A DNA stretch of 64,000 nt from Sphagnum magellanicum (lineage: Eukaryota; Streptophyta; Sphagnopsida; Sphagnales; Sphagnaceae). A program made the position numbers and the translations under genes. The stretch lies in assembly GCA_021904315.1 (NCBI GenBank), contig CM038922.1:16715347-16779346 (forward strand). The letters are read 5' to 3'. Positions 1 through 64,000 of the stretch are shown piece after piece. The notes under the pieces are model-generated. The model worked only from the letters and a program-made list of their open reading frames with translations, had not been told where the DNA came from and ran no database searches. Positions within the stretch are counted from its first letter, which is position 1. Each line of letters starts with the position of its first letter.

Positions 1-1038
1 CACATCAGGAGCAACATAGGTACCATCTTCAAGAAATTCTTTGACATTGTATGTGTTGATCAGGGTTTGAGAAGCATTGGGAACAATGATGATAGGATGT
101 CCACCTTCAGCTTTCGCTTTCAGATTTGGGACTGAAGGTTGGTGATAAGGATGTTGGTGCAGTCGATGATGTTTCAACTCAGGCTTCAACCTCAATGCGT
201 CTTTCTTCTTGTGATCAGCAATGTATGATTGTGAGGGATCAATGCCCAGTTCCTCAGCTACATCTGTTCCAAGATGATCTTTCCAGAACCGCTTCTCTTC
301 AACATTCACATACCGACTGGCAGGGTTATTGGAGCCTGGCATCATGAGAGCTTCTGATGACTTCCCCGGTTCCTTGCGCATTTCAGTTTCAGGCTTCTTC
401 TCATCCTCTCTCCTGTTCAGCAGCAACAGCATTCCTTCAAAATTCTTGTTGTGGCACAGGAGAATGCTCTCTCTGTCCCTAACAGGCCATTCTCTTTCTC
501 GGATCAAATCTATTGCTGAAACCACCTTGTCTTCATGAGGGTAATTGCTTTCATCTTCTTGTCCATCAGCAGCATGTGTTCGAAACTTCTTGGACGCTGG
601 ATAAGCTGCTTCATCCACTCTCTGCTGGACCAGTGCATCCTGATCACCTCTAGAATGTTTCACAGCTCCTCCTCCTCCTCCCCACTCATCCCTGGACGAC
701 AAGATGGCAGGTGCAGGTGGCAAAAGCTCAATGGCATCGTTGGTAGCAACTTTGCCTTCCAGATAATCTTGTAAGGGTTTTCTATCAGTGAAAGTCACAA
801 TCTGCAGCTTTGCGGATCGAACCAGTTGCATGTAGTCAGTATGCCGCAAATGCGTATTTGTAACAAAGAAAACCAGCGATTCCAAGTTGTAGAAACCTCC
901 CTGCTTCGATCTATACGCAGTCTCGATGCCTCGAGGAAAGCGGTAGTCATCTCCGAAATGATACTCGTCCCCCACCAACTTCACATTCTCCAAGTCACCC
1001 CGCACCGTGTAGTCTCGCAACACACTCAACGGATCCAT
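1..1038 (-). CDS. CDC73: CDC73 / parafibromin (Paf1 complex subunit), 3' part beyond window edge
   Basis: CDC73 is a nuclear subunit of the Paf1 complex, which travels with RNA polymerase II and supports elongation and histone modification. An unbroken frame of 346 codons runs from the ATG at 1038 to the left edge with no stop. The N-terminus starts MDPLSVLRDYTVRGDLENV and continues into ETAYRSKQGGFYNLESLVFF and TDRKPLQDYLEGK, the conserved N-terminal block of plant CDC73. A middle segment RDRESILLCHNKNFEGMLLL matches the family's conserved central helix. Residues 305-346 (GGHPIIIVPNASQTL, then YNVKEFLEDGTYV) open the Ras-like C-terminal domain. Plant family members are about 415 residues, so roughly the last 70 or more lie outside the window. 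The coding part seen is a single exon. The start is chosen because it matches the family N-terminus. The gene reads toward lower coordinates. Confidence 0.95.
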   Translation of the reverse strand, partial: MDPLSVLRDYTVRGDLENVKLVGDEYHFGDDYRFPRGIETAYRSKQGGFYNLESLVFFVTNTHLRHTDYMQLVRSAKLQIVTFTDRKPLQDYLEGKVATNDAIELLPPAPAILSSRDEWGGGGGAVKHSRGDQDALVQQRVDEAAYPASKKFRTHAADGQEDESNYPHEDKVVSAIDLIREREWPVRDRESILLCHNKNFEGMLLLLNRREDEKKPETEMRKEPGKSSEALMMPGSNNPASRYVNVEEKRFWKDHLGTDVAEELGIDPSQSYIADHKKKDALRLKPELKHHRLHQHPYHQPSVPNLKAKAEGGHPIIIVPNASQTLINTYNVKEFLEDGTYVAPDV

Positions 1039-1429
1039 TCCTCCACTCTTCCTACTCCTACTCCTCCTCCTCCTCCTCCCCAACAAAAGCTACCAATCTC
1101 CCCTTCTTCCAGCAGCACCTAGAAATGCAAATGGACACAGCACAACAACAAAAAACTAGTTCTCAAAAGCTCCATGCTATCTTCCGCACACTCGAATCTA
1201 TTCAACACAAAAACCCTGACGCACAGATAGCCAAAAGCATCACGACCCCTATAAACTCCAGTTCTCCTTCCTCGCAAAACTCCTCCAACAGGGTTCAAAG
1301 GTCAAACCAACAAAGTTTCTTAATATTTGGGACAAGGGAGTGGACGGCGAGGACTCTCTCGCTCTTCAGCGCGCGGTCTTGCGTTAGCCAAAAAACAGGT
1401 CAAGGAAATTTCTGAACGCGAGGAGAGAA

Positions 1430-1460
1430 TTAGGGTTTGGAGTTCCCAGAATTAGGGTTT
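1430..1460 (-). promoter_or_regulatory. Pair of telo-box motifs upstream of CDC73
   Basis: TTAGGGTTT occurs at 1430-1438 and again at 1452-1460, which reads AAACCCTAA on the CDC73 strand. Telo-boxes are common near the transcription start of plant housekeeping genes. They lie about 400 bases upstream of the CDC73 start codon, with a G11 run at 1490-1500 just beyond. Motif and position are seen; regulatory function is inferred. Confidence 0.5.
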
Positions 1461-1500
1461 GGAGCTCCGTCTCGCATCTCCGCTCCAGAGGGGGGGGGGG

Positions 1501-3940
1501 ACCGGACTACTAAGAATCAGGATAATTTTGCAGAATGAAATAACCACACAAGCTCATTTTGAAGCTTTTCTGCAGCCGATTGCGCGCAAACTTTTCTGAT
1601 TATTTTTTTGAGCGAGCTAGTCTGGGAAGATTTACACAAAGGTGAAGCATGGAATAACAAGAGCATTTTGAATAAGGGCAAAGTTTGGATCTCGCTCAAT
1701 CACTGCACAGTATTATTTGCATTCCAGAAATGATCACAAAATGTTCAGGACTTTTTCTGAAGTTCCCAAACTTCCATCAATGTTGTTCTCTTTCTCAACA
1801 GAAGTTCCATCATGTTCACCAAATAGAACTAAGTTAGATGAACTACAAAATGGTTACCCTTTAGTGATGTGTTGGACATTGATGACGTCCCTGTGAGAAA
1901 TGTGCACACCTTTTGAGGGAGGCTTTTGAGCTCCACAATTTTGCAGGCTTGTGGAGAAAAGATCGACTTAGTAGCCTCCACCCAACTGTTTCCATTGCAT
2001 CTAAGCTCCTCACTTTGAATAGACAGATCAAACCATTTACTTCTTCTGATGTCTGCAGTTATTGGAAAATGGCAATGGAAAAACTCCCAAAGCCGCTTTC
2101 TAGGATATATATCTTGCTCCATTTGACATTGTATCTTTGCAAAAACTGGAATTAACATTACAAGCCATGATCCTGGCTATTGCAATAAAACCAAAAGAAG
2201 AAGGAGAAGATCTTAGAAGGAGGCCAAGAAGAGAGGAAAAAAATAAGGAGAAAGGAAAACAAAAGAGGAACAAAAAATAAAGATCTTAGAGAACTTCAGG
2301 AGCACATAAATCTCTTGAGTTTATAGCAAGCTTTGAAAAGCTCCATGGTCCAGATGAAGAAACCTTTCAAACGATTATTTTGAAAGGTGGGAACACCAAA
2401 CTGAAATCTCTCTCTTCAATAAATGACATTCCAAACATCATTTCTGAAATATATGAGCACTCCAACTCTCTTCTTCAAAGAGAGAGAACTGTTTGTTTGA
2501 ATCTATAGCAGGAAGAATGCACTTGAGTGCCAATACAGGAAAATCTGAGGACTAACAAACTGTTTTCATTTTCTTAAACTAATTACAAAATGCTGTGCAG
2601 ATTGTCTTTTAAGGTTTTCCAGAATGAAGCTCAGCTGAGGAACAGCAGAATATGTGGTTGCAGTCTCAGTCCTATGTATCCTTGGATGAGGGGTTTGCTT
2701 GGGAAGGAGAGAAGGAAACCAACCTTGTTGAGAGAACAGGTGGAACAGAACCGAGGATCAATAGCCAGAAACTTGGAGAGACCAATGTATGCCAAATGGA
2801 AGCCTCCCTGCATCTTTCACAGCATAAAAGCACTGAAAATCATTAATCTCCACACACACATACAAGAATCCATTGTCTTCCTTGTCTTCCTCCTTTTTCT
2901 GTTTTTTCATATTTCTCCGTCTGCCTACCTCTTTTTTCTCCTATTCTTCCTTCTCTGATGTAAATCTCCCCACCAAAAAGCACTTTCACACAGTTTAGAT
3001 GCGAAATCCCACTAATTTTGCAAACACCAACAAAACCCTTCTCTTCGCTTGTCATTACCGTTGTCCTAGAAGCAGAATTCACATCCAAATACATCATGAA
3101 TTAAATTCGCCTTGTTTCAAATTCTGGGAATGAGAAGCAGCAGCAACTCATCACACTGCTTGCTGTTTTGCAATCGCCTGAATTCTTGCAGTTACCAAAA
3201 GACTAATGCAAAGAACTATCTCAAACTCCCCTTTGCACCCTGAATGCTTGCAATAAGCCTTGATTCCACAAACTGCAAAAGTCAATTAATCCTGTGGCTC
3301 TCAGGGACACCTGAAAAAGCAGGGAAAAATCATCACCAGAATTTGTAGGGCCTAAGTCCAACACACCCACAAAAAGGAACAAAAGGGCAGGACATAAGCC
3401 ACAAAATGTCAACTCTTCAGCTCATGAAACTTGAGAAAGCTTTACTCCTGCATACAAAACCCAAATGCAAGGTTCCTAGACCAACACCAAAGCTCCAAAA
3501 CCGAAACCTAAACCTAAACAAACTGCAATGGAGCTCTGGTTCATTTATTCAGGTACCCCATATAGTTTGCCAATGCACTGGAGTTCCTGCATGAGGGACA
3601 GCACCAACACAACAAACAGGAAAACAAACCAGAGGACACCAAAAACAAAAGGCAGAACATGGGAAATTGTCATTGCAGCTTATGAAGAGCTACTTGAAAA
3701 CAGAGAGATTGCCAAAAAAGGGAGGGGAAAAAAAGGAGACGGGGAGAGGAAGAAGATGAGAAGCGGCATAGCAAGAAGATGAGAAGAGTTTTATGAATCG
3801 TCATCATCATCTTGTACTATGTCCAAATGGGCTACCTATCAATTTACATGGAAAAAAAACCCTCCTTAACATTTAGCCACGAACATTTTGGTCTTTGAAA
3901 AATTCAAAAAAGACAAATAGATGTTTGCCCCATATAATGT
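1501..3940. other. Intergenic stretch between CDC73 upstream region and NNF1-like gene
   Basis: No recognisable gene. Short open frames occur on both strands (for example 1829-2158 minus, 2590-2958 plus, 3528-3782 plus), but none resembles a known family and several are purine-rich or pyrimidine-rich low complexity. The end nearest 3940 should contain the 3' untranslated region of the NNF1-like gene. Confidence 0.5.
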
Positions 3941-4534
3941 CTATAGCCCATGAATTGCTGAAGCTGAAATCTCCAACTTTGCACGTGCCTCCCGTACCTT
4001 GGCAAAGATTGCAGCTACAGATGCAGGATCTTGGGCAGCAACAGCCTGTTTTCGGTATGCCTCCAGTTGTAGAGAAAGCTGCACATTTTTCTCCTCCTCA
4101 TGGGGTACCAAGGCTTTCAATTTCTCAACCTCCTCTCTTTTCAATTGCATCACCAAGTCTTGCACAGCTTTTCCAGGAAAGAAGACACTTGACCTAAAAC
4201 CACTGCTATCATGATGATAATCTGCATGCTGCAGCTGCTGCTGAATAAGCTGCTCCATTTCACTCAATGCATCCTTCACCTCTGCAGCATCACACTGAAG
4301 ATTGAACTCTGTCACAGCATCTTGATGAATTTTGGCCACCACCCGTGTAAATATGGCGTACAGCTTCTCCTGCTCCCCGGCAGTGAATTGTGGAAAACAG
4401 CTCAAAAATTCCTGCCGCGTGGTGGAGGTGAGAACACCATGGATGGCCACCGCGAAAGCTTGCTGCAGCTGCGCATACCTGTGGGGAGAACAACCGACAT
4501 TGTCTTGTTGCAGCTTCTCCATGTTTGCTTGCAT
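3941..4534 (-). CDS. NNF1: NNF1/PMF1-like kinetochore (MIS12 complex) subunit
   Basis: NNF1/PMF1 is one of the four subunits of the MIS12 complex, which links centromeric chromatin to the NDC80 complex at the kinetochore. This frame gives a complete 197-residue protein. Residues 18-48 (HRYAQLQQAFAVAIHGVLTS, then EFLSCFPQF) match the family signature of R-x(2-3)-L-x(2)-AF-x(3)-L followed by F-x(2)-CFP. The segment after it (YAIFTRVVAKIHQDAVTEF) matches the next conserved helix. Residues about 85-190 are charged and heptad-like, as expected of the C-terminal coiled coil, and the length is near the usual 190-210. The coding region has no intron in this reading. The first ATG is taken because no coding similarity was seen upstream. 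A GC-rich upstream block follows at 4.63-5.13 kb. The call rests on remembered family motifs and is fairly firm. Confidence 0.8.
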   Translation of the reverse strand: MQANMEKLQQDNVGCSPHRYAQLQQAFAVAIHGVLTSTTRQEFLSCFPQFTAGEQEKLYAIFTRVVAKIHQDAVTEFNLQCDAAEVKDALSEMEQLIQQQLQHADYHHDSSGFRSSVFFPGKAVQDLVMQLKREEVEKLKALVPHEEEKNVQLSLQLEAYRKQAVAAQDPASVAAIFAKVREARAKLEISASAIHGL

Positions 4535-4656
4535 GCTTGCTTCCTTCCCGCCTTCAAGCTCAGGCTAGGTCAGCAGTAACCAGAATCACACACAAGAGAT
4601 CAGAATAATAACCATGCTTTTCCTATCAGAAAATACTCATCCATCTACAGAATCTC

Positions 4657-4689
<33 letters not shown>

Positions 4690-5126
4690 TGCAGTGACTC
4701 TTCGTGCAGCTGCTTTGCTTCTCGACACGAAGAGAAGGCATTTCTCCCTTTCCTATTTCGAGATTAGATAGTTCACAACCAGCAATCCTCTAGCACAAAT
4801 GTGTAGTTTTTTTCTCTCACCTTTCAATTCGTAAAGTCGCAATGTAGAGGAAGGAGCTCCATCCACGGCCGCCGCCTCCTCCTCCTCCTCCTCCTCCTCG
4901 CCGCGCGCCGTTCTGTATTGCTGTTCCTCTGGGTCTTCTTCCTCCTCTGCAGAAAGTCTTGTTCTCCTTCTGTTCTTGTCTCTTTTCTTTCGTAAAGATC
5001 GAACACGCCTTCCCTCGTCGTCTTCTTCGTCGTCGCCGGCGTCTTTTTCGTCGTCGCGTCGGCCCCTCGCCTCTACGTATTTGTTTTTATTCACGTTCCT
5101 CTCTTTACGATTTCAACGGACAGGAT
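4535..5126 (-). promoter_or_regulatory. NNF1-like gene upstream region; duplicated block shared with gene A
   Basis: This is probably the promoter and 5' untranslated region of the NNF1-like gene. From about 4630 to 5126 it is clearly related to 24,690-25,118, upstream of gene A. The shared order is a TCTTCT-rich run, CCCTTTCCTATTTCGAGATT, TTCACAACCAGCAAT, CTCTCACCTTTCAATTC, CGTCGTCTTCTTCG, CTCGGCCCC and CAACGGACAGGAT. A shorter piece (CAGAATCACACACAAG, at about 4580) recurs at about 46,730 upstream of gene C. The block is CT-rich and carries many CG dinucleotides, unlike the AT-rich surroundings. Confidence 0.7.
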
Positions 5127-7160
5127 GTGTTTGTTTGTTTGTTTGGCACCTTGAGATCTCCCAAACCACGGCACCTCCTTGCTGCGTTTTTGGTACCGTT
5201 GGAAACCCCTCGATAAGGCCCGGTCACAGGGCCGGTGTGACCCAGCACCCACCAATGCACCAATTGGAGAAAACTTGTTTAGGGTTTTCATCCGGATGAA
5301 TCTTAACTCAGCCCCCATTGGGGTCCAGGTGGTCTTAGGAGGAAAAAAATCAGAAAATATTTTTCTTACTTTTTTTTTCCTTTTTTTCTTTTTCTTCCTC
5401 CTTTTTTTATTTCCTTCTTTTCCTTGTTTTTTTTCCTCTATTGCACCAACGAGTTCTTTAGATAATTTCTTGTTTTTTTGTTTGTTCATTTTGTGATGAA
5501 GTTCATTGATTTTTTTATTTATTTGAGAGGTGTAGTCATCATTGACTCTCTTCTTCCATCATCACCCCTCAAATTAGAATAAGGAGAAGCTGGATGAACT
5601 AGTGGGAACACACAAAATTTTAGGGTTTTTAGTTTTGTCATTGTCAACTTTTTGCAATTATAGGAGAATTTTTTTCATGTATTGTCTCTTTCTTCGTTTT
5701 GGCCATATTGTATCGACTTCAAAAGTGCACGCAAAGGAGTGTAGTAAAGTTCTGTTGTTTATGTATAATGTGGAGCTTATCTCTATGGAGCTCTTGATGG
5801 AAGAGGTTGGAGTGGCATTGATGGAGCCACAAAATTTGGGTGCACAAATGGAGAATATAAGGCAGTTGCAAGAAAAGATCGACAGTTAAATATATCTGAC
5901 AAAATTATAATAGAAATGTGTGGAAAAAGTTTGTGATTTTTTGTGTTGGTAGTTGCTGAATTTTTTTTTGTTGCACTAGTAGCTACTAAAGCAATGTACT
6001 ATGTATTTTTGAAGTTGTATGAGGGGTTGGTGCCAATAACTAATGAAAATACAAGGTGTTTTGAACTATAAAGGAGAATGCATATAACGAATCCTAAAAC
6101 CTTTTGTAGTTTGGATTATGTCCATAGAAGGTAGCAAGTTTGATTTGAGAGATGGTGTGGATGTTAAACATGAGAAATCTTTAAGGGGTATCCTATAGAA
6201 GAAGTGCAAAATTGAGCAGAATTTGGGTTGGGTTTGTGTTGTCTTGATAATCATCCATATGATTTTATTTTGTGTCACATCTTGCCTACTATTTTAATGG
6301 TTTTCTATGAACCTATTGTTTGCCATCTGCTTTGAAACCATGCATTATAGAATGACAACTAGAAAAAATATGGATTATTGTAGAAAAAGTATATAACAAG
6401 TCAAATAAAACAAATGCATTACATGTTTATGGTGGGATTTTAGTAGTTCAAATGGACTAAGTGAACACTAAGTGATCTAATTTCTAGCTAAACTTTCGAT
6501 AATGGTCTAGTACATGTTGTTTATGTATTAGTAGTTGTGATTTACCTGTTGAATGAACATTGTCAAGTTCTTTAGTTGGAGGAACACTCTTGTATAACTA
6601 ATGTTGCTACAACAACAATAGTCTTGGATCTATGTGAAATTACAATTGAGCAGTGAGGCTTGTACCCACATATTCTTCAAACTTAAGATTTAAGTAGTAT
6701 TTGAAATAGGATTCCAATAGATGGTGATGAACTTCATTGTATTGATCTCTTGTTGTTTTGTAGCACCTTTTCTTTTTGGTTACAACCCTTCTTTGGAACT
6801 TTGATAATCCTTTAAATAAATCTTGTTTTTGAACATTTAAAAAAAAAGTTCATGCAACCTTCAATTACAAACAATGATAATGAACTTGCAACTCATCACT
6901 GCCATCATTTTTTGTTTTATAGAAAAAAAGTTTTAAAATGAAAAAAAGAAGGAAAAAACAAAACAGAAAAAAACCAATAAGAAGAAAGAGAAGGAAAAAA
7001 TCAAAGAAAAAGAAGAAAAGAAGGACAAGAGAAAAATGAAAAAAAGAGTTATAGAAAAATTAACAAGAAGAAGGGGGAAAAAATAGAACAAGAAGGCAAG
7101 AAAAACAAGGAAGAAGAAAAAAATAAAAAATAAGCAAGGAAAAGAAAAGGAAAAAAAATT

Positions 7161-7166
<6 letters not shown>

Positions 7167-7201
<35 letters not shown>
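7167..7201. repeat. (TA)n microsatellite
   Basis: About 35 bases of uninterrupted TA dinucleotides, preceded by roughly 250 bases of A-rich purine sequence. Confidence 0.95.
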
Positions 7202-7204
<3 letters not shown>

Positions 7205-7960
7205 CTTGTGGATATTTTGATTTCCCTATTGCAAAATATTGAACATTTTTGGTGGAGTGTGTTTGGAAATTAAAAGGTCTAATTGTGTTGATTTTGTTGG
7301 AGCATGTTTGAAAGCTAGGAGGTAAGTTATCATTTAATGCAAAAGCACTCATGTTCCAATCAATTTTTTATCATTCCATGGTTCAAATAACTTTATTCCA
7401 TTTTGAGGATCAATTGTGGGAAAATGTGGCAACAATAGTTAAGTTTGTAAAGGTGTAGGCAAGAATGCATGTGTTAATGTTGACAAGCAATCATTCCACC
7501 ACAACAAAGCAAGTAGTAAAGTTGTTAGGGATTGATGATTAAGATTCAAGTTTTGAAAATAAATTCAACCAAATCAAATATTTATTATAGCAAAATGATA
7601 AAGCTTTTCATAAAAGCCTTTAGTTTTTCAAAGAGACCTTTCATGCTATGGAGATGGGTGAGGTTTGTCCATTTCATACCATGCTATGGAGATGGTCTAA
7701 TGTCTAGTGTTTTCAATTTTCTTATTGGTTGAGTGCACTTCTTTCCATATCTTTTGATCGACCATGAGTTTCTTCATAATTGGTCATTTTCCTCTTCACA
7801 CAGGATATGTTCTTCCTTTATCTTGATTTTTCTTATGAAGCCCATTGTTAGCACTCAACTTTTAGGATGGAAACTATTCAATTTTTAATAGAAAATGTAG
7901 CCAAACCCACTATTGTGCTCAACTTGTATTGAAAATGTGACCAAACCAAGAGTCAACAAT

Positions 7961-8522
7961 TTTGGGATAGGGTATTCAACTACTCTAGCTTTGAACAACA
8001 ATTGGTAAAATATGCAATACCTACATATGGGTGTTTAAATATGCATTGGATTGAACTTGCAATACTCACAAATGGGTGGGAAAATAAGGGTTAAGTTTTT
8101 GGACTAAACATGTAATACACACATTTGGGTGGGCAAATATGCATTGGTTTTTGTAGTCGCTTGAATTTCAAATGGCATTTTTCATATGCAAATATTACAT
8201 TTTGGGATTTGGGCTTCAACTACTTTAGCTTTAAGTGTTAACTACCAAAATATGCAATATTCACAAATGGGTTTTTAAATATGTTATGAATTTTTGGATT
8301 GAACTTGCAATACTAACATGTTGGGTGGAAAAATAGGGGTTGGTTTTTGTTTTTATCAAACTTGAAATAGTCAAATTTCAATCACAAAATATACATTGGT
8401 TGATGTGGTCTATTGCATTTGAAATGACATTGTTTTCATATGCAAGTTTTGCATTTTGGGATTAGGTTTTCACCTACTCTAACTTTGAATAATAATTGTC
8501 AAAATATACAATATTCACATCT
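7961..8522. repeat. Degenerate tandem repeat, period about 240-255 bp
   Basis: Three units begin with TTTGGGAT at about 7961, 8201 and 8455. Each continues with a CAACTACT/CACCTACT-CTAGCTTT-like segment and then AAAATATGCAATA. The first two also share GATTGAACTTGCAATACT and GGGTGGAAAAATA-like stretches; the third is cut short. Copies differ at many positions, so the array is old. Confidence 0.7.
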
Positions 8523-8954
8523 TATCATTGAGGAAATCATAATATTAAGAGAGGTTAATGCCTACCTATGCAAATCCGTCCCCCTCCCCTCCCTTCCATG
8601 AATGTGCATATGAAATTTCTCCACAAAGTCCAACTTAAGTTTCATTTTAATTAGTGTAAAAAAGGTGCAAATTGTCAAATGTTTGTTGTCTCCCTACTTC
8701 TAAATCTATTATTTATTTTAAAATAAATTTGGTACCTATTATTTAATTAAAATAAAAATTGTTCAAAGTGGAGGTGGAAGTTTGGAACTAATGCAAAAAA
8801 AATTGTCCACAATTGCAATACCCACATTTGAGGCTAGTAATTTATTGTCATTGAGGCTTGAATAGGATTAAAATAACTATTGGTAGGTTATTTGCAATAG
8901 TTGAATTCTATGCTATAATTTCATCAATTAATAATGACAATGTGCAAATGCTAG

Positions 8955-9180
8955 GTAGGTATGAAGATGGGTGGAAAAGTAGGTAAGTGGGGTGAACAAG
9001 TTGGTAGTTAGGTTTGTAAGTAAGATGGGTAGATAACTAATAGGTAAATAGGTAGGTTAAATGAATGGGTAGGTAGATAAATAGGTAGGTAGGTATATAG
9101 GTAAGATGGGTGAATAAATAAGTAGGTAGAGTGAGTAGGTAACTAAGTAGGGAGGGTTGGTTGTTAATTGGTAGGTAAAA
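8955..9180. repeat. GGTA-type simple repeat (degenerate)
   Basis: Irregular runs of TAGGTAGG, GTAGGTAAGT and GATGGGTA over about 220 bases. The Tyr/Leu/Pro-rich frames on the minus strand here are by-products of the repeat. Confidence 0.8.
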
Positions 9181-11383
9181 CCAAGTGGAGGGTAGTATGT
9201 TGTTGATGTCAAAGTTGACAAAAAAAACCAAGGAAAAAAATTTGAGTAAAAGGTGAACACAAAAAAGTTTGACAATGAGACCATGGTGATTAACAAAGGT
9301 TCAAGACCTAGATGAAAAATCTCACCCCATTCAATGAGTGAATAGAACCACCAATTGGTGTGCTAGTTCATTATGGCCCTTAACAACGTAAGGATGCACC
9401 AAGTTGGGACTAGTATCATTTTTTAATACCAAGTTCTAATTGGTCGTGGTTTAACATCTTTTTCCTAGGTACAAGGGTTTTTTTGAAATTTTTGATACCA
9501 AACTTATATGAATAGTTGAATTTTATGGCCATTTCCAAATTGGTATTAGTATTTAAACTTTTAAAATTAATATTCTAGTAGAGTAGCATCTCAAAATGAT
9601 CTAGTAACACAAAACTTAATCATGCATGTTCAAAATCAGCATGCTTGTATGAAACCAAAATGAACAATAATGGGGAAATTTGTACTATAACATAGAAACA
9701 ATCTCAAGAATTTCAACGTTGGATGAGGAAGGATGGAAAGTAAAAACCCTAATGCTTGCTAGATAATAGGTAAGAGGTGACAAGTTAGGCAAAAACACTT
9801 TAGGGTGACCAAAAAGGGCGCATGCAGAGTCTTTAATAATACATTTTTAAAGTGTATTTTGATTGTGACCAAAATGTAACACCATCTTATAATCACTTTA
9901 TCCTAAAAGTAATTACATGGGTGCCTCTTAAACATCCTAAAATTTGAGGTTTGTGAAATATATATATAAATTCCACAAAAATCATGTCCAAAAGGATTCA
10001 TAAAGTTACTTCATAAATTATTTTTATAAAGTCCCTATACTTCCATGTCATCTTGAATATGGTTTGGAAACCTTTATTTTGAATTTTTCATGACATTTAT
10101 GAGGTGCAAAGATTAATAAGTGACTCCATCAATGCAAAATTTGGAAATTGTGGGTCCATATGCACACCCTCTGTGTATTGTTACATTTTAAGGGGTCAAA
10201 TTAAAAAGTCCCTCATTTGAAATATTTATATTGGTTTTGATTTGTTTCTTTTTTCTTTCACAAGTAAATGTAACTAGAATCATTAAATTGAGTCCCTTTA
10301 AAATAATTATTATAGCAAATACATGCACCACACATTTGAACCCATAAAGGTGCAGAAAAATTGTCTCATTACATGATTTTGTGAACACTTTAGTTTGCAA
10401 CTATTTAGTTAGAGGACAGTTCGATATCATAAGGAATTATGGATGCCTAAAGTCCATTTGTTGTTGTTTTTTTTAATGTTTGGTTGTTTTTTGTTTGCTA
10501 TAGGTTATGTGTGTTTGATTTTTGTGTTCAATGTAACAACGCTCATGAGCTAGGTTGGGTGATGGAGTAGTTTCCAAGTTTCTATGGTAATTACTCTTAG
10601 ATATGGTTAATGTTAATCACAATGTTGGGAGATGGTTGGTGGGTGAGATCTTGATGGTGTGGATGACAGAGGTGATTGAAGCCTCTATAAGTTCCAAGGT
10701 CTTCAATGGACAAAAAAAACAAACGCAGGGAAGTTAAGTGTTATTTATGTTCTAGTGGTTTTGAGTGTGCATTTTCTTAGGATCTTGAGATAGTTGTGTG
10801 AACAAATGCCCCACTATTGGTCTTCAAATTTCTTCCCCAAAGTAAGCATTCTGTTACGCCATGTGCTTTAGGGAAAGAGTAGAAGATGTAGTATTATGTT
10901 TTAGGGACTAATCCAAGGGAAATGATGAATGTGTCTAAACATCTTAAGAGTGGTCAATGTGGCATGTTCGATATGTTGTGTGCATCCGGGAAACTGGAAG
11001 GGACTATCTATTGGTTGTGTATGTGTGGAAAAGAGGTACCGGTATTGTTATGGGTGTTTTGGGGAATGGGGTTTTGAGAGCATTATTGGGCTTTATGGAA
11101 AGAAACTATTGAATTGTTTTGTGTTTCATTGTTCTATGTCCAACTTCCAAAAGGGGAAATTTGGAAAAGTGAAATAAGATAAAGTTGAGGTTTTGTTGTT
11201 GAACAATCACATTCATGACCAGTTGGCTCTTGAGAAAAGATCAAAAGTGATCTCATCTCTTGAGATCCAGAGTCTTATGTTGTAATGTTAAGGTTTGTAA
11301 GGTAGAAGGCTTAGTGATCCAAGAATGCTATGGACTTTCTGCCCATCTTGGACAGTTATGTTGTCACTTTGTTGGAACACATT

Positions 11384-11460
11384 ATTTCTATAAAAGATCA
11401 AATAACTAAAACACCCCACCCTTTTTAGTGATAGTAGACTAGAATGGGGAAAAAAAAGTG
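11384..11460 (+). repeat. Short direct repeat, left copy (partner at 20,328-20,405)
   Basis: About 77 bases shared with 20,328-20,405 in the same orientation, including AGATCA(A/T)ATAACTA(A/G)AACACC and ACTAGAATGGGG. The similarity stops on both sides. The two copies flank the Helitron region, but this may be chance placement of a dispersed repeat. Confidence 0.7.
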
Positions 11461-13059
11461 AACACATTTTATTTATATAAAATAATGGGTGTCTGTCCAC
11501 AGATTCTTGATTCGGTAATTCGTGATTAGCTAGAGCCCCCCCCCCGGTCCCTTGAGAGCCCCCAACCAAAACGAGTGGCGGTGAAACCTCTAGAATGTTC
11601 GCTTTCACAGTGTGGGCATGTATTTATGAAGATGAGCGTAACAACGGTGACCTTGTGTGTTGGCCACTTCCTTTTATTTTTCCAAGGATTGTGGCAATTG
11701 TTTAGAATGCCATCAAAGCATGAAATCAAGGGATGTGGAACTATTGCTCCCACATGAAAATTGCATAGTTAGACTACTGGTTCAAACCAGGAGGGAAATA
11801 AAAGAGATTTCGTGTTTTGCGAGATTCGCGAGGTGGAACGGCAAACATGCTACTAAGGAAGAGAACGGCGGTTGTGCACGATGATAGTAGCGACTACTTT
11901 GATGAAGAAGATGAAGCCATGAAAGAGGAGGAGGATGCCGTGAAAAAAGAAGAGGTTGACCTGAGGGAAGGTGGATAATAGGATGATGTAATAGGACAAA
12001 TGCCATCAATCTTAAAGAGTGTTGACTATGTAGGGTGTTAACAAAAGCTAGGAAACAGCAACAGTAGTAGTGAAATTAGATTTTGTACTTACTTACACAG
12101 GTATGGAGGCATTGTAAAATCATCTTAATGTGAAAAAGAAGAAGAAAAAGATCTTATTTGCCCCATACCATCATCATCATCATCATCTTGTAAGATTTGG
12201 CCACCTTGAAAATCAACAGCAAGCCCAAAGAAAGAAGCTATTGAAGCATTAGGCAAGCTCTGGTAGCAATAGGAGTGGGAGGAGGAGAAGGAGCATTCAG
12301 AGCGTACATGAAGGTGCTGGAGTTAGCTTGTGTTACAGAGGAGGAGGAGCGATGACATTTGCATTTGGAAAGTCATCAGCAGTAGCAACAATAACTGCCC
12401 ATGGTGTGAACGGTGGTGTCCAGAAAAGGGTGCGCTAGAGCCATTGCAATTGCCGCTTCCGTGAGTTTGACGCCATGCTTCTTGCTCTTCCTTACATTGG
12501 CGTTGATCACTAATACTATTGTCTCCACCGTTGCCGCCATCCAACAAGAGTGGAGGAGCAATGGAGAAGAAGAAGATGATGGGGGTGGCAGTAGCAATAG
12601 TAATGTGCATTTTTTTGCCTTCTTCTTTGAGCTATTTTTTCTCACTTCAAAACCAACTCCCTTGATCAACCTCTTGTAGTATGTGGTCAATCCTTTGTGA
12701 AGGTAATTATGTGGAGTTTGTGACAAGTTGAATTTGATTTGTAACTTCTGGGGAAAGTCGCAATTGTTATAATGAAATGTTTCTGTTGCAATTTTTTTTG
12801 AAATGGAGACTATCCTGCCAATAAACAAGGAACCCTAGCAACTATTTTTGAACCTTGACTGCCCGTGTTGCAATTTGAGGTTGTTGCTAAGGGGAACATG
12901 GTAAACTCAATGCTACTATATAGAGACCACACCCATTCAATTTGCATTGAACATGACACGGATGTTGCCGATTGCCAAATTGCCTGGGGATATGTTGACC
13001 CCGAGGTTAGACTTGCGCTTGTCGTAGTGGTAATTAAATATGAAGTTATGCTATTGTGT
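11461..13059. other. Intergenic stretch left of the Helitron
   Basis: No recognisable gene. It contains a C10 run at 11,536-11,545 and GC-richer segments around 11,820-11,960 and 12,400-12,600 whose open frames on both strands resemble no known family. The left end of the Helitron probably lies somewhere in the last few hundred bases but no terminal motif was identified. Confidence 0.45.
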
Positions 13060-13237
13060 TTTCAGAGCCTGACTCCATTTTATTTCCAATTGAAAGAATT
13101 GTAGATGAGGCCCTGGAGCGCCACGCAAATATGCAAATGACGAAAAAATGCGAACAACTGTTCAAAAACATCAAAGATTCCACCGCGCTATAGTAGCTGT
13201 CGAAAGGGCTGCATGTAATGGGGCCCAACATTAGGAA

Positions 13238-14069
13238 TGTCGCAACCCCACTTTGGGGCTAAGTGTGAGAATGCAACTCACACTCCCAAAAGTGAGAAAA
13301 TGAAGTCCTCCGGGACTCCCGAAAACTCAGAAGATGATTTGAGGGGTCAAATCTCCTCGCCTTGGCACGTTCTTTATATCAATGGAAACCTCTTGAAGCG
13401 TAGATGTCCAAAATGGCCTCGCATTGCCCATTTGGACATCTGCAGCCCAATTTATGGGCAAAAGAAGGGCCGGGAGTCAAGCTGCCAGTTTGACTCCCGA
13501 CCACTAGAAGTCGAGAATCGACCTCTTTTTGACGTCGCCTCAAGGAGTGCGACATGGCGTTGGAAAGCTCTCGACGAGAGCTACAACTCTGGTTAAGAGC
13601 TTGTCCCAATCCGAATTCGGGGCGAGGAGCTATGGCCGTCCAAAGTCCTGGGACTCCAACCTGGGACTCCAACCTGGGACAATTTCGGGACTCCAACTTG
13701 GGAGTCCCGGGAAAAAGAGCCATTTGGATGTAGCCTCGGCGGAGAGCTGCAGAGTATACTATATGGGGAAGGTAGTGGCTTCCCCCGAGTCCGGGCCGTG
13801 GTGAGTCGAGTAGTCCAAGTTGCCCGTGGCTTGTCCTAACACCCAAGGGTGTTCCTAAATGCTAACTAACCCTCTTATGGTTGGTTTCGGATGCAGATTG
13901 AAACTTGATCTTCTAGTCCATCTTCCTAGTCTAATCCCGGGACTTTTAGCATGCCCCTCTACCCTTCTTTAGTGCTAGAAGTCGGGAACGCCCCTCAAGT
14001 CCCAACTTTCCGCAACTCAACATAGTTGGACCCTCAAGTGGGTTCAACCCGAGACTTGGGAGTGCGTCA
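13238..14069 (+). mobile_element. Solo LTR 1 of an LTR-retrotransposon family, inserted in the Helitron
   Basis: An 832-bp fossil LTR beginning TGTCGCAACCCCACTTTG and ending ACTTGGGAGTGCGTCA, with the TG...CA ends usual for LTRs. It is flanked by the 5-bp target duplication AGGAA (13,233-13,237 and 14,070-14,074). It matches the copies at 15,164-15,985 (same orientation) and 17,887-18,714 (opposite). No internal retrotransposon region is attached, hence solo. It is rich in GGGAGTCCC-type motifs. Confidence 0.88.
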
Positions 14070-15163
14070 AGGAAGCACAGTGTATGATTGATATTGCTCA
14101 ATGATTATTGAAAAACGTGGAACGGCACGCGAGAGCGTGTGCTATTGAAACATAGTGAACTCATTAGACCCAATTAATGATAGATGTTGCGTGACATGTT
14201 GAATGACACCGCATTGCGTGCGTAGAGGATCAACTTTAAGCTGGACAACACATGGCCCTGCGAGATTTGTGGTACCCCTTGGCCGACTTGCAAATAGACT
14301 AACAAATGTTCTGACGCTAAATAAACAATGCAACCATTGTGGTTCTCGCTTTTGGATCGAAAAACGCATGGGGGGCTCTCTTCAAAGACCAACTATAGTA
14401 AATGTTGTGCCTTAAGGAAAATTCTTTTGCCTCCTATTCACACCCTGCCAAAGTACATGGAGATGTTATAAGATCGACAAAATGCCGAATTGCGTAAACA
14501 TCTCCATTTGTACAATGTTGCATTCGCATTTACATCCACAAAGGTCTAGAGTGTGGGCTTCGAATTCAAACTAGGAGTGCATACCTACAAAGTGCAAAGA
14601 GGATTCTACCATTTGATTGTTGGTATGGAACCCGCAGAAGGGCAATTGCCACACTTTCTTCAGGCTTATGTGCATGATGGGGCAAATGAAGGTTCGAATT
14701 GGCAAATGCAGAACCCCAATCCAAGCTCAGCGCATTTGACGACACTTTGCATGATCCTCAGGCGTGTCAATCCTTATGTAAACGTCTTCGTTCATGCAGT
14801 TGACCGTCTCCCTACAAACCTTGCAAAGGAGGTCCACATCTGCATTACAATTAGCTGTACCTCGTGAAACGGAATTGTCCGTCGTTACAATGTCCCTACG
14901 ACAAATGAGGTTGCAATGATAATTCCTGGCGAACCGAGAGAGGCTGGAGATTGCAATGTCATTGTATAGCGGCGATATGGAGGTGGTTTACAGTGGATGA
15001 ACGAGTTAACACCTTTTTACAATCCTTTACAATACTCGTTGCTTTCCCTCGTCGGGGAGGATGGAAGGTCTAAAAATTTGTGGCTACAAAACAATCAGGA
15101 CGGAGCACGCACAAGGGTCTCAATGGCAACTTATTACACACAAAGAGTGCACTTTAGCGGTGA

Positions 15164-15985
15164 TGTTGCAACCCCACTTTGAGGGAAATGTGAGGTCACC
15201 ACTCACACTCCCGAAAATGGGACTTGGGAGTCCTCCAAGACTCCCAAAAACTCAGAGCGCAATTGCAGGGGTCAAAACACCTTGCATTGAGGCGTTTTTT
15301 ATATCATTGGAAAGGTCTTGAAATGTAAATGTCCAAAATGGCCTCACATGAGCCATTTGAACATTTATAACACAAGTTATGGTCGAAAGAAGGGCCAGGA
15401 GTCAAATTGGCAATTTGACTCCCGACCATTAAAAGTTGGGAATTGACCTGATCCCAGTGCGTGCAGGTGGATTGCAACACACCCTTGGAAAGCTCTCAAG
15501 GAGAGCTACAACTTTGATTTAGACCTCATCCTGATTCGAGTTTGGGGCGAGAAATTATGAACGCTCAAAGTCCCGGGAGTCCAAACCGGGACAGTTTTGG
15601 TACTCCACTTTGGGAGTCCCGGGAAAAAGAGCCATTTGGATGCAAGTGCGGTGGAGAGTTGCAAAGAATACTATATGGGGGAAGGTGGTGGTTTCCCCTG
15701 AGTTCGGGCCGTGGTGAGTCAAATGAGTCCAAGGTTGCCCGTGGCTTGTCCCAACACTGAAAGTGTGCAGAATGAGTTTTAGCCAACTTGTTGGTTGGAT
15801 TTGGATGCATGACCGAATAACTAAGTAGCTTGTCCCTCTTCTTAGTCTAATCTCGAAGCTTTCAACATGCCCCTCTTACCCCCTTTAGTGCTGGAAGCTG
15901 GGAACGTGCCTCGAGTCCCCCATATTTTCGCAACTTGAGTGATCCAGCCCCAACTTGGGCTAACTAGGGACTTAGGAGCGCGTTA
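15164..15985 (+). mobile_element. Solo LTR 2, same family, inserted in the Helitron
   Basis: An 822-bp fossil LTR, same orientation as solo LTR 1, beginning TGTTGCAACCCCACTTTG. Near-identical 5-bp flanks (GGTGA at 15,159-15,163; GGCGA at 15,986-15,990) fit a target duplication that has aged. Helitron coding sequence resumes immediately on its right, with residues expected just before the VGQQIVLPTSF block. Confidence 0.83.
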
Positions 15986-17886
15986 GGCGAACCCTCCACT
16001 CTGCATCTTGGTGGTTGCCTTTCTCAGCCTATCGTCGACGTTGCTACTAAGACAAAACAGAACATTTTTAATTTTTGGTGCTAAACCAAGCTTTACTTCG
16101 TGTGGGACTCTATTAAGGCTGGCAGATATGGTCGAACATGATGTTCAATTAGATCCTGTGCAAGTGGGTCAGCAAATTGTTCTCCCAACTTCATTTCGCG
16201 ATTCTCCACATTTAATGGTGCAAGCGTATCAAGATGCGATGGCTATTGAATGAAGCAAAGGAATTCCGAATGTCTTTTTCACATTCATTTGTAACTTGAA
16301 TTGGTAGGAAATAAAGGCGGAGCTCGAGCCCAACCAAACAATTTCTAACCGTCCATATTTGGTTGCTCGCATATTTTAGATGAAGGTGAAAGCCCTTTTT
16401 AAAGGAGTGGCAAAAATTGGATGGTTCTCCAAAGTTATTGGGAACATTTGGGTAAGGGAATACTAAAAACGAGGCCTACCTCACATCCATTTGCTCCTTA
16501 TTTTTCCTCCAGAGCACACAACCAAAGACATAAATCGCTTGGTGGTGGCGGAGCTTCTTCTTCCAGAGAACACACCTCTTTTTGAAACGTTCACAAAATG
16601 TTTGTTGCACGGACCGTGCAGCCAAGAATACCCCAACGCACCTTGCATGGTCAACGGTGTATACAAGAAACGTTATCTGCGAGCTTTCTCCGAGGAGACA
16701 ACATAAGGCGAAGATGGTTACCTTGTCTACTGTCGGTGAAATGATGGTTGAATGTTTCAAAAGATTCCATATGGCTTTGCATACGACAACCGATGGGTGG
16801 TGCCCCACAAGCCCTACATTACCAAGATGTTTGATGCACATATTAATGTTAAGGTGTCCACCGGTATTCGGAGTGTCAAATACCTTTTAAAATATGTTTA
16901 CAAAGGTCTTGACCGTGTTGCAACAGTGATCGCCATTCCAACAAATGAAATTCAACAATACATTGATGCTCGATATATGAGCGTTGCTGAAGGGGTCGAT
17001 TCCTTACTTTCATTCAAAAAGCATATGGAATGGCCACCTGTCACTCGATTAGTTGTTCATTTGCCAGGACAACATAATGTCATTTTTAACGAAAATGAAA
17101 ATTTGGCCGTTGTTCAAGGTTGTTCAAGTTGTTGCTCGCCAGAGAACCACCTTGACCACCTACTTTGCATATAACGTTCAAATGTGGATGGGTGGAACGT
17201 GGTGCATGCGGACTTCCCTGTTGATCATGTTTGGAAAATTCGAGAAAAAGTTTGGTCGGCCCAACAACGAGGAGAAAAAGTTGTTGGGTGAATGTATTTC
17301 GTACATCCTGCCGTTGGTGAACGCTTTTTCCTCCATCTCCTACTTACTGTCATACCGGGTGTGACCTCTTTTGAACATCTTCAGACTGTTGATGACACAG
17401 AGCATCTAACGTTTCAAGTTGCTTGCGGAGCATTGGGATTATTGCAAGACGACACATAATGGGACACATGCATGCGGGAAACATGTATCAATCAAGACGC
17501 AAAAAGGTTAAGGAATCTTTTTGTGACTCTTTTACTGTTTTTTTTTCCTTTGAATCCGGAAGTGTTATGGGAAAGATATCGAAATGATATGTCGCATGAT
17601 ATGCGACATTGACGCATCACAAATGGAGGCATTGCCGAGGATGCCTACAACGACACTTTACTATTCTTTGAGGCCAAATTAACGTTGACGAACAAAGGCT
17701 TGCATGACTTTCTAGAAATGTTGCTTGTTTTTCCACCTGTAGAAATGTTGCCTGTCAATCCTCAATTGGTTGTGGCGTTTGACTACAATAGAGATGTACT
17801 CCATGGCTATGTCGACCAGAACTTCCTGTGGCTCAACATTTGCCAGGAAATAGTTATCACTGCAGTGTTCAACGTAGTAGCCCAAG

Positions 17887-18714
17887 TGACGCGCTCCCAA
17901 GTTCCAAGTTAGACCCAAGATGGGTTTAAATTATTTAAGTAGCGGAATTGTGAAGAACTCGGGGCATGCTCCCAGCTTTTAACACTAGAAGGGGTAGAGG
18001 GGCGTGTTGAAGCTCCAGGATGGGACTAAGAAGAGTGACAAGTTTTAGTTACTTATTCGAACCTGCATCAAACCAACCAACAAGTTGGTTAGTTCACTTT
18101 CTAGAGCACCTTTAGTGTTAGGACAAGCCACGGGCAACTCTAGACTCACAAGACTCACAAGACTCACCACGGCCCAAATTCAGGGGAAGCCACCACCTTC
18201 CCCACATAGTATTCTCTGTGTCTCTTTGCGGCACCTACATTTGAATGGCTTTTTGTCCCAGGACTCCCAAGGAGGAGTCCTGAAATTGTCCCAATTTAGA
18301 TTCTTGAGAGCTTGCGAGGTCATAACTCTTTGCTCAGACCTTCGATTGGGATGGGGTCTAAAGCAAACTTGTAGCTCTCCTCGAGAGTTTTCTAACGATG
18401 TATCGCACTCCCCCCACACACATTTGGGTCGGGTCGATTCCTAACTTTTAGTGGTTGGGAGTCAAATTGTCAATTTGACTCCCGACCTTTCTTTTTGCCA
18501 TAACGTGTGCTGCAGATGTCCAAATGGCCCATGCAAGCCCATTTTCGACATTTACACTTCAATAGCTTTCCAATGATATAAATAACACCCCAATGTGAGG
18601 TGTTTGGCCCCTGCAATCGAACCCTAAAGTTCTGGGAGTCCCGGAGGACTCCCAAGTCCCAATTTTGGGAGTGTGAATTTCATCCTCACACTCTCTCAAA
18701 GTAGAGTTACAACA
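17887..18714 (-). mobile_element. Solo LTR 3, same family, inverted, inserted in the Helitron helicase region
   Basis: An 828-bp fossil LTR in opposite orientation to the other two, flanked by a perfect 5-bp target duplication CCAAG (17,882-17,886 and 18,715-18,719). On the minus strand it begins TGTTGTAACTCTACTTTG and ends CTTGGGAGCGCGTCA. It lies just before the Walker A block of the Helitron helicase, so it entered after the Helitron was in place. Confidence 0.9.
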
Positions 18715-20327
18715 CCAAGGCAAAGGCGTAGTATTTTTCTTAGATGGTCTAGGTGGGTCAGGCAAAACCTTTGTATATAGTGTGTTATTGGCATTGGTTC
18801 GACGGGACGGACATGTTGCCATTAGGGTCGCTTCTTTCGGCATAGTAGCTTTCCCATTGGAAGGTGGACGAAACTCACATTCAATTTTCAAGATCCCAAT
18901 TGCCATTGGTAGGGATTCAATGTGCTTGACACCTGTGCAAAACAATTATGTTGAGCTGCTCCAAGAAGCAAAACTGATCATTTGGGATGAGGCTTCAACA
19001 TAACACTGACATTGTGCTGAGGCGATAGGCCGAACTTTACGTGACATCATGCAACGCCTGGATTTGCCCTTTGGCGGTAAAGTGGTTATCTTCGGGGTGA
19101 TTTCTGACAATGTCCGCTAGTGGTATTTAGAGGCTTTTGAGTAACAATCATTTTTGTGGCCCTCTCATGTTCGATTTTGTGGCATGAAGTGCACGTCTTG
19201 ACTCTCACAAGAAAATGAGATTGCATGCCAATCCCCTCTCCAGGCCATATGTTGAGTACTTTCTGAGAGTCGGCAATGGCGAAGAGTCTTCCATCATTGA
19301 TCATTTTCCACTAGAAGCTTACGCGGAGCCTTTAGTCAGAGTCAAGATCACTTTATACTCGAAAATCCATCAAGCGCCATTTTTAGATACCCTCATCCAT
19401 GCCGTTTTCCCAGCCTTGGCAATCAATTACTCAAACCATGGATACATGGACGATTGAGCTATTTTGACAACAAAAAATAAAATCATGAATTCTCTCAACA
19501 TTCAGATTGTCGAGGCTATGCCCGGGTGAGAGCACGTATTTTTGTTGGCAAACTCAGTGGAAACGGGGGACGACCAAGTTTTGGCGATTGGCATGAAATT
19601 TTTCAACACCATTACTTTAGCAGGTATGCCACCACATTGCCTGGCCTTCAAAGTTGGCGTCCCTATTATGTTACTGAGAAATCTTGATGCGGCCTTGGGA
19701 CTTTGTAACGAGACCCGTCTAATCATTTGGCGCCTAGCACGTAGATTGATTGTCACGGATCATTGGTGGCGCACATGCGAGGAATATTGTCAACATACTG
19801 CGCATCACCATGATAACAAACCGTTCGAAATGGCCATTCACCCTACAAAGGCGCCAGTTCCCTTTACAATTGGTATTCGTTATGACCATTAACGAGGCGC
19901 AAGGTTAGACCATGAAAATAGTTGGCATTTACTTGCTTGAACCTATTTTCACCCACAACCAATTGTATGTAGCTCTGTCACAAGTTATGCGTGTGAATGA
20001 CGTCTCTGTTTTTTGCCCAAATGGCAAGACAATGACCAATGTTGTTTATATGGAATTGTTGCAATGATCTTTCTTCTCTATCTATTGCCTGCTTTTCTTT
20101 CTCGATGGGTCAGAATTCCCACATCCAAATCACGAGTTGAAATTCCTTGCATTGGATGCACAAATGGTTGCAATGAAAGCTACGTTCATGATGTGCAGTT
20201 GTTGAAAACAGAATGCTTCCAAAATTCTTTTTGTCCCAACTTTGAACTGTTAACTAAACAATTCTCAAGGTCCTGTCAATCCTTTCTCTTGATCATTTTG
20301 CTTGCAAAATGGGTTTAGATACTTGTT

Positions 20328-20405
20328 GTTTCTATGAAAGATCATATAACTAGAACACCCTGCCCTTTTTTACGATAGTACACTAGAATGGGGGAAAGAA
20401 AAGTG
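20328..20405 (+). repeat. Short direct repeat, right copy (partner at 11,384-11,460)
   Basis: See the left copy. It lies about 260 bases beyond the last recognisable Helitron helicase sequence. Confidence 0.7.
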
Positions 20406-21060
20406 TAGTTGGCAACTCATATCTCACATTACTCTCCCTCCCACAACTCTCATCACAAAACTGTGGTGCACTGAAACCCTTATTGATATTAGTATTGATA
20501 TCAATGTTACACTGGTTTCAACCTCCAGTGGAGAAGTTATTGAGTATTGAACAAAACTTTCACTGAAAATTCATTTAAATCAAAACCAAAATTTATAAGA
20601 GATTTGGCCACACTCTTACTTGGTATTGGTGTTGGAAAGCCCTTGACGAGTAGGATTTAATGAAGGTGGTTTGAAATTTCCAGTAGTTTTTGTCATTGGA
20701 AATTCAATTAAATTACAAAAAATGGTTTTGGAAGGAAAATTTATTTGGGTAACCAATTCACACTTGGGACACTGACACATGCTACACTTATTATATGCTA
20801 TGGACAGATCATGGATGTGATAATCACAGTGGGTAGCACTGTGATTTCCTAACTGAACTTGATTGATATTCCTGCCTTGACACAGGTACTAATCTCCCCT
20901 CTTGCAGGCTCTATAATCTAATAAGCTATTCTATTTGTACAGGATTTATAACAGATCTACCTGGTTTTACAGCTCTTATTCTCAGTCACATTTCTGTAGT
21001 AGTATATACTATGGACAGATCATGGCTGTGCTAATCACAGTGGGTACCCAGTCTCATTAT
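20406..21060. other. Spacer between Helitron and gene A, mostly dispersed repeat
   Basis: No gene seen. It contains the dispersed repeat at 20,617-20,800 and a roughly 42-bp direct duplication (about 20,794-20,835 and 21,005-21,046, sharing CTATGGACAGATCATGG and AATCACAGTGGGTA). Confidence 0.6.
20617..20800 (+). repeat. Dispersed repeat, copy 1 (partner at 26,853-27,075)
   Basis: Shares with 26,853-27,075, in the same orientation and order: GGTGTTG-GGAAAG-CTTGA-GAGTAGGATTTAATG, a GAAAATTCC/GGAAATTC segment, GGTTTTGGAAGGAAAA, and a closing ACACTYGGGMC...CAC...GCYACACT stretch. The class is unclear. The phrase TTGGAAAGCCCTTGA also occurs near 52,108. Confidence 0.6.
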
Positions 21061-21164
21061 TTGTAGTTGCGTATGGATCTCCAGAGAAGGTGTTATGGTG
21101 TTCCGAAAAATCTGCCATGTTTTTGGTGCCATAACAGCCTTTTGTGCTGGTGCAGGAAAGACTT

Positions 21165-24100
21165 TCACTCAGCCAACCACTCATCCTCGTACTCTTCCAT
21201 CATCTGTATCTCCAAATAATCCAAATAAGCCTCAAAGAACATTGCTTCATCTTCCCGCATCCAGGTTTCTTCCAGCTCATCAGATACCTGTATCTCCATC
21301 TGGGTTTCTTCCAGCTCATTAGGTACCTGTATCTCCTCTGTTGACCATGCTGTAACTGACAAATTGAGGGTAATCTGTTTGCCTTCATTTGTTCCTTGAC
21401 TGTTTGCCATGCGTGGATCCTCAGGAGCAGGCTCAGTGATGACAGGATATGACTCTGGGGTGTAGTCTGATGACAATCCTGGCAACTCAAACTCCAAAAA
21501 GCTTGCTTCAAAATTTGCATCCCCTCCTTGGCTTGTTGAAATATTCCCAGTGATGACCGGAGTGTGGTCTGATGACACTCCTGGCAACTCAGACACCAAA
21601 AAGTTTGCTTCCAAATTTGCATCCCCTCTTTGACTTGTTGAAATATTTTCATTGCCATCAGTCCCATGACATGCTGCATCCAGTCTTTTGAACAATTCTT
21701 TCATCTGCCCCAAGTTCTGCTGGGATTTCTTGTAGTTGTCACACAGCTGGCACAGAATATCCATGAAACTGCTAGTACAATGTGACGACATGCAAAAGGA
21801 ACAAACAAGTGAACATGAGTTGCAGTGTCCAGCTTCAATTGGTCCAATGACACAAAAACATCCATGAAAGGACAACACATTAATGCTTGTTGACAAGCCA
21901 TCTAGAACTTGTGCAATCTTGTCAAGCTCCATGGTCGCCCACTTCTTGACTTGCACTTTCAGTGTCCAGCTCAGGCGAAGACAGGCTGAGCTGTAAGAGG
22001 TCCCAGGCTAACATGGAGTAGAATATCCCATGACTGAGAAAGGATTTCAATGCACACTTGCAACAAGGCCATGAATCCTAGCAGACAGATACTTCACATC
22101 CAAGCACATCTTCTATTTGTCAAAGAAAAACCTAAATCAATACAACAAGAGTGCAGCTGTAACCTGTGATAGGCAACCACAAGTATTAGAGGATAACCTC
22201 CAGTAGGCATGACAGCGCCACTGCCATCATTCTCCACTGATTTTGTCATGTCCCAACAAGGGGTGTAGATATATAGGTAGTAAATCTGTTCAAAATACCA
22301 GGCTAACAAAGGTAGAAAAATCTGCATATAAAGCTTGTTGCAAAGTTTGGAAGTGTTAAGAAAAACTCAGCAATCAAGAGGCCTACCTAACGAAAATTGA
22401 AGCTGTACAAGAGTGCTCTGGACAGCAGTCTAGTACACAACCTTCATAGTTTAGTGAACTAATGGTCTTCAACTTGGGCAAGAAGTAGAGCAGAGCATAG
22501 AAGCTTCTTAAGGTGCATTATTTAAGAGCTCAGGAAATAAAATTGAAAATCCAGCCAGTCTTATCTATCCATTTGCTTGCCAATCACAGAGTGTAACAGA
22601 CAGACAGAACCATCTTAAGGTAAGACTCTGGACTGCCACGGATTGAACATTTTCAATCAGGTCTTCACAAACAACGGAAGTACAATAACTCTCATGAGTA
22701 TCAGAAATCTCCATACTCAATATTAAGGACACCAGAACCAGACCAAAAACCTTTCCTTTTTAGGTCAAGAAAAAAACTCCCATATAAGGACTGAAGAAGC
22801 AGGAAAAGGAAAAACATAGAAGCGAAGAAGTAGAACAAAAAGAACACGCCTGATAGTAACTTATCTATTACTTACTTACTGACTTCACAAGCTCCCTACA
22901 GGGGGTATAGGCCAGTGTAACCACTAGCCTGCATACTGAGTTTCTGTCACAAGTTTGGAAGCAACATGAAGACTCGACCATGCTACCTGCTAGCACCCTA
23001 CACCCACACAAGGCAAAACACAGAGAAAACAGATGGAAAAAGAAGAAAACAGCAGGCACATTAGGAATAAAGAACAGAACATAACAGATAAAAGGGAGAA
23101 GAAGAATGAAGGCAAAGTGGGCATAAAAAAAAACTCTAATATGAAGTCATTTGGAAAACTCTGAAAGAAAGTTTGTCAAAATTCCAAAAAGAAAGTTCTC
23201 CTTATCAAGCAAACAACTAGAGCTCTTTAGAATAATCTTCAAAAGGTAGCCTTTATTCTTCATAAGGACAATAAGACTGATCATCTTGAAATGAAGCAAA
23301 CTTTAAGCTTAACAGAAGCAATGGACATATAATCTTTGACTAGGCTCAGTCTCTACTGCAAAATGCCCACAACAATTATACAATAATCTGACTCTTGAGT
23401 TTCTATAGCCTTTCCAGAAGCCACCAGAAAACTCATCACTAGATTGCTAGCACTCAAGAAGCATAGCTGATTGAAAAGTCATTAGTATCCTCATTCAAGC
23501 TGCAACAAGCTTCTGACGATGATGTTCATTTTGTTTTTAGCTTGTCCCTGTACAAGCAAGCATCCAAGCCTAAGGCAAGGAGAGGCCTAAATAGAGTACC
23601 CTCTATTTAATGTGCCCTTCCTGCACCCTGGGCATATCCTTCAAGCATACTACTGGTGACTACTTGGACAAGCACATCTGCTTGTGCCACTGGAAATCAT
23701 ATCCAGTTGTTTCAACACATATCCAGAGAAAACTCTAAATAATGCTATGAAGGTCCCCCCATTTTGTCAGTTCCGGTCATACCAGAACAAAGACCCCAAG
23801 AAATGAGAAGTCAGAGTGTCGTGAGTGACACTCACAAAGTTTCAAACCATTACCTTCATCATGAATCGCAACAACTAACTGCTATTACTCCCCACTGACT
23901 TGATCAGCTCTCAACAGAGCTTGTAGTCATGTGTGTAATTAGTCTGCTCAAATTTTCAGAAAAAAATTATACAAAAATCTGAGTACTTTCCAGAAGCAAG
24001 TTATCATATCACTAGCACTCCAGAGGCATAGATAAAGAGAAAAGTCAATAGTATCCTCATTCAAGCTCCAACAAGCTTGTGACCGTAAGCTTCATTCCAA

Positions 24101-24490
24101 TTTAGAAAAAAGTGGCAATTAACAGGAATGTATATACATGATATATTAACAGGGAAGCTTAGAGTTGATTCTAGCTCAGGACTTGACCTAATTACCACAT
24201 AAGCCATCTCTCACCAAAGTTGCCTTTCTTTAAGGTTTGTGACTCCCAAACAGAAAGATTCATGGTGTCATTTTTACACTTACTGCAATCAGCCCAGTTC
24301 CAATCATGTTCATGGCAATGAAACATGCACATACATCAAAAGAACTAAACAGAGGGTGTAATCAATCAACCTGGAATATTCATATGTGTTAGGTATTCAA
24401 TACTTTGGGGAGGTAAGAAGCAACGAGAAGGATAACTTACCTTGCAGCAAGCGTTGCACTCTCATCCGGGGTTCCACCCCTATCAGGCAT
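21165..24490 (-). CDS. Gene A: unrecognised two-exon gene, short acidic protein (217 aa predicted)
   Basis: I do not recognise this family. Exon 1 is 24,490-24,441 (50 bp, MPDRGGTPDESATLAA plus two bases), ending at an AG|GTAAGT donor. Exon 2 is 21,768-21,165, after a CTAGCAG acceptor, and joins in phase to give about 217 residues. The protein starts hydrophilic and has a weak coiled coil (residues 20-45). It then carries two copies of a NISTSQ-GDAN-EA-FL-ELPG module, a Ser/Pro-rich linker, two copies of EIQV-(P/S)-(N/D)ELEET, and a very acidic tail (EYEDEWLAE). The homologous gene C has an exon 1 of exactly the same length and phase, which supports the model. The 2.7-kb intron is conserved with B and C, so further small exons are possible. 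Upstream lies a block shared with the NNF1-like gene. Confidence 0.55.
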
Positions 24491-25118
24491 GGTGAAATAT
24501 ACGATGAGCAGGTTTAACAGCAACCTTTGCAGTCTTTGAAGCCCTCTTCCCAGCCTTGAGCAGACCTCAGTTGATCTGCGATCAACACAAAAATTTCTCA
24601 GACAGAGCTCATAAAGTTGCAAAATTCCACATACACAAGCAGTTCAGTCCAACTTGCAACTGTAGAACTGATGGGAGAGTAAGTTTCTGATAGGAAGTAC
24701 TCGTCCATCTACTGAATCTTCTTCTTCTTCTCCTACTTCTTCGTAATGACTCTTAGTACTGCTGCTTGACAAGAAGACATTTTTCCCTTTCCTATTTCGA
24801 GATTGTAAGTTCACAACCAGCAATTCTCTAACACAAATGTGCTGTTTTGCTCTCACCTTTCAATTCCTGCGATCGCAATGAAGAGAAAGGAGGCTCGTCC
24901 GCCTCCTCCTCCACGCGCACTGTTCTGTGTTACTCTGCTTCTGTGTCTTCTTCCTCCTCTTCGGAACGTCTTCTTCTCCTTCCCTTCCCGTCTTTTTCTT
25001 TTGTAAGGATCGAACGCGTCCCCCTCGTCGTCGTCTTCTTCGACTACGCCTCGGCCCCTTGCCTCTACTTGTTTTTTTTTACTCAGGTTCCTTTCTTTAT
25101 GACTTCAACGGACAGGAT
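24491..25118 (-). promoter_or_regulatory. Gene A 5' region; contains the NNF1-type upstream block
   Basis: 24,520-24,650 is related to 45,410-45,510 upstream of gene C exon 1 (GATCTGC, CAGACAGAGCTCA, AAGTTGCAAAATYCCACA). 24,690-25,118 is the counterpart of 4630-5126 beside the NNF1-like gene and ends with the shared CAACGGACAGGAT. It probably holds the promoter and 5' untranslated sequence. Confidence 0.6.
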
Positions 25119-26460
25119 CTTCTATCTGTTTCCGAATCCGACAGTTCTCATCCCCTCCTGTTCTTCTTCTTCTTTGTCGTCGTCCGTAGTCAATACTTCT
25201 CACTTAGAGGGCACGTTAAATGTCTATTTTTCCAGCCGCAACGGACGACAGGTTCCATTTTTGAAGAGGAGATTTTGAGTTTGGATTGGGCATTTTCGGT
25301 TCCCTGTATTTTCCCCGCTATCTTCATCTTTCAAGATAAAGATATCTTTGAAGTTAAAGGTCAACAAAATTAATGAACGTAAAATTGCACCACCACTTGG
25401 ACCAATCTGAACCATTGAATGATTAAATCTAGAATCGGACAGTTAGATTGGAGAGATCGCAATCTAGGCGCTAAAAAATTTAATTTAAATAATAATTTTC
25501 ATCCTGAAAGTTGTTTTACCAAATAAATCCTGACAATCAAATTTCGTAACTTCAAGAGTACATTTTTGGGAATTCACTCGACCATCGATTTTGGTCCATC
25601 GCAACTATCCGTCCGTCCGTCCGACCTAGGTTGTTGTTCATCCTGTCATGCGGCTACATTTGGGCAGTACATACATGTCAGGGTTTGGTTTATTTATTTA
25701 TTTAATTTTTTATAAAGTTTTGTGGTTTCGAAAGTTTGGCAATATTTTCCAAATGTTTAGAAAAAAATTCGAATTTGCACTGGAAAAGGAAATATATATA
25801 CATATATATATCCAAAGTTTATTCGGTAACCAGAGTGCCAAGTTTCTCCCCCAGAAAAAACACCGGTCCGTGTAGTTGGCAGGGGTTCAAAGTTTCAGAC
25901 AATTGCAAATCTCTGGAGAAAAAATATAGCTGGTTCGTTATCCCTTGGGTTTTGTGGAAATCAAATCGAATTAGATTGCGGAACATGCACTAGCCTAATA
26001 AACCCCCCCCCCCCCCCCCTCCCCACCCAAAATCAAATTTGTTGTGCAGTTCTATAGGGGGGCGAAAACAGAAGCTTGTGTACAAGCCACCCACGGCACA
26101 AAAAGACAAGGCCGGACATAGTGCCAGACAGAGCTCGTTAACGTGTTTAGACAAGCCCAGACAAAGCCCATATAAGTTTTTTGACTTATAGGTCCGTGTC
26201 CACACATGCTGCTGCTGCGATTTTCAATTTCTCTGCTCGTGTCCTCAATCCCTTCTGTGTAAAGTAGTACTTTGGCAATATCCACATTATTTGTAGAAAT
26301 GTTGAAATTTTCACAATTTTTTTTTTCAAACAAAGTTTCATTTAACAAAAGAGAATTTAAAAAAAATTCTTGAACATTTTTATTTCGTTCTTTGAGATAA
26401 AATCTTGAAAATTTATGAATTATTCCAGAGAGGCGTCTTTAAGCTGGCCCCTTTACTACG
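25119..26460. other. Intergenic; C17 homopolymer
   Basis: No gene recognised. It contains a C17 run at 26,003-26,019, a TCCG simple run near 25,610 and a short TATATA run near 25,790. Confidence 0.5.
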
Positions 26461-26820
26461 GTATCTTATATATAAATTCACTACATCACTGACGGAGCTC
26501 GGGTTTCAGGCCGACCGGGCCCGGCGCTAATCGGAGGGCGGAATTTCCTGTTCCCAGTCTGTGGGCAAAGCTATTGGAGGAAATTAGGTTACGACATTCT
26601 AGCGCGGAACGGAGACCCCCCCGGGATAGCCGACGTCAAGAACGGGGTGCCGGGCCGGGTCCGGTCCGGACTGTGTTTGACGGAGCTCGGCAACTTTTGC
26701 TCCAGAGAACACCCACTGAGGGAAGTTATCAGCAGTCACTTTTCGGAAAGTTTTTGGTATGGTCGTTGCTGATTTTGGGTACTGTAGCTGTGCAAGATTA
26801 AGGAACGTCTCTCGGGAAAA
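26461..26820 (+). other. Small GC-rich island with TATA-like motif and a 75-codon frame
   Basis: A TTATATATAAAT motif at about 26,466-26,477 is followed by GC-rich, CG-rich sequence from about 26,490 to 26,720, sharply different from the AT-rich flanks. A complete frame at 26,574-26,801 (MEEIRLRHSSAERRPPRDSR...) has an Arg/Pro-rich start and a hydrophobic end (FGKFLVWSLLILGTVAVQD). I do not recognise it. It could be a first exon, a tiny gene, or the terminal part of a transposable element. Confidence 0.3.
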
Positions 26821-26852
26821 TTAAATTAAATTTTAACTCTTTTTTTTTTTGG

Positions 26853-27075
26853 AGGAATTGGAATGTGTCTTTGGTGTTGATGGAAAGATCTTGATGAGTA
26901 GGATTTAATGGAATTTATTTGGTAAGATTTGGATTCAGAAACGTGGGAGATATTGATTTTAAAAGTGATTTCCGGCGCTGAAAATTCCAAATAAATTCCA
27001 AAAAATGAGGTTTTGGAAGGAAAAATCAGTTGAGGACACAGTAACACTCGGGCCAACGGCACGGGCCACACTAGT
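26853..27075 (+). repeat. Dispersed repeat, copy 2 (partner at 20,617-20,800)
   Basis: See copy 1. Similarity is patchy but in the same order over about 200 bases. Confidence 0.55.
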
Positions 27076-28196
27076 TGATACAGTGTTTACATCTGGGGGG
27101 ATTTCCATTATTGTACTGCAGTTGTCTTCCCTCTGCTATTTGCTTTGATCTTTGGGGTTAAAGTGTTTTGGAATTCGATTTCCATCTTTGTTTTTGTTTG
27201 CAAAGATCTGCCAATATATTTCTAGTGTTATGGGATGACTAATTTAAAAAGAGAATCTTGTGTCGGCAAATTGTTCTTTCTATTTTCTGAGCAATCTTCG
27301 ATCTTTACTGGATCGTTCAGTCTGTCTAAAATCTGTGCCAGGATCTTTGTCTTGGATAAGAGTGTGTCCACACCACACACCAGACCGGTAAACAACTCCT
27401 TTATTTAGGAATAGAATTCCGGTTGCAGGATCACTGTCCTCACCCACAAAATGTCATAAAAGTCTTTTTAAACACTCAAAGATCACTTATGTCTTTACAT
27501 CTGGATGAGTAATAGTCACTGTTCAAATCGACAGTACAAAAAAAGCTTTTAAAGAGGTTGAAATGACCACTGCAAAATGGAACATCAAGAATCAATACCT
27601 TAGAACAGCAGGATTTGAGCTATTCTGCTGCAAGATTTAACGAAAAGGGGTGTTTGCCAGCGTGGGGTGGAGATGTTCTAAAGCCCTTGGAAGTGGGATG
27701 CATTATCAGAAGGGGGACAGCACTCAGCTACCACCTCACCCAGCCCCTTCTTCTCGGAATGCCCTCATCCTAGGGCATTATGTTTACAGGTATAAATTTT
27801 CTTGGCTCTGCTCTCAATGAATTGAATTGCTGTGTATTGAAATTGTGATATTATTTTTTGTATTTTTTTAATTAGCGCTTTAGTTAGAGAATCATATGTT
27901 TACTACATAAAGAAATCCATCACTTATTCTGAACAAATTCCTGTGTCTATATCTTTCCACTCCATGAGGCCCTCACATGGGAGCATTACCAGAATGGGGC
28001 TGGGTACAGAGCATAACCAGAATTTGGGACACCCAGTGCAGGGTCCCTTATTACAGTTATGCTTACAGTTATGCTCCCATCCTCACACCTAAGAATGGTG
28101 CTCAGTATGGGACCCTCCCAAAATGTTCGTCACATCCAAGTTTAGTTATTTACTTCTTCTTTTTTTCCCGATCCCACCTATAAAATTAAAAGTGAG
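27076..28196. other. Intergenic; nothing recognised
   Basis: Moderately AT-rich sequence without coding signals. A duplicated stretch near 27,980-28,110 has GGGAGCATTACCAGAATGGG followed by related GCATAACCAGAAT and GACCCT phrases. Confidence 0.45.
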
Positions 28197-28366
28197 ACTA
28201 CTAAGAGCAACCCACTTGGACCAATCAAACTATCTAGCCAATCAACAGCAAGTGTCAGGTTTTGTTTTGCCTTTTTACCAGCCTCTACGTCTTGTGGAAA
28301 AATGCTGGGCCAAAACCATTGTGCAGAGCCAAACTGGCATGTTTTGACTTTTTTTCATCCAATTTT
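28197..28366 (+). repeat. CCAAT-pair dispersed repeat, copy 1
   Basis: One of three related segments (28,197-28,366 plus; 39,413-39,620 plus; 63,739-63,945 minus). They share AGCAA-CCAC-TGGACCAATC, two CCAATCA boxes 17 bp apart (here 28,221-28,227 and 28,238-28,244), a GCCAAAACCATT-type segment, and AAACTGGCAT followed by a T-rich TTCATCCAATTTT end. Confidence 0.7.
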
Positions 28367-31300
28367 CTCTTGCATGGCCACGTATCAAGTACTGTGAAGC
28401 TGTTCTTAACCTGGGGATTCTTCTTCATTCTGTGTTCTTCTTCTGTATTCCTCTTCTTCTGCTTCTTCCCCTTATGAAGGCTTTCTGCTACATTCCTTTT
28501 TTTTCCTTTTTCCTTCTTCTTCCTCCTTTTTGCTTTCTTCCTTTGCCCTTTGATTTATTTATTTTTTGTTTGAAGTGCAATGAAGTGGCAGAAGTTATTA
28601 TTGGAAAAGAAAACACCCTGCTCATAGTGGACCATAACAATACAATCATCCACTAGGTTCCATTTCCATATGAACAAAATTGATAGATGTGTAATAATTT
28701 CATCCACTTCATTAAATCCAATTAGGTGTGTTGATGGTGTTTTTTCTTTTATATTTTGATAACATATGCTTTATTTGTACTTTTTGACATCACAAACTTT
28801 GAGATTTTCAAACCATTAATGTTTAGTTTAAATTATCCACAAGAATAAAAATATATAATTTAGTTTTAAATAAATATGGTTATGAAAAGAAATAAACGTT
28901 ATTCTGAAGTTTTCACATTTACCAAATTATTAAATTTTAATATTGAATATATCAATAATAACAATTTATCCCGAGAAGGTCAATAGTTAAACCCTCAATG
29001 GTTTAAGGTTATGGAAAATAAATAAATGGAAAAGAAATAATATCCCAACAAAACATTCACCCATATTAAATTAAAGAAAATCCAACAATCAACATGAAAT
29101 TTCATTTCACTTGATTACTTGGCTTAATGTTGAATAAAGAGAATTTTGAATATTATTTACATTTTGAATAAATGAGGGACTAATTAGTTCAAATTAAGGC
29201 ATTACAAATTGTTTCATGCAACATGCCATTTGCTTTAAGATCCCTAAGGCAAGCATTGTGGGAACTAATTAAAGGTATTCATCATGCAAGTATTGTTAAG
29301 ACGAAAAGAATTCCTTGTATTCCATAATGAGAAAGTCTTAATGTAGGATATTTAAACATACATCAAAATTGAACATAATATACTTAATACTAATGTGGTT
29401 TTTGCCATTGGCCTCAATGTGAATATCACCATAACCAATTGTGAAGTTTTATTTTTTATTTTTTAATTAATTTTCAATGACTTTTAAACTCTCAATGCCT
29501 ATTGTATACTTTGGCATAAATTTAATAAATTTAATATGTTTTCAATTTTTTTGAAAACAAATTAACCATGGTGTCAAAAATTCAAAATATTTAAATTGCA
29601 GGAATTTGGAATCAAACTATGGCCTAATATAGATAAGCACATTAGTTGTGAACACATTAACCACAAGGATAATAAGAGTACTTTGAAGTTGAGTTAGAAT
29701 TTAATATGTAAAAAAAATTTATGTAAAAAAGACCAAAGTAAAAAACTCACATGCTGAATCTTAAATTTTTAAATAAATTAATTATTTGACACTTAAGTGT
29801 CAAACCCACCCAGGTACTATGCTATAAAGATAAATGTTGTGCATGTAAATGATTGTGTAACACATCTTATAAAACCACGTAAATGTTACATCACAAGACA
29901 TTTGCCATTCAAAAATGTCAATTTACAAAAAAACATTAACTTTACATAAATAAGTTAAAATTTTGATAACTTATAGGGTTTAGTAAGTGTTTTTTTTTTT
30001 TGGAAAGATGATAAAGCCCCTAACACTACTAATGTGTTGCATACCCTTTTCCTACTTAAAATCCTATCATATTTTTTTGATAATTTTCTAGTGACCTTGT
30101 GAAAAATGTATTGTTCTTGTGACTAACAATTAGAAATTTTATCTAAAAATATTTATTTATTTCAAAAAAGAGGTAAAGTAAGATGGTTTTTAGTGTGGAA
30201 ATTTTTACCAAAATGTGAAATGTATATATTTTTTCACAATATTCTCATTCTTTTAAACAACATAATTGTCAAAAAAAATTAAACATTTTTTTTCCACCAC
30301 ATTTGGACTTTGAATTTAATATGGTAACCTTTTTTTAATAATTTTTTTTACTATTTAGGCAACATGTTAAATCCTTCTTGGGCTACTACCCATGATGCAA
30401 CATCATAAATGTTTTAAAAAATGTTAGTGGTCCAATAGTTTCAAATTGAGTATTTCCAATTTTTAAAAATGATGAATTATTATGTTCAATGCACCTTATA
30501 TTTTAAATTTATAACAATAATTTAGTGGTTGGAACAATGGATTTTGTCCCATATGTTACAAATTCAATTTTCAATGATTTTAACAAATGGCATTAACTGT
30601 TTTTCCTTCTTTTGACCAAACCTTTTGAAAATTATTTAACATTCAACATCAACACATTTTAAAGTAATAATCCCACATAATGCAAAAATAATAATAATTA
30701 TGCATTATAAGTTATCCTCCATACACTAAGCCAAATATCATAAGATCTTTCAAAGGTCTTTTGTAGTGTTCAATTTAAGTTTTAATATCATGTGGCATGT
30801 TATTGTGTATTGAAATACAAGTACATTATTCCAATAAGGGGTTTGTTTATATATATATACATTCTCATCGAATTGTTAATAATGATATATCAAAACATAT
30901 AATTGTTGATTTCAAAAAAAGGTATATTTTATAAAATAAAATAAAAGTAAAAAATATAAATATCATTGTTGTTGAATAAAAAGATTTAAGGAGTTTAATG
31001 AAACTTTAATGAACACTTCATGCAAATGAAAAATCAATGAGTTTTGATGAAAATAAGTCCAAATTGTTTCATGCCATTGGTTTAATGGGCACTTTAGATG
31101 AAGGCACAAAATGGAACAATCTTATTGGTCAAGAGCCATAAATTAGACCCAACACCGTTACATGAGAATTCAAAATCAACACAAACCAATTTGAGGTGGC
31201 ATTTACATGGCATCATTTTGAAAGGAAATTCAATTGGTTTCAACCCAAAAATGAAGCTCAAAAAGGAGTTCATGGTTTGGATGTAAATTAGGGTCCAAGG

Positions 31301-32128
31301 TTGTATTTTCATTGTTTCTTTTACTCTTTTTTTAAGTTGAAATTATGCAAGAATAGAAGACATTTTGTGGATTGGGGACATTGTTGAGAACAGACCAATC
31401 ATTCCATTTTTTAACACATCTAATGTTGACATAGCTAGATTCGTAGATTCACACAAAATTGTTGCTCAAAGGAATGCATTTTCAATCTTGCAAATGCACA
31501 AAATGAGGACAAAAGTTTTTGGCCATGGAGGGTTGGAGTGTCCATTTTCACAAATTGAGGGATATTTGGATTTTCAAGAAATCTTTACTTACAAAAAGAA
31601 AGGAAGAAGGTGGTTGTAATTGTGATGAAAGAGGAAGATGAAGAAAGTGAAGGGTTAAAAAAAATTGAGCAAATAATGAAGTATTCCATTTGATTGCACT
31701 ATAATGAGAAATGGAGCTTGAATTTGCTAAAAATGTGAAAAAATAAGGAAAATTTTAATTTGGTTGAAACCCTAATTATGTTTGTTTTGATATAATTTTT
31801 GAAGAGATTTTTCTTTCGAATCTAAAACTTGAATCAATTGATAGAATTTTTGAAAGCAAAATAAACAAAAAAAAAAATTCAAATTGGGCCTTTGTTTCTT
31901 GCCCTTGGCCCCCTTTCCCCCATTATAGGTCACCATTTTAGGTGCAACGAGGTTTGAACTAACATCTCTTTGGGGGAAAGGGGAGGAGTTAATCACAAAA
32001 CCAACTTATTTCAAATGTTTTGATAAGAATTGCATTAACTTTATTAATGTAATCAATTTTGTTATTTTTGTTTCTAGGATTGCTTTTAGCTCATAAATCA
32101 TAGTTTTTGATCCTAATTCTTTTTTTTT
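28367..32128. other. Very AT-rich gene-poor region
   Basis: About 3.8 kb without recognisable genes, dominated by A/T runs. It holds the palindrome at 29,785-29,804. Open frames near 31,100-31,620 (plus) do not resemble known proteins but lie just upstream of the PIF/Harbinger relic and could be part of it. Confidence 0.5.
29785..29804. repeat. Perfect 20-bp palindrome
   Basis: TTTGACACTTAAGTGTCAAA reads the same on both strands. It sits in AT-rich non-coding DNA, with no neighbouring gene. Confidence 0.9.
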
Positions 32129-32536
32129 ATGAATGAATACATGATTCAAATTGCACACCCTAATGTTGGTTTCTTTTGTTTTTTGAGGATTCCAATTGTT
32201 TATAAACGAATATTCAATGCAATTTACAAGCTATACAAGGATGACAAAATTACAAATGAGATTTTAGGTAATGATCGCCATGAATGCCCTTTTTATGATG
32301 CATTGGATAGTTGGTGGCATCAAAACATAAATGTGACGAAACATGTGAGTGTTTTTAAAAATGAAATTGTGAGCAATTCAAAATTTCAAACAAAATTTGA
32401 TAGGAGTTTTAAGGATGATGGTATTAAAGAGCCCTTAGATAAACCTTTCACTCCAAATGAAGTTCAAAACAAAACAAAAGGCAAAAGACCAATGCTTATG
32501 AGCATTTTTCAACCATGGTTGAAAATAATACAATAA
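32129..32536 (+). pseudogene. Trihelix/Myb-like ORF of a PIF/Harbinger element (partial)
   Basis: A 135-codon frame with YKLYKDDKITNEILGND, RHECPFYDALDSWWHQ and a Lys-rich tail resembles the trihelix (Myb-like) DNA-binding protein that accompanies the transposase in plant PIF/Harbinger elements. The conserved feature is a Lys-rich helix, then a PF(Y/F)-x-LD block. The N-terminal helix of the domain is not clear, so it is probably truncated. A transposase relic of that superfamily lies 0.5 kb away on the other strand, supporting the assignment. An unrelated host trihelix fragment is possible. Confidence 0.45.
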
Positions 32537-33046
32537 TGTTATAATAATTGGCAGAAACCAATGTGTTATTCAAAAATATGGATGTTCAAAAAAAATGTTT
32601 CATATATAAGCTATAAGTTACATAACATTTGAGTTTTGAATCATTCGTCATAATCTAACTTAGATTCAAATGTATGTTAGAAGACAACATAATTATTTTT
32701 TCTTAAATTAACTTCAAAAAAAGTTTTTGCTAAAAGTTCATGACTTGTCATAACCTCTATCAACATCTTCTTAATCTTCTTTTTTTTAAATTTCTTGTTG
32801 GGAATGTTTTCAATAGTTATTATATGTTCATACTCACCTTGATATTTTATGTTTTTCATGTTAATTTTATCATCATCCATTATCCTTGGATTTTGTGACC
32901 TCTTCATTTGTTTGATTTTTTTCTTACCACTTTGAACACATTAGTTCATTTGATGTTGGCAAATGTTGAATTTTCTTCTAATTGTATTTTTTTGAACCTT
33001 TAAAGCCCAATCCGTATCAAAGCCATTTAAGTTGATAATGCACATG

Positions 33047-33708
33047 TTATGCAAACATATGCAAGATATCATCAAATCTAGCATGTGATGCTATGGAATA
33101 TTTACTTTCTTGAATAACATTTAAAACCTTTTTTTTTAACATTCCAAAAGTTCTTTCCATTGACATCATTGTACTTGATTTGATAAAATTCCAATGTGCT
33201 TTGTATTTTGGCAACTCCTTTTGGAACTTTGAATGGAGAATGTAATCATGGTCACATTTGATAAGTGGCATCTTTTATAACTTATAAGGTAAAAACTTGT
33301 CTTTCATCACATAATTGTTTTATAAAAAAATGAAAGAAATTAAATTCAACCATGAACACTGCATGCCCACCCATAGTCATAATCCCCAAAACTACATTTT
33401 GCATGTACAACTTTTTGATTCAATGTGGAATAAAAATCTTTCCAATAATAATAAGATTTTAAATTTATTTTAGGTGTAATAATTGGAATATGACCATCAT
33501 TTATGGTGTCTAGAATGTAAATAATTTCATGAAAGCTTTTCAAAACGAACAATGATTTCACCAATGGTTTTAGTATCACCAATGGTTTTAAGTGTTTCCT
33601 ATTTGTTGCACAAAATTCTTTGACTATTATTGATATTGCATTTTCTACAATGCCATACTTTTCTACACATTTGCAATGAATTTCCACTACCCAATCTTGC
33701 AAGCTCAA
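33047..33708 (-). mobile_element. PIF/Harbinger (HARBI1-like) DDE transposase relic
   Basis: The minus-strand segment at 33,708-33,346 contains GHIPIITPKINLKSYYYWKD followed by FYSTLNQKVVHAKCSFGDYD and YGWACSVHG, the DDE-domain core of Harbinger transposases (GTHIPI..., then a YGW-G-VHD motif). The segment at 33,271-33,047 contains AHWNFIKSSTMMSMERTFGM followed by LKKKV, the conserved C-terminal block. The two are separated by stops and a shortened linker, and a GTH/VHD-type catalytic pattern is altered, so it is inactive. Terminal inverted repeats were not found. Confidence 0.8.
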
Positions 33709-34703
33709 TTACTACTTTAATTTATACAAGAATATTTTATCTCATGTTTGTATTTTTTTCATTCAAGACTTGAACCTACAACCCTAATCAAAGCTTGAAA
33801 TATGTTATAACTTAACCTTGTACACATTGTTGAAACATCTATTCAAAAAAACTTTCAAAAATTTGACTTTTCATGTATCCAATTGCCCTTTCCATATGTT
33901 CCAAACTTTTGGTGGCATGTCAACAAATTCTAAAAAAAATAGTAATGCACTCATCATATTCGAATCTTCTACAATAACTACCTGTTGCAATGAAACCACT
34001 TGTGCAATGACTCAATGCATTGCCATAATAAAAACTAGGACCACCATATCTTGGTGTATAGTAGGAAGCAAGAATTGGAAAAAAAAAAAACAAAGAAAAA
34101 ATGTCAACCTAATCTTGTCACATGTGAATCTCACATTTTTACTAATTGAACCTTCAAATTGAACCTTATGCTTTTAATCACACTCCTTGTACCTTATGAA
34201 AAAATAAATTTTTAATGTGAAGAAAGGTCCAATTCAAGGATTCAATTTGTCCAAATTGGCCCCTAAGATTTTGAACCCTCGATGGACCTATAAAGTGGCC
34301 CTAAGATCCACTTTGATACACATTGAAAACTTATTTCAATTTAATATAATCAACCTTCATTTGGGCAATCAATCAATGATGAAGGCATTATGAATTGAAC
34401 ATTAGAACTATGATAGTACAATAGAGTTATCCATAAAGTCACCTCGATTGGAGACCCTCCAAACTTGACATGAGAAGAGGACTATGTGTTTATGTTGTAG
34501 GGCCTCCAATAGTCAACCTTCAAATCACCTTGATGCTCAAGTCTCTAGAATGAAAGGCAACCCACACTCTCTTTAAGGGACCAACATAGACCTCCATGGA
34601 ACAAAAAGACACACAAATCCAACTACGAAAGAAAGTAGCAAACAAAAGTGTCAAAATCCACCAACAATCTTGAGTTGCAATGACTTTGTGAGGTAACCAC
34701 AAT

Positions 34704-34892
34704 GATGCACCCACTAGGCAAGAAAACTCCAAAACTCAAAGTTTTCTTTTTCTCAAACTTAAGAAGTGCAACCATAACCAATGCTAGCTTCTACATAACG
34801 CACCTAGTAGGCAACAAAACCCCAAAACTCAAAGCTATTTCTTTTTCAAACTCTCAAAGCCCAACTAGAACAAATGTTAACTTCTATTGAGC
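34704..34892. repeat. Two-copy tandem repeat, period about 96 bp
   Basis: GCACC-(C)-ACTAGGCAAGAAAAC / GCACCTAGTAGGCAACAAAAC, then CCAAAACTCAAAG, a TTTCTTTTTC tract and GCTAGCTTCTA / GTTAACTTCTA repeat once after about 96 bases. Copies differ at many sites. Confidence 0.6.
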
Positions 34893-35124
34893 CTCCAATG
34901 CCAAGGAAGTTTGTAAGGGATGCAACTTATAGACCTGACGTTCAACAACTATTGATGAATGCAAAAGGGGAAGGCTCTAGAGTTCATGAGAGACAACAAC
35001 ATAACACAATAGTGTAGCAAATTAACTTGAAGTGTTGAAACCTATGTTGGAAGACACCAGAGATTTTGCTGAAAACACCACAAAAGAGCAACTAAAGCTT
35101 TTGCCAAGAACAAATCACAAAAGT

Positions 35125-35250
35125 TGCACACCACACTCCTTGCCAAAAAAACATGAAACCCTCTATGTGCAACACTCCTTGCCAAGAACACAAGACACGG
35201 AAATAAAAACATGAAATTTCTTTGTGCAACACTCCTCATCGAAAACATAA
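35125..35250. repeat. Short degenerate tandem repeat
   Basis: CACTCCTTGCCAA-AA-ACA, CACTCCTTGCCAAGAACACA and CACTCCTCATCGAAAACATA recur with AACATGAAA and a TGTGCAA lead, at 50-65-base spacing. Confidence 0.5.
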
Positions 35251-35599
35251 GAAAGGGAGTTGGACACAAAAATGAAAACGTTAAAACCCATCACTGCAAT
35301 GCTCCAACCTCCTTTCTTAAAACACTAAAAATGAAATAAAAAACAGTAGAGAGCACCAAACACCAAACTTAAATGACCCCAAGCTTGGGTGCAATAACAA
35401 GTTTCCTACCCTGTTGAATTGCTTTGTAAACTTTTGGCCCATGTATTGCCGAAACACAGGGTTCTAGCGCTGAATTTACAAGACTATACAAATAACATTA
35501 TTATATAAATCTTTTCAACAAAGACACCGCCAAAAAGGAGGGTATACTCAGAGGTCTAGAAGCCGATTTCCATAAGACACATGACACCAACTTGCTCAG

Positions 35600-37560
35600 C
35601 CAACCATTCATAGTCAATCCAATGTCATTGCATCTTCCTCCATCTGGGTTAACTCTGGCTTCACACAAGCCAAAGAGACCTTCAAACAACAACTGGTTGC
35701 ATTTTCTAGCATATGGGTTTTGTTCAGCTCATTGGGTACCTGCATCTCCTCTGCTGACTTAAGTTGTAACCAAAAAGTCTTTGGTATTCTCTTCACCTTC
35801 ATTCATTCCTGGAGCATTTGCCATGTGTGACTCCTCAGGAGCAGGCTCAGTGATGACTGGAATTAACTTTGGGGTGTAGTCTGAAGACAAAACTGGCAGC
35901 TCAGACTCCAAAAAGCTTGCTTCCAAATTTAAATCCCCTATTTGGCTTGTTGAACCATTGCCATTGCCATCAGTCTTGGTATGTTCTGCATCCAGCTTTC
36001 CGACCAATTATATCATCTCCTCCAATTTCTCCCCCAATTTCTTGTTCTCATCATGCAGCTGGCGCAGCATGTCCAGATGCTGCATTACAACATGATAACA
36101 TGCAAAAGGAACACATGAGTGAATGTGAGTTGCAAGTGTCCAGCTTCAATGGGGCCAATGAAATAAATAATCCATGGAAGGAGAATATATTCATGATTGT
36201 TGGCATGCCATCTAAAATTTGGGCATCCTAGTGAAACACTGTGGTTGCCAGATTCCTGACTCAGACTTGCCTGTACAATGTTCTATGGCATGAAAATGAG
36301 GCCTGACCCCATAAGAGGTCCAAGTTCTAGGTAACAAGTTCAACATGTATGCTTAGTGAAACTTCAACTGTACAGCTAGCTACTTATTGCAAGGTGCCAA
36401 TGGACCTAAAACAATCCAGCCATCTGCTTGCAGCACAAAACCATAAATTGCACCATGTCCTTCCATCTGACATGACAGCATTCAGTAATGAAAATTATGA
36501 ACCTCCTGACTGCAAACTTTTAAGGAAAATCAGAAAAAATGAAACTGAATTCAGAGCATCCTGACACAGCAGGTCAAATGTGAAGCACCAAGCAACATTG
36601 ATGTGATTGTATGGGAAAAGTTCAACAAAAGAGAGTAAAAGCGATATCAGGGATTACCCAGCAACCCCAATACTGCAGGGTTGGCCAACATGGGTACCAT
36701 ACAGTATCAATGTGATGTGATTTCAAACCCACAGTGCTTGCAAATTAAGGCAATGGATCCTAGCAGATGGGTAGTTCATATCCCATCACATCTTCTATTT
36801 GTTATTTAGCAAAACCTAAACACTACAACAAATAAGAGTGCTGCTGTAACCTCTGACAGGAATTCACAAAATAATAGACAATCACCTTGACCATGCATGG
36901 CAGTGACAAGCTGCCATCACTCTCAACTGACTTTGTCATATGCCAACAACAGGTGACAATAAGGAAATGGTAAGCTGGTCAAAATACTGGACCCGCAAAG
37001 ATTGGAAATTCTGCATCTGCAGTATGTTGCACATTTCTGGAAGCTGTGAAAAAAACTCAGCAATCAAGAGACATAGCTAATAAAATGAAAGCCCTGTTGC
37101 AGGGCATAGTCTAGACAGCAGTCTAAGTGGCAACCTGAATATCTTCAACTAGGACAAGAAACAGAGGACAACATAGAAGCTTCTAAAGGTGCATCATTTA
37201 AGAGTTCAGAAAATTGAAAATTGAAAATCCAGTCAATCTCATCTAGGTATATATCTGCTGGCAAGTCACTTGGTTTGATAGACAGACAGGTCTAAAGTGA
37301 GGGAACAGTGGAAATTGTTGTATGGTGAATATAATCAGTAGTGTGAAATCCTCACAACTAACAGCAATTGTGGACACAGAAACATGACTCTTCTTGGTTG
37401 CCACTGCAAACTGCCCACACAACAGCAATAAAAATGAAAGCGATTGCAGTCATCAATTCCACATCTTCATGGTCTATTATGTGTCATTTACATGAAGCCA
37501 CTGTCAAATATTTATTCGAAGGGCAGAGACAGCTTGATTCTTGGCAGAAACTGTGACTAG
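35600..37560 (-). pseudogene. Gene B: truncated pseudogene copy of gene A/C
   Basis: 36,080-35,600 on the minus strand is a degraded copy of exon 2 of genes A and C. It has a coiled-coil start (MLRQLHDENKKLGEKLEEMI), then LDAEHTKTDGNGNGSTSQ, SSDYTPKLIPVITEPAPEES and an acidic C-terminus related to C (THMLENATSCCLK, ELTQMEEDAMTLD). An in-frame TAA follows LEEMI, and the C-terminal part is in another frame from about 35,800, so it cannot make the full protein. Homology to the A and C intron continues to about 37,560 (GCATAGAAGCTTCT, TTGAAAATCCAGTCA, ACAGACAGG) and then stops. No counterpart of exon 1 was found, so the 5' part is missing or replaced. Confidence 0.7.
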
Positions 37561-37862
37561 ATCCTTCAAGTCGAAGATTCTAGCTCTAAAGAAGCCATAG
37601 CTCAAACTTCAGTCTCTGCTGCTTGGAAGCCAAGATTGATCAAGCAGTCCAGAGCAATCATAAATTTGTCAAATTCATGACAACAGCTGATACTTGTGTG
37701 GCTGATGTCTTCATTTCCTATGCAAACTCAAACAACATTTCATTATGAAAACACAGCCATATTGAACAGGCACCATACTATGTCAGGTGCAGATCCACCT
37801 CACTCTTTTGAGCTCCCAAGTGCTTTATCTGGCTGATTTACCAAGGTGGGTGAAGGGTCTCC

Positions 37863-38336
37863 ATGACAAGCAGTTGGAAGGGTCATCTGCAGAGCTTGGA
37901 ATTGAAGAGCACACTACTATCTAAGTCTTGCTCTTCTGTTGCCAATTTGGTGCCAAGTGTAAAATTCCATCAAGTTTCTCAAATCCAGATGGTGGAAGCT
38001 CCCAGTTCTAAGCACCTGCAAATACACAACAGATCCAACATGTCAACTCTGTGGTGTCCGTCCAGCTGGATGTGGATGATGCATTTAGGGTCTGAGAGAA
38101 AGGATCTTACAAACCTGGATCCAGACCCTGCAATATTGACCTGCAATTGGGAGGGAGGGCGCACAGAGAGAGCAGCAGTCCTGGACTATAATGTTTGGAG
38201 TACAATTAGCTCCAATCATCACGTGACACCAAACTCAAGAGCTGATTGGAATCAAACTGGAAAAGATGCAGGATCAACGGAGGAGAATTTCGCAGGAGAA
38301 AGTCGTGGCAATACAGTAAGCTGTCCTCTGCCCTAG
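37863..38336 (+). other. Open frame of 157 codons, not recognised
   Basis: A complete plus-strand frame (MTSSWKGHLQSLELKSTLLS...) opposite to the neighbouring pseudogene. Its composition is not unusual, but it matches no family I know and has no supporting splice or promoter signal. It lies where homology to genes A and C has ended and may be part of an unrelated insertion. Probably not a gene. Confidence 0.2.
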
Positions 38337-38429
38337 TTATATGGAAGGTATAGTTTACACAACATTGCTGGTGGCTAACTTCTTCTCTCTGCTCATCACC
38401 CCTACCTAGTTATCTGTTGTTCTGCAGCT

Positions 38430-39130
38430 GGATGCATAGACAAAATTGAGCATGAATCCAATGTAGCCTGTCCAGCAACATGGCTCGTGACAAGACGAAA
38501 CAACCTTACTAATTCGTATCAGAACTGGCCTTCTATGATCTTCTTCAAGTCCTAAACAGAGTTGCTACTGAAAATCTTACGCCAGGCAACAAGAGGTGTT
38601 TTCTTCCTGTCCTGTTTGGTATGGCACACGGACGGCATTTTCTGGCCTATAAATTCAGCGTAGATTTACAATCGCATACAGCAAACTTGAGAGCGGACTA
38701 CCATCAAAAATACGAAAGAATGCGGCGGAAGGAGTTTCATCAAAGGCACAATTGCGCAGGGAGAAAGATTTCGTGACACAATAAAACTCTCTGCAACGTC
38801 TATCCTTCTGTAACAGATAACAAACACAACGTTACTACTAGTCGAAAACATACTACTCCTCTCCTGTCCATCAGCCCCTGCCTATGCGAGCCTGTGTTTC
38901 TACCGGAAGCATAAGCAAAATCGACCATCCCTCTACTACCATAGCGTTCAACAGCAAAGTTCAAGAGATAGAGAAATGAAAATACCTTGTTTGGAATCAG
39001 AATTGGTCTTCAATCTTTATCAGGTCCTCAAAACAAGCTCCTACTGCAGCATCTTGTTCACTAATCCTGCTTCACAAGAGGAATTTTCTTCGTGTCCTGG
39101 TTTGGAAAAGTTCCAAACACCATCGCTGAT
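38430..39130 (-). promoter_or_regulatory. Duplicated block related to the EAF6 upstream region
   Basis: 38,870-39,060 matches 62,360-62,590 upstream of EAF6. They share CCGGAAG-ATAAGCAAAATCGA, GTTCAAC, AGAGAAATGAAA, TACCTTG and ATCAGAATTGG, and a potential CAAG|GTAT splice donor on the minus strand (exon end 38,986 here, 62,510 there). 38,440-38,620 is a more diverged second copy (TATCAGAACTGGCC, TTCAAGTCCT). It probably contains 5' non-coding exon sequence; which gene it now serves is unclear. Confidence 0.5.
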
Positions 39131-39412
39131 CTGTTGCACACATGGAAGATGAGGAGTCCTTTGTTCCTTCAAGCTCCAAATTTTTTTGTAAAAATTTCAA
39201 AAAAATAAATCGCAGACTGAGCTTACAAGATTGCTGGTTAATAAATCACGAGCACCGAAGCGGATCCGTTTCGTCGTCGAAAATGCCTCGCGAGTTCTTC
39301 CGCTCTGTGAAGGTGCGTCCAGATACACTAGAATATTTATGTAAGGTTTTTTAAGTACAGGAGAAGGTTCCAACGATGAAACTGAAACTGAGACAGTAAA
39401 TAGGTGGGGGAG

Positions 39413-39620
39413 TACTAATAGCAAACCACCTGGACCAATCATTATGATGGGCCAATCAAAAACACTGAGCAGCAGTTAGATCATATTTATTACACTCTTT
39501 TCTGCAGGTGTACGGCGTGGTTGTGCCTTTTACGAGCCACCGCACGCAGTGCAATTATATACTAAGTCAAAACCATTATCGTGAGCCAGACCGGCATATT
39601 TTGACTTTTTTTGAGAATGT
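39413..39620 (+). repeat. CCAAT-pair dispersed repeat, copy 2
   Basis: Second copy of the family listed at 28,197. CCAATCA boxes lie at 39,435-39,441 and 39,452-39,458, again 17 bp apart. It ends in GGCATATTTTGACTTT. Confidence 0.75.
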
Positions 39621-42349
39621 TCAGTTCTGGTTTAGGAAGCATAATTTAAGAACCAACCCGGTTCTTTTTTTTTTTTAAAGTCATTTTAGAGAATCAGTCA
39701 GGGTTTCAATTTTTTTTAAATATACAAATCCATCCAGTTCTCATGCAAATGATTCTCATAAATGTGAGAATCATCGATTTTCAAAGGCGGTTCTCCGCTA
39801 TCGAATATCAAAAATTTACATTATTTTTTAATTTTTAAAGTCTAATTTTTCAATAAAAAAAGGAATGATTACAAATATTATAATAAATTTTAAGGAAGGA
39901 AAAAAAAAATGGAGAAAGAACAAGAAGAACCCATTTCAAAGTTTGGATTTATTGGTTATTGGGCATGTTGGTTTGAATGAGATAGGGAAGCACTTGAGAA
40001 AATCATTAAGTAGTGATAGTTGTTTAATGGTTATGTGGAACATCAATTGTAGTAACAACAGTTATAGCAACAATAACAATAAAAGAATCAAGTTATCAAA
40101 TTCCAAGTATTTCATGCACAACATATTTAACATATGTAACATTGAGGAAATCAAAAATGTTTTTTTTGGGTTTTTTGGTTATGGTGTTGTGTTGTGGATT
40201 AATTGCACATGAGCCCAAAATCCATTTGTAATTTTGTACTCATAGAAAATGAAATTTTAGAATTTTTATTGGTGAGTTAATAATTTCACGGGGTTTTTAG
40301 TTGACATATGAGTTTAATGTGAGTGGTGATAAACAACAACAATTGCAAAATGTGGATTTCAACTTAGACATGAAGGTTGATGCCACCAAGGCAAAAACAT
40401 GATGTAAAGATTCTTGCTTTTATTTTGGTGTCTTTATCTTTTCAATTGTTCCTCTAAATTGTGTTTAAGTTTTTTATTTCTTTTGTTGGAAGAATGTGAC
40501 GTCTTTTTTGCTTATAACTATGGTGGGTCCAAAGTCATTTTTATTACAATCAACGAGATGTGTGGTTCTAGGTGCTGATGTGATAGGAAATTAAATATTG
40601 ACATATTTAACAATAACTCCAAGAACAATAACATGTATTGGAAGTGATAGTTTCTTCCCAACTAAAGCAAGTTCTATCCCCATTTCTACAAGCTAGAAAC
40701 ATCTTGGAAAGCAAGTCAAATTTATTAACGTCATGTAAAGTATGTCATGTGCTACCATATTAGTGCTTACACTTATCATTGTTCAAACATCACATAAAAT
40801 AACATATAGTCATTCTAATTGATGCATCATACTTAAATCAAATGAAAATTCACCTACAACAAGTAGAAATCCAAGCCTGAAACACAAAACAAAACACAAC
40901 ACAAAATTATGTCCAATTTTTTTTGCATAAAACACAAAAAAATCTACAAAACAAAAAATACACTATATTTTGAAATTTGAAACTATCAAAAGTGATTTGA
41001 GAACCCACAACTTGGATTTATAACTTAAACACCAAATAACCCAAATCATGTTCACAATTAAATTGGCTCCAAGCTAAAAACATAATTAACTATGTTAACC
41101 AAACTTATTGTTAAACTAATTGTGACTTAATTCAGTAGTTAAACTAAGCCTCTTGACAAGTACAACAATATGTTGCATGATGAGACCTAGATCTTTGATC
41201 ATTTCTCATCACAACGTATTAACACGTTAAAACATGTTTTGAAATTACAAGAGATTTGAAACAGATTTGAAGCTATGATTTAAGAAATGAATATTCGATG
41301 AGATATTTTCATATTACATTTAGGCATGCTTCTAGATGAAGTAACTATTAGGATATTTACTAATAATGCCTAACTAACTTCCCATAATAGTTTCTACAGT
41401 CTGTAAATAGGAGAGGACCACCATGCATTCTAAACCTTATTCTTCTTGCTTCTTCCTTGCGTGAAAGTCCATGAATACAACGTTAGTTTTCTTTGCATGG
41501 AGCTATGTATGTTTGGGGATATGTATAGTAAGTATAGAACAAACAACCGATATGTTTTTTTCATGAGGCAATTGCATATCAGTGATGCTAAGATAATCCA
41601 AGCATTGGATTATTGTGACAATGTAACATTATTGTTTGCTAAGCAATGTGATATTCTTCGAAAGTCTCTGATCTTGCATAATTAAATCTCTTTAATTAAT
41701 TCTTATTGATCAAGTATTTCCAAAAATGAGTGTCCCACCACTTGGTTCATGTGGCTTGGAATTTCCAACAAAGTTTTCTCAAAATTCCTAACTCAACTCA
41801 AGGCAACGCTATGGAAAAAACATCTTACATATATTGGTTGAGTCTCTATTAGATGCAATGGTTGGATTTCCAACTAGACCAAACACAACAACAAACCCTT
41901 TTTTTTTTTTTTTAATTTCCAATTATGTGATATAGTCAAACCGGTGATCATCAACAAGAAGATTTGACCAAATATGGCTACAGACCAGATATGAAAGTAA
42001 AAAATAAACTTACAATCATTTTGTATTTTGGCTACTTGCTAGATGTTGTAGATATCCAGCAATTTCTTTAAATTTTTTGAAATCTGGCAAATTAGGGCCA
42101 TTTATCCACAAAAATCCTGCTGAGTACTTATACTACTCTTTATTATTTGCAGGCTATGCCATTGCACTCAGCATCTATGTCACTATGATCCTCAAGTCCC
42201 CACACTCTCCTTGTTATAGCAGAATGCCAACTATGGTATTTGGCTTTCTCCCCAAAATGGACAAAATTAGAGACATGATCATGTGACACCTTATGTTATT
42301 GTTATCTGCGATACCACAATACATCCGCAATCCACAATACCCACATAAA
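39621..42349. other. AT-rich intergenic region
   Basis: No recognisable gene. Short frames at 39,865-40,212 and 41,446-41,685 have no known relatives. The 41,340-41,470 stretch (CTGTAAATAGGAGAGGACCA followed by TTATTCTTCTTGCTTC) has the look of an old LTR promoter but has no recognisable ends or partner. Confidence 0.4.
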
Positions 42350-42436
42350 GTTTGAGTGAATCTGGCAGAGAACTTGTTATGGTGTTCAAAAATTCTGCCA
42401 ATGTTCGATGTCTGCTGGTGCCTGGAAGATTTTCAC

Positions 42437-45401
42437 TCAGCCAACCATTCCATCCTCAGACTCTGGTGTTGGTGCACCTTCCTCCATCTGGATCAATTCT
42501 TTCTTTGCCTCAGCCAAGAAAATCTCGAGGCAACATTCTTCTGAATCTTCCAGCATATGGGTTTCATTCCGGTCATACACACCTGGGGTATTCTGATCCC
42601 CTTCCTCTGTTCCATGAGAATTTGTCAAGTATGGTTCTGGAGGAAGATATTCAGCAATGACTGGAATTGACTCTGGGTTATAGTTTGAAGCCATTCCTGT
42701 CAACAGACAGTTCAAAGCACTTTGTTCCGAATTTGCACCCTCTCTTCCGCTTGTTGAAGCATTCTCATTGCCATCAGTTTGGCGATGTCCTGCATCCCAT
42801 TTTCGCAACAGCCCTATTATCTCCTCCAATTTCTTCACAGATTTCCGGTTGCAAGTATGCAGATCATACAGAAGATACATGCTTTGGCTTGTTGAACCAT
42901 TCTCATTGCCACCACTCCGGTTGCATTCTGCCTCCAGTTTTGTCAACAAGTTTATTGCTTCCCCCAATTTGTCCCCCGATTCCACATTGGTTTCAAGCAG
43001 CCGGGACAGCAAATTCAAGAGAACAGTAGTATCATGTGAAAACCTGCAAAAGCAACAAACAAGTGAACATGAGTTGCAAGTGTCTAGCTTCAATGGGGTC
43101 AATGAAAAAAAAAAATTCATGAAAGGTGAATACATCCATGCTTGTTAACATGCCATCCATGGTTGTGCCCACTTCTTCAATTTACCCCTTCAATCTCCTT
43201 TTGCTCTCGGGAAGCCAGGCTGGGCAATAAAAGGCCCCAGGCTAACCTAGGTAAAGTACTGCATGACAGAGAGGGGATTTCAACCCATACTTCTTGTGAC
43301 AAGCCATGAATCCTAGCAGATGGATCCTTTATATCCAACCACATCTTCTATTTGTTATCAAAGCAAAACATAAACCTGTGATAGGCAACCACAAAGTAAT
43401 AGAGGATAGCCTCCACAGGTATGGCATTGACCATGGCCATCACTTTCCGATGATTTTGTCATGTGCCAACAAGGGTGTACATACATAGGTAGTAAATATG
43501 CTCAAAATACTGGGCTAACTAATAAAAATCTTGATATACAGGTTGTGGCACATTTCTGGAATTAAAAAAAAAACCTCAGCAATCAAGAATCATAGCTAAT
43601 AAAAATTGAAGCCATACCAGGGTGCTCTGGCCTGCAGTCTAGTCTGCAACCTTCATATTTTGGTGAATTAATGGTCTTCAACTAGGGTGAGAAGTAGAGT
43701 AGAGCATAGAAGCTTCTTAAGGTGCATTGTCAAAGAGATCATAATATGGAATTGAAAATCCAGTCAGTCTCATCTGTCCATTTGCTTGCCAATCAGAGTG
43801 TCACAGACAGACCCATTTGAGGTAAGACTCTGGACTGCCATCAAACATGTTCAACATCGTCTTCCCAGATAGTAGAAATAATGGAACACTTGACTATTCT
43901 CAGTCTCTACCTAAAAGCGCCCGCAACAGGAAGTGAAACTGGAAATGATTGTACTGATCAATTTCAGCTCTTTATGGTCTATTATGTATCAACGTCAGTA
44001 CGCTTCCAACAGCAGGGGTAGATAAGTGTCAGAATCTGCTCAGAATTTCAGGCAAACAATTAACCAAAAATGTGTGTCTTGAGCTCCTATCACAATATCA
44101 ATAGCATTCAAGAGGCATAGCTGATAAAAAGGCATAGCTGATAAAAAAAGCCAACAGTAAGTTTTGTTTCATGTTAGCTTGCCTCTACACATGCAAGCAT
44201 CCAAACCTAAGGCATAGAGAGGACTATATAGAGGGTAGTGGTTGCAGCCTGCTGCACCCTGAACATATCCTTTGACCACACAACTGGTGACTACTTGGAT
44301 ACAGTACATCTGCTGTAGCCACTGAAAATCATATCCAGTGGCTGCAGTGTATCCAGAGAAAACTATAGATAGCACTTTGAAGGCCTGTTCTCTCAGTTCC
44401 CGCCAAGCCAAAACAAACAAGAATGAGTGCAGTCATAGTGTAATCAGTTGTGAGTGACACTGACAAAGTCTCAGACTGTCACCTTCATCATGAATGGCAG
44501 TGACTAGCTGCCATTATACCCCCATTCACTTCATCAGCTCTGGCCAACATTGTTTGCAGATGAGGGTATAATAGTTTTGCTAAATGTTCCAGACCAACAA
44601 TTATACAAAAATCTGAGTCATCAGTTTCCCTTGTACTTCTGGAAGCAACTCATCACATCACTACCACTCAAGAGGCATAGCTGATGAGAAAATTCAATAG
44701 TGTATCCTCATTCAATCCCCAACAAGCTTGCCAGAATAAGTTTCATTTCTAGCTTGCCCCTTTACAAGCAAGCATCCAAGCCTAATGCATAGAGAGGCCT
44801 ACATAGGGGGTAGTGGTTGGGACCTCCTGCACCCTGAACATATCCTTCAAGCACACCACCGGTGCAAGACAGTCTTCAAGGTTCATACTACAGTTTCTTT
44901 ATAGGTGCCTGTTTTACAAGAGATGCCAGGGAGGGTCTGCAGGTCTTCAGTATGCTCTGGTTTATCAACCTTCAGATGACATACTTTGGACAGAGATGAC
45001 AGACCTAGGATTAAAGAACTTTTTCACCCAGCAACCTTCAGATAATTGCTGACCACACAAAAATGACAATCAACAGAGAAGCTGAGAGTTAGTTCTAGCT
45101 CAGGTACTCACTGCACAGCTATCACTCACCACAATTCCCTGCCAGGAGCATATTAAGATTTGTGTGATTCCAAACAGAAAAAAACAGGGTGTCATACTAT
45201 GCTCCAGCCAGTTGCAATCATATTCATGGTGACAAAATGCACATGAATTAAAACCACTAAAACAGAGGGGCAATCAATCAATAGGTTATCCATCTGGGTT
45301 AGATATTTACTACTTTGGAGAAGCAACAAGCAATAAGAAGGTTTAACTTACACTGTTGTGTAGTCTGTGCGCTTATAACAGGATTTACCCTTGTCCGGCA
45401 T
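42437..45401 (-). CDS. Gene C: paralogue of gene A, two-exon short acidic protein (218 aa predicted)
   Basis: Family not recognised. Exon 1 is 45,401-45,352 (50 bp, MPDKGKSCYKRTDYTT plus two bases) with a GTAAGT donor, the same length and phase as in gene A. Exon 2 is 43,043-42,437, after a pyrimidine-rich TTGCTTTTGCAG acceptor, joining in phase to give about 218 residues. The protein has two related heptad-like modules (LLETNVESGDKLGEAINLLT and RKSVKKLEEIIGLLRKWDAG), each followed by a GGNENGSTS/DGNENASTS motif. Then come a Pro/Ser-rich linker and an acidic C-terminus (ELIQMEEGAPTPESEDGMVG). It is the least damaged copy. The 2.3-kb intron is collinear with that of A. Upstream sequence shares pieces with the regions of A and NNF1. 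Function unknown. Confidence 0.55.
44095..44960. repeat. Internal duplication within the gene C intron
   Basis: CTCAAGAGGCATAGCTGAT followed by AGCTTGCC, ACAAGCAAGCATCCAA, AGAGAGG, GTAGTGGTTG and CACCCTGAACATATCC occurs at about 44,105-44,290 and again at about 44,662-44,860. The gene A intron has the same arrangement (about 23,450-23,670, partly repeated at about 24,010-24,100), so the duplication predates the split of A and C. Confidence 0.6.
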
Positions 45402-46990
45402 AGTGACCTTGCGGGGCCTCTGTTGATCTGCATACAACAAAATTCCTTAGACAGAGCTCACAAGTTGCAAAATCCCACAAACATGAGCAATTCAGGCCAA
45501 CTTGCAACATACAATACACAATTGACCTTTTTGAAAAATGACACCAAAATTTGAAACTTCTGGGTAACTAAGAGCTCTATAGAGGCTCTGGATACCACCA
45601 TTGTATATCATACCAGAAGGGCAAGAAAGGAACCCCAAAACCTCTGGGAAGGAAGAAGTTTACCAATGGAAACCACACCAATCAGATGCAGGCACACTCT
45701 AGCAATGCAACCCAGAACCAAATTCACCAAGAAGTTGTAAAGAAACTCCTGCCCAATAAATCATATTATGCAACCCACAATGCACTCCACTCCACAATTA
45801 TGCAACTCAGCAAAATAAAGTAATAAGAACTCTCACATGAGTATCAAGGAATCTCCATACCCACATTGAAGGTAACCCTGACTGAGCAAAAAAGTTCTCC
45901 TATAAGTCAAAGAAAAACTCCCTGATAAGGACTGAGGAATGAACAGGGCAGAAGAAATAAAACAAGAAGAATAATATAGCTACTAGCAGTATGAACAGCA
46001 CTGACAGTCTCTCAGTTATTCAGGAACAATCAACAACACTAATACGATGTATGATAGTGACACTTTTATGACAACTTACCCAATGATTTCATCAGCTTTC
46101 TATAGTGGAATATACAAGCCTGTGTACTGAGTTACTTCCTGTTGCAACTCTGGAAGCAATGGCAGGACACAGCCATGATACTGGCTAGCACCCAACACCA
46201 TACAAGGGAAAACAAAGAGGCAAAAAAACAAACAGCAAAATTAGAGGAGACACACTAGGAAGAAGTGTAGGGTAAAGCTGTCCCAGACTGTGGGTGTGGG
46301 GGACATTCCCAAATGCAGGGCCGGACAGCCACTTTGTGTGTTTACAAATAAACAAGAGTTCTGCTAGGAGATTATTGAAGCAAACCTGCAGATCCGTTGC
46401 AGTGTCCTTGCAAAATGCTGCCTGGTCTGCAGTATCTTTCAGACCTCAATACAGATGAAGTAAGATACTTGTTGGTCTGCTGGACACCTGCAAAACCCTC
46501 ACATCCTGCAACATGTCAAGCTCTGTACAGGCCATGGAGGGGGTCAACAAATTCACTAGGAAAAGTTCAGGAATTTCAGAAACGCTCCAAGATTGGCCAC
46601 ACACAATGCAGCTACCACTCACTAAACTTCTTCTCCCTAGCCACTCATCACATTCCATCTAAAGTGCGAGTTTGTTTCGCTAAACAAAAAAATTCGAGAT
46701 CGTTGTCTACCTTGTATTGTTCAGCAGCCAGAATCACACACAAGGGGAGAATGGTAATCTTTGCCTCCTATCAGAAACTATCTTCTATCTTCATCAAGAT
46801 TGATGACCTTGCTTCCTTCCTTTCAGAAACTAATCTTCTGTCTTCATCATGTACTTCTTCTTCTTCTTCCTCTTCTTTTTCCTGCTGCTGCTGCTTCTTC
46901 TTCTTCTTCCGGCGGCCTTTCTTCTGCTTCCTCGGTTTGTTTTCCCCTTTTGCTTCGTCTTTTAGTTTTCTTCCTCTGCCCAACTGGTAT
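45402..46990 (-). promoter_or_regulatory. Gene C 5' region, partly shared with gene A and NNF1 upstream blocks
   Basis: 45,410-45,510 matches 24,520-24,650 upstream of gene A exon 1. Further out, 46,725-46,870 (AGCAGCCAGAATCACACACA, CCTATCAGAAA, a TCTTCTTCTTCC tract) matches 4575-4690 upstream of the NNF1-like gene. The 1.2 kb between is not shared and may be an intron or an insertion. A TA run lies at about 46,987-47,001. Confidence 0.5.
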
Positions 46991-47419
46991 ATATATATAT
47001 ATTGGTGAATTTTCACACTGGCGAGAAAAACGTTTGGAAATTTTGGCTTTAAGTGGAAATTCAAAAAATAAAATAAAAATTGGCTAAAACTTTTTGAATC
47101 ATTCGCCGAAAATTCGAAACCACAAAATTGAAAAGGAAAAGAAATCATATCCTTTGAGTAAAAGATTTTTTTCCCCTGGGAAGTGTGATAGAAGTGGCAC
47201 AGTGCTGCTTTGTCTCCTTTCCTCTTCTCCTCCTTTGAATTTTGTCTCTTTTTTTGTTTACCCTTTTCTTTCTCCTTTTGTTGTTGTTGCCGTTCTATTT
47301 TTTTTCATGTTTTGTGAAATCATACTGTGGGCAAGCACAATAGCCGCAAGCCAGAAGTGGGCAAAATGACATAAAGCACTCTGACAAGATCACGACAAAT
47401 AATTATCTTTCTGGCGCAG

Positions 47420-48430
47420 CGTGATTGGGTACCTCCATCGAAAAAAAATCTCTCTACGTAGGCCTCCCAAAAAATCAATTTTTTATTATTCAACTGTTCA
47501 TGAGTTTTTCATCGCAGCAGCAGTCGCAGTAACCAGCTTGTGGTGTTGGAAGCTACGCTTTCCATCGCTACTCTCTGGAGACTTCAAGTCCATCATCGAC
47601 TCCATCTCTCCTGCAGTAGCTCCTTTGCTGCTGGTTCTAGGGCTAGAATCCTCTACTAGAACTTCTTCCATCTCCTCTTCTACCTCCAGCTCTTGATCCC
47701 AAGTTCTGCACCCACCACCACCACCAGTGGAGCACACTGTGGACGACGCAGACTGCGCAGTGCACGCCGGACTTCGAACAGACAACTGGCGAGCTCGGGT
47801 GAGGGGAAGTACTCGCGCGCTGCGCTGCCGCAAAAGCGCAGTGGCAGCGGAAAGCAGACGTTGGCTTCATTGCGGCAGAGATTCTGACAAGACAGTGAAT
47901 AAAAAATAAATAAAGAAACCTGGCACTCTGGTTTGCGGCAACAGGGATTTGCGAGAAGCAGGACCGACCGAGAAAACCCTTTCTGTCTCCCTCCCAAGAG
48001 CGAACACAAGACGCCGAACACCCCACACTGTCCATAGCCAAAGAGCAGCTTGACTGCTGCAGACCTGCCGCTTGGGGAACACAGGAGGATTTCAACAGCA
48101 GCGCCACAGGGAGTCCTTTCTTGTTTTGCTGGCTATGGATTTTTTGTTTGGCAAGGTCTTCTGCCTTTGAACTGCAGCAGAGAGCATGACATGAAAGCCG
48201 AAAAGGAAACGAAGAAGGTTTTAGGCATAACAGCGACGGCGATAGCGTCAAAGCGACGAACAAGCACGCGGTGTGTGAGGAGTTCGAGAAACCCAGCCAG
48301 CGTTTTGGAATCTTTCGCGGGAGGGATCAAAGCGCAATAGCATGAGGTCGGACAGCAAAGTAAGCTCTAACTTTGCAGCAAGGATAGTGACGATGGCGGC
48401 CCCGACCTCAACAACAGCGTCGTTGCAAGT
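47420..48430. other. GC-rich island with overlapping open frames on both strands
   Basis: About 1 kb of sequence rich in G, C and CG dinucleotides between AT-rich flanks, typical of a plant promoter plus first exon. Candidate frames are 47,833-47,498 minus (111 codons, acidic C-terminal half DQELEVEEEMEEVLVEDSSP), 48,263-47,643 minus (206 codons, Cys/Ser-rich) and 48,050-48,340 plus (96 codons). None is recognised. The 47,833-47,498 frame is the most protein-like, and a GGTGGGTGCAG acceptor-like site lies at about 47,707. A T-rich run of about 22 follows at 48,438. Confidence 0.3.
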
Positions 48431-48775
48431 TTAAAGTTTTTTTTTTTTTTTTTTTTTTTGGAAACCCTTATAGGGTTTTATGCTTATGACGATTTCAAGT
48501 TTTTAGGGTTTCAATATTTGTAGCGTCCCCGAGTTTTTAAGGTGTTAACCTGTTTGGTCACACTCAATGGTGAAGGTTTTGCCACCCAAAAAATAAACCA
48601 AAAAATAAAAATACACACACACATATAATCACATCATCATGATGTACGGTGGTTCCCAGGTACACTACAGAGGTGGTTCCATGCACCCATAGCTTCTGTC
48701 TCTATGTCAAATGCACTACAGAATGCACCACAAGTTTCTGGCCCACACTGTATTGGTCCCCAAATGCATTTGTCT

Positions 48776-49352
48776 CAACACCACTTGTTCTACAAAATTC
48801 TTTCAATGTTCTGTCCTACACTACAGAAGTCCCCAAATTCTTCCAAAGCCCCTATTATCTCAACACCAACTGCACTACAAAATTCTTTCAAGGTTATGCA
48901 CTACATTACAGAGGTCCCCAAATGCTTCCAGAGCCCAAATCTCAACACCAACTGCACTACAAAATTCTTTCAAGGTTATGCACTACATTACAGAGGTCCC
49001 CAAATGCTTCCAGAGCCCAAATCTCAACACCAACTGTACTACAAAATTCTTTCAAGGTTCTGCCCTACATTAAAGAGGTCCCCAAATGCCATGAAAGCCT
49101 TTCTCTCAACACCAACTACGCTACAAAATTCTTTCAAGGTTATAGACTACATTACAGAGGTCCCCAAATGCTTCCAGAGCCCCTATCTCAACACCAACCA
49201 CACTACAAAATTCTTTCAAGGTTCTGCCCTACATTAGAAAGGTCCCAAAATGCTTCCAAAGCCTGTGTCTCAACTCCAAGTGCACAACAAAAATTCACCC
49301 AAGGTTCTGCCCTACATGACAAGGGTCCCAAAATGCTTCCAAAAGCATTTGT
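48776..49352 (+). repeat. 82-bp minisatellite, about seven units
   Basis: Units begin CAACACCAA/CAACTCCAA at 48,776, 48,861, 48,943, 49,025, 49,107, 49,189 and 49,271. Spacing is 85 then 82 bp throughout. Each unit carries CTACAAAATTCTTTCAAGGT, CTACATTACAGAGGTCCCC and AAATGCTTCCAGAGCC. Units two and three are identical over 82 bp. A partial unit precedes the array (from about 48,655) and an isolated one lies at 49,669-49,741. The 272-, 177- and 120-codon plus-strand frames across it arise because a stop-free unit whose length is not a multiple of three cycles through all frames. Confidence 0.92.
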
Positions 49353-49741
49353 TGGCCTTGCCTACCAAGGCAAGGATATTGTGTTTAGATTCATTATAGA
49401 GTATAGTAGCTTAAGGGATTTTGGCCCCCAGGTAATAATAGGTCTATTTTTATATGAGGATTTTTGAAAGATGATATTTTGGCTTGTGTTGAAACTTGAG
49501 ATTAGTTATAGAGTTATAATAACTTGACAAATTTTGGTTTCTTCTGGAAGACTTTTTTGAAGATTATATTTTTGCATGTTGAAATATTTGAGTTTTCATA
49601 ATTCTTCTTTTGCCTTAAGATACCTTGTAATGTAAATGGCAAGGCCACAGTGTGACACCCCCCCTGTTTCAACACCACAAGCACCACAAAAATAACCCGA
49701 GTTTCTGCCCTACACTACAAAGGTCCCAAAATGCTTCAACA

Positions 49742-52430
49742 AGTAGCCAGACCATCTTCAATATACCCTTTTAAAATAAGATTCTTTTCCCCAACTCCTT
49801 TTGCAGGAAAATTATCTTTAACACTTTTATGTTTATAGCACATACTCATTCACGCGCTTGCAGCCAAATACTCACCAATAATCTTAATTTCTGAGAGTGT
49901 GAAAATCATCAATGTCTTATTTTTTGCTTCTCATAAAATGCCAATCTTGCAAATCACCATCCACTCACAAGTCAGAAACATGAAACATGGTACATGATGC
50001 AACACCACAATAACTCCATTGCAAATTGTTCTCGTAACTTTGTTTCATATTGAAGATCTCAATCTCATGAAGAAGAAGATGCTGTAACTACAACAACTTG
50101 TGTTTGGGAAATCTTCACGAAATAATTAAATTTTCAAGAAAAATGGATTCAACAGCCCCAATCTGAATATTTTAGAATTTCAACAATAGTTTTTAATTTT
50201 GCTAAGTCCACAAGTAAGCTTCAAGGTTTTTATCTTATGTTTTGAAATGGTTTTATTTGATTTAGAATTTTGACAGATTGTTCTTAGATTTTTTAAATAA
50301 AGTACCCTAGTCTACAATAGGCATTAGCAATTTTGATTGTTATCATAATGAAGATAGGCTATTGCAATAAGAGGTGTTTTTTTTTTTTTTTTTTTTGGTT
50401 TGAAATACATTTATTAGGGCCCACTGATTCTTTGTTTATATTAAATGTTGTTTTCCAATTATGGCCACTCAAAAAGCAAGAAAAATGAATCTTGTCACAA
50501 TGAAGGTTTATTCAACTTTAGTGGGATTGCCTCAATTTAAGTAATTTGATGTGTTGTTGTGTAAAAAGAGGCTTAATTAAAAGCATGCTTGTAATACAGG
50601 TTGTGTGTGTGTGTATGTATGTAAGTGTGATTTTTTATGCAATTTTTTTTCGAATTTTCACTAAAAAGAAATTTAAAGAAAACTTTGTCTTCACAATGTG
50701 AAATTTCGCCCCCAAAAAATCATTGTATTGTGTAAACAAAAAGTTTAATTATAAAGCAATATGCACATTGTGGATGCAATCAAGATTGTGCTTGCTTCAA
50801 ATAACCACATAAAATTCCCATTCAACTTCTATCTTCAAAAAACTAAATCTTCTTAAATTCCAAATTCATACAATTGGACAAATATTTATTTCTCACTTTT
50901 AACTTGCATATTTATGATTATAGTTTTACATGAAAGTTATAAATAAGTATTCATAATTGTTTATAATTTGAATGAGGGTGAAAACCATTTTTATTTTTAA
51001 CAATATAGAGCAATTAAATGAATTTCACTACATTATCTTGTTCAAATGCTTTAACCATGTATTGATCTTGAATAACTAAACTTAATTCACCCATTTCTAT
51101 CAAGTTCATTTTCTGGGACTGATTTTTATAGTAATTGATTCAATAAAGTTTCATGAAAAAAGTCAAAAATAAAAATAAAAATTCATCTTGTGACCAAAAG
51201 AAAAACAATCATATCCTTTTCAACCCCATCGCAGTGCACATTGCGCAATAAGATTATTGTCTGATTTGACTACAATTTGACCTACTATAAGCTTTTTCCA
51301 ATCACAAGTGATACTAGGGCACTTGTTGTTAATCTATAAAGATGACACTCACATTGGTGACCACTTTGTTTAGGACAATTGTAACTAAGAACCCATTTTG
51401 AATTTTTCAACAATTTCAAGTCATTGACACGGCAATGCCAACAATCGAAGCTCCCTCTCCAAAATACTAGAATGGTTTGGTGGCTTTTTCCATGTTTTTT
51501 CCACTTATATAAAAGTTATACCATTCAATCTTAACTTATCGCCTACACTATTCACAAGTAATTTTTATGTACCATGGTTTTAAACCAAATGCAACAACTC
51601 CAAATTTAACATGTTTACTATAGGAAAACAAGATTAGGAGAGGGGCAACACCACGCTCCTCAGGTGTTACCCTACACTTTAGTCTCTCAAGGGCTAAATT
51701 TTGATATGCCTATGCATGGTGAGCCTTTTGTGGCCTTGAGGATTTGTTAAAGTTGCCTTTCAAAACAAGATCGGATATGTGAAAGGGTTGTATAGGCTTC
51801 ACAAGCTTGAGTGCAAGGCCTAGTTGATAAAACCATTCTTAGTATTCATGGGCAAGTTCATAAATGCAAGGTACTACAAAACTATGATATGCATCAAGAT
51901 CCCCTAGATTATGTAAAGCTCTATTAGCACCATGGATTTATGTGTATGTGAACCTAGCAATTTTTTTCTGGCATGCTTGGTACGTTGTTAGATTTGATTC
52001 CAATTGATTATCAACTAGTGAGTATCTATCTTTTGAGATAGGTGTTTGTTTGGATGTGACCATTCTATGGTTCTCACAAACCTTTGGGTGCCCATTGCAC
52101 TTTTGGGATCATTGGAAAGCCCTTGATGAAGCAATGTGGAAATTTGTTGTTTCGTAATTTTCAGACCAAAACAAAAGTTATTGAATTTAGTATAGTTTTC
52201 ATTGCTGAAAATTAGATTTAATTAAATTTAATAAGGTTCCATAAGAACTCTAAAGTTAAGCCCACTTTTAATTGAATAATATTAGGATGGGTGACCTTAT
52301 AGGAAATTTAATATACTCACTAATTTTGTTTAACTTTATTTCTAAATATTATGTTGTTATAGTTGTATAGGCTGGCGACTGAACACTTAATGTCTCAGTC
52401 ACCTCTGTCTCACTCAATCTGCCTCATTTC
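49742..52430. other. AT-rich intergenic region
   Basis: No gene recognised. T-rich runs near 50,375 and a short GT microsatellite near 50,602. Around 52,100-52,200 a TTGGAAAGCCCTTGATGA phrase and a following GAAAATTAGATTTAATT stretch resemble parts of the dispersed repeat at 20.6 and 26.9 kb. Confidence 0.45.
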
Positions 52431-52534
52431 CACCTACACTCTGAAGTTAAAATATAGCCCCCTAGAAAGTGCACCCATGGTCGTTTAAATCGCTCAAAAT
52501 TTACAATGAGAGAGATACACTCCTTCAAAGTGTT

Positions 52535-52553
52535 GGGGGGGGGGGGGGGGGGG
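52535..52553 (+). repeat. G19 homopolymer
   Basis: Nineteen uninterrupted G, followed by AGAGGGGG. It could form a G-quadruplex, and its exact length is doubtful in any assembly. Confidence 0.9.
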
Positions 52554-53049
52554 AGAGGGGGAATTTGATTTTTAAAAATGAAATTGTACACACGGCAGCC
52601 CATGATGGCTTCTTTAGTCACCTCAAGCCAAACACTAACTGGGGCACCAACAAATGCTATCTACCTGGTTATCGAACTGGATGAAATTTTGGATGAAAGA
52701 TTTTCTCAAAGTAAGTGTTCTATTTTGATCATAGGGCTCAAATCACATGCAAATTTAGGCTTAATGATCAATAGTTATGGGTAAACATATTCCCATTCAC
52801 CAAACCCACCACCCCTTCCCAAATGTCTATGGGCGCGGGTTTTGTCACCTCCACCAAGCATCTAACTCTTTGTCATGTTACATTTCTCTCTCTCTCCAAC
52901 TTTCTCAAATTGTTTGTGGGTGCAAGTTCTCCATTGTCCCCTGCCAAGCATCCGATTCCTAGTCACGTTATTTCTGTGAGCTTCTTAAGCTCCTCTAAAC
53001 TTGATATTGTCAAGATACTATTTGTTTTTGGTTTGTGTTTGTAGGTTTG

Positions 53050-54120
53050 TACGATTAATCCTCCCTCTCTCTGCAATTGATGCCCCTTTCTCCAAACACT
53101 CTAAAGCTTTTGCAACTATTGGTGATGTCCCATGTTTCCTCTCTTTCAACTCTCTCTCATTTCTCCTTTCTTTTTTTTGATCTTTCTCTCATCTTTGCAT
53201 TTACTCGTGATGGTGCTACGTTGAACTCTATCCTTTCTCTCCTCTCTCTCTTTTGCACTTGCTGGTGATGATGTCACATCGAACTTTATCTCCTCTCTCA
53301 TCTCTCTCTCATCTTTCGCACTTACAACGATGGCACCGTGTCCCCTTTCTATTCTTTTTTTCTCAACTCTATCATCTCTTGCATCTACAACGATGGCATC
53401 ACATCCCCTTTCTACTCTCTTTTTCAACTCTCTCATCTCTCATTTCTCCTCTCTCTCATTTCTCACACCTACATTGATGGTGTTACGTCCCTTTTCTACT
53501 ATCTCTTTCAACTCTCTTGTCTTTCCTCTTTCTCATCTTTCACACATGCTAGCCTTGACAATGTGTCTCTCTCCTTTCTTAACTATTTTTGAATTCAAAA
53601 CTCAGAGCTCGCTTGCTATTGGCAATGGTGATAGGTGTTCCTTTCTTTTATCAACTACATCAGAGCTTGGAACTTTGAGTTTGCTTGTTGCTAGCAATGG
53701 CTATTAGCGCCCCCTTTTATTTTTTTAGTTTTTTCAAAATTCAAAGCTCTAGACTTTCCTGCTAAGATGGCAATCCACCCCCCTTCTCTCCTTTTTCATC
53801 TTTCTCATAGCTTAAAACTCTATTGTTGCTGGCAATAATGATCCACCCCTTTTATATCTTGTTTCATCTTTCTTACAACTCTAAACTCTTTTGTTGTTAA
53901 CAATGCCCTCTTTTCTCCTCTTTCATCACTCTCATAGCTTAGAGCTTTAAGCTCCTTTATTGCTGGTAATGGCGATCCACCCCCCTTTTCTCCTCTCTCA
54001 ACTCCTTCAGAACTTAGAACTTTGAGTTCTCTTTTTGCTAGCGATATCAATCCACCCCCCTTTTCTCATCTCTCAACTTTTTAAGAGCTAAGAGCTCTTT
54101 TGTTGTTTTTTCTTCCTTTC
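53050..54120. repeat. Pyrimidine-rich degenerate minisatellites
   Basis: About 1 kb of C/T-rich sequence in two sections. In 53,150-53,580, units of roughly 65-75 bp contain CTACAACGATGGCA-C-TCCCCTTTCTA or related text and CTCTCATCTCTCTC. In 53,600-54,100, about seven units of roughly 70 bp contain TTGCTGG-AATGGCGATCCACCC, CTTTTCTCCTCTCTCAACTC and AGAGCTTTAAGCTC. The Leu/Ser-rich plus frames and Glu/Arg-rich minus frames here are products of the repeat. Confidence 0.8.
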
Positions 54121-55016
54121 AGCCATCTCAACTCCTATGATTGATGCCCCTTCTTTCCTTTAGACCCAAACCCACCCATATTGATATATTTCTCTCATAT
54201 GTTATGTAGCTACTACTCAATTGTTCCTCAACTACTCCTTTTCTTTCGACTATTGTTACCTTTTTTCATATGTTGTTTAGTTATTACATTTTTTTTGTCT
54301 GATGCTCAACTCCACTACCTTTCTCTTAGCAGCTAACCTTGTTGTCCAGCATCCTCATGTTTGTTGCTTAAGCCGTGGCTATAACCTTCCCTATTGTTGA
54401 ACCCATGTTGTGCAGCTTAAATTCACCCCCATGTATTTACACGAATCTATTTGAAAACTTGCTTGAAAATTATGGTGAAAACAATCACCCATTTTAGCAA
54501 TAGCTACTATAGTCCAAGCTACAATGAACTATGTTTTAGCATGCTCCCCAGTAATTTTTAAAACTATTCGTTCTACTATAAAACCCAATTCTACTACTTG
54601 TTTGGCTCACTTGTCTTCCTTCTCCTTTTTTTTGCATGCTTTAATTTCCTCTACAATTACCTTTTCTAGTGTTTTTCTCCTTAGGATGTCTAGTATTTAG
54701 AATTAATCACAACATGTGACTGAGAATAATTGATTAATGGTTTTTTTTCCCTTAGTGTATCTTGCAATTAAATGAAGTAACAAAAGTAGGTTATGCACCT
54801 TCATGGATTTTTGGGTCAAATTTGGAGACAGCTAAGTTTCTTGTAACAACTCCTAAGTATTTTCAAAACTACTCTCATCTAGGTTTACAACATCAATCTT
54901 TATTGGCTAATGGTCTAATACTATAGGGCTATGAGGCATATCTACATAATAACACTAGACATTTTGTGACATGTAAATAGGTAGATCTTCAAATCTTGGA
55001 TGCTGATTTATTTTGA
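54121..55016. other. Spacer left of the pogo relic
   Basis: No gene recognised. The left end of the transposon may lie here, but no terminal inverted repeat was identified. Confidence 0.4.
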
Positions 55017-56213
55017 CTATATGGAGAAGTTCTCTAATAATAGATTATTCCCCCCATTAAGGATTATTCTCAGCTTCCTCCTCTGTTGTGTAATTTTTTT
55101 CACTTGTGCATTGCTCATGTTTGTTGTAGTGTAAACCCTTAATGGTTTAGTCTTGTTATCCATTGCCTTTGGGTTTAGAAGCCATATACATGTAGTCGTA
55201 AACTTGATGTTTTGTTTTGTAAGTGATTGCTCTAAAGCTTGATCCACCCATCTAGCTAGGGTTATTTTGTTTGTTTCCATGTGATTGCTTCTAGACATAG
55301 CTACATCCTTGACCTTTCTAAATGTTGTCTTAAAAGGTTTGAAACAAAACACATTTAATGGTTGTAATGCAGGTGATGTGTGCGATGGCAATGTGATCAT
55401 GTCTAATCCAAACTTTTTAGCATGTTTTATCGTTTCTAAGGTAACATGGTTGCCATGTCCATCTAAAATCAACAGGTGTCGGTTACCAAGGAACATTCCA
55501 CCTAGAATTGATTTGTTAAAGAAAGACATAAACTTTTTGAATAAGAAAGTAGCCATCCATGTTTTTCTTTTGCATTACCATACAAGTATTTCGTTTACAA
55601 AGTTTAATGTAATCATCCTTTAGTCTCTCACCTTTAAAAATGTAAAAATGAAATATAACACCCATGTATCATTGATTGCATAATTTATAGTTAATCATTC
55701 CAGAGATTTGGGGATGATATTGGAAACTGCATTAGATCCTCTCTTGGCCAAAACTCTTGTTTTAAATTATTTGCCAACTTGAATCCATGTAATGATTGCA
55801 AGTTGGTGTAGAAATAATTACATGAATTAGGTGTCAACCCTTTAACTTTGTAGACTTCTAATCCTTCTACCTACCATATGCTGATTTTTGGATGTCTACA
55901 CTTGAACCAATACCACCAATTAGTGCCTGGTATTCCATTTCGAAATGGTGTAGCCCTTGTATGTGTTAGTTTTGCAACTTTCATCTTCAGTTGTTGTAGG
56001 ATGATGGACAGTTCACATTCTTGCATTGTTAATGTCCATGTAATCATTATTGTATCTTCTTGTTTTGTAAGCACACTTCTTAGCCCCATCTTCCTGGATA
56101 TGGTTTTTCCATTTAGGTGGTCAACAAGGGAGCTCATTGGGATGTTCCATGACTTGCTAGCTCTCCTTATGGAAATGTGTCCCTTTTTCAATAACATCCA
56201 TTGTTTCTTCTAA
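55017..56213 (-). mobile_element. Pogo-class (Tc1/mariner superfamily) transposase relic
   Basis: The N-terminal part (56,197-55,871) has a Psq-type helix-turn-helix (KKGHISIRRASKSWNIPMSS followed by LVDHLNGKT) and then a CENP-B-like domain (QECELSIILQQLKMKVAKLT, FRNGIPGTNWWYWFKCRHP). The C-terminal part (55,556-55,017) has the DDE_1 core HLLILDGHGNHVTLETIKHA followed by KKFGLDMITLPSHTSPALQP and later WVDQALEQSLTKQNIKF and WLLNPKAMDN. The middle (about 55,560-55,870) is out of frame and carries stops. It is an inactive DNA transposon; ends were not found. Confidence 0.88.
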
Positions 56214-57566
56214 TGCTTCATTTGTTCACATACCTTTTTTAGTTTTTGGAAACATTCGATTCAGCTATGGTGTTGATCTTTTGCTTTGTGAGTCAAGAGT
56301 AGGGGGAAAATTTTCCTTGTTAGTTGTAAGGTTTACTGCTTGCAAATCCAACATGTTGTTGCGTCTCCTACGAGGGACTTTCAAGTTCACGATTGATTAT
56401 TTTTTCCTAGTCCTAGCCTTTAGCAACTTGGTGGGTACAGTCTAGCCCCACTAAAGGTATTTTTTTCCTTCCTTGTAAACAACTCAAGAATCTAAAAAAT
56501 GTAGTAAATTCTTTAAATTTTGCTATAACATGTTCTAAAATTGCTATAGTAGAATATAATAACTTATAAAAAATTTCAAAATCATCCCAATTTAAATCAA
56601 CATCTTCCATTGTTGTGCATGCATGGGGAGAAATGTGTGGGAGTGATTGATATGATTTAGTTGGTCTTTAGCTCTCTCTTAGCTACTTGATGTAGCATTT
56701 CAAACTATGAATTTTTGGATCCAATGATAATCCAGATGTTTTTAAAGCCTTTGATTGTAAATCTAGTCTACAAGTTCAACTTGTATGTCCGATGTTGATC
56801 CCCCTTTTACATGTTTTACTTTCACCTTTTGCAAATCAACTTTTGAACATAGCTTTTGTTCTTCTACTTGTTCTACTTTTTTTTTGAGACTTGTTTTCTG
56901 CAAGTAAACTCTCAGACTTGGACTACTACTCTTTACATGTTCTACTGTCACTAGGAAATTAGAATCCCTTAGCACTACAACATTAGGACCTAGGAATTAT
57001 AAGCAAAGTTGAAATTGTTCTTCTACCCTAGCTCATAGAGAGGACATACTTGAAGCTCATATTAGAAGTAGAAAATGATGTATTCATTTGATGTAAGTTT
57101 TGTTGTAGTTTAAACTTTTATTTGCGTTTTTTTTTGGGGGAGGGAATGCTCAATTTTTATGCATAGTAAGAATCTTTGGGGACTCTCTTTTGGGGCTAAA
57201 AATGTGGTGCCTTCAATGATTCAAAGAAAGGATGTCCTTTGTTGATCCTTGTGAATTGTATCCTTGTTAGGTTTAGGATTTATTAGTGGGCAGTTTCATG
57301 TCTTTTAATGTGAGCCTAAACCCCCATAACCAAACAGTCAATTTTTTATTTGCATTTTGCTTATGTTAGTTCTCTGAAAAACAATTGAACCCACCCTTAA
57401 ACCTACCCAAGTATCTGCATTAGAATGGGCTGGTCCTCTCCCATAACCAAACATGACTACACATACAATGTGCTAATCCTTTCTCATAACCAAACATGAT
57501 TACATATGACACTGCCTTTTTTTTGGGTTATTGCTTTTTCCAATGCCCATAGTTGAAATCATGCAG
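56214..57566. other. Spacer right of the pogo relic
   Basis: Two short minus frames (56,610-56,413 and 56,975-56,763) could be degraded accessory sequence of the same transposon, but neither is recognised. The rest is AT-rich non-coding sequence. Confidence 0.35.
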
Positions 57567-57698
57567 GCGATAAAATCCATTTTCTTCCTGACAGAGCTTG
57601 ACTTGCAATTGGAGGATATTGACTCCTTCAAGGTTGAACAGTGGCTCAAGAATGGAGTTGTTCGACCTGAGTCCCCCTTTAAATTCACAGCATTCCAG
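57567..57698 (+). other. Orphan exon-like segment (44 codons)
   Basis: A 132-bp open stretch is bounded by an ATCATGCAG acceptor (preceded by a pyrimidine-rich TTGCTTTTTCC) and a TTCCAG|GTTTGA donor. It encodes AIKSIFFLTELDLQLEDIDS followed by FKVEQWLKNGVVRPESPFKF and TAFQ. It reads like a real internal exon of exact codon length but I do not recognise it, and no partner exon was found nearby. It may be a gene fragment, or part of a gene whose other exons I could not see. Confidence 0.35.
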
Positions 57699-57717
57699 GT
57701 TTGAAAACCTGAACTAT

Positions 57718-59963
57718 ACACCTCTTAAGCACTGGACTGTTGCTGCACATTCAAATCAATTGACTTGCTACCAGATTTCAAACCCACAATCAGGATGCCA
57801 TGTTTCATTTGTAATCTCTCACAATTCATGTCGCATTTGCACATGGATTGATAAAATCTTGAAGGCACTGCCCATTGCAATCAAATGTCTGCATGATGAC
57901 TATGTTTCAGATTGCATAGATTGCTCTTGCCTCCAACACCAGTGCAAGTTTTCTGACCAAATTCTGGCAGATGTCCACTGTGCTGTTCATGGGTAGACCA
58001 TCACCAAGAGGATCGAACAATGAACCCCATTGAAACTTCAGACCCAAGCAACTGAAGCCTAATGATACCATTTACAGCTACAAAATATTCACTTACATAG
58101 CAAAAAAGTCTAGAAGGGGGGGAATTCTCCTAATGTCTGGTGCTTCAACAGTACCAAACAATAGATGCCGTATTAGAGCTGTAAGACTATAAGAATCTCC
58201 AAGTGATTTTTGATTGTGCATGCAGTAATGATTTGCACCAAAGGCTGAAATTGTCGCTGCAATACACATAATGTGAATTTGCAACAGAGTCCTGCACTTT
58301 GGAATTGGACAATGGTAACAAGTGCTCACTCTGGTGAGTTGCACCTTTGCTTTAAAATTTGTTGGACTCAGAAAATCTTGATGCGGCTCAAATATGTGTT
58401 CTCAAAGTAACCTTTCATTTCTCTTCAATTTAGTTGCAAAAAAGCAGGTTTCCTACAATGCAAAGTGCGTTACCCCTGCAAAGGGTCCAAGTAGTGGGCT
58501 TCCTTCTTAGTGATGATAAGGCATAGACATAACATTTGCTATTGAATTCAAATCTGTTGCTTATGACCACCAACAGAGTCCACAAAGCCCAATCCTAAAG
58601 ATGACAGACCTGGGTCATTGATTTCACACAGTTGAAGAAGAGGGGAGAAAAGAGGCAACTTTGTGGAGAGCATCTAAAGGACTGAAACTGAATTTTCTTC
58701 CTACCTACAATTGTGACAATCAAACAGGCTATCGAAAGACCTATCATGTTGAGACCCAGAACTCTCCTCCTACCATTGTTATGATGCTGACTACTCTTCA
58801 CCAAGCATGGTCAACAGCAAAAACACCTCTTAATCACTGGACTGTTGCTGCACATTCAAATCAATTGACTTGCTACCAGATTTCAAACCCACAATCAGGA
58901 TGCCATGTTTCATTTGCAATCTATCACAATTCATGTCACGTTTGCACATGGATTGATAAAATCTTGAAGGCACTGCCCATTGCAATCAAATGTCTGCATG
59001 ATGACTATGTTTCAGGTTGTATAGATTGCTCTTGCCTCTGTAATCAACTGTTAGTCAGATAAAAGCAACACCAGTGCAAGTTCTCTGACCAAATTTTGGA
59101 AGATGTCCACTGTGCTGTTCATGGGTAGACCGTCACCAAGAGGATTGAACAATGAACCCCATTGAAACTTCAGACAAGCAACTGAAGCCAAATCATACCA
59201 TTTACAGCTACAAAATATTCACTTCAATAGCGAAAAAGTCTAGAAGGGGGGGAATTGTCCTTATGTCAGGTGCTTCAACAGTACCAAACAATAAACGCCC
59301 TATTAGAGCTGTAAGACTATAAGAATCTCCTAGTGATTTTTGATTGTGCATGCAGTAATGATTTGCAACAAAGGCTGAAGTTGTTGCTGCAATACACAAA
59401 TAATGTGGATTTGGAACAGAGTCCTGCACTTTGGAATTGGACAATGGTAACAAGTGCTCACTCTGGTGACTTGCACCCCTTCACTTTAAAATTCGTTGGA
59501 CGCAAAAAAATCTTGATGTGGCTCAATATGTGTTCTCAAAGTAACCTTTCATTTCTCTTCAAATTAGTTGCAAAAATGCAAGCAGGTTTCCTACAATGCA
59601 AATTGCATTACCCTGGCCAAGCATCCAAGTAGTGGGCTTCCTTCTTAGTGATGATAAGGCATAGATGTTACATTTGCTATTGAATTCAAATCTGTTGCTT
59701 ATGACCACCAACAGAGTCCACAAAGCCCAATCCTAAAGATGACAGACCTGGGTCATTGATTTCACACAGTTGGAGAAGAGGGGAGAAAAGAGGCAACTTT
59801 GTGGAGAGCATCTAAAGGACTGAAACTGAATTTTCTTCCTACCTACAATTGTGACAATCAAACAGGCTATCAAAAGACCTATTATGTTGAGACCCAGAAC
59901 TCTCCTCCTACCATTGTTATGATGCTGACCACTCTTCACCAAGCATGGTCAACAGCAAAAACA
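57718..59963. repeat. 1.1-kb tandem duplication next to EAF6
   Basis: 57,718-58,822 is repeated directly by 58,823-59,963. Both begin ACACCTCTTAA(G/T)-CACTGGACTG and end GGTCAACAGCAAAAACA. Similarity is high throughout with small insertions and substitutions. Open frames within (HWTVAAHSNQLTCYQISNPQ and NFLPTYNCDNQTGYRKTYHV on plus; MHNQKSLGDSYSLTALI on minus) are kept in both copies but belong to no known family. The right end runs into the 3' side of EAF6. Confidence 0.85.
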
Positions 59964-60160
59964 GATGTCTGTGCAATTGTTTCCTCCTTATGGATCTTTT
60001 ACATCAGAGTTCAAGTGCCTCATGTCGCCAGCAATTGCCTGGGAGAAAAACACAACCAAAAACACAGAAATCAGCTGGAAATGGTCTAACAATTCTCCTG
60101 CTTCCAATTATGGTTCATCTCTAACTTCAGCCATTACAGCAAAACTGCTTGTTCTACAAC

Positions 60161-62136
60161 TCACCTGGACAGCCCATCAGGATCATCCTCTTCCTCTGGC
60201 TCTTGCTCATTTACTTGCTTTATTCGCTTGCCCTCCCTTGGTCCAGTTCGCCCCCGCTTTTGCTTACCACTGTCCACAACAAACAAGCAGCAATATTGAG
60301 GCTAGATCAGGCAACTATGGACACATTCTGGAATCAATCTCAACAACAGAAACAATATTACATGTCACAAGGACTTCAATTTTAGAACAGCCCACAAGAG
60401 CTCCTATTTACCCTTTCAATGGCCTTTGATAACCTGAGCACAAAACATGGGAAAACCAATCCTGAAATACTCTTGCCCCTACCATTAAAGAAAAATGTTC
60501 TTCAAAACAACTGATACAAAATGGACACACTCATGATCATGGATAGACTACACCTACGGCCCATTTGTAGGAGTTCCCCCAGCCTTTCGGCCAGGCCCCA
60601 TTCCATCCATCCTAGCATCTGCAAGTATTGTTGAACGATGATGGAGTCATTGACTGATGTAAAACCAGAGGGATTTCCAACTCAACTCTCTTTTCTTCCA
60701 AAAATATAAAAGCAATTGAACTTAAGTAAGAAACAACCAGTAACAAGATATCAATGACACAGAGCAAAAGTATTGAGAAAAGAGTGCTATACAGAAGGCG
60801 AAAGCCTTATCAGTACCTGAATCACGACCTGCTGCATGTTCATCCATCTGCATAATAGTGCAGGATAATGCTTAATGTATTTCAGAAATGTTGCTGTTGA
60901 ACAACTCACAATCACAGATTTGTTTTGTACAAAACCTTACACAACCTTGTATCCAGAGAATGGTACCAGAGAAACTCCCTCCCTTTCTAAAACCTATACT
61001 AGAAACTAGGTTGTCCACAACCTCGTAAAAGCAAAACCAGCAGCAAAAACACATCACTGCAACAACACTCACCGCAGGAGATGTCACTGAAGATAATGAA
61101 AAGAGGCGATCCTCTGGTTGGAATTTGCGTGGTCGCTTCAGACTTCACACAAGAAAATAAGACATACTTTACAGTCTTAAATGCTTAAAGAAGCTCTGTG
61201 CATCACCAACATAGCAGATTTTTACAGAATATAGAAAGGATATGTACCCCAGTTTCTAGTTGGGAAAGAAGCAAAGACTGACAGGCATTTAGAGCTGGAA
61301 CCCAGTGAAGGAAACAATGTGAACTAGAGGCCCAGCAGATGCAGAAGATGCACTTACTTGCTTGCTCCTTTACCCGAGCCTAGAAACCCTTCAAAGCCTT
61401 TCAACACATTTCCAGACTGGCTAGAATCATGCAAATAGGTGGTCTCGAGATCATAAACCTGCATGTCACATCCTCATGTGTGACACTTCAATTCCTGACC
61501 TACTATAAGAAGAAGAGGATGCAGTGCCTGCAGGCCTGACTAAATTGTGGTGTATTTTTCACCAAGTTCAAGCTAATGTCCCCCTTTCAGATTCTTGCAG
61601 GAGGTTAACACCTTCTAAGGGGGCAGATCGATTTCCAAATTCTTCCCCAAAGGACTTAGAAGCCCTAGGTTCCACCACAGTAGATTACCAGAGCAATCAG
61701 TTACTCCTTTGATCATAATTGAAGACATATCTAGTGATACACTTCTAGGGTTGGGAACCCTAACCCCTTGCAAGAACACCAAGGTCCTTTCCATTTGGGT
61801 ACTGTATTGATGACAATAAAGTCCTCTATGATTGCCCTCGCTTCATCTCGCACATAGGCAAACTTTCCACATAACTATTGGTAGTCTTTTTCTAGAACAT
61901 TGCTTCAGGAAGTGATGACAAGGAACTCCAGATTGAAGGCTGGAAACAGTTGCTGCACAACGTGCACTAGCAATGACAGTCACTACAGAAGAAGGGACTC
62001 AAATGCTCCTCCAGTCTACCACACCAAACAAACATACCTGTTTCTCAACGCTTCGAAGCTCCTCTTGTAGCTTTTCCTTCTTGGCCATCAGCAATTGGAG
62101 CGTCTGCTGCGGATTGCTCGTTCTTTGCCCTGACAT
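60161..62136 (-). CDS. EAF6: EAF6/MEAF6 chromatin-modification subunit, complete multi-exon gene
   Basis: EAF6 is a small nuclear subunit of NuA4-type histone acetyltransferase complexes. Exons on the minus strand are 62,136-62,038; 61,458-61,358; 61,142-61,073; 60,847-60,817; 60,618-60,558; and 60,269-60,161. All junctions are GT-AG and stay in phase, giving 156 residues. The N-terminus MSGQRTSNPQQTLQLLMAKK runs into EKLQEELRSVEKQ, then VYDLETTYLHDSSQSGNVLK followed by GFEGFLGSGKGAS, then NLKRPRKFQPEDRLFSLSSV followed by TSPA, the family signature through the coiled coil. A Gly-rich linker, a basic QKRGRTGPREGKRIK patch and an acidic EPEEEDDPDGLSR tail follow. Exon 4 is only 31 bp. The stop lies directly beyond AG at a GTGAGT donor. 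If that donor is used, a last exon at 60,038-60,020 changes the end to SRQLLAT. Confidence 0.92.
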
Positions 62137-62309
62137 CTCAAACCCTCTCACGCTCTTGAACCCTAATTCCGTCCCCAAGCAGCCATCAAAAAAGATACCG
62201 TCTTCGCGACTCCGCCATTCGTTTGTGCGTGTATCTGAATGCGGCTACAAAGACATCAATGGCCTTCACCTCCTCTTCTTCCCTCATTCCTTTTCTCTGC
62301 GCACAATAT

Positions 62310-62870
62310 AAACCCTAAACCGACCATTTGGGAGGGTTAGAGCTAACAAGTTATTCTCTCCTCCTCAGCCCGTGCCTGCGTATGTGTCTATTACTAAACC
62401 GGAAGGATAAGCAAAATCGAGCATCTCTAGAAGCATAACCAAAATCGAGCATCGTCAACATTAATACTGTTCAACGGCCCGGTTCACGAGAGAGAAATGA
62501 AATAGATACCTTGCTTTGTATCAGAATTGGACTGCTATCTTCGCCCGATCCTCAAAAATAGTTGCTCTACTGCGCACATGCAAGAAGATGCAGAGAAGCT
62601 CTTTCAAGAAAAAAGAAAAGACCTCATTGCACCACAAATCCTGAACCCTACATCACTTCCAACACGCACTTACAAACATTGCTAAATCACGAGCGCAAAA
62701 CAACACTTTCCGAATCCCAAGAGCGCGAGGAAGGGAGAGGTTGAGTTGTTGCGTTGCGGCGAGGAAGCGTAGTGGCGAGCAGCATTTTTTTCCACTGGCG
62801 AAAGTTCGCCAAAAAGAGAAATTAAAAAGAAAAAAAATCGAAAATGAAGTGTTTTTGAAGGTTTTCAATT
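62310..62870 (-). promoter_or_regulatory. EAF6 upstream region with telo-box and duplicated 5' block
   Basis: AAACCCTAAA at about 62,310 (TTTAGGGTTT on the gene strand) is a telo-box about 175 bases upstream of the EAF6 ATG. Further out, 62,360-62,590 matches 38,870-39,060 and carries a CAAG|GTAT potential splice donor (exon end 62,510), so it may be a 5' non-coding exon. Which of the two sites marks transcription start cannot be decided from sequence. Confidence 0.5.
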
Positions 62871-62879
62871 CTCAGAAGT

Positions 62880-63738
62880 GAGGGAAAAAAATAAAAATAG
62901 ACAGATTCCTATTTTTGGTTTCTAGTGTGTAGCCAAATATATAAACAGATGATTAAAGGCTTTTACTTCACATTTGGTTTATAGCCAGATTTGGCTAAAT
63001 CTTCCTAAGGATCATCGCCAGTTTTTCAACATCTTTCTATGGATGGTCGCCACAAAAGAAAATTCCTCAAAAACACGCTGGTGGCGAGGGTGCGATGTCC
63101 TGAAGGAAAATTTAAACCCGTTTCAGATGGTCATGGATACGAAAACATGTTGGCTGTCTATTCACCAAATTTGAAATCTCAAAATGCCATATCATCTTGT
63201 CATCTCAATTGCGCCTTCAAATTTGGAACCCATTCATAGCTGGATTCACACTAAGAGTTAACTTAGTAGGGATAGTTTTATTCCATTTAAGCCTCTCTTG
63301 ATTTGGGAGTTATATTAACCGAAACATAAGAAGTAAATTAACTCCTGCGCAGTTCACACAAAGGAGATAGACTAAATAGGTAGTGTGATGGGTTTAATTT
63401 AACCTTACCTTGAACCGTTCACATTAAGGGGTTTTCCAAACTACACGAAAAAAGTTTGGGCAGCTTGGGGAATAATCATTGAATTTGTAACAAAAAACTT
63501 TTCAAAAATTTCACAACAATGTGGAATTTCACACCAACGAAAAAGATCAACCTAACACGATCCAAGTTCTCTCTAAGGTCAACTTTGTCAACATCCCAAA
63601 CCCCTTTCTGTATTGGAAGGTCATTATGTGAGACAACCTTCCATCCTAGCATGCCACTGTCATTTTGCAACAAAAGTTGTTCCATTTGGGAGGGTTGAAA
63701 GCGTCTCCAGCGGTGCTCAAAATGTGAACTTGCACAGT
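62880..63738. other. Intergenic; nothing recognised
   Basis: Two overlapping 66-codon plus frames (62,974-63,174 and 63,039-63,239) have no known relatives. The remainder is AT-rich. Confidence 0.4.
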
Positions 63739-63945
63739 AAAATTGGATGAAGAAAATTGAAAATATGCCAGTTTGCAGGACAATGGTTTTGGCTCAGCAT
63801 AATTGCACAGTTTGCTGTGGCCGGTAAAATGTCCAGCAACACTGTGCACCTGCACAAATGAGTGTAATGGATATAATCTGACTGCTGTTCAGTGTTTTTG
63901 ATTGGCCAATCATAATGATTGGTTCAGATGATGAAACCATGCCAA
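63739..63945 (-). repeat. CCAAT-pair dispersed repeat, copy 3
   Basis: Third copy of the family, inverted. On the minus strand the CCAATCA boxes are at 63,922-63,916 and 63,905-63,899, again 17 bp apart. They are followed by GAGCCAAAACCATTGT, AAACTGGCAT and TTCATCCAATTTT as in copy 1. Confidence 0.75.
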
Positions 63946-64000
63946 ACTTTATAAACAGAAAGCGCCCAAGAAAGGGCGAGAAAAAGAAACAAGAGGGCAA

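What the first reader, a model, noticed from the sequence alone, without database searches (positions are those of the whole stretch)
21165..45401. Three same-strand copies of an unrecognised acidic-protein gene within 24 kb
Genes A (21.2-24.5 kb), B (35.6-37.6 kb) and C (42.4-45.4 kb) share exon 2 and a long collinear intron. A and C have a 50-bp first exon with identical length and phase but different residues after MPD(K/R)G, and predict 217 and 218 residues. The proteins are strongly diverged and carry internal module duplications (GNEN-STS, ELEET), while their introns align well. This suggests a fast-evolving, lineage-specific family, with B already dead.
Basis: partly seen in the sequence, partly recalled or inferred. 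Interest (0 to 1): 0.72.

Follow-up and report, generated by a model that had tools for sequence, protein, structure and literature searches.

The report
Fast-changing plant gene cluster, function unknown
A plant chromosome (probably of a peat moss) carries a row of six related copies of a short gene not found elsewhere in that genome; five still look able to make protein, one is dead, and their protein-coding parts seem to change about as fast as, or faster than, their non-coding introns.

Summary
A, B and C are three of six same-strand copies over about 80 kb; D, E and F lie beyond the window. Five (A, C, D, E, F) share one anatomy: spliced 5' leader, a 47-50 bp first coding exon (MPD/MPE, phase 2, GTAAG), a long intron, and an open second exon. 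That signature occurs 5 times on the minus strand of 194 kb and 0 times on the plus strand. B lacks exon 1 and is broken. Predicted proteins have 217, 218, 176, 211 and 168 residues, pI 4.05-5.19. No Pfam family reaches its cut-off, and searches of the same genome found no convincing copy outside the cluster. In BLAST-chosen intron blocks, coding sites differ more than introns in 4 of 4 pairs (3 at p<0.01); in fixed intron windows, in 9 of 12. dN/dS is 1.08 (0.55-2.29) for A-C and 0.45-0.60 otherwise, so positive selection is not shown. Part of the 'collinear intron' is dispersed repeat. Best reading: a real, fast-changing birth-and-death family of acidic proteins. Function is inferred; transcription and presence in relatives could not be tested.

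The parts
24441..24575 (-). Gene A, transcript exon with 5' leader (24575-24491, behind a cag acceptor) and coding exon 1 (24490-24441, 50 bp, phase 2)
   Evidence: exon-1 signature once per intact copy; leader inferred by eye
21769..24440 (-). Gene A intron (2672 bp, gtaag...cag)
   Evidence: its 3' part shared with B, C and D
21165..21768 (-). Gene A coding exon 2 with stop; 217 aa in all, pI 4.05
21457..21647 (-). In-frame internal duplication in A exon 2: 21559-21647 and 21457-21545, 90% identical, 102 bp apart
   Evidence: one search gives slightly wider limits
22684..23305 (-). Dispersed repeat inside the A intron (about 620 bp matched), at many other places in the genome
   Evidence: query 1196-1817; L004, L007, L008 share 0.78-0.99 kb of aligned length with each other
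23371..23705 (-). Second dispersed repeat inside the A intron, also on many other contigs
   Evidence: query 796-1130
24692..25118 (-). Presumed promoter and first 5' leader of A; 72% identical to the region upstream of the Nnf1-like gene (4628-5126)
   Evidence: promoter role inferred
35595..36261 (-). B pseudogene: end of intron and exon-2 part (best BLAST match A, 76.5-80%), early TAA and frame changes
36512..37658 (-). B pseudogene: intron part, 76.7% identical to D over 1182 aligned positions
38286..38453 (-). B: remnant matching the region upstream of D exon 1; the D stretch that holds exon 1 has no match in B
45352..45427 (-). Gene C, transcript exon with 5' leader (45427-45402) and coding exon 1 (45401-45352, 50 bp, phase 2)
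   Evidence: leader inferred by eye
43044..45351 (-). Gene C intron (2308 bp)
42437..43043 (-). Gene C coding exon 2 with stop; 218 aa in all, pI 4.57
42749..42981 (-). In-frame internal duplication in C exon 2: 42887-42981 and 42749-42843, 70.5% identical, 138 bp apart; other limits than in A

Best explanation
A to F are a tandem birth-and-death family of small protein-coding genes with a kept skeleton (5' leader intron, tiny MPD/MPE first exon, long intron, one or two terminal exons) and a fast-changing product. SHOWN by sequence: six same-strand copies, five intact gene models, one dead copy, signs of exchange in B, in-frame module duplications, coding divergence at or above that of most intron stretches. 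INFERRED: the proteins are made and act inside the cell. A, C and D are probably largely disordered acidic proteins with short helical segments (heptad-like LxxLLxKLxA module; C-terminal CLExxLxxxExxLIQ) that bind other proteins as adaptors. Copies diversify by unequal crossing-over or gene conversion, in-frame module duplication and a splice-site shift, under weak constraint or changing selection such as a conflict (defence or reproduction) would give.
For: Coding: five of five non-B copies allow a model with canonical splice sites, phase 2 and an open frame. The exon-1 signature, written from the copies, occurs 5 times on the minus and 0 times on the plus strand of 194 kb. Exon-2 gaps are multiples of three in 16 of 26 against 16 of 88 in introns (p=4.3e-5): C-D 6 of 6, A-D 6 of 8, A-C 4 of 8, E-F 0 of 4. 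Simulated neutral decay keeps 140 aa or more of frame in 0.041-0.069 of 20,000 trials at 0.10 substitutions per site (the value apt for E) and 0.013-0.025 at 0.15 (apt for A, C, D); F was not simulated. dN/dS intervals lie below 1 for A-D and C-D. Fast change: coding above BLAST-chosen intron blocks in 4 of 4 pairs and above fixed intron windows in 9 of 12. Family. Exchange in B: D nearer than A in 5 of 6 intron windows where both align, A nearer than D in some exon-2 windows. No known domain. Composition: A, C and D on the disordered side of the charge-hydropathy line, E and F on the folded side; highest 19-residue mean hydropathy 1.49.
Against: No transcript or protein evidence. A and C were picked because they were open; D, E and F were found afterwards by homology. 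E-F gaps do not support frame keeping (0 of 4; the two differ in exon structure there). For A-C alone dN/dS does not differ from 1. Gap counts come from overlapping pairs and are not independent. In 3 of 12 fixed intron windows (A-D 300 bp, C-D 300 bp, E-F 5' 250 bp) the intron differs more than the coding sites. The adaptor and conflict role has no direct support.
Confidence: 0.62

Rival explanations
1. Relaxed, decaying paralogues: a duplicated gene whose copies are losing function at different speeds; B died first and A, C and D are simply still open.
For: A-C dN/dS near 1; E-F gaps not in multiples of three; B already dead.
Against: Intron divergence is high (K 0.19-0.36 in the blocks), and at that distance neutral copies would seldom stay open. 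Gaps are in frame in C-D and mostly in A-D. A-D and C-D dN/dS intervals lie below 1. The A acceptor moved by exactly 21 nt.
Confidence: 0.22
2. Positively selected arms-race genes: amino-acid change driven above the neutral rate, for example in immunity or gamete recognition.
For: Coding sites differ more than BLAST-chosen intron blocks in four of four pairs, p<0.01 in three. Modules duplicated independently in A and C.
Against: dN/dS is at most 1.08 with interval 0.55-2.29, and 0.45-0.60 in the other pairs. In 3 of 12 fixed intron windows the intron differs more than the coding sites. Introns may be held back by gene conversion or function, which would give the same contrast.
Confidence: 0.17
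3. Non-coding or RNA host genes: the product is an intron (such as a small nucleolar RNA) and the exons are unconstrained.
For: Introns mostly better kept than exons.
Against: No Rfam family in the window at gathering score; one bacterial CrcZ hit far below its cut-off in the five loci searched permissively. Open frames and in-frame gaps argue for coding. Plant small RNAs that are not in Rfam are not excluded.
Confidence: 0.06
4. Cargo of a transposable element rather than a gene family.
For: Dispersed repeats lie inside the introns, and transposon relics are near.
Against: Exon sequences were found only in this cluster at E<=0.05, with all six copies on one strand.
Confidence: 0.03

Closest known systems
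Tandem birth-and-death families whose introns are better kept than exons (snake-venom phospholipase A2 genes, recalled; the habu genome paper PMC6062510 seen as title and start of abstract in a listing only)
   Same: Tandem copies, dead copies, coding parts changing faster than introns.
   Different: Here no hydrophobic N-terminus, no known fold, dN/dS not shown above 1, and no homology claimed.
Lineage-restricted (orphan) genes of mosses as a class (PMC5908804 on a dual-coding moss gene seen as title and start of abstract in a listing only)
   Same: Proteins without known domains, restricted distribution suspected.
   Different: This is an intron-bearing six-copy array; restriction to a lineage is untested here.

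Membership tests
Lineage-specific orphan gene family | No match to known protein families | tested here: met
   No Pfam match above cut-off; one chance-level hit of A to DHX37_C at E about 0.1. None in NCBIfam, whose models are prokaryotic. PDB searched with the A-C-D profile (0 hits) and with E (one at E=0.95); F not searched
Lineage-specific orphan gene family | Absent from related lineages | not testable with these tools
   No other plant genome or transcriptome is held
Lineage-specific orphan gene family | Transcribed and translated | not testable with these tools
   No RNA or peptide data
Tandem birth-and-death multigene family | Linked copies of common descent, some intact, some dead | tested here: met
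   Six copies on one strand, five intact models, B dead
Tandem birth-and-death multigene family | Exchange between copies | tested here: inconclusive
   B nearer D than A in 5 of 6 intron windows where both align; in exon 2 nearest A in some windows, C or D in others; no formal recombination test
Positively selected (arms-race) genes | dN/dS above 1 | tested here: inconclusive
   1.08 (0.55-2.29) for A-C; 0.45, 0.45 and 0.60 in the other pairs
Positively selected (arms-race) genes | Coding divergence above that of introns | tested here: inconclusive
   4 of 4 pairs higher against BLAST-chosen blocks, p=0.0043, 0.15, 0.0027, 0.009; 9 of 12 against fixed windows, 3 of 12 the other way
snoRNA host genes | Known small RNA in the introns | tested here: not met
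   0 Rfam matches at gathering score in the window; one sub-threshold bacterial hit in five loci
Transposon-borne gene | Dispersed copies of the coding part | tested here: not met
   Own-genome searches with five exon proteins gave matches only inside the cluster at E<=0.05; outside only E 3.05 and 4.22

The most novel reading that the evidence does not exclude
An undescribed, peat-moss-restricted family of acidic intracellular proteins kept by diversifying selection in a fast-turnover array, in which gene conversion homogenises introns while selection drives exons apart, and with which a neighbouring kinetochore-type (Nnf1-like) gene shares a promoter.
Probability: 0.17. Interest if true: 0.6.

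Novelty: new member of a known kind. Interest (0 to 1): 0.35.

Why it matters
If transcribed, the array is a compact case in which exon, intron, splice-site and module evolution of a domain-less gene family can be followed over six copies, probably in a peat moss, and a starting point for asking what such families do. As it stands it is an ordinary kind of finding, with an exon-against-intron contrast that is unusual but neither unprecedented nor uniform across the introns.

Tried and rejected
Rejected: chance open frames (simulation, signature count). Non-coding host gene. Transposon cargo. A second reading frame at the end of E with a hydrophobic stretch looked like a membrane segment, but its F counterpart carries a TAG, while the other frame is open in E and F and their gaps there, read by eye, are in frame. 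Homology of the A-F proteins to the Nnf1-like protein: Pfam sees Nnf1 only in the 3941-4564 gene; only upstream sequence is shared.

Led nowhere: four full-text searches of open-licence PMC papers listed none on such a family; none of them could search by sequence.

Limits: dN/dS rests on 88-124 filtered codons per pair; the filter keeps codons in windows with at least 30% amino-acid identity and few gaps, which favours conserved codons. The intron blocks come from BLAST matches and lean to the conserved; the counts typed into one search are their p times n, rounded, one block per pair. Fixed-length intron windows gave K 0.15-0.75. The simulation starts from present sequences and treats copies as independent.
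Full report
WHERE IT IS. The window is G000:C16:16715347-16779346 of a genome of 438,994,042 bases in 31 contigs. That size equals the 439 Mb reported for the Sphagnum divinum assembly (PMC9946827, passages seen only). The organism is therefore probably S. divinum, an inference from size alone.

THE OBSERVATION. B (35.6-37.6 kb) has sequence homologous to the intron and exon 2, an early TAA and later frame changes.

SIX COPIES. Searching the flanks and the genome gave three more same-strand copies beyond the window. In continued window coordinates D has exons 71077-71031 and 67057-66574 (176 aa), E has 87254-87205 and 86259-85674 (211 aa), F has 101681-101632, 99169-98926 and 97815-97603 (168 aa). 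In the 194 kb read, a pattern written from these copies (ATGCC, G or T, GA, then GTAAG at this distance) occurs five times on the minus strand, once per intact copy, and never on the plus strand. B has none: the D stretch that holds exon 1 (D 71501-70447) has no match in B, where 38286 and 37827 lie much closer together. Upstream of each ATG examined (A, C, D, E) lies a cag acceptor; the leader lengths (85, 26, 77, 36 bp, counted by eye) differ in phase, so this part looks like a spliced 5' leader and not coding.

NOT DISPERSED. Own-genome protein searches with the exons of A, C, D, E and F matched only the cluster, apart from single hits at E 3.05 and 4.22 (one search listed only E<=0.001); a rejected frame of E gave one more at E 2.47. 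No Pfam family reached its cut-off, NCBIfam gave none, and the PDB gave none for the A-C-D profile and one at E=0.95 for E.

INTRONS. Of 66 matches of the A region in the own genome 58 lie outside the cluster, nearly all in query bases 419-1817, at 68-84% identity: these are dispersed repeats. The 3' ~0.9 kb of the intron matched only the cluster, but for one weak match on C10. Only 40 of 1998 candidates were scored. Three repeat loci share 779-992 aligned positions with each other. So the collinear intron is partly common descent and partly repeat.

CODING EVIDENCE. In exon-2 alignments 16 of 26 gaps are multiples of three against 16 of 88 in introns (Fisher p=4.3e-5; C-D 6 of 6, A-D 6 of 8, A-C 4 of 8, E-F 0 of 4; pairs not independent). 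The internal duplications in A and C lie 102 and 138 bp apart, both in frame, with different limits. The A acceptor has moved exactly 21 nt from the C/D site. In simulations with intron-derived rates, exon 2 keeps 140 aa or more in 0.168-0.244 of 20,000 trials at 0.05 substitutions per site, 0.041-0.069 at 0.10 and 0.013-0.025 at 0.15 (A, C, D, E; F not run). A and C were picked for being open; D and E were not.

RATE. NG86 on filtered codons: A-C dS 0.36, dN 0.39, ratio 1.08 (0.55-2.29; 88 codons); A-D 0.45 (0.26-0.77; 96); C-D 0.45 (0.22-0.82; 96); E-F 0.60 (0.35-1.00; 124). Differences per coding site against one BLAST-chosen intron block per pair: A-C 0.299 and 0.212 (p=0.0043), A-D 0.333 and 0.284 (p=0.15), C-D 0.358 and 0.256 (p=0.0027), E-F 0.245 and 0.164 (p=0.009). 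Against twelve fixed intron windows (last 300 and 150 bp, first 250 bp, four pairs) the coding sites differ more in 9 and less in 3 (A-D and C-D last 300 bp, E-F first 250 bp). So coding sites change about as fast as introns or faster, strikingly for A-C, while dN does not clearly exceed dS. Positive selection is possible and not shown; gene conversion of introns is an alternative. Exchange is suggested by B: in the six intron windows where A and D both align, B is nearer D in five (0.75-0.85 to D, 0.58-0.83 to A). In exon 2 it is nearest A in some windows (0.85 against 0.73; 0.74 against 0.68) and nearer C or D in others, D at the 3' end.

PROTEINS. pI is 4.05, 4.57, 5.13, 4.67 and 5.19 for A, C, D, E and F. 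A, C and D fall on the disordered side of the charge-hydropathy line, E and F on the folded side; the highest 19-residue mean hydropathy is 1.49. E and F share a C-terminal extension (GA.WW...PVGRMF) absent from A, C and D. The role proposed, an intracellular adaptor in some conflict, is inference.

NEIGHBOUR. The region upstream of A (24692-25118) is 72% identical to that upstream of an intronless Nnf1-like gene at 3941-4564 (Pfam Nnf1, E=7e-6). A copy of that gene with 98% protein identity lies on C8; DNA identity of 97.4% begins at window 4661 and runs to the end of the fetched piece.

VERDICT. A genuine, sizeable, fast-changing tandem family of unknown function. It is ordinary in kind; four full-text searches listed no paper describing it, which is weak evidence of novelty since none searched by sequence.

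Noticed in passing
3941-5126, minus strand: Intronless Nnf1-like (kinetochore) gene whose upstream 0.5 kb is 72% identical to that upstream of gene A, suggesting a shared or captured promoter. A 98% identical protein is encoded on C8; two pieces of a more distant copy 141 bp apart, one with a TGA, lie on C11 and may be intron-split.
   Followed up: partly
46721-46793, minus strand: Sequence upstream of C matches, over 81 aligned positions at 75%, the stretch just before the Nnf1-like ATG (4570-4649).
   Followed up: no
25021-25130, and G000:C7:6360401-6360893: Part of the presumed A promoter occurs as four neighbouring matches on C7 at 75-84% identity.
   Followed up: no
48762-49343: Tandem array of units of about 83-85 bp (offsets) with a 274-codon stop-to-stop frame across it.
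   Followed up: no
57718-59963: Head-to-tail duplication of about 1.1 kb at 92% identity.
   Followed up: no
19530-19892 and 55017-55574: Transposon relics: a Pif1 2B-domain piece (E=2.1e-19) and a DDE_1 endonuclease piece (E=1.2e-13).
   Followed up: no
F locus, continued window coordinates 98925-97816 (in L042): F has an extra intron of about 1.1 kb, holding sequence that also lies in the A and C introns, where E reads straight through 18 nt in frame.
   Followed up: partly
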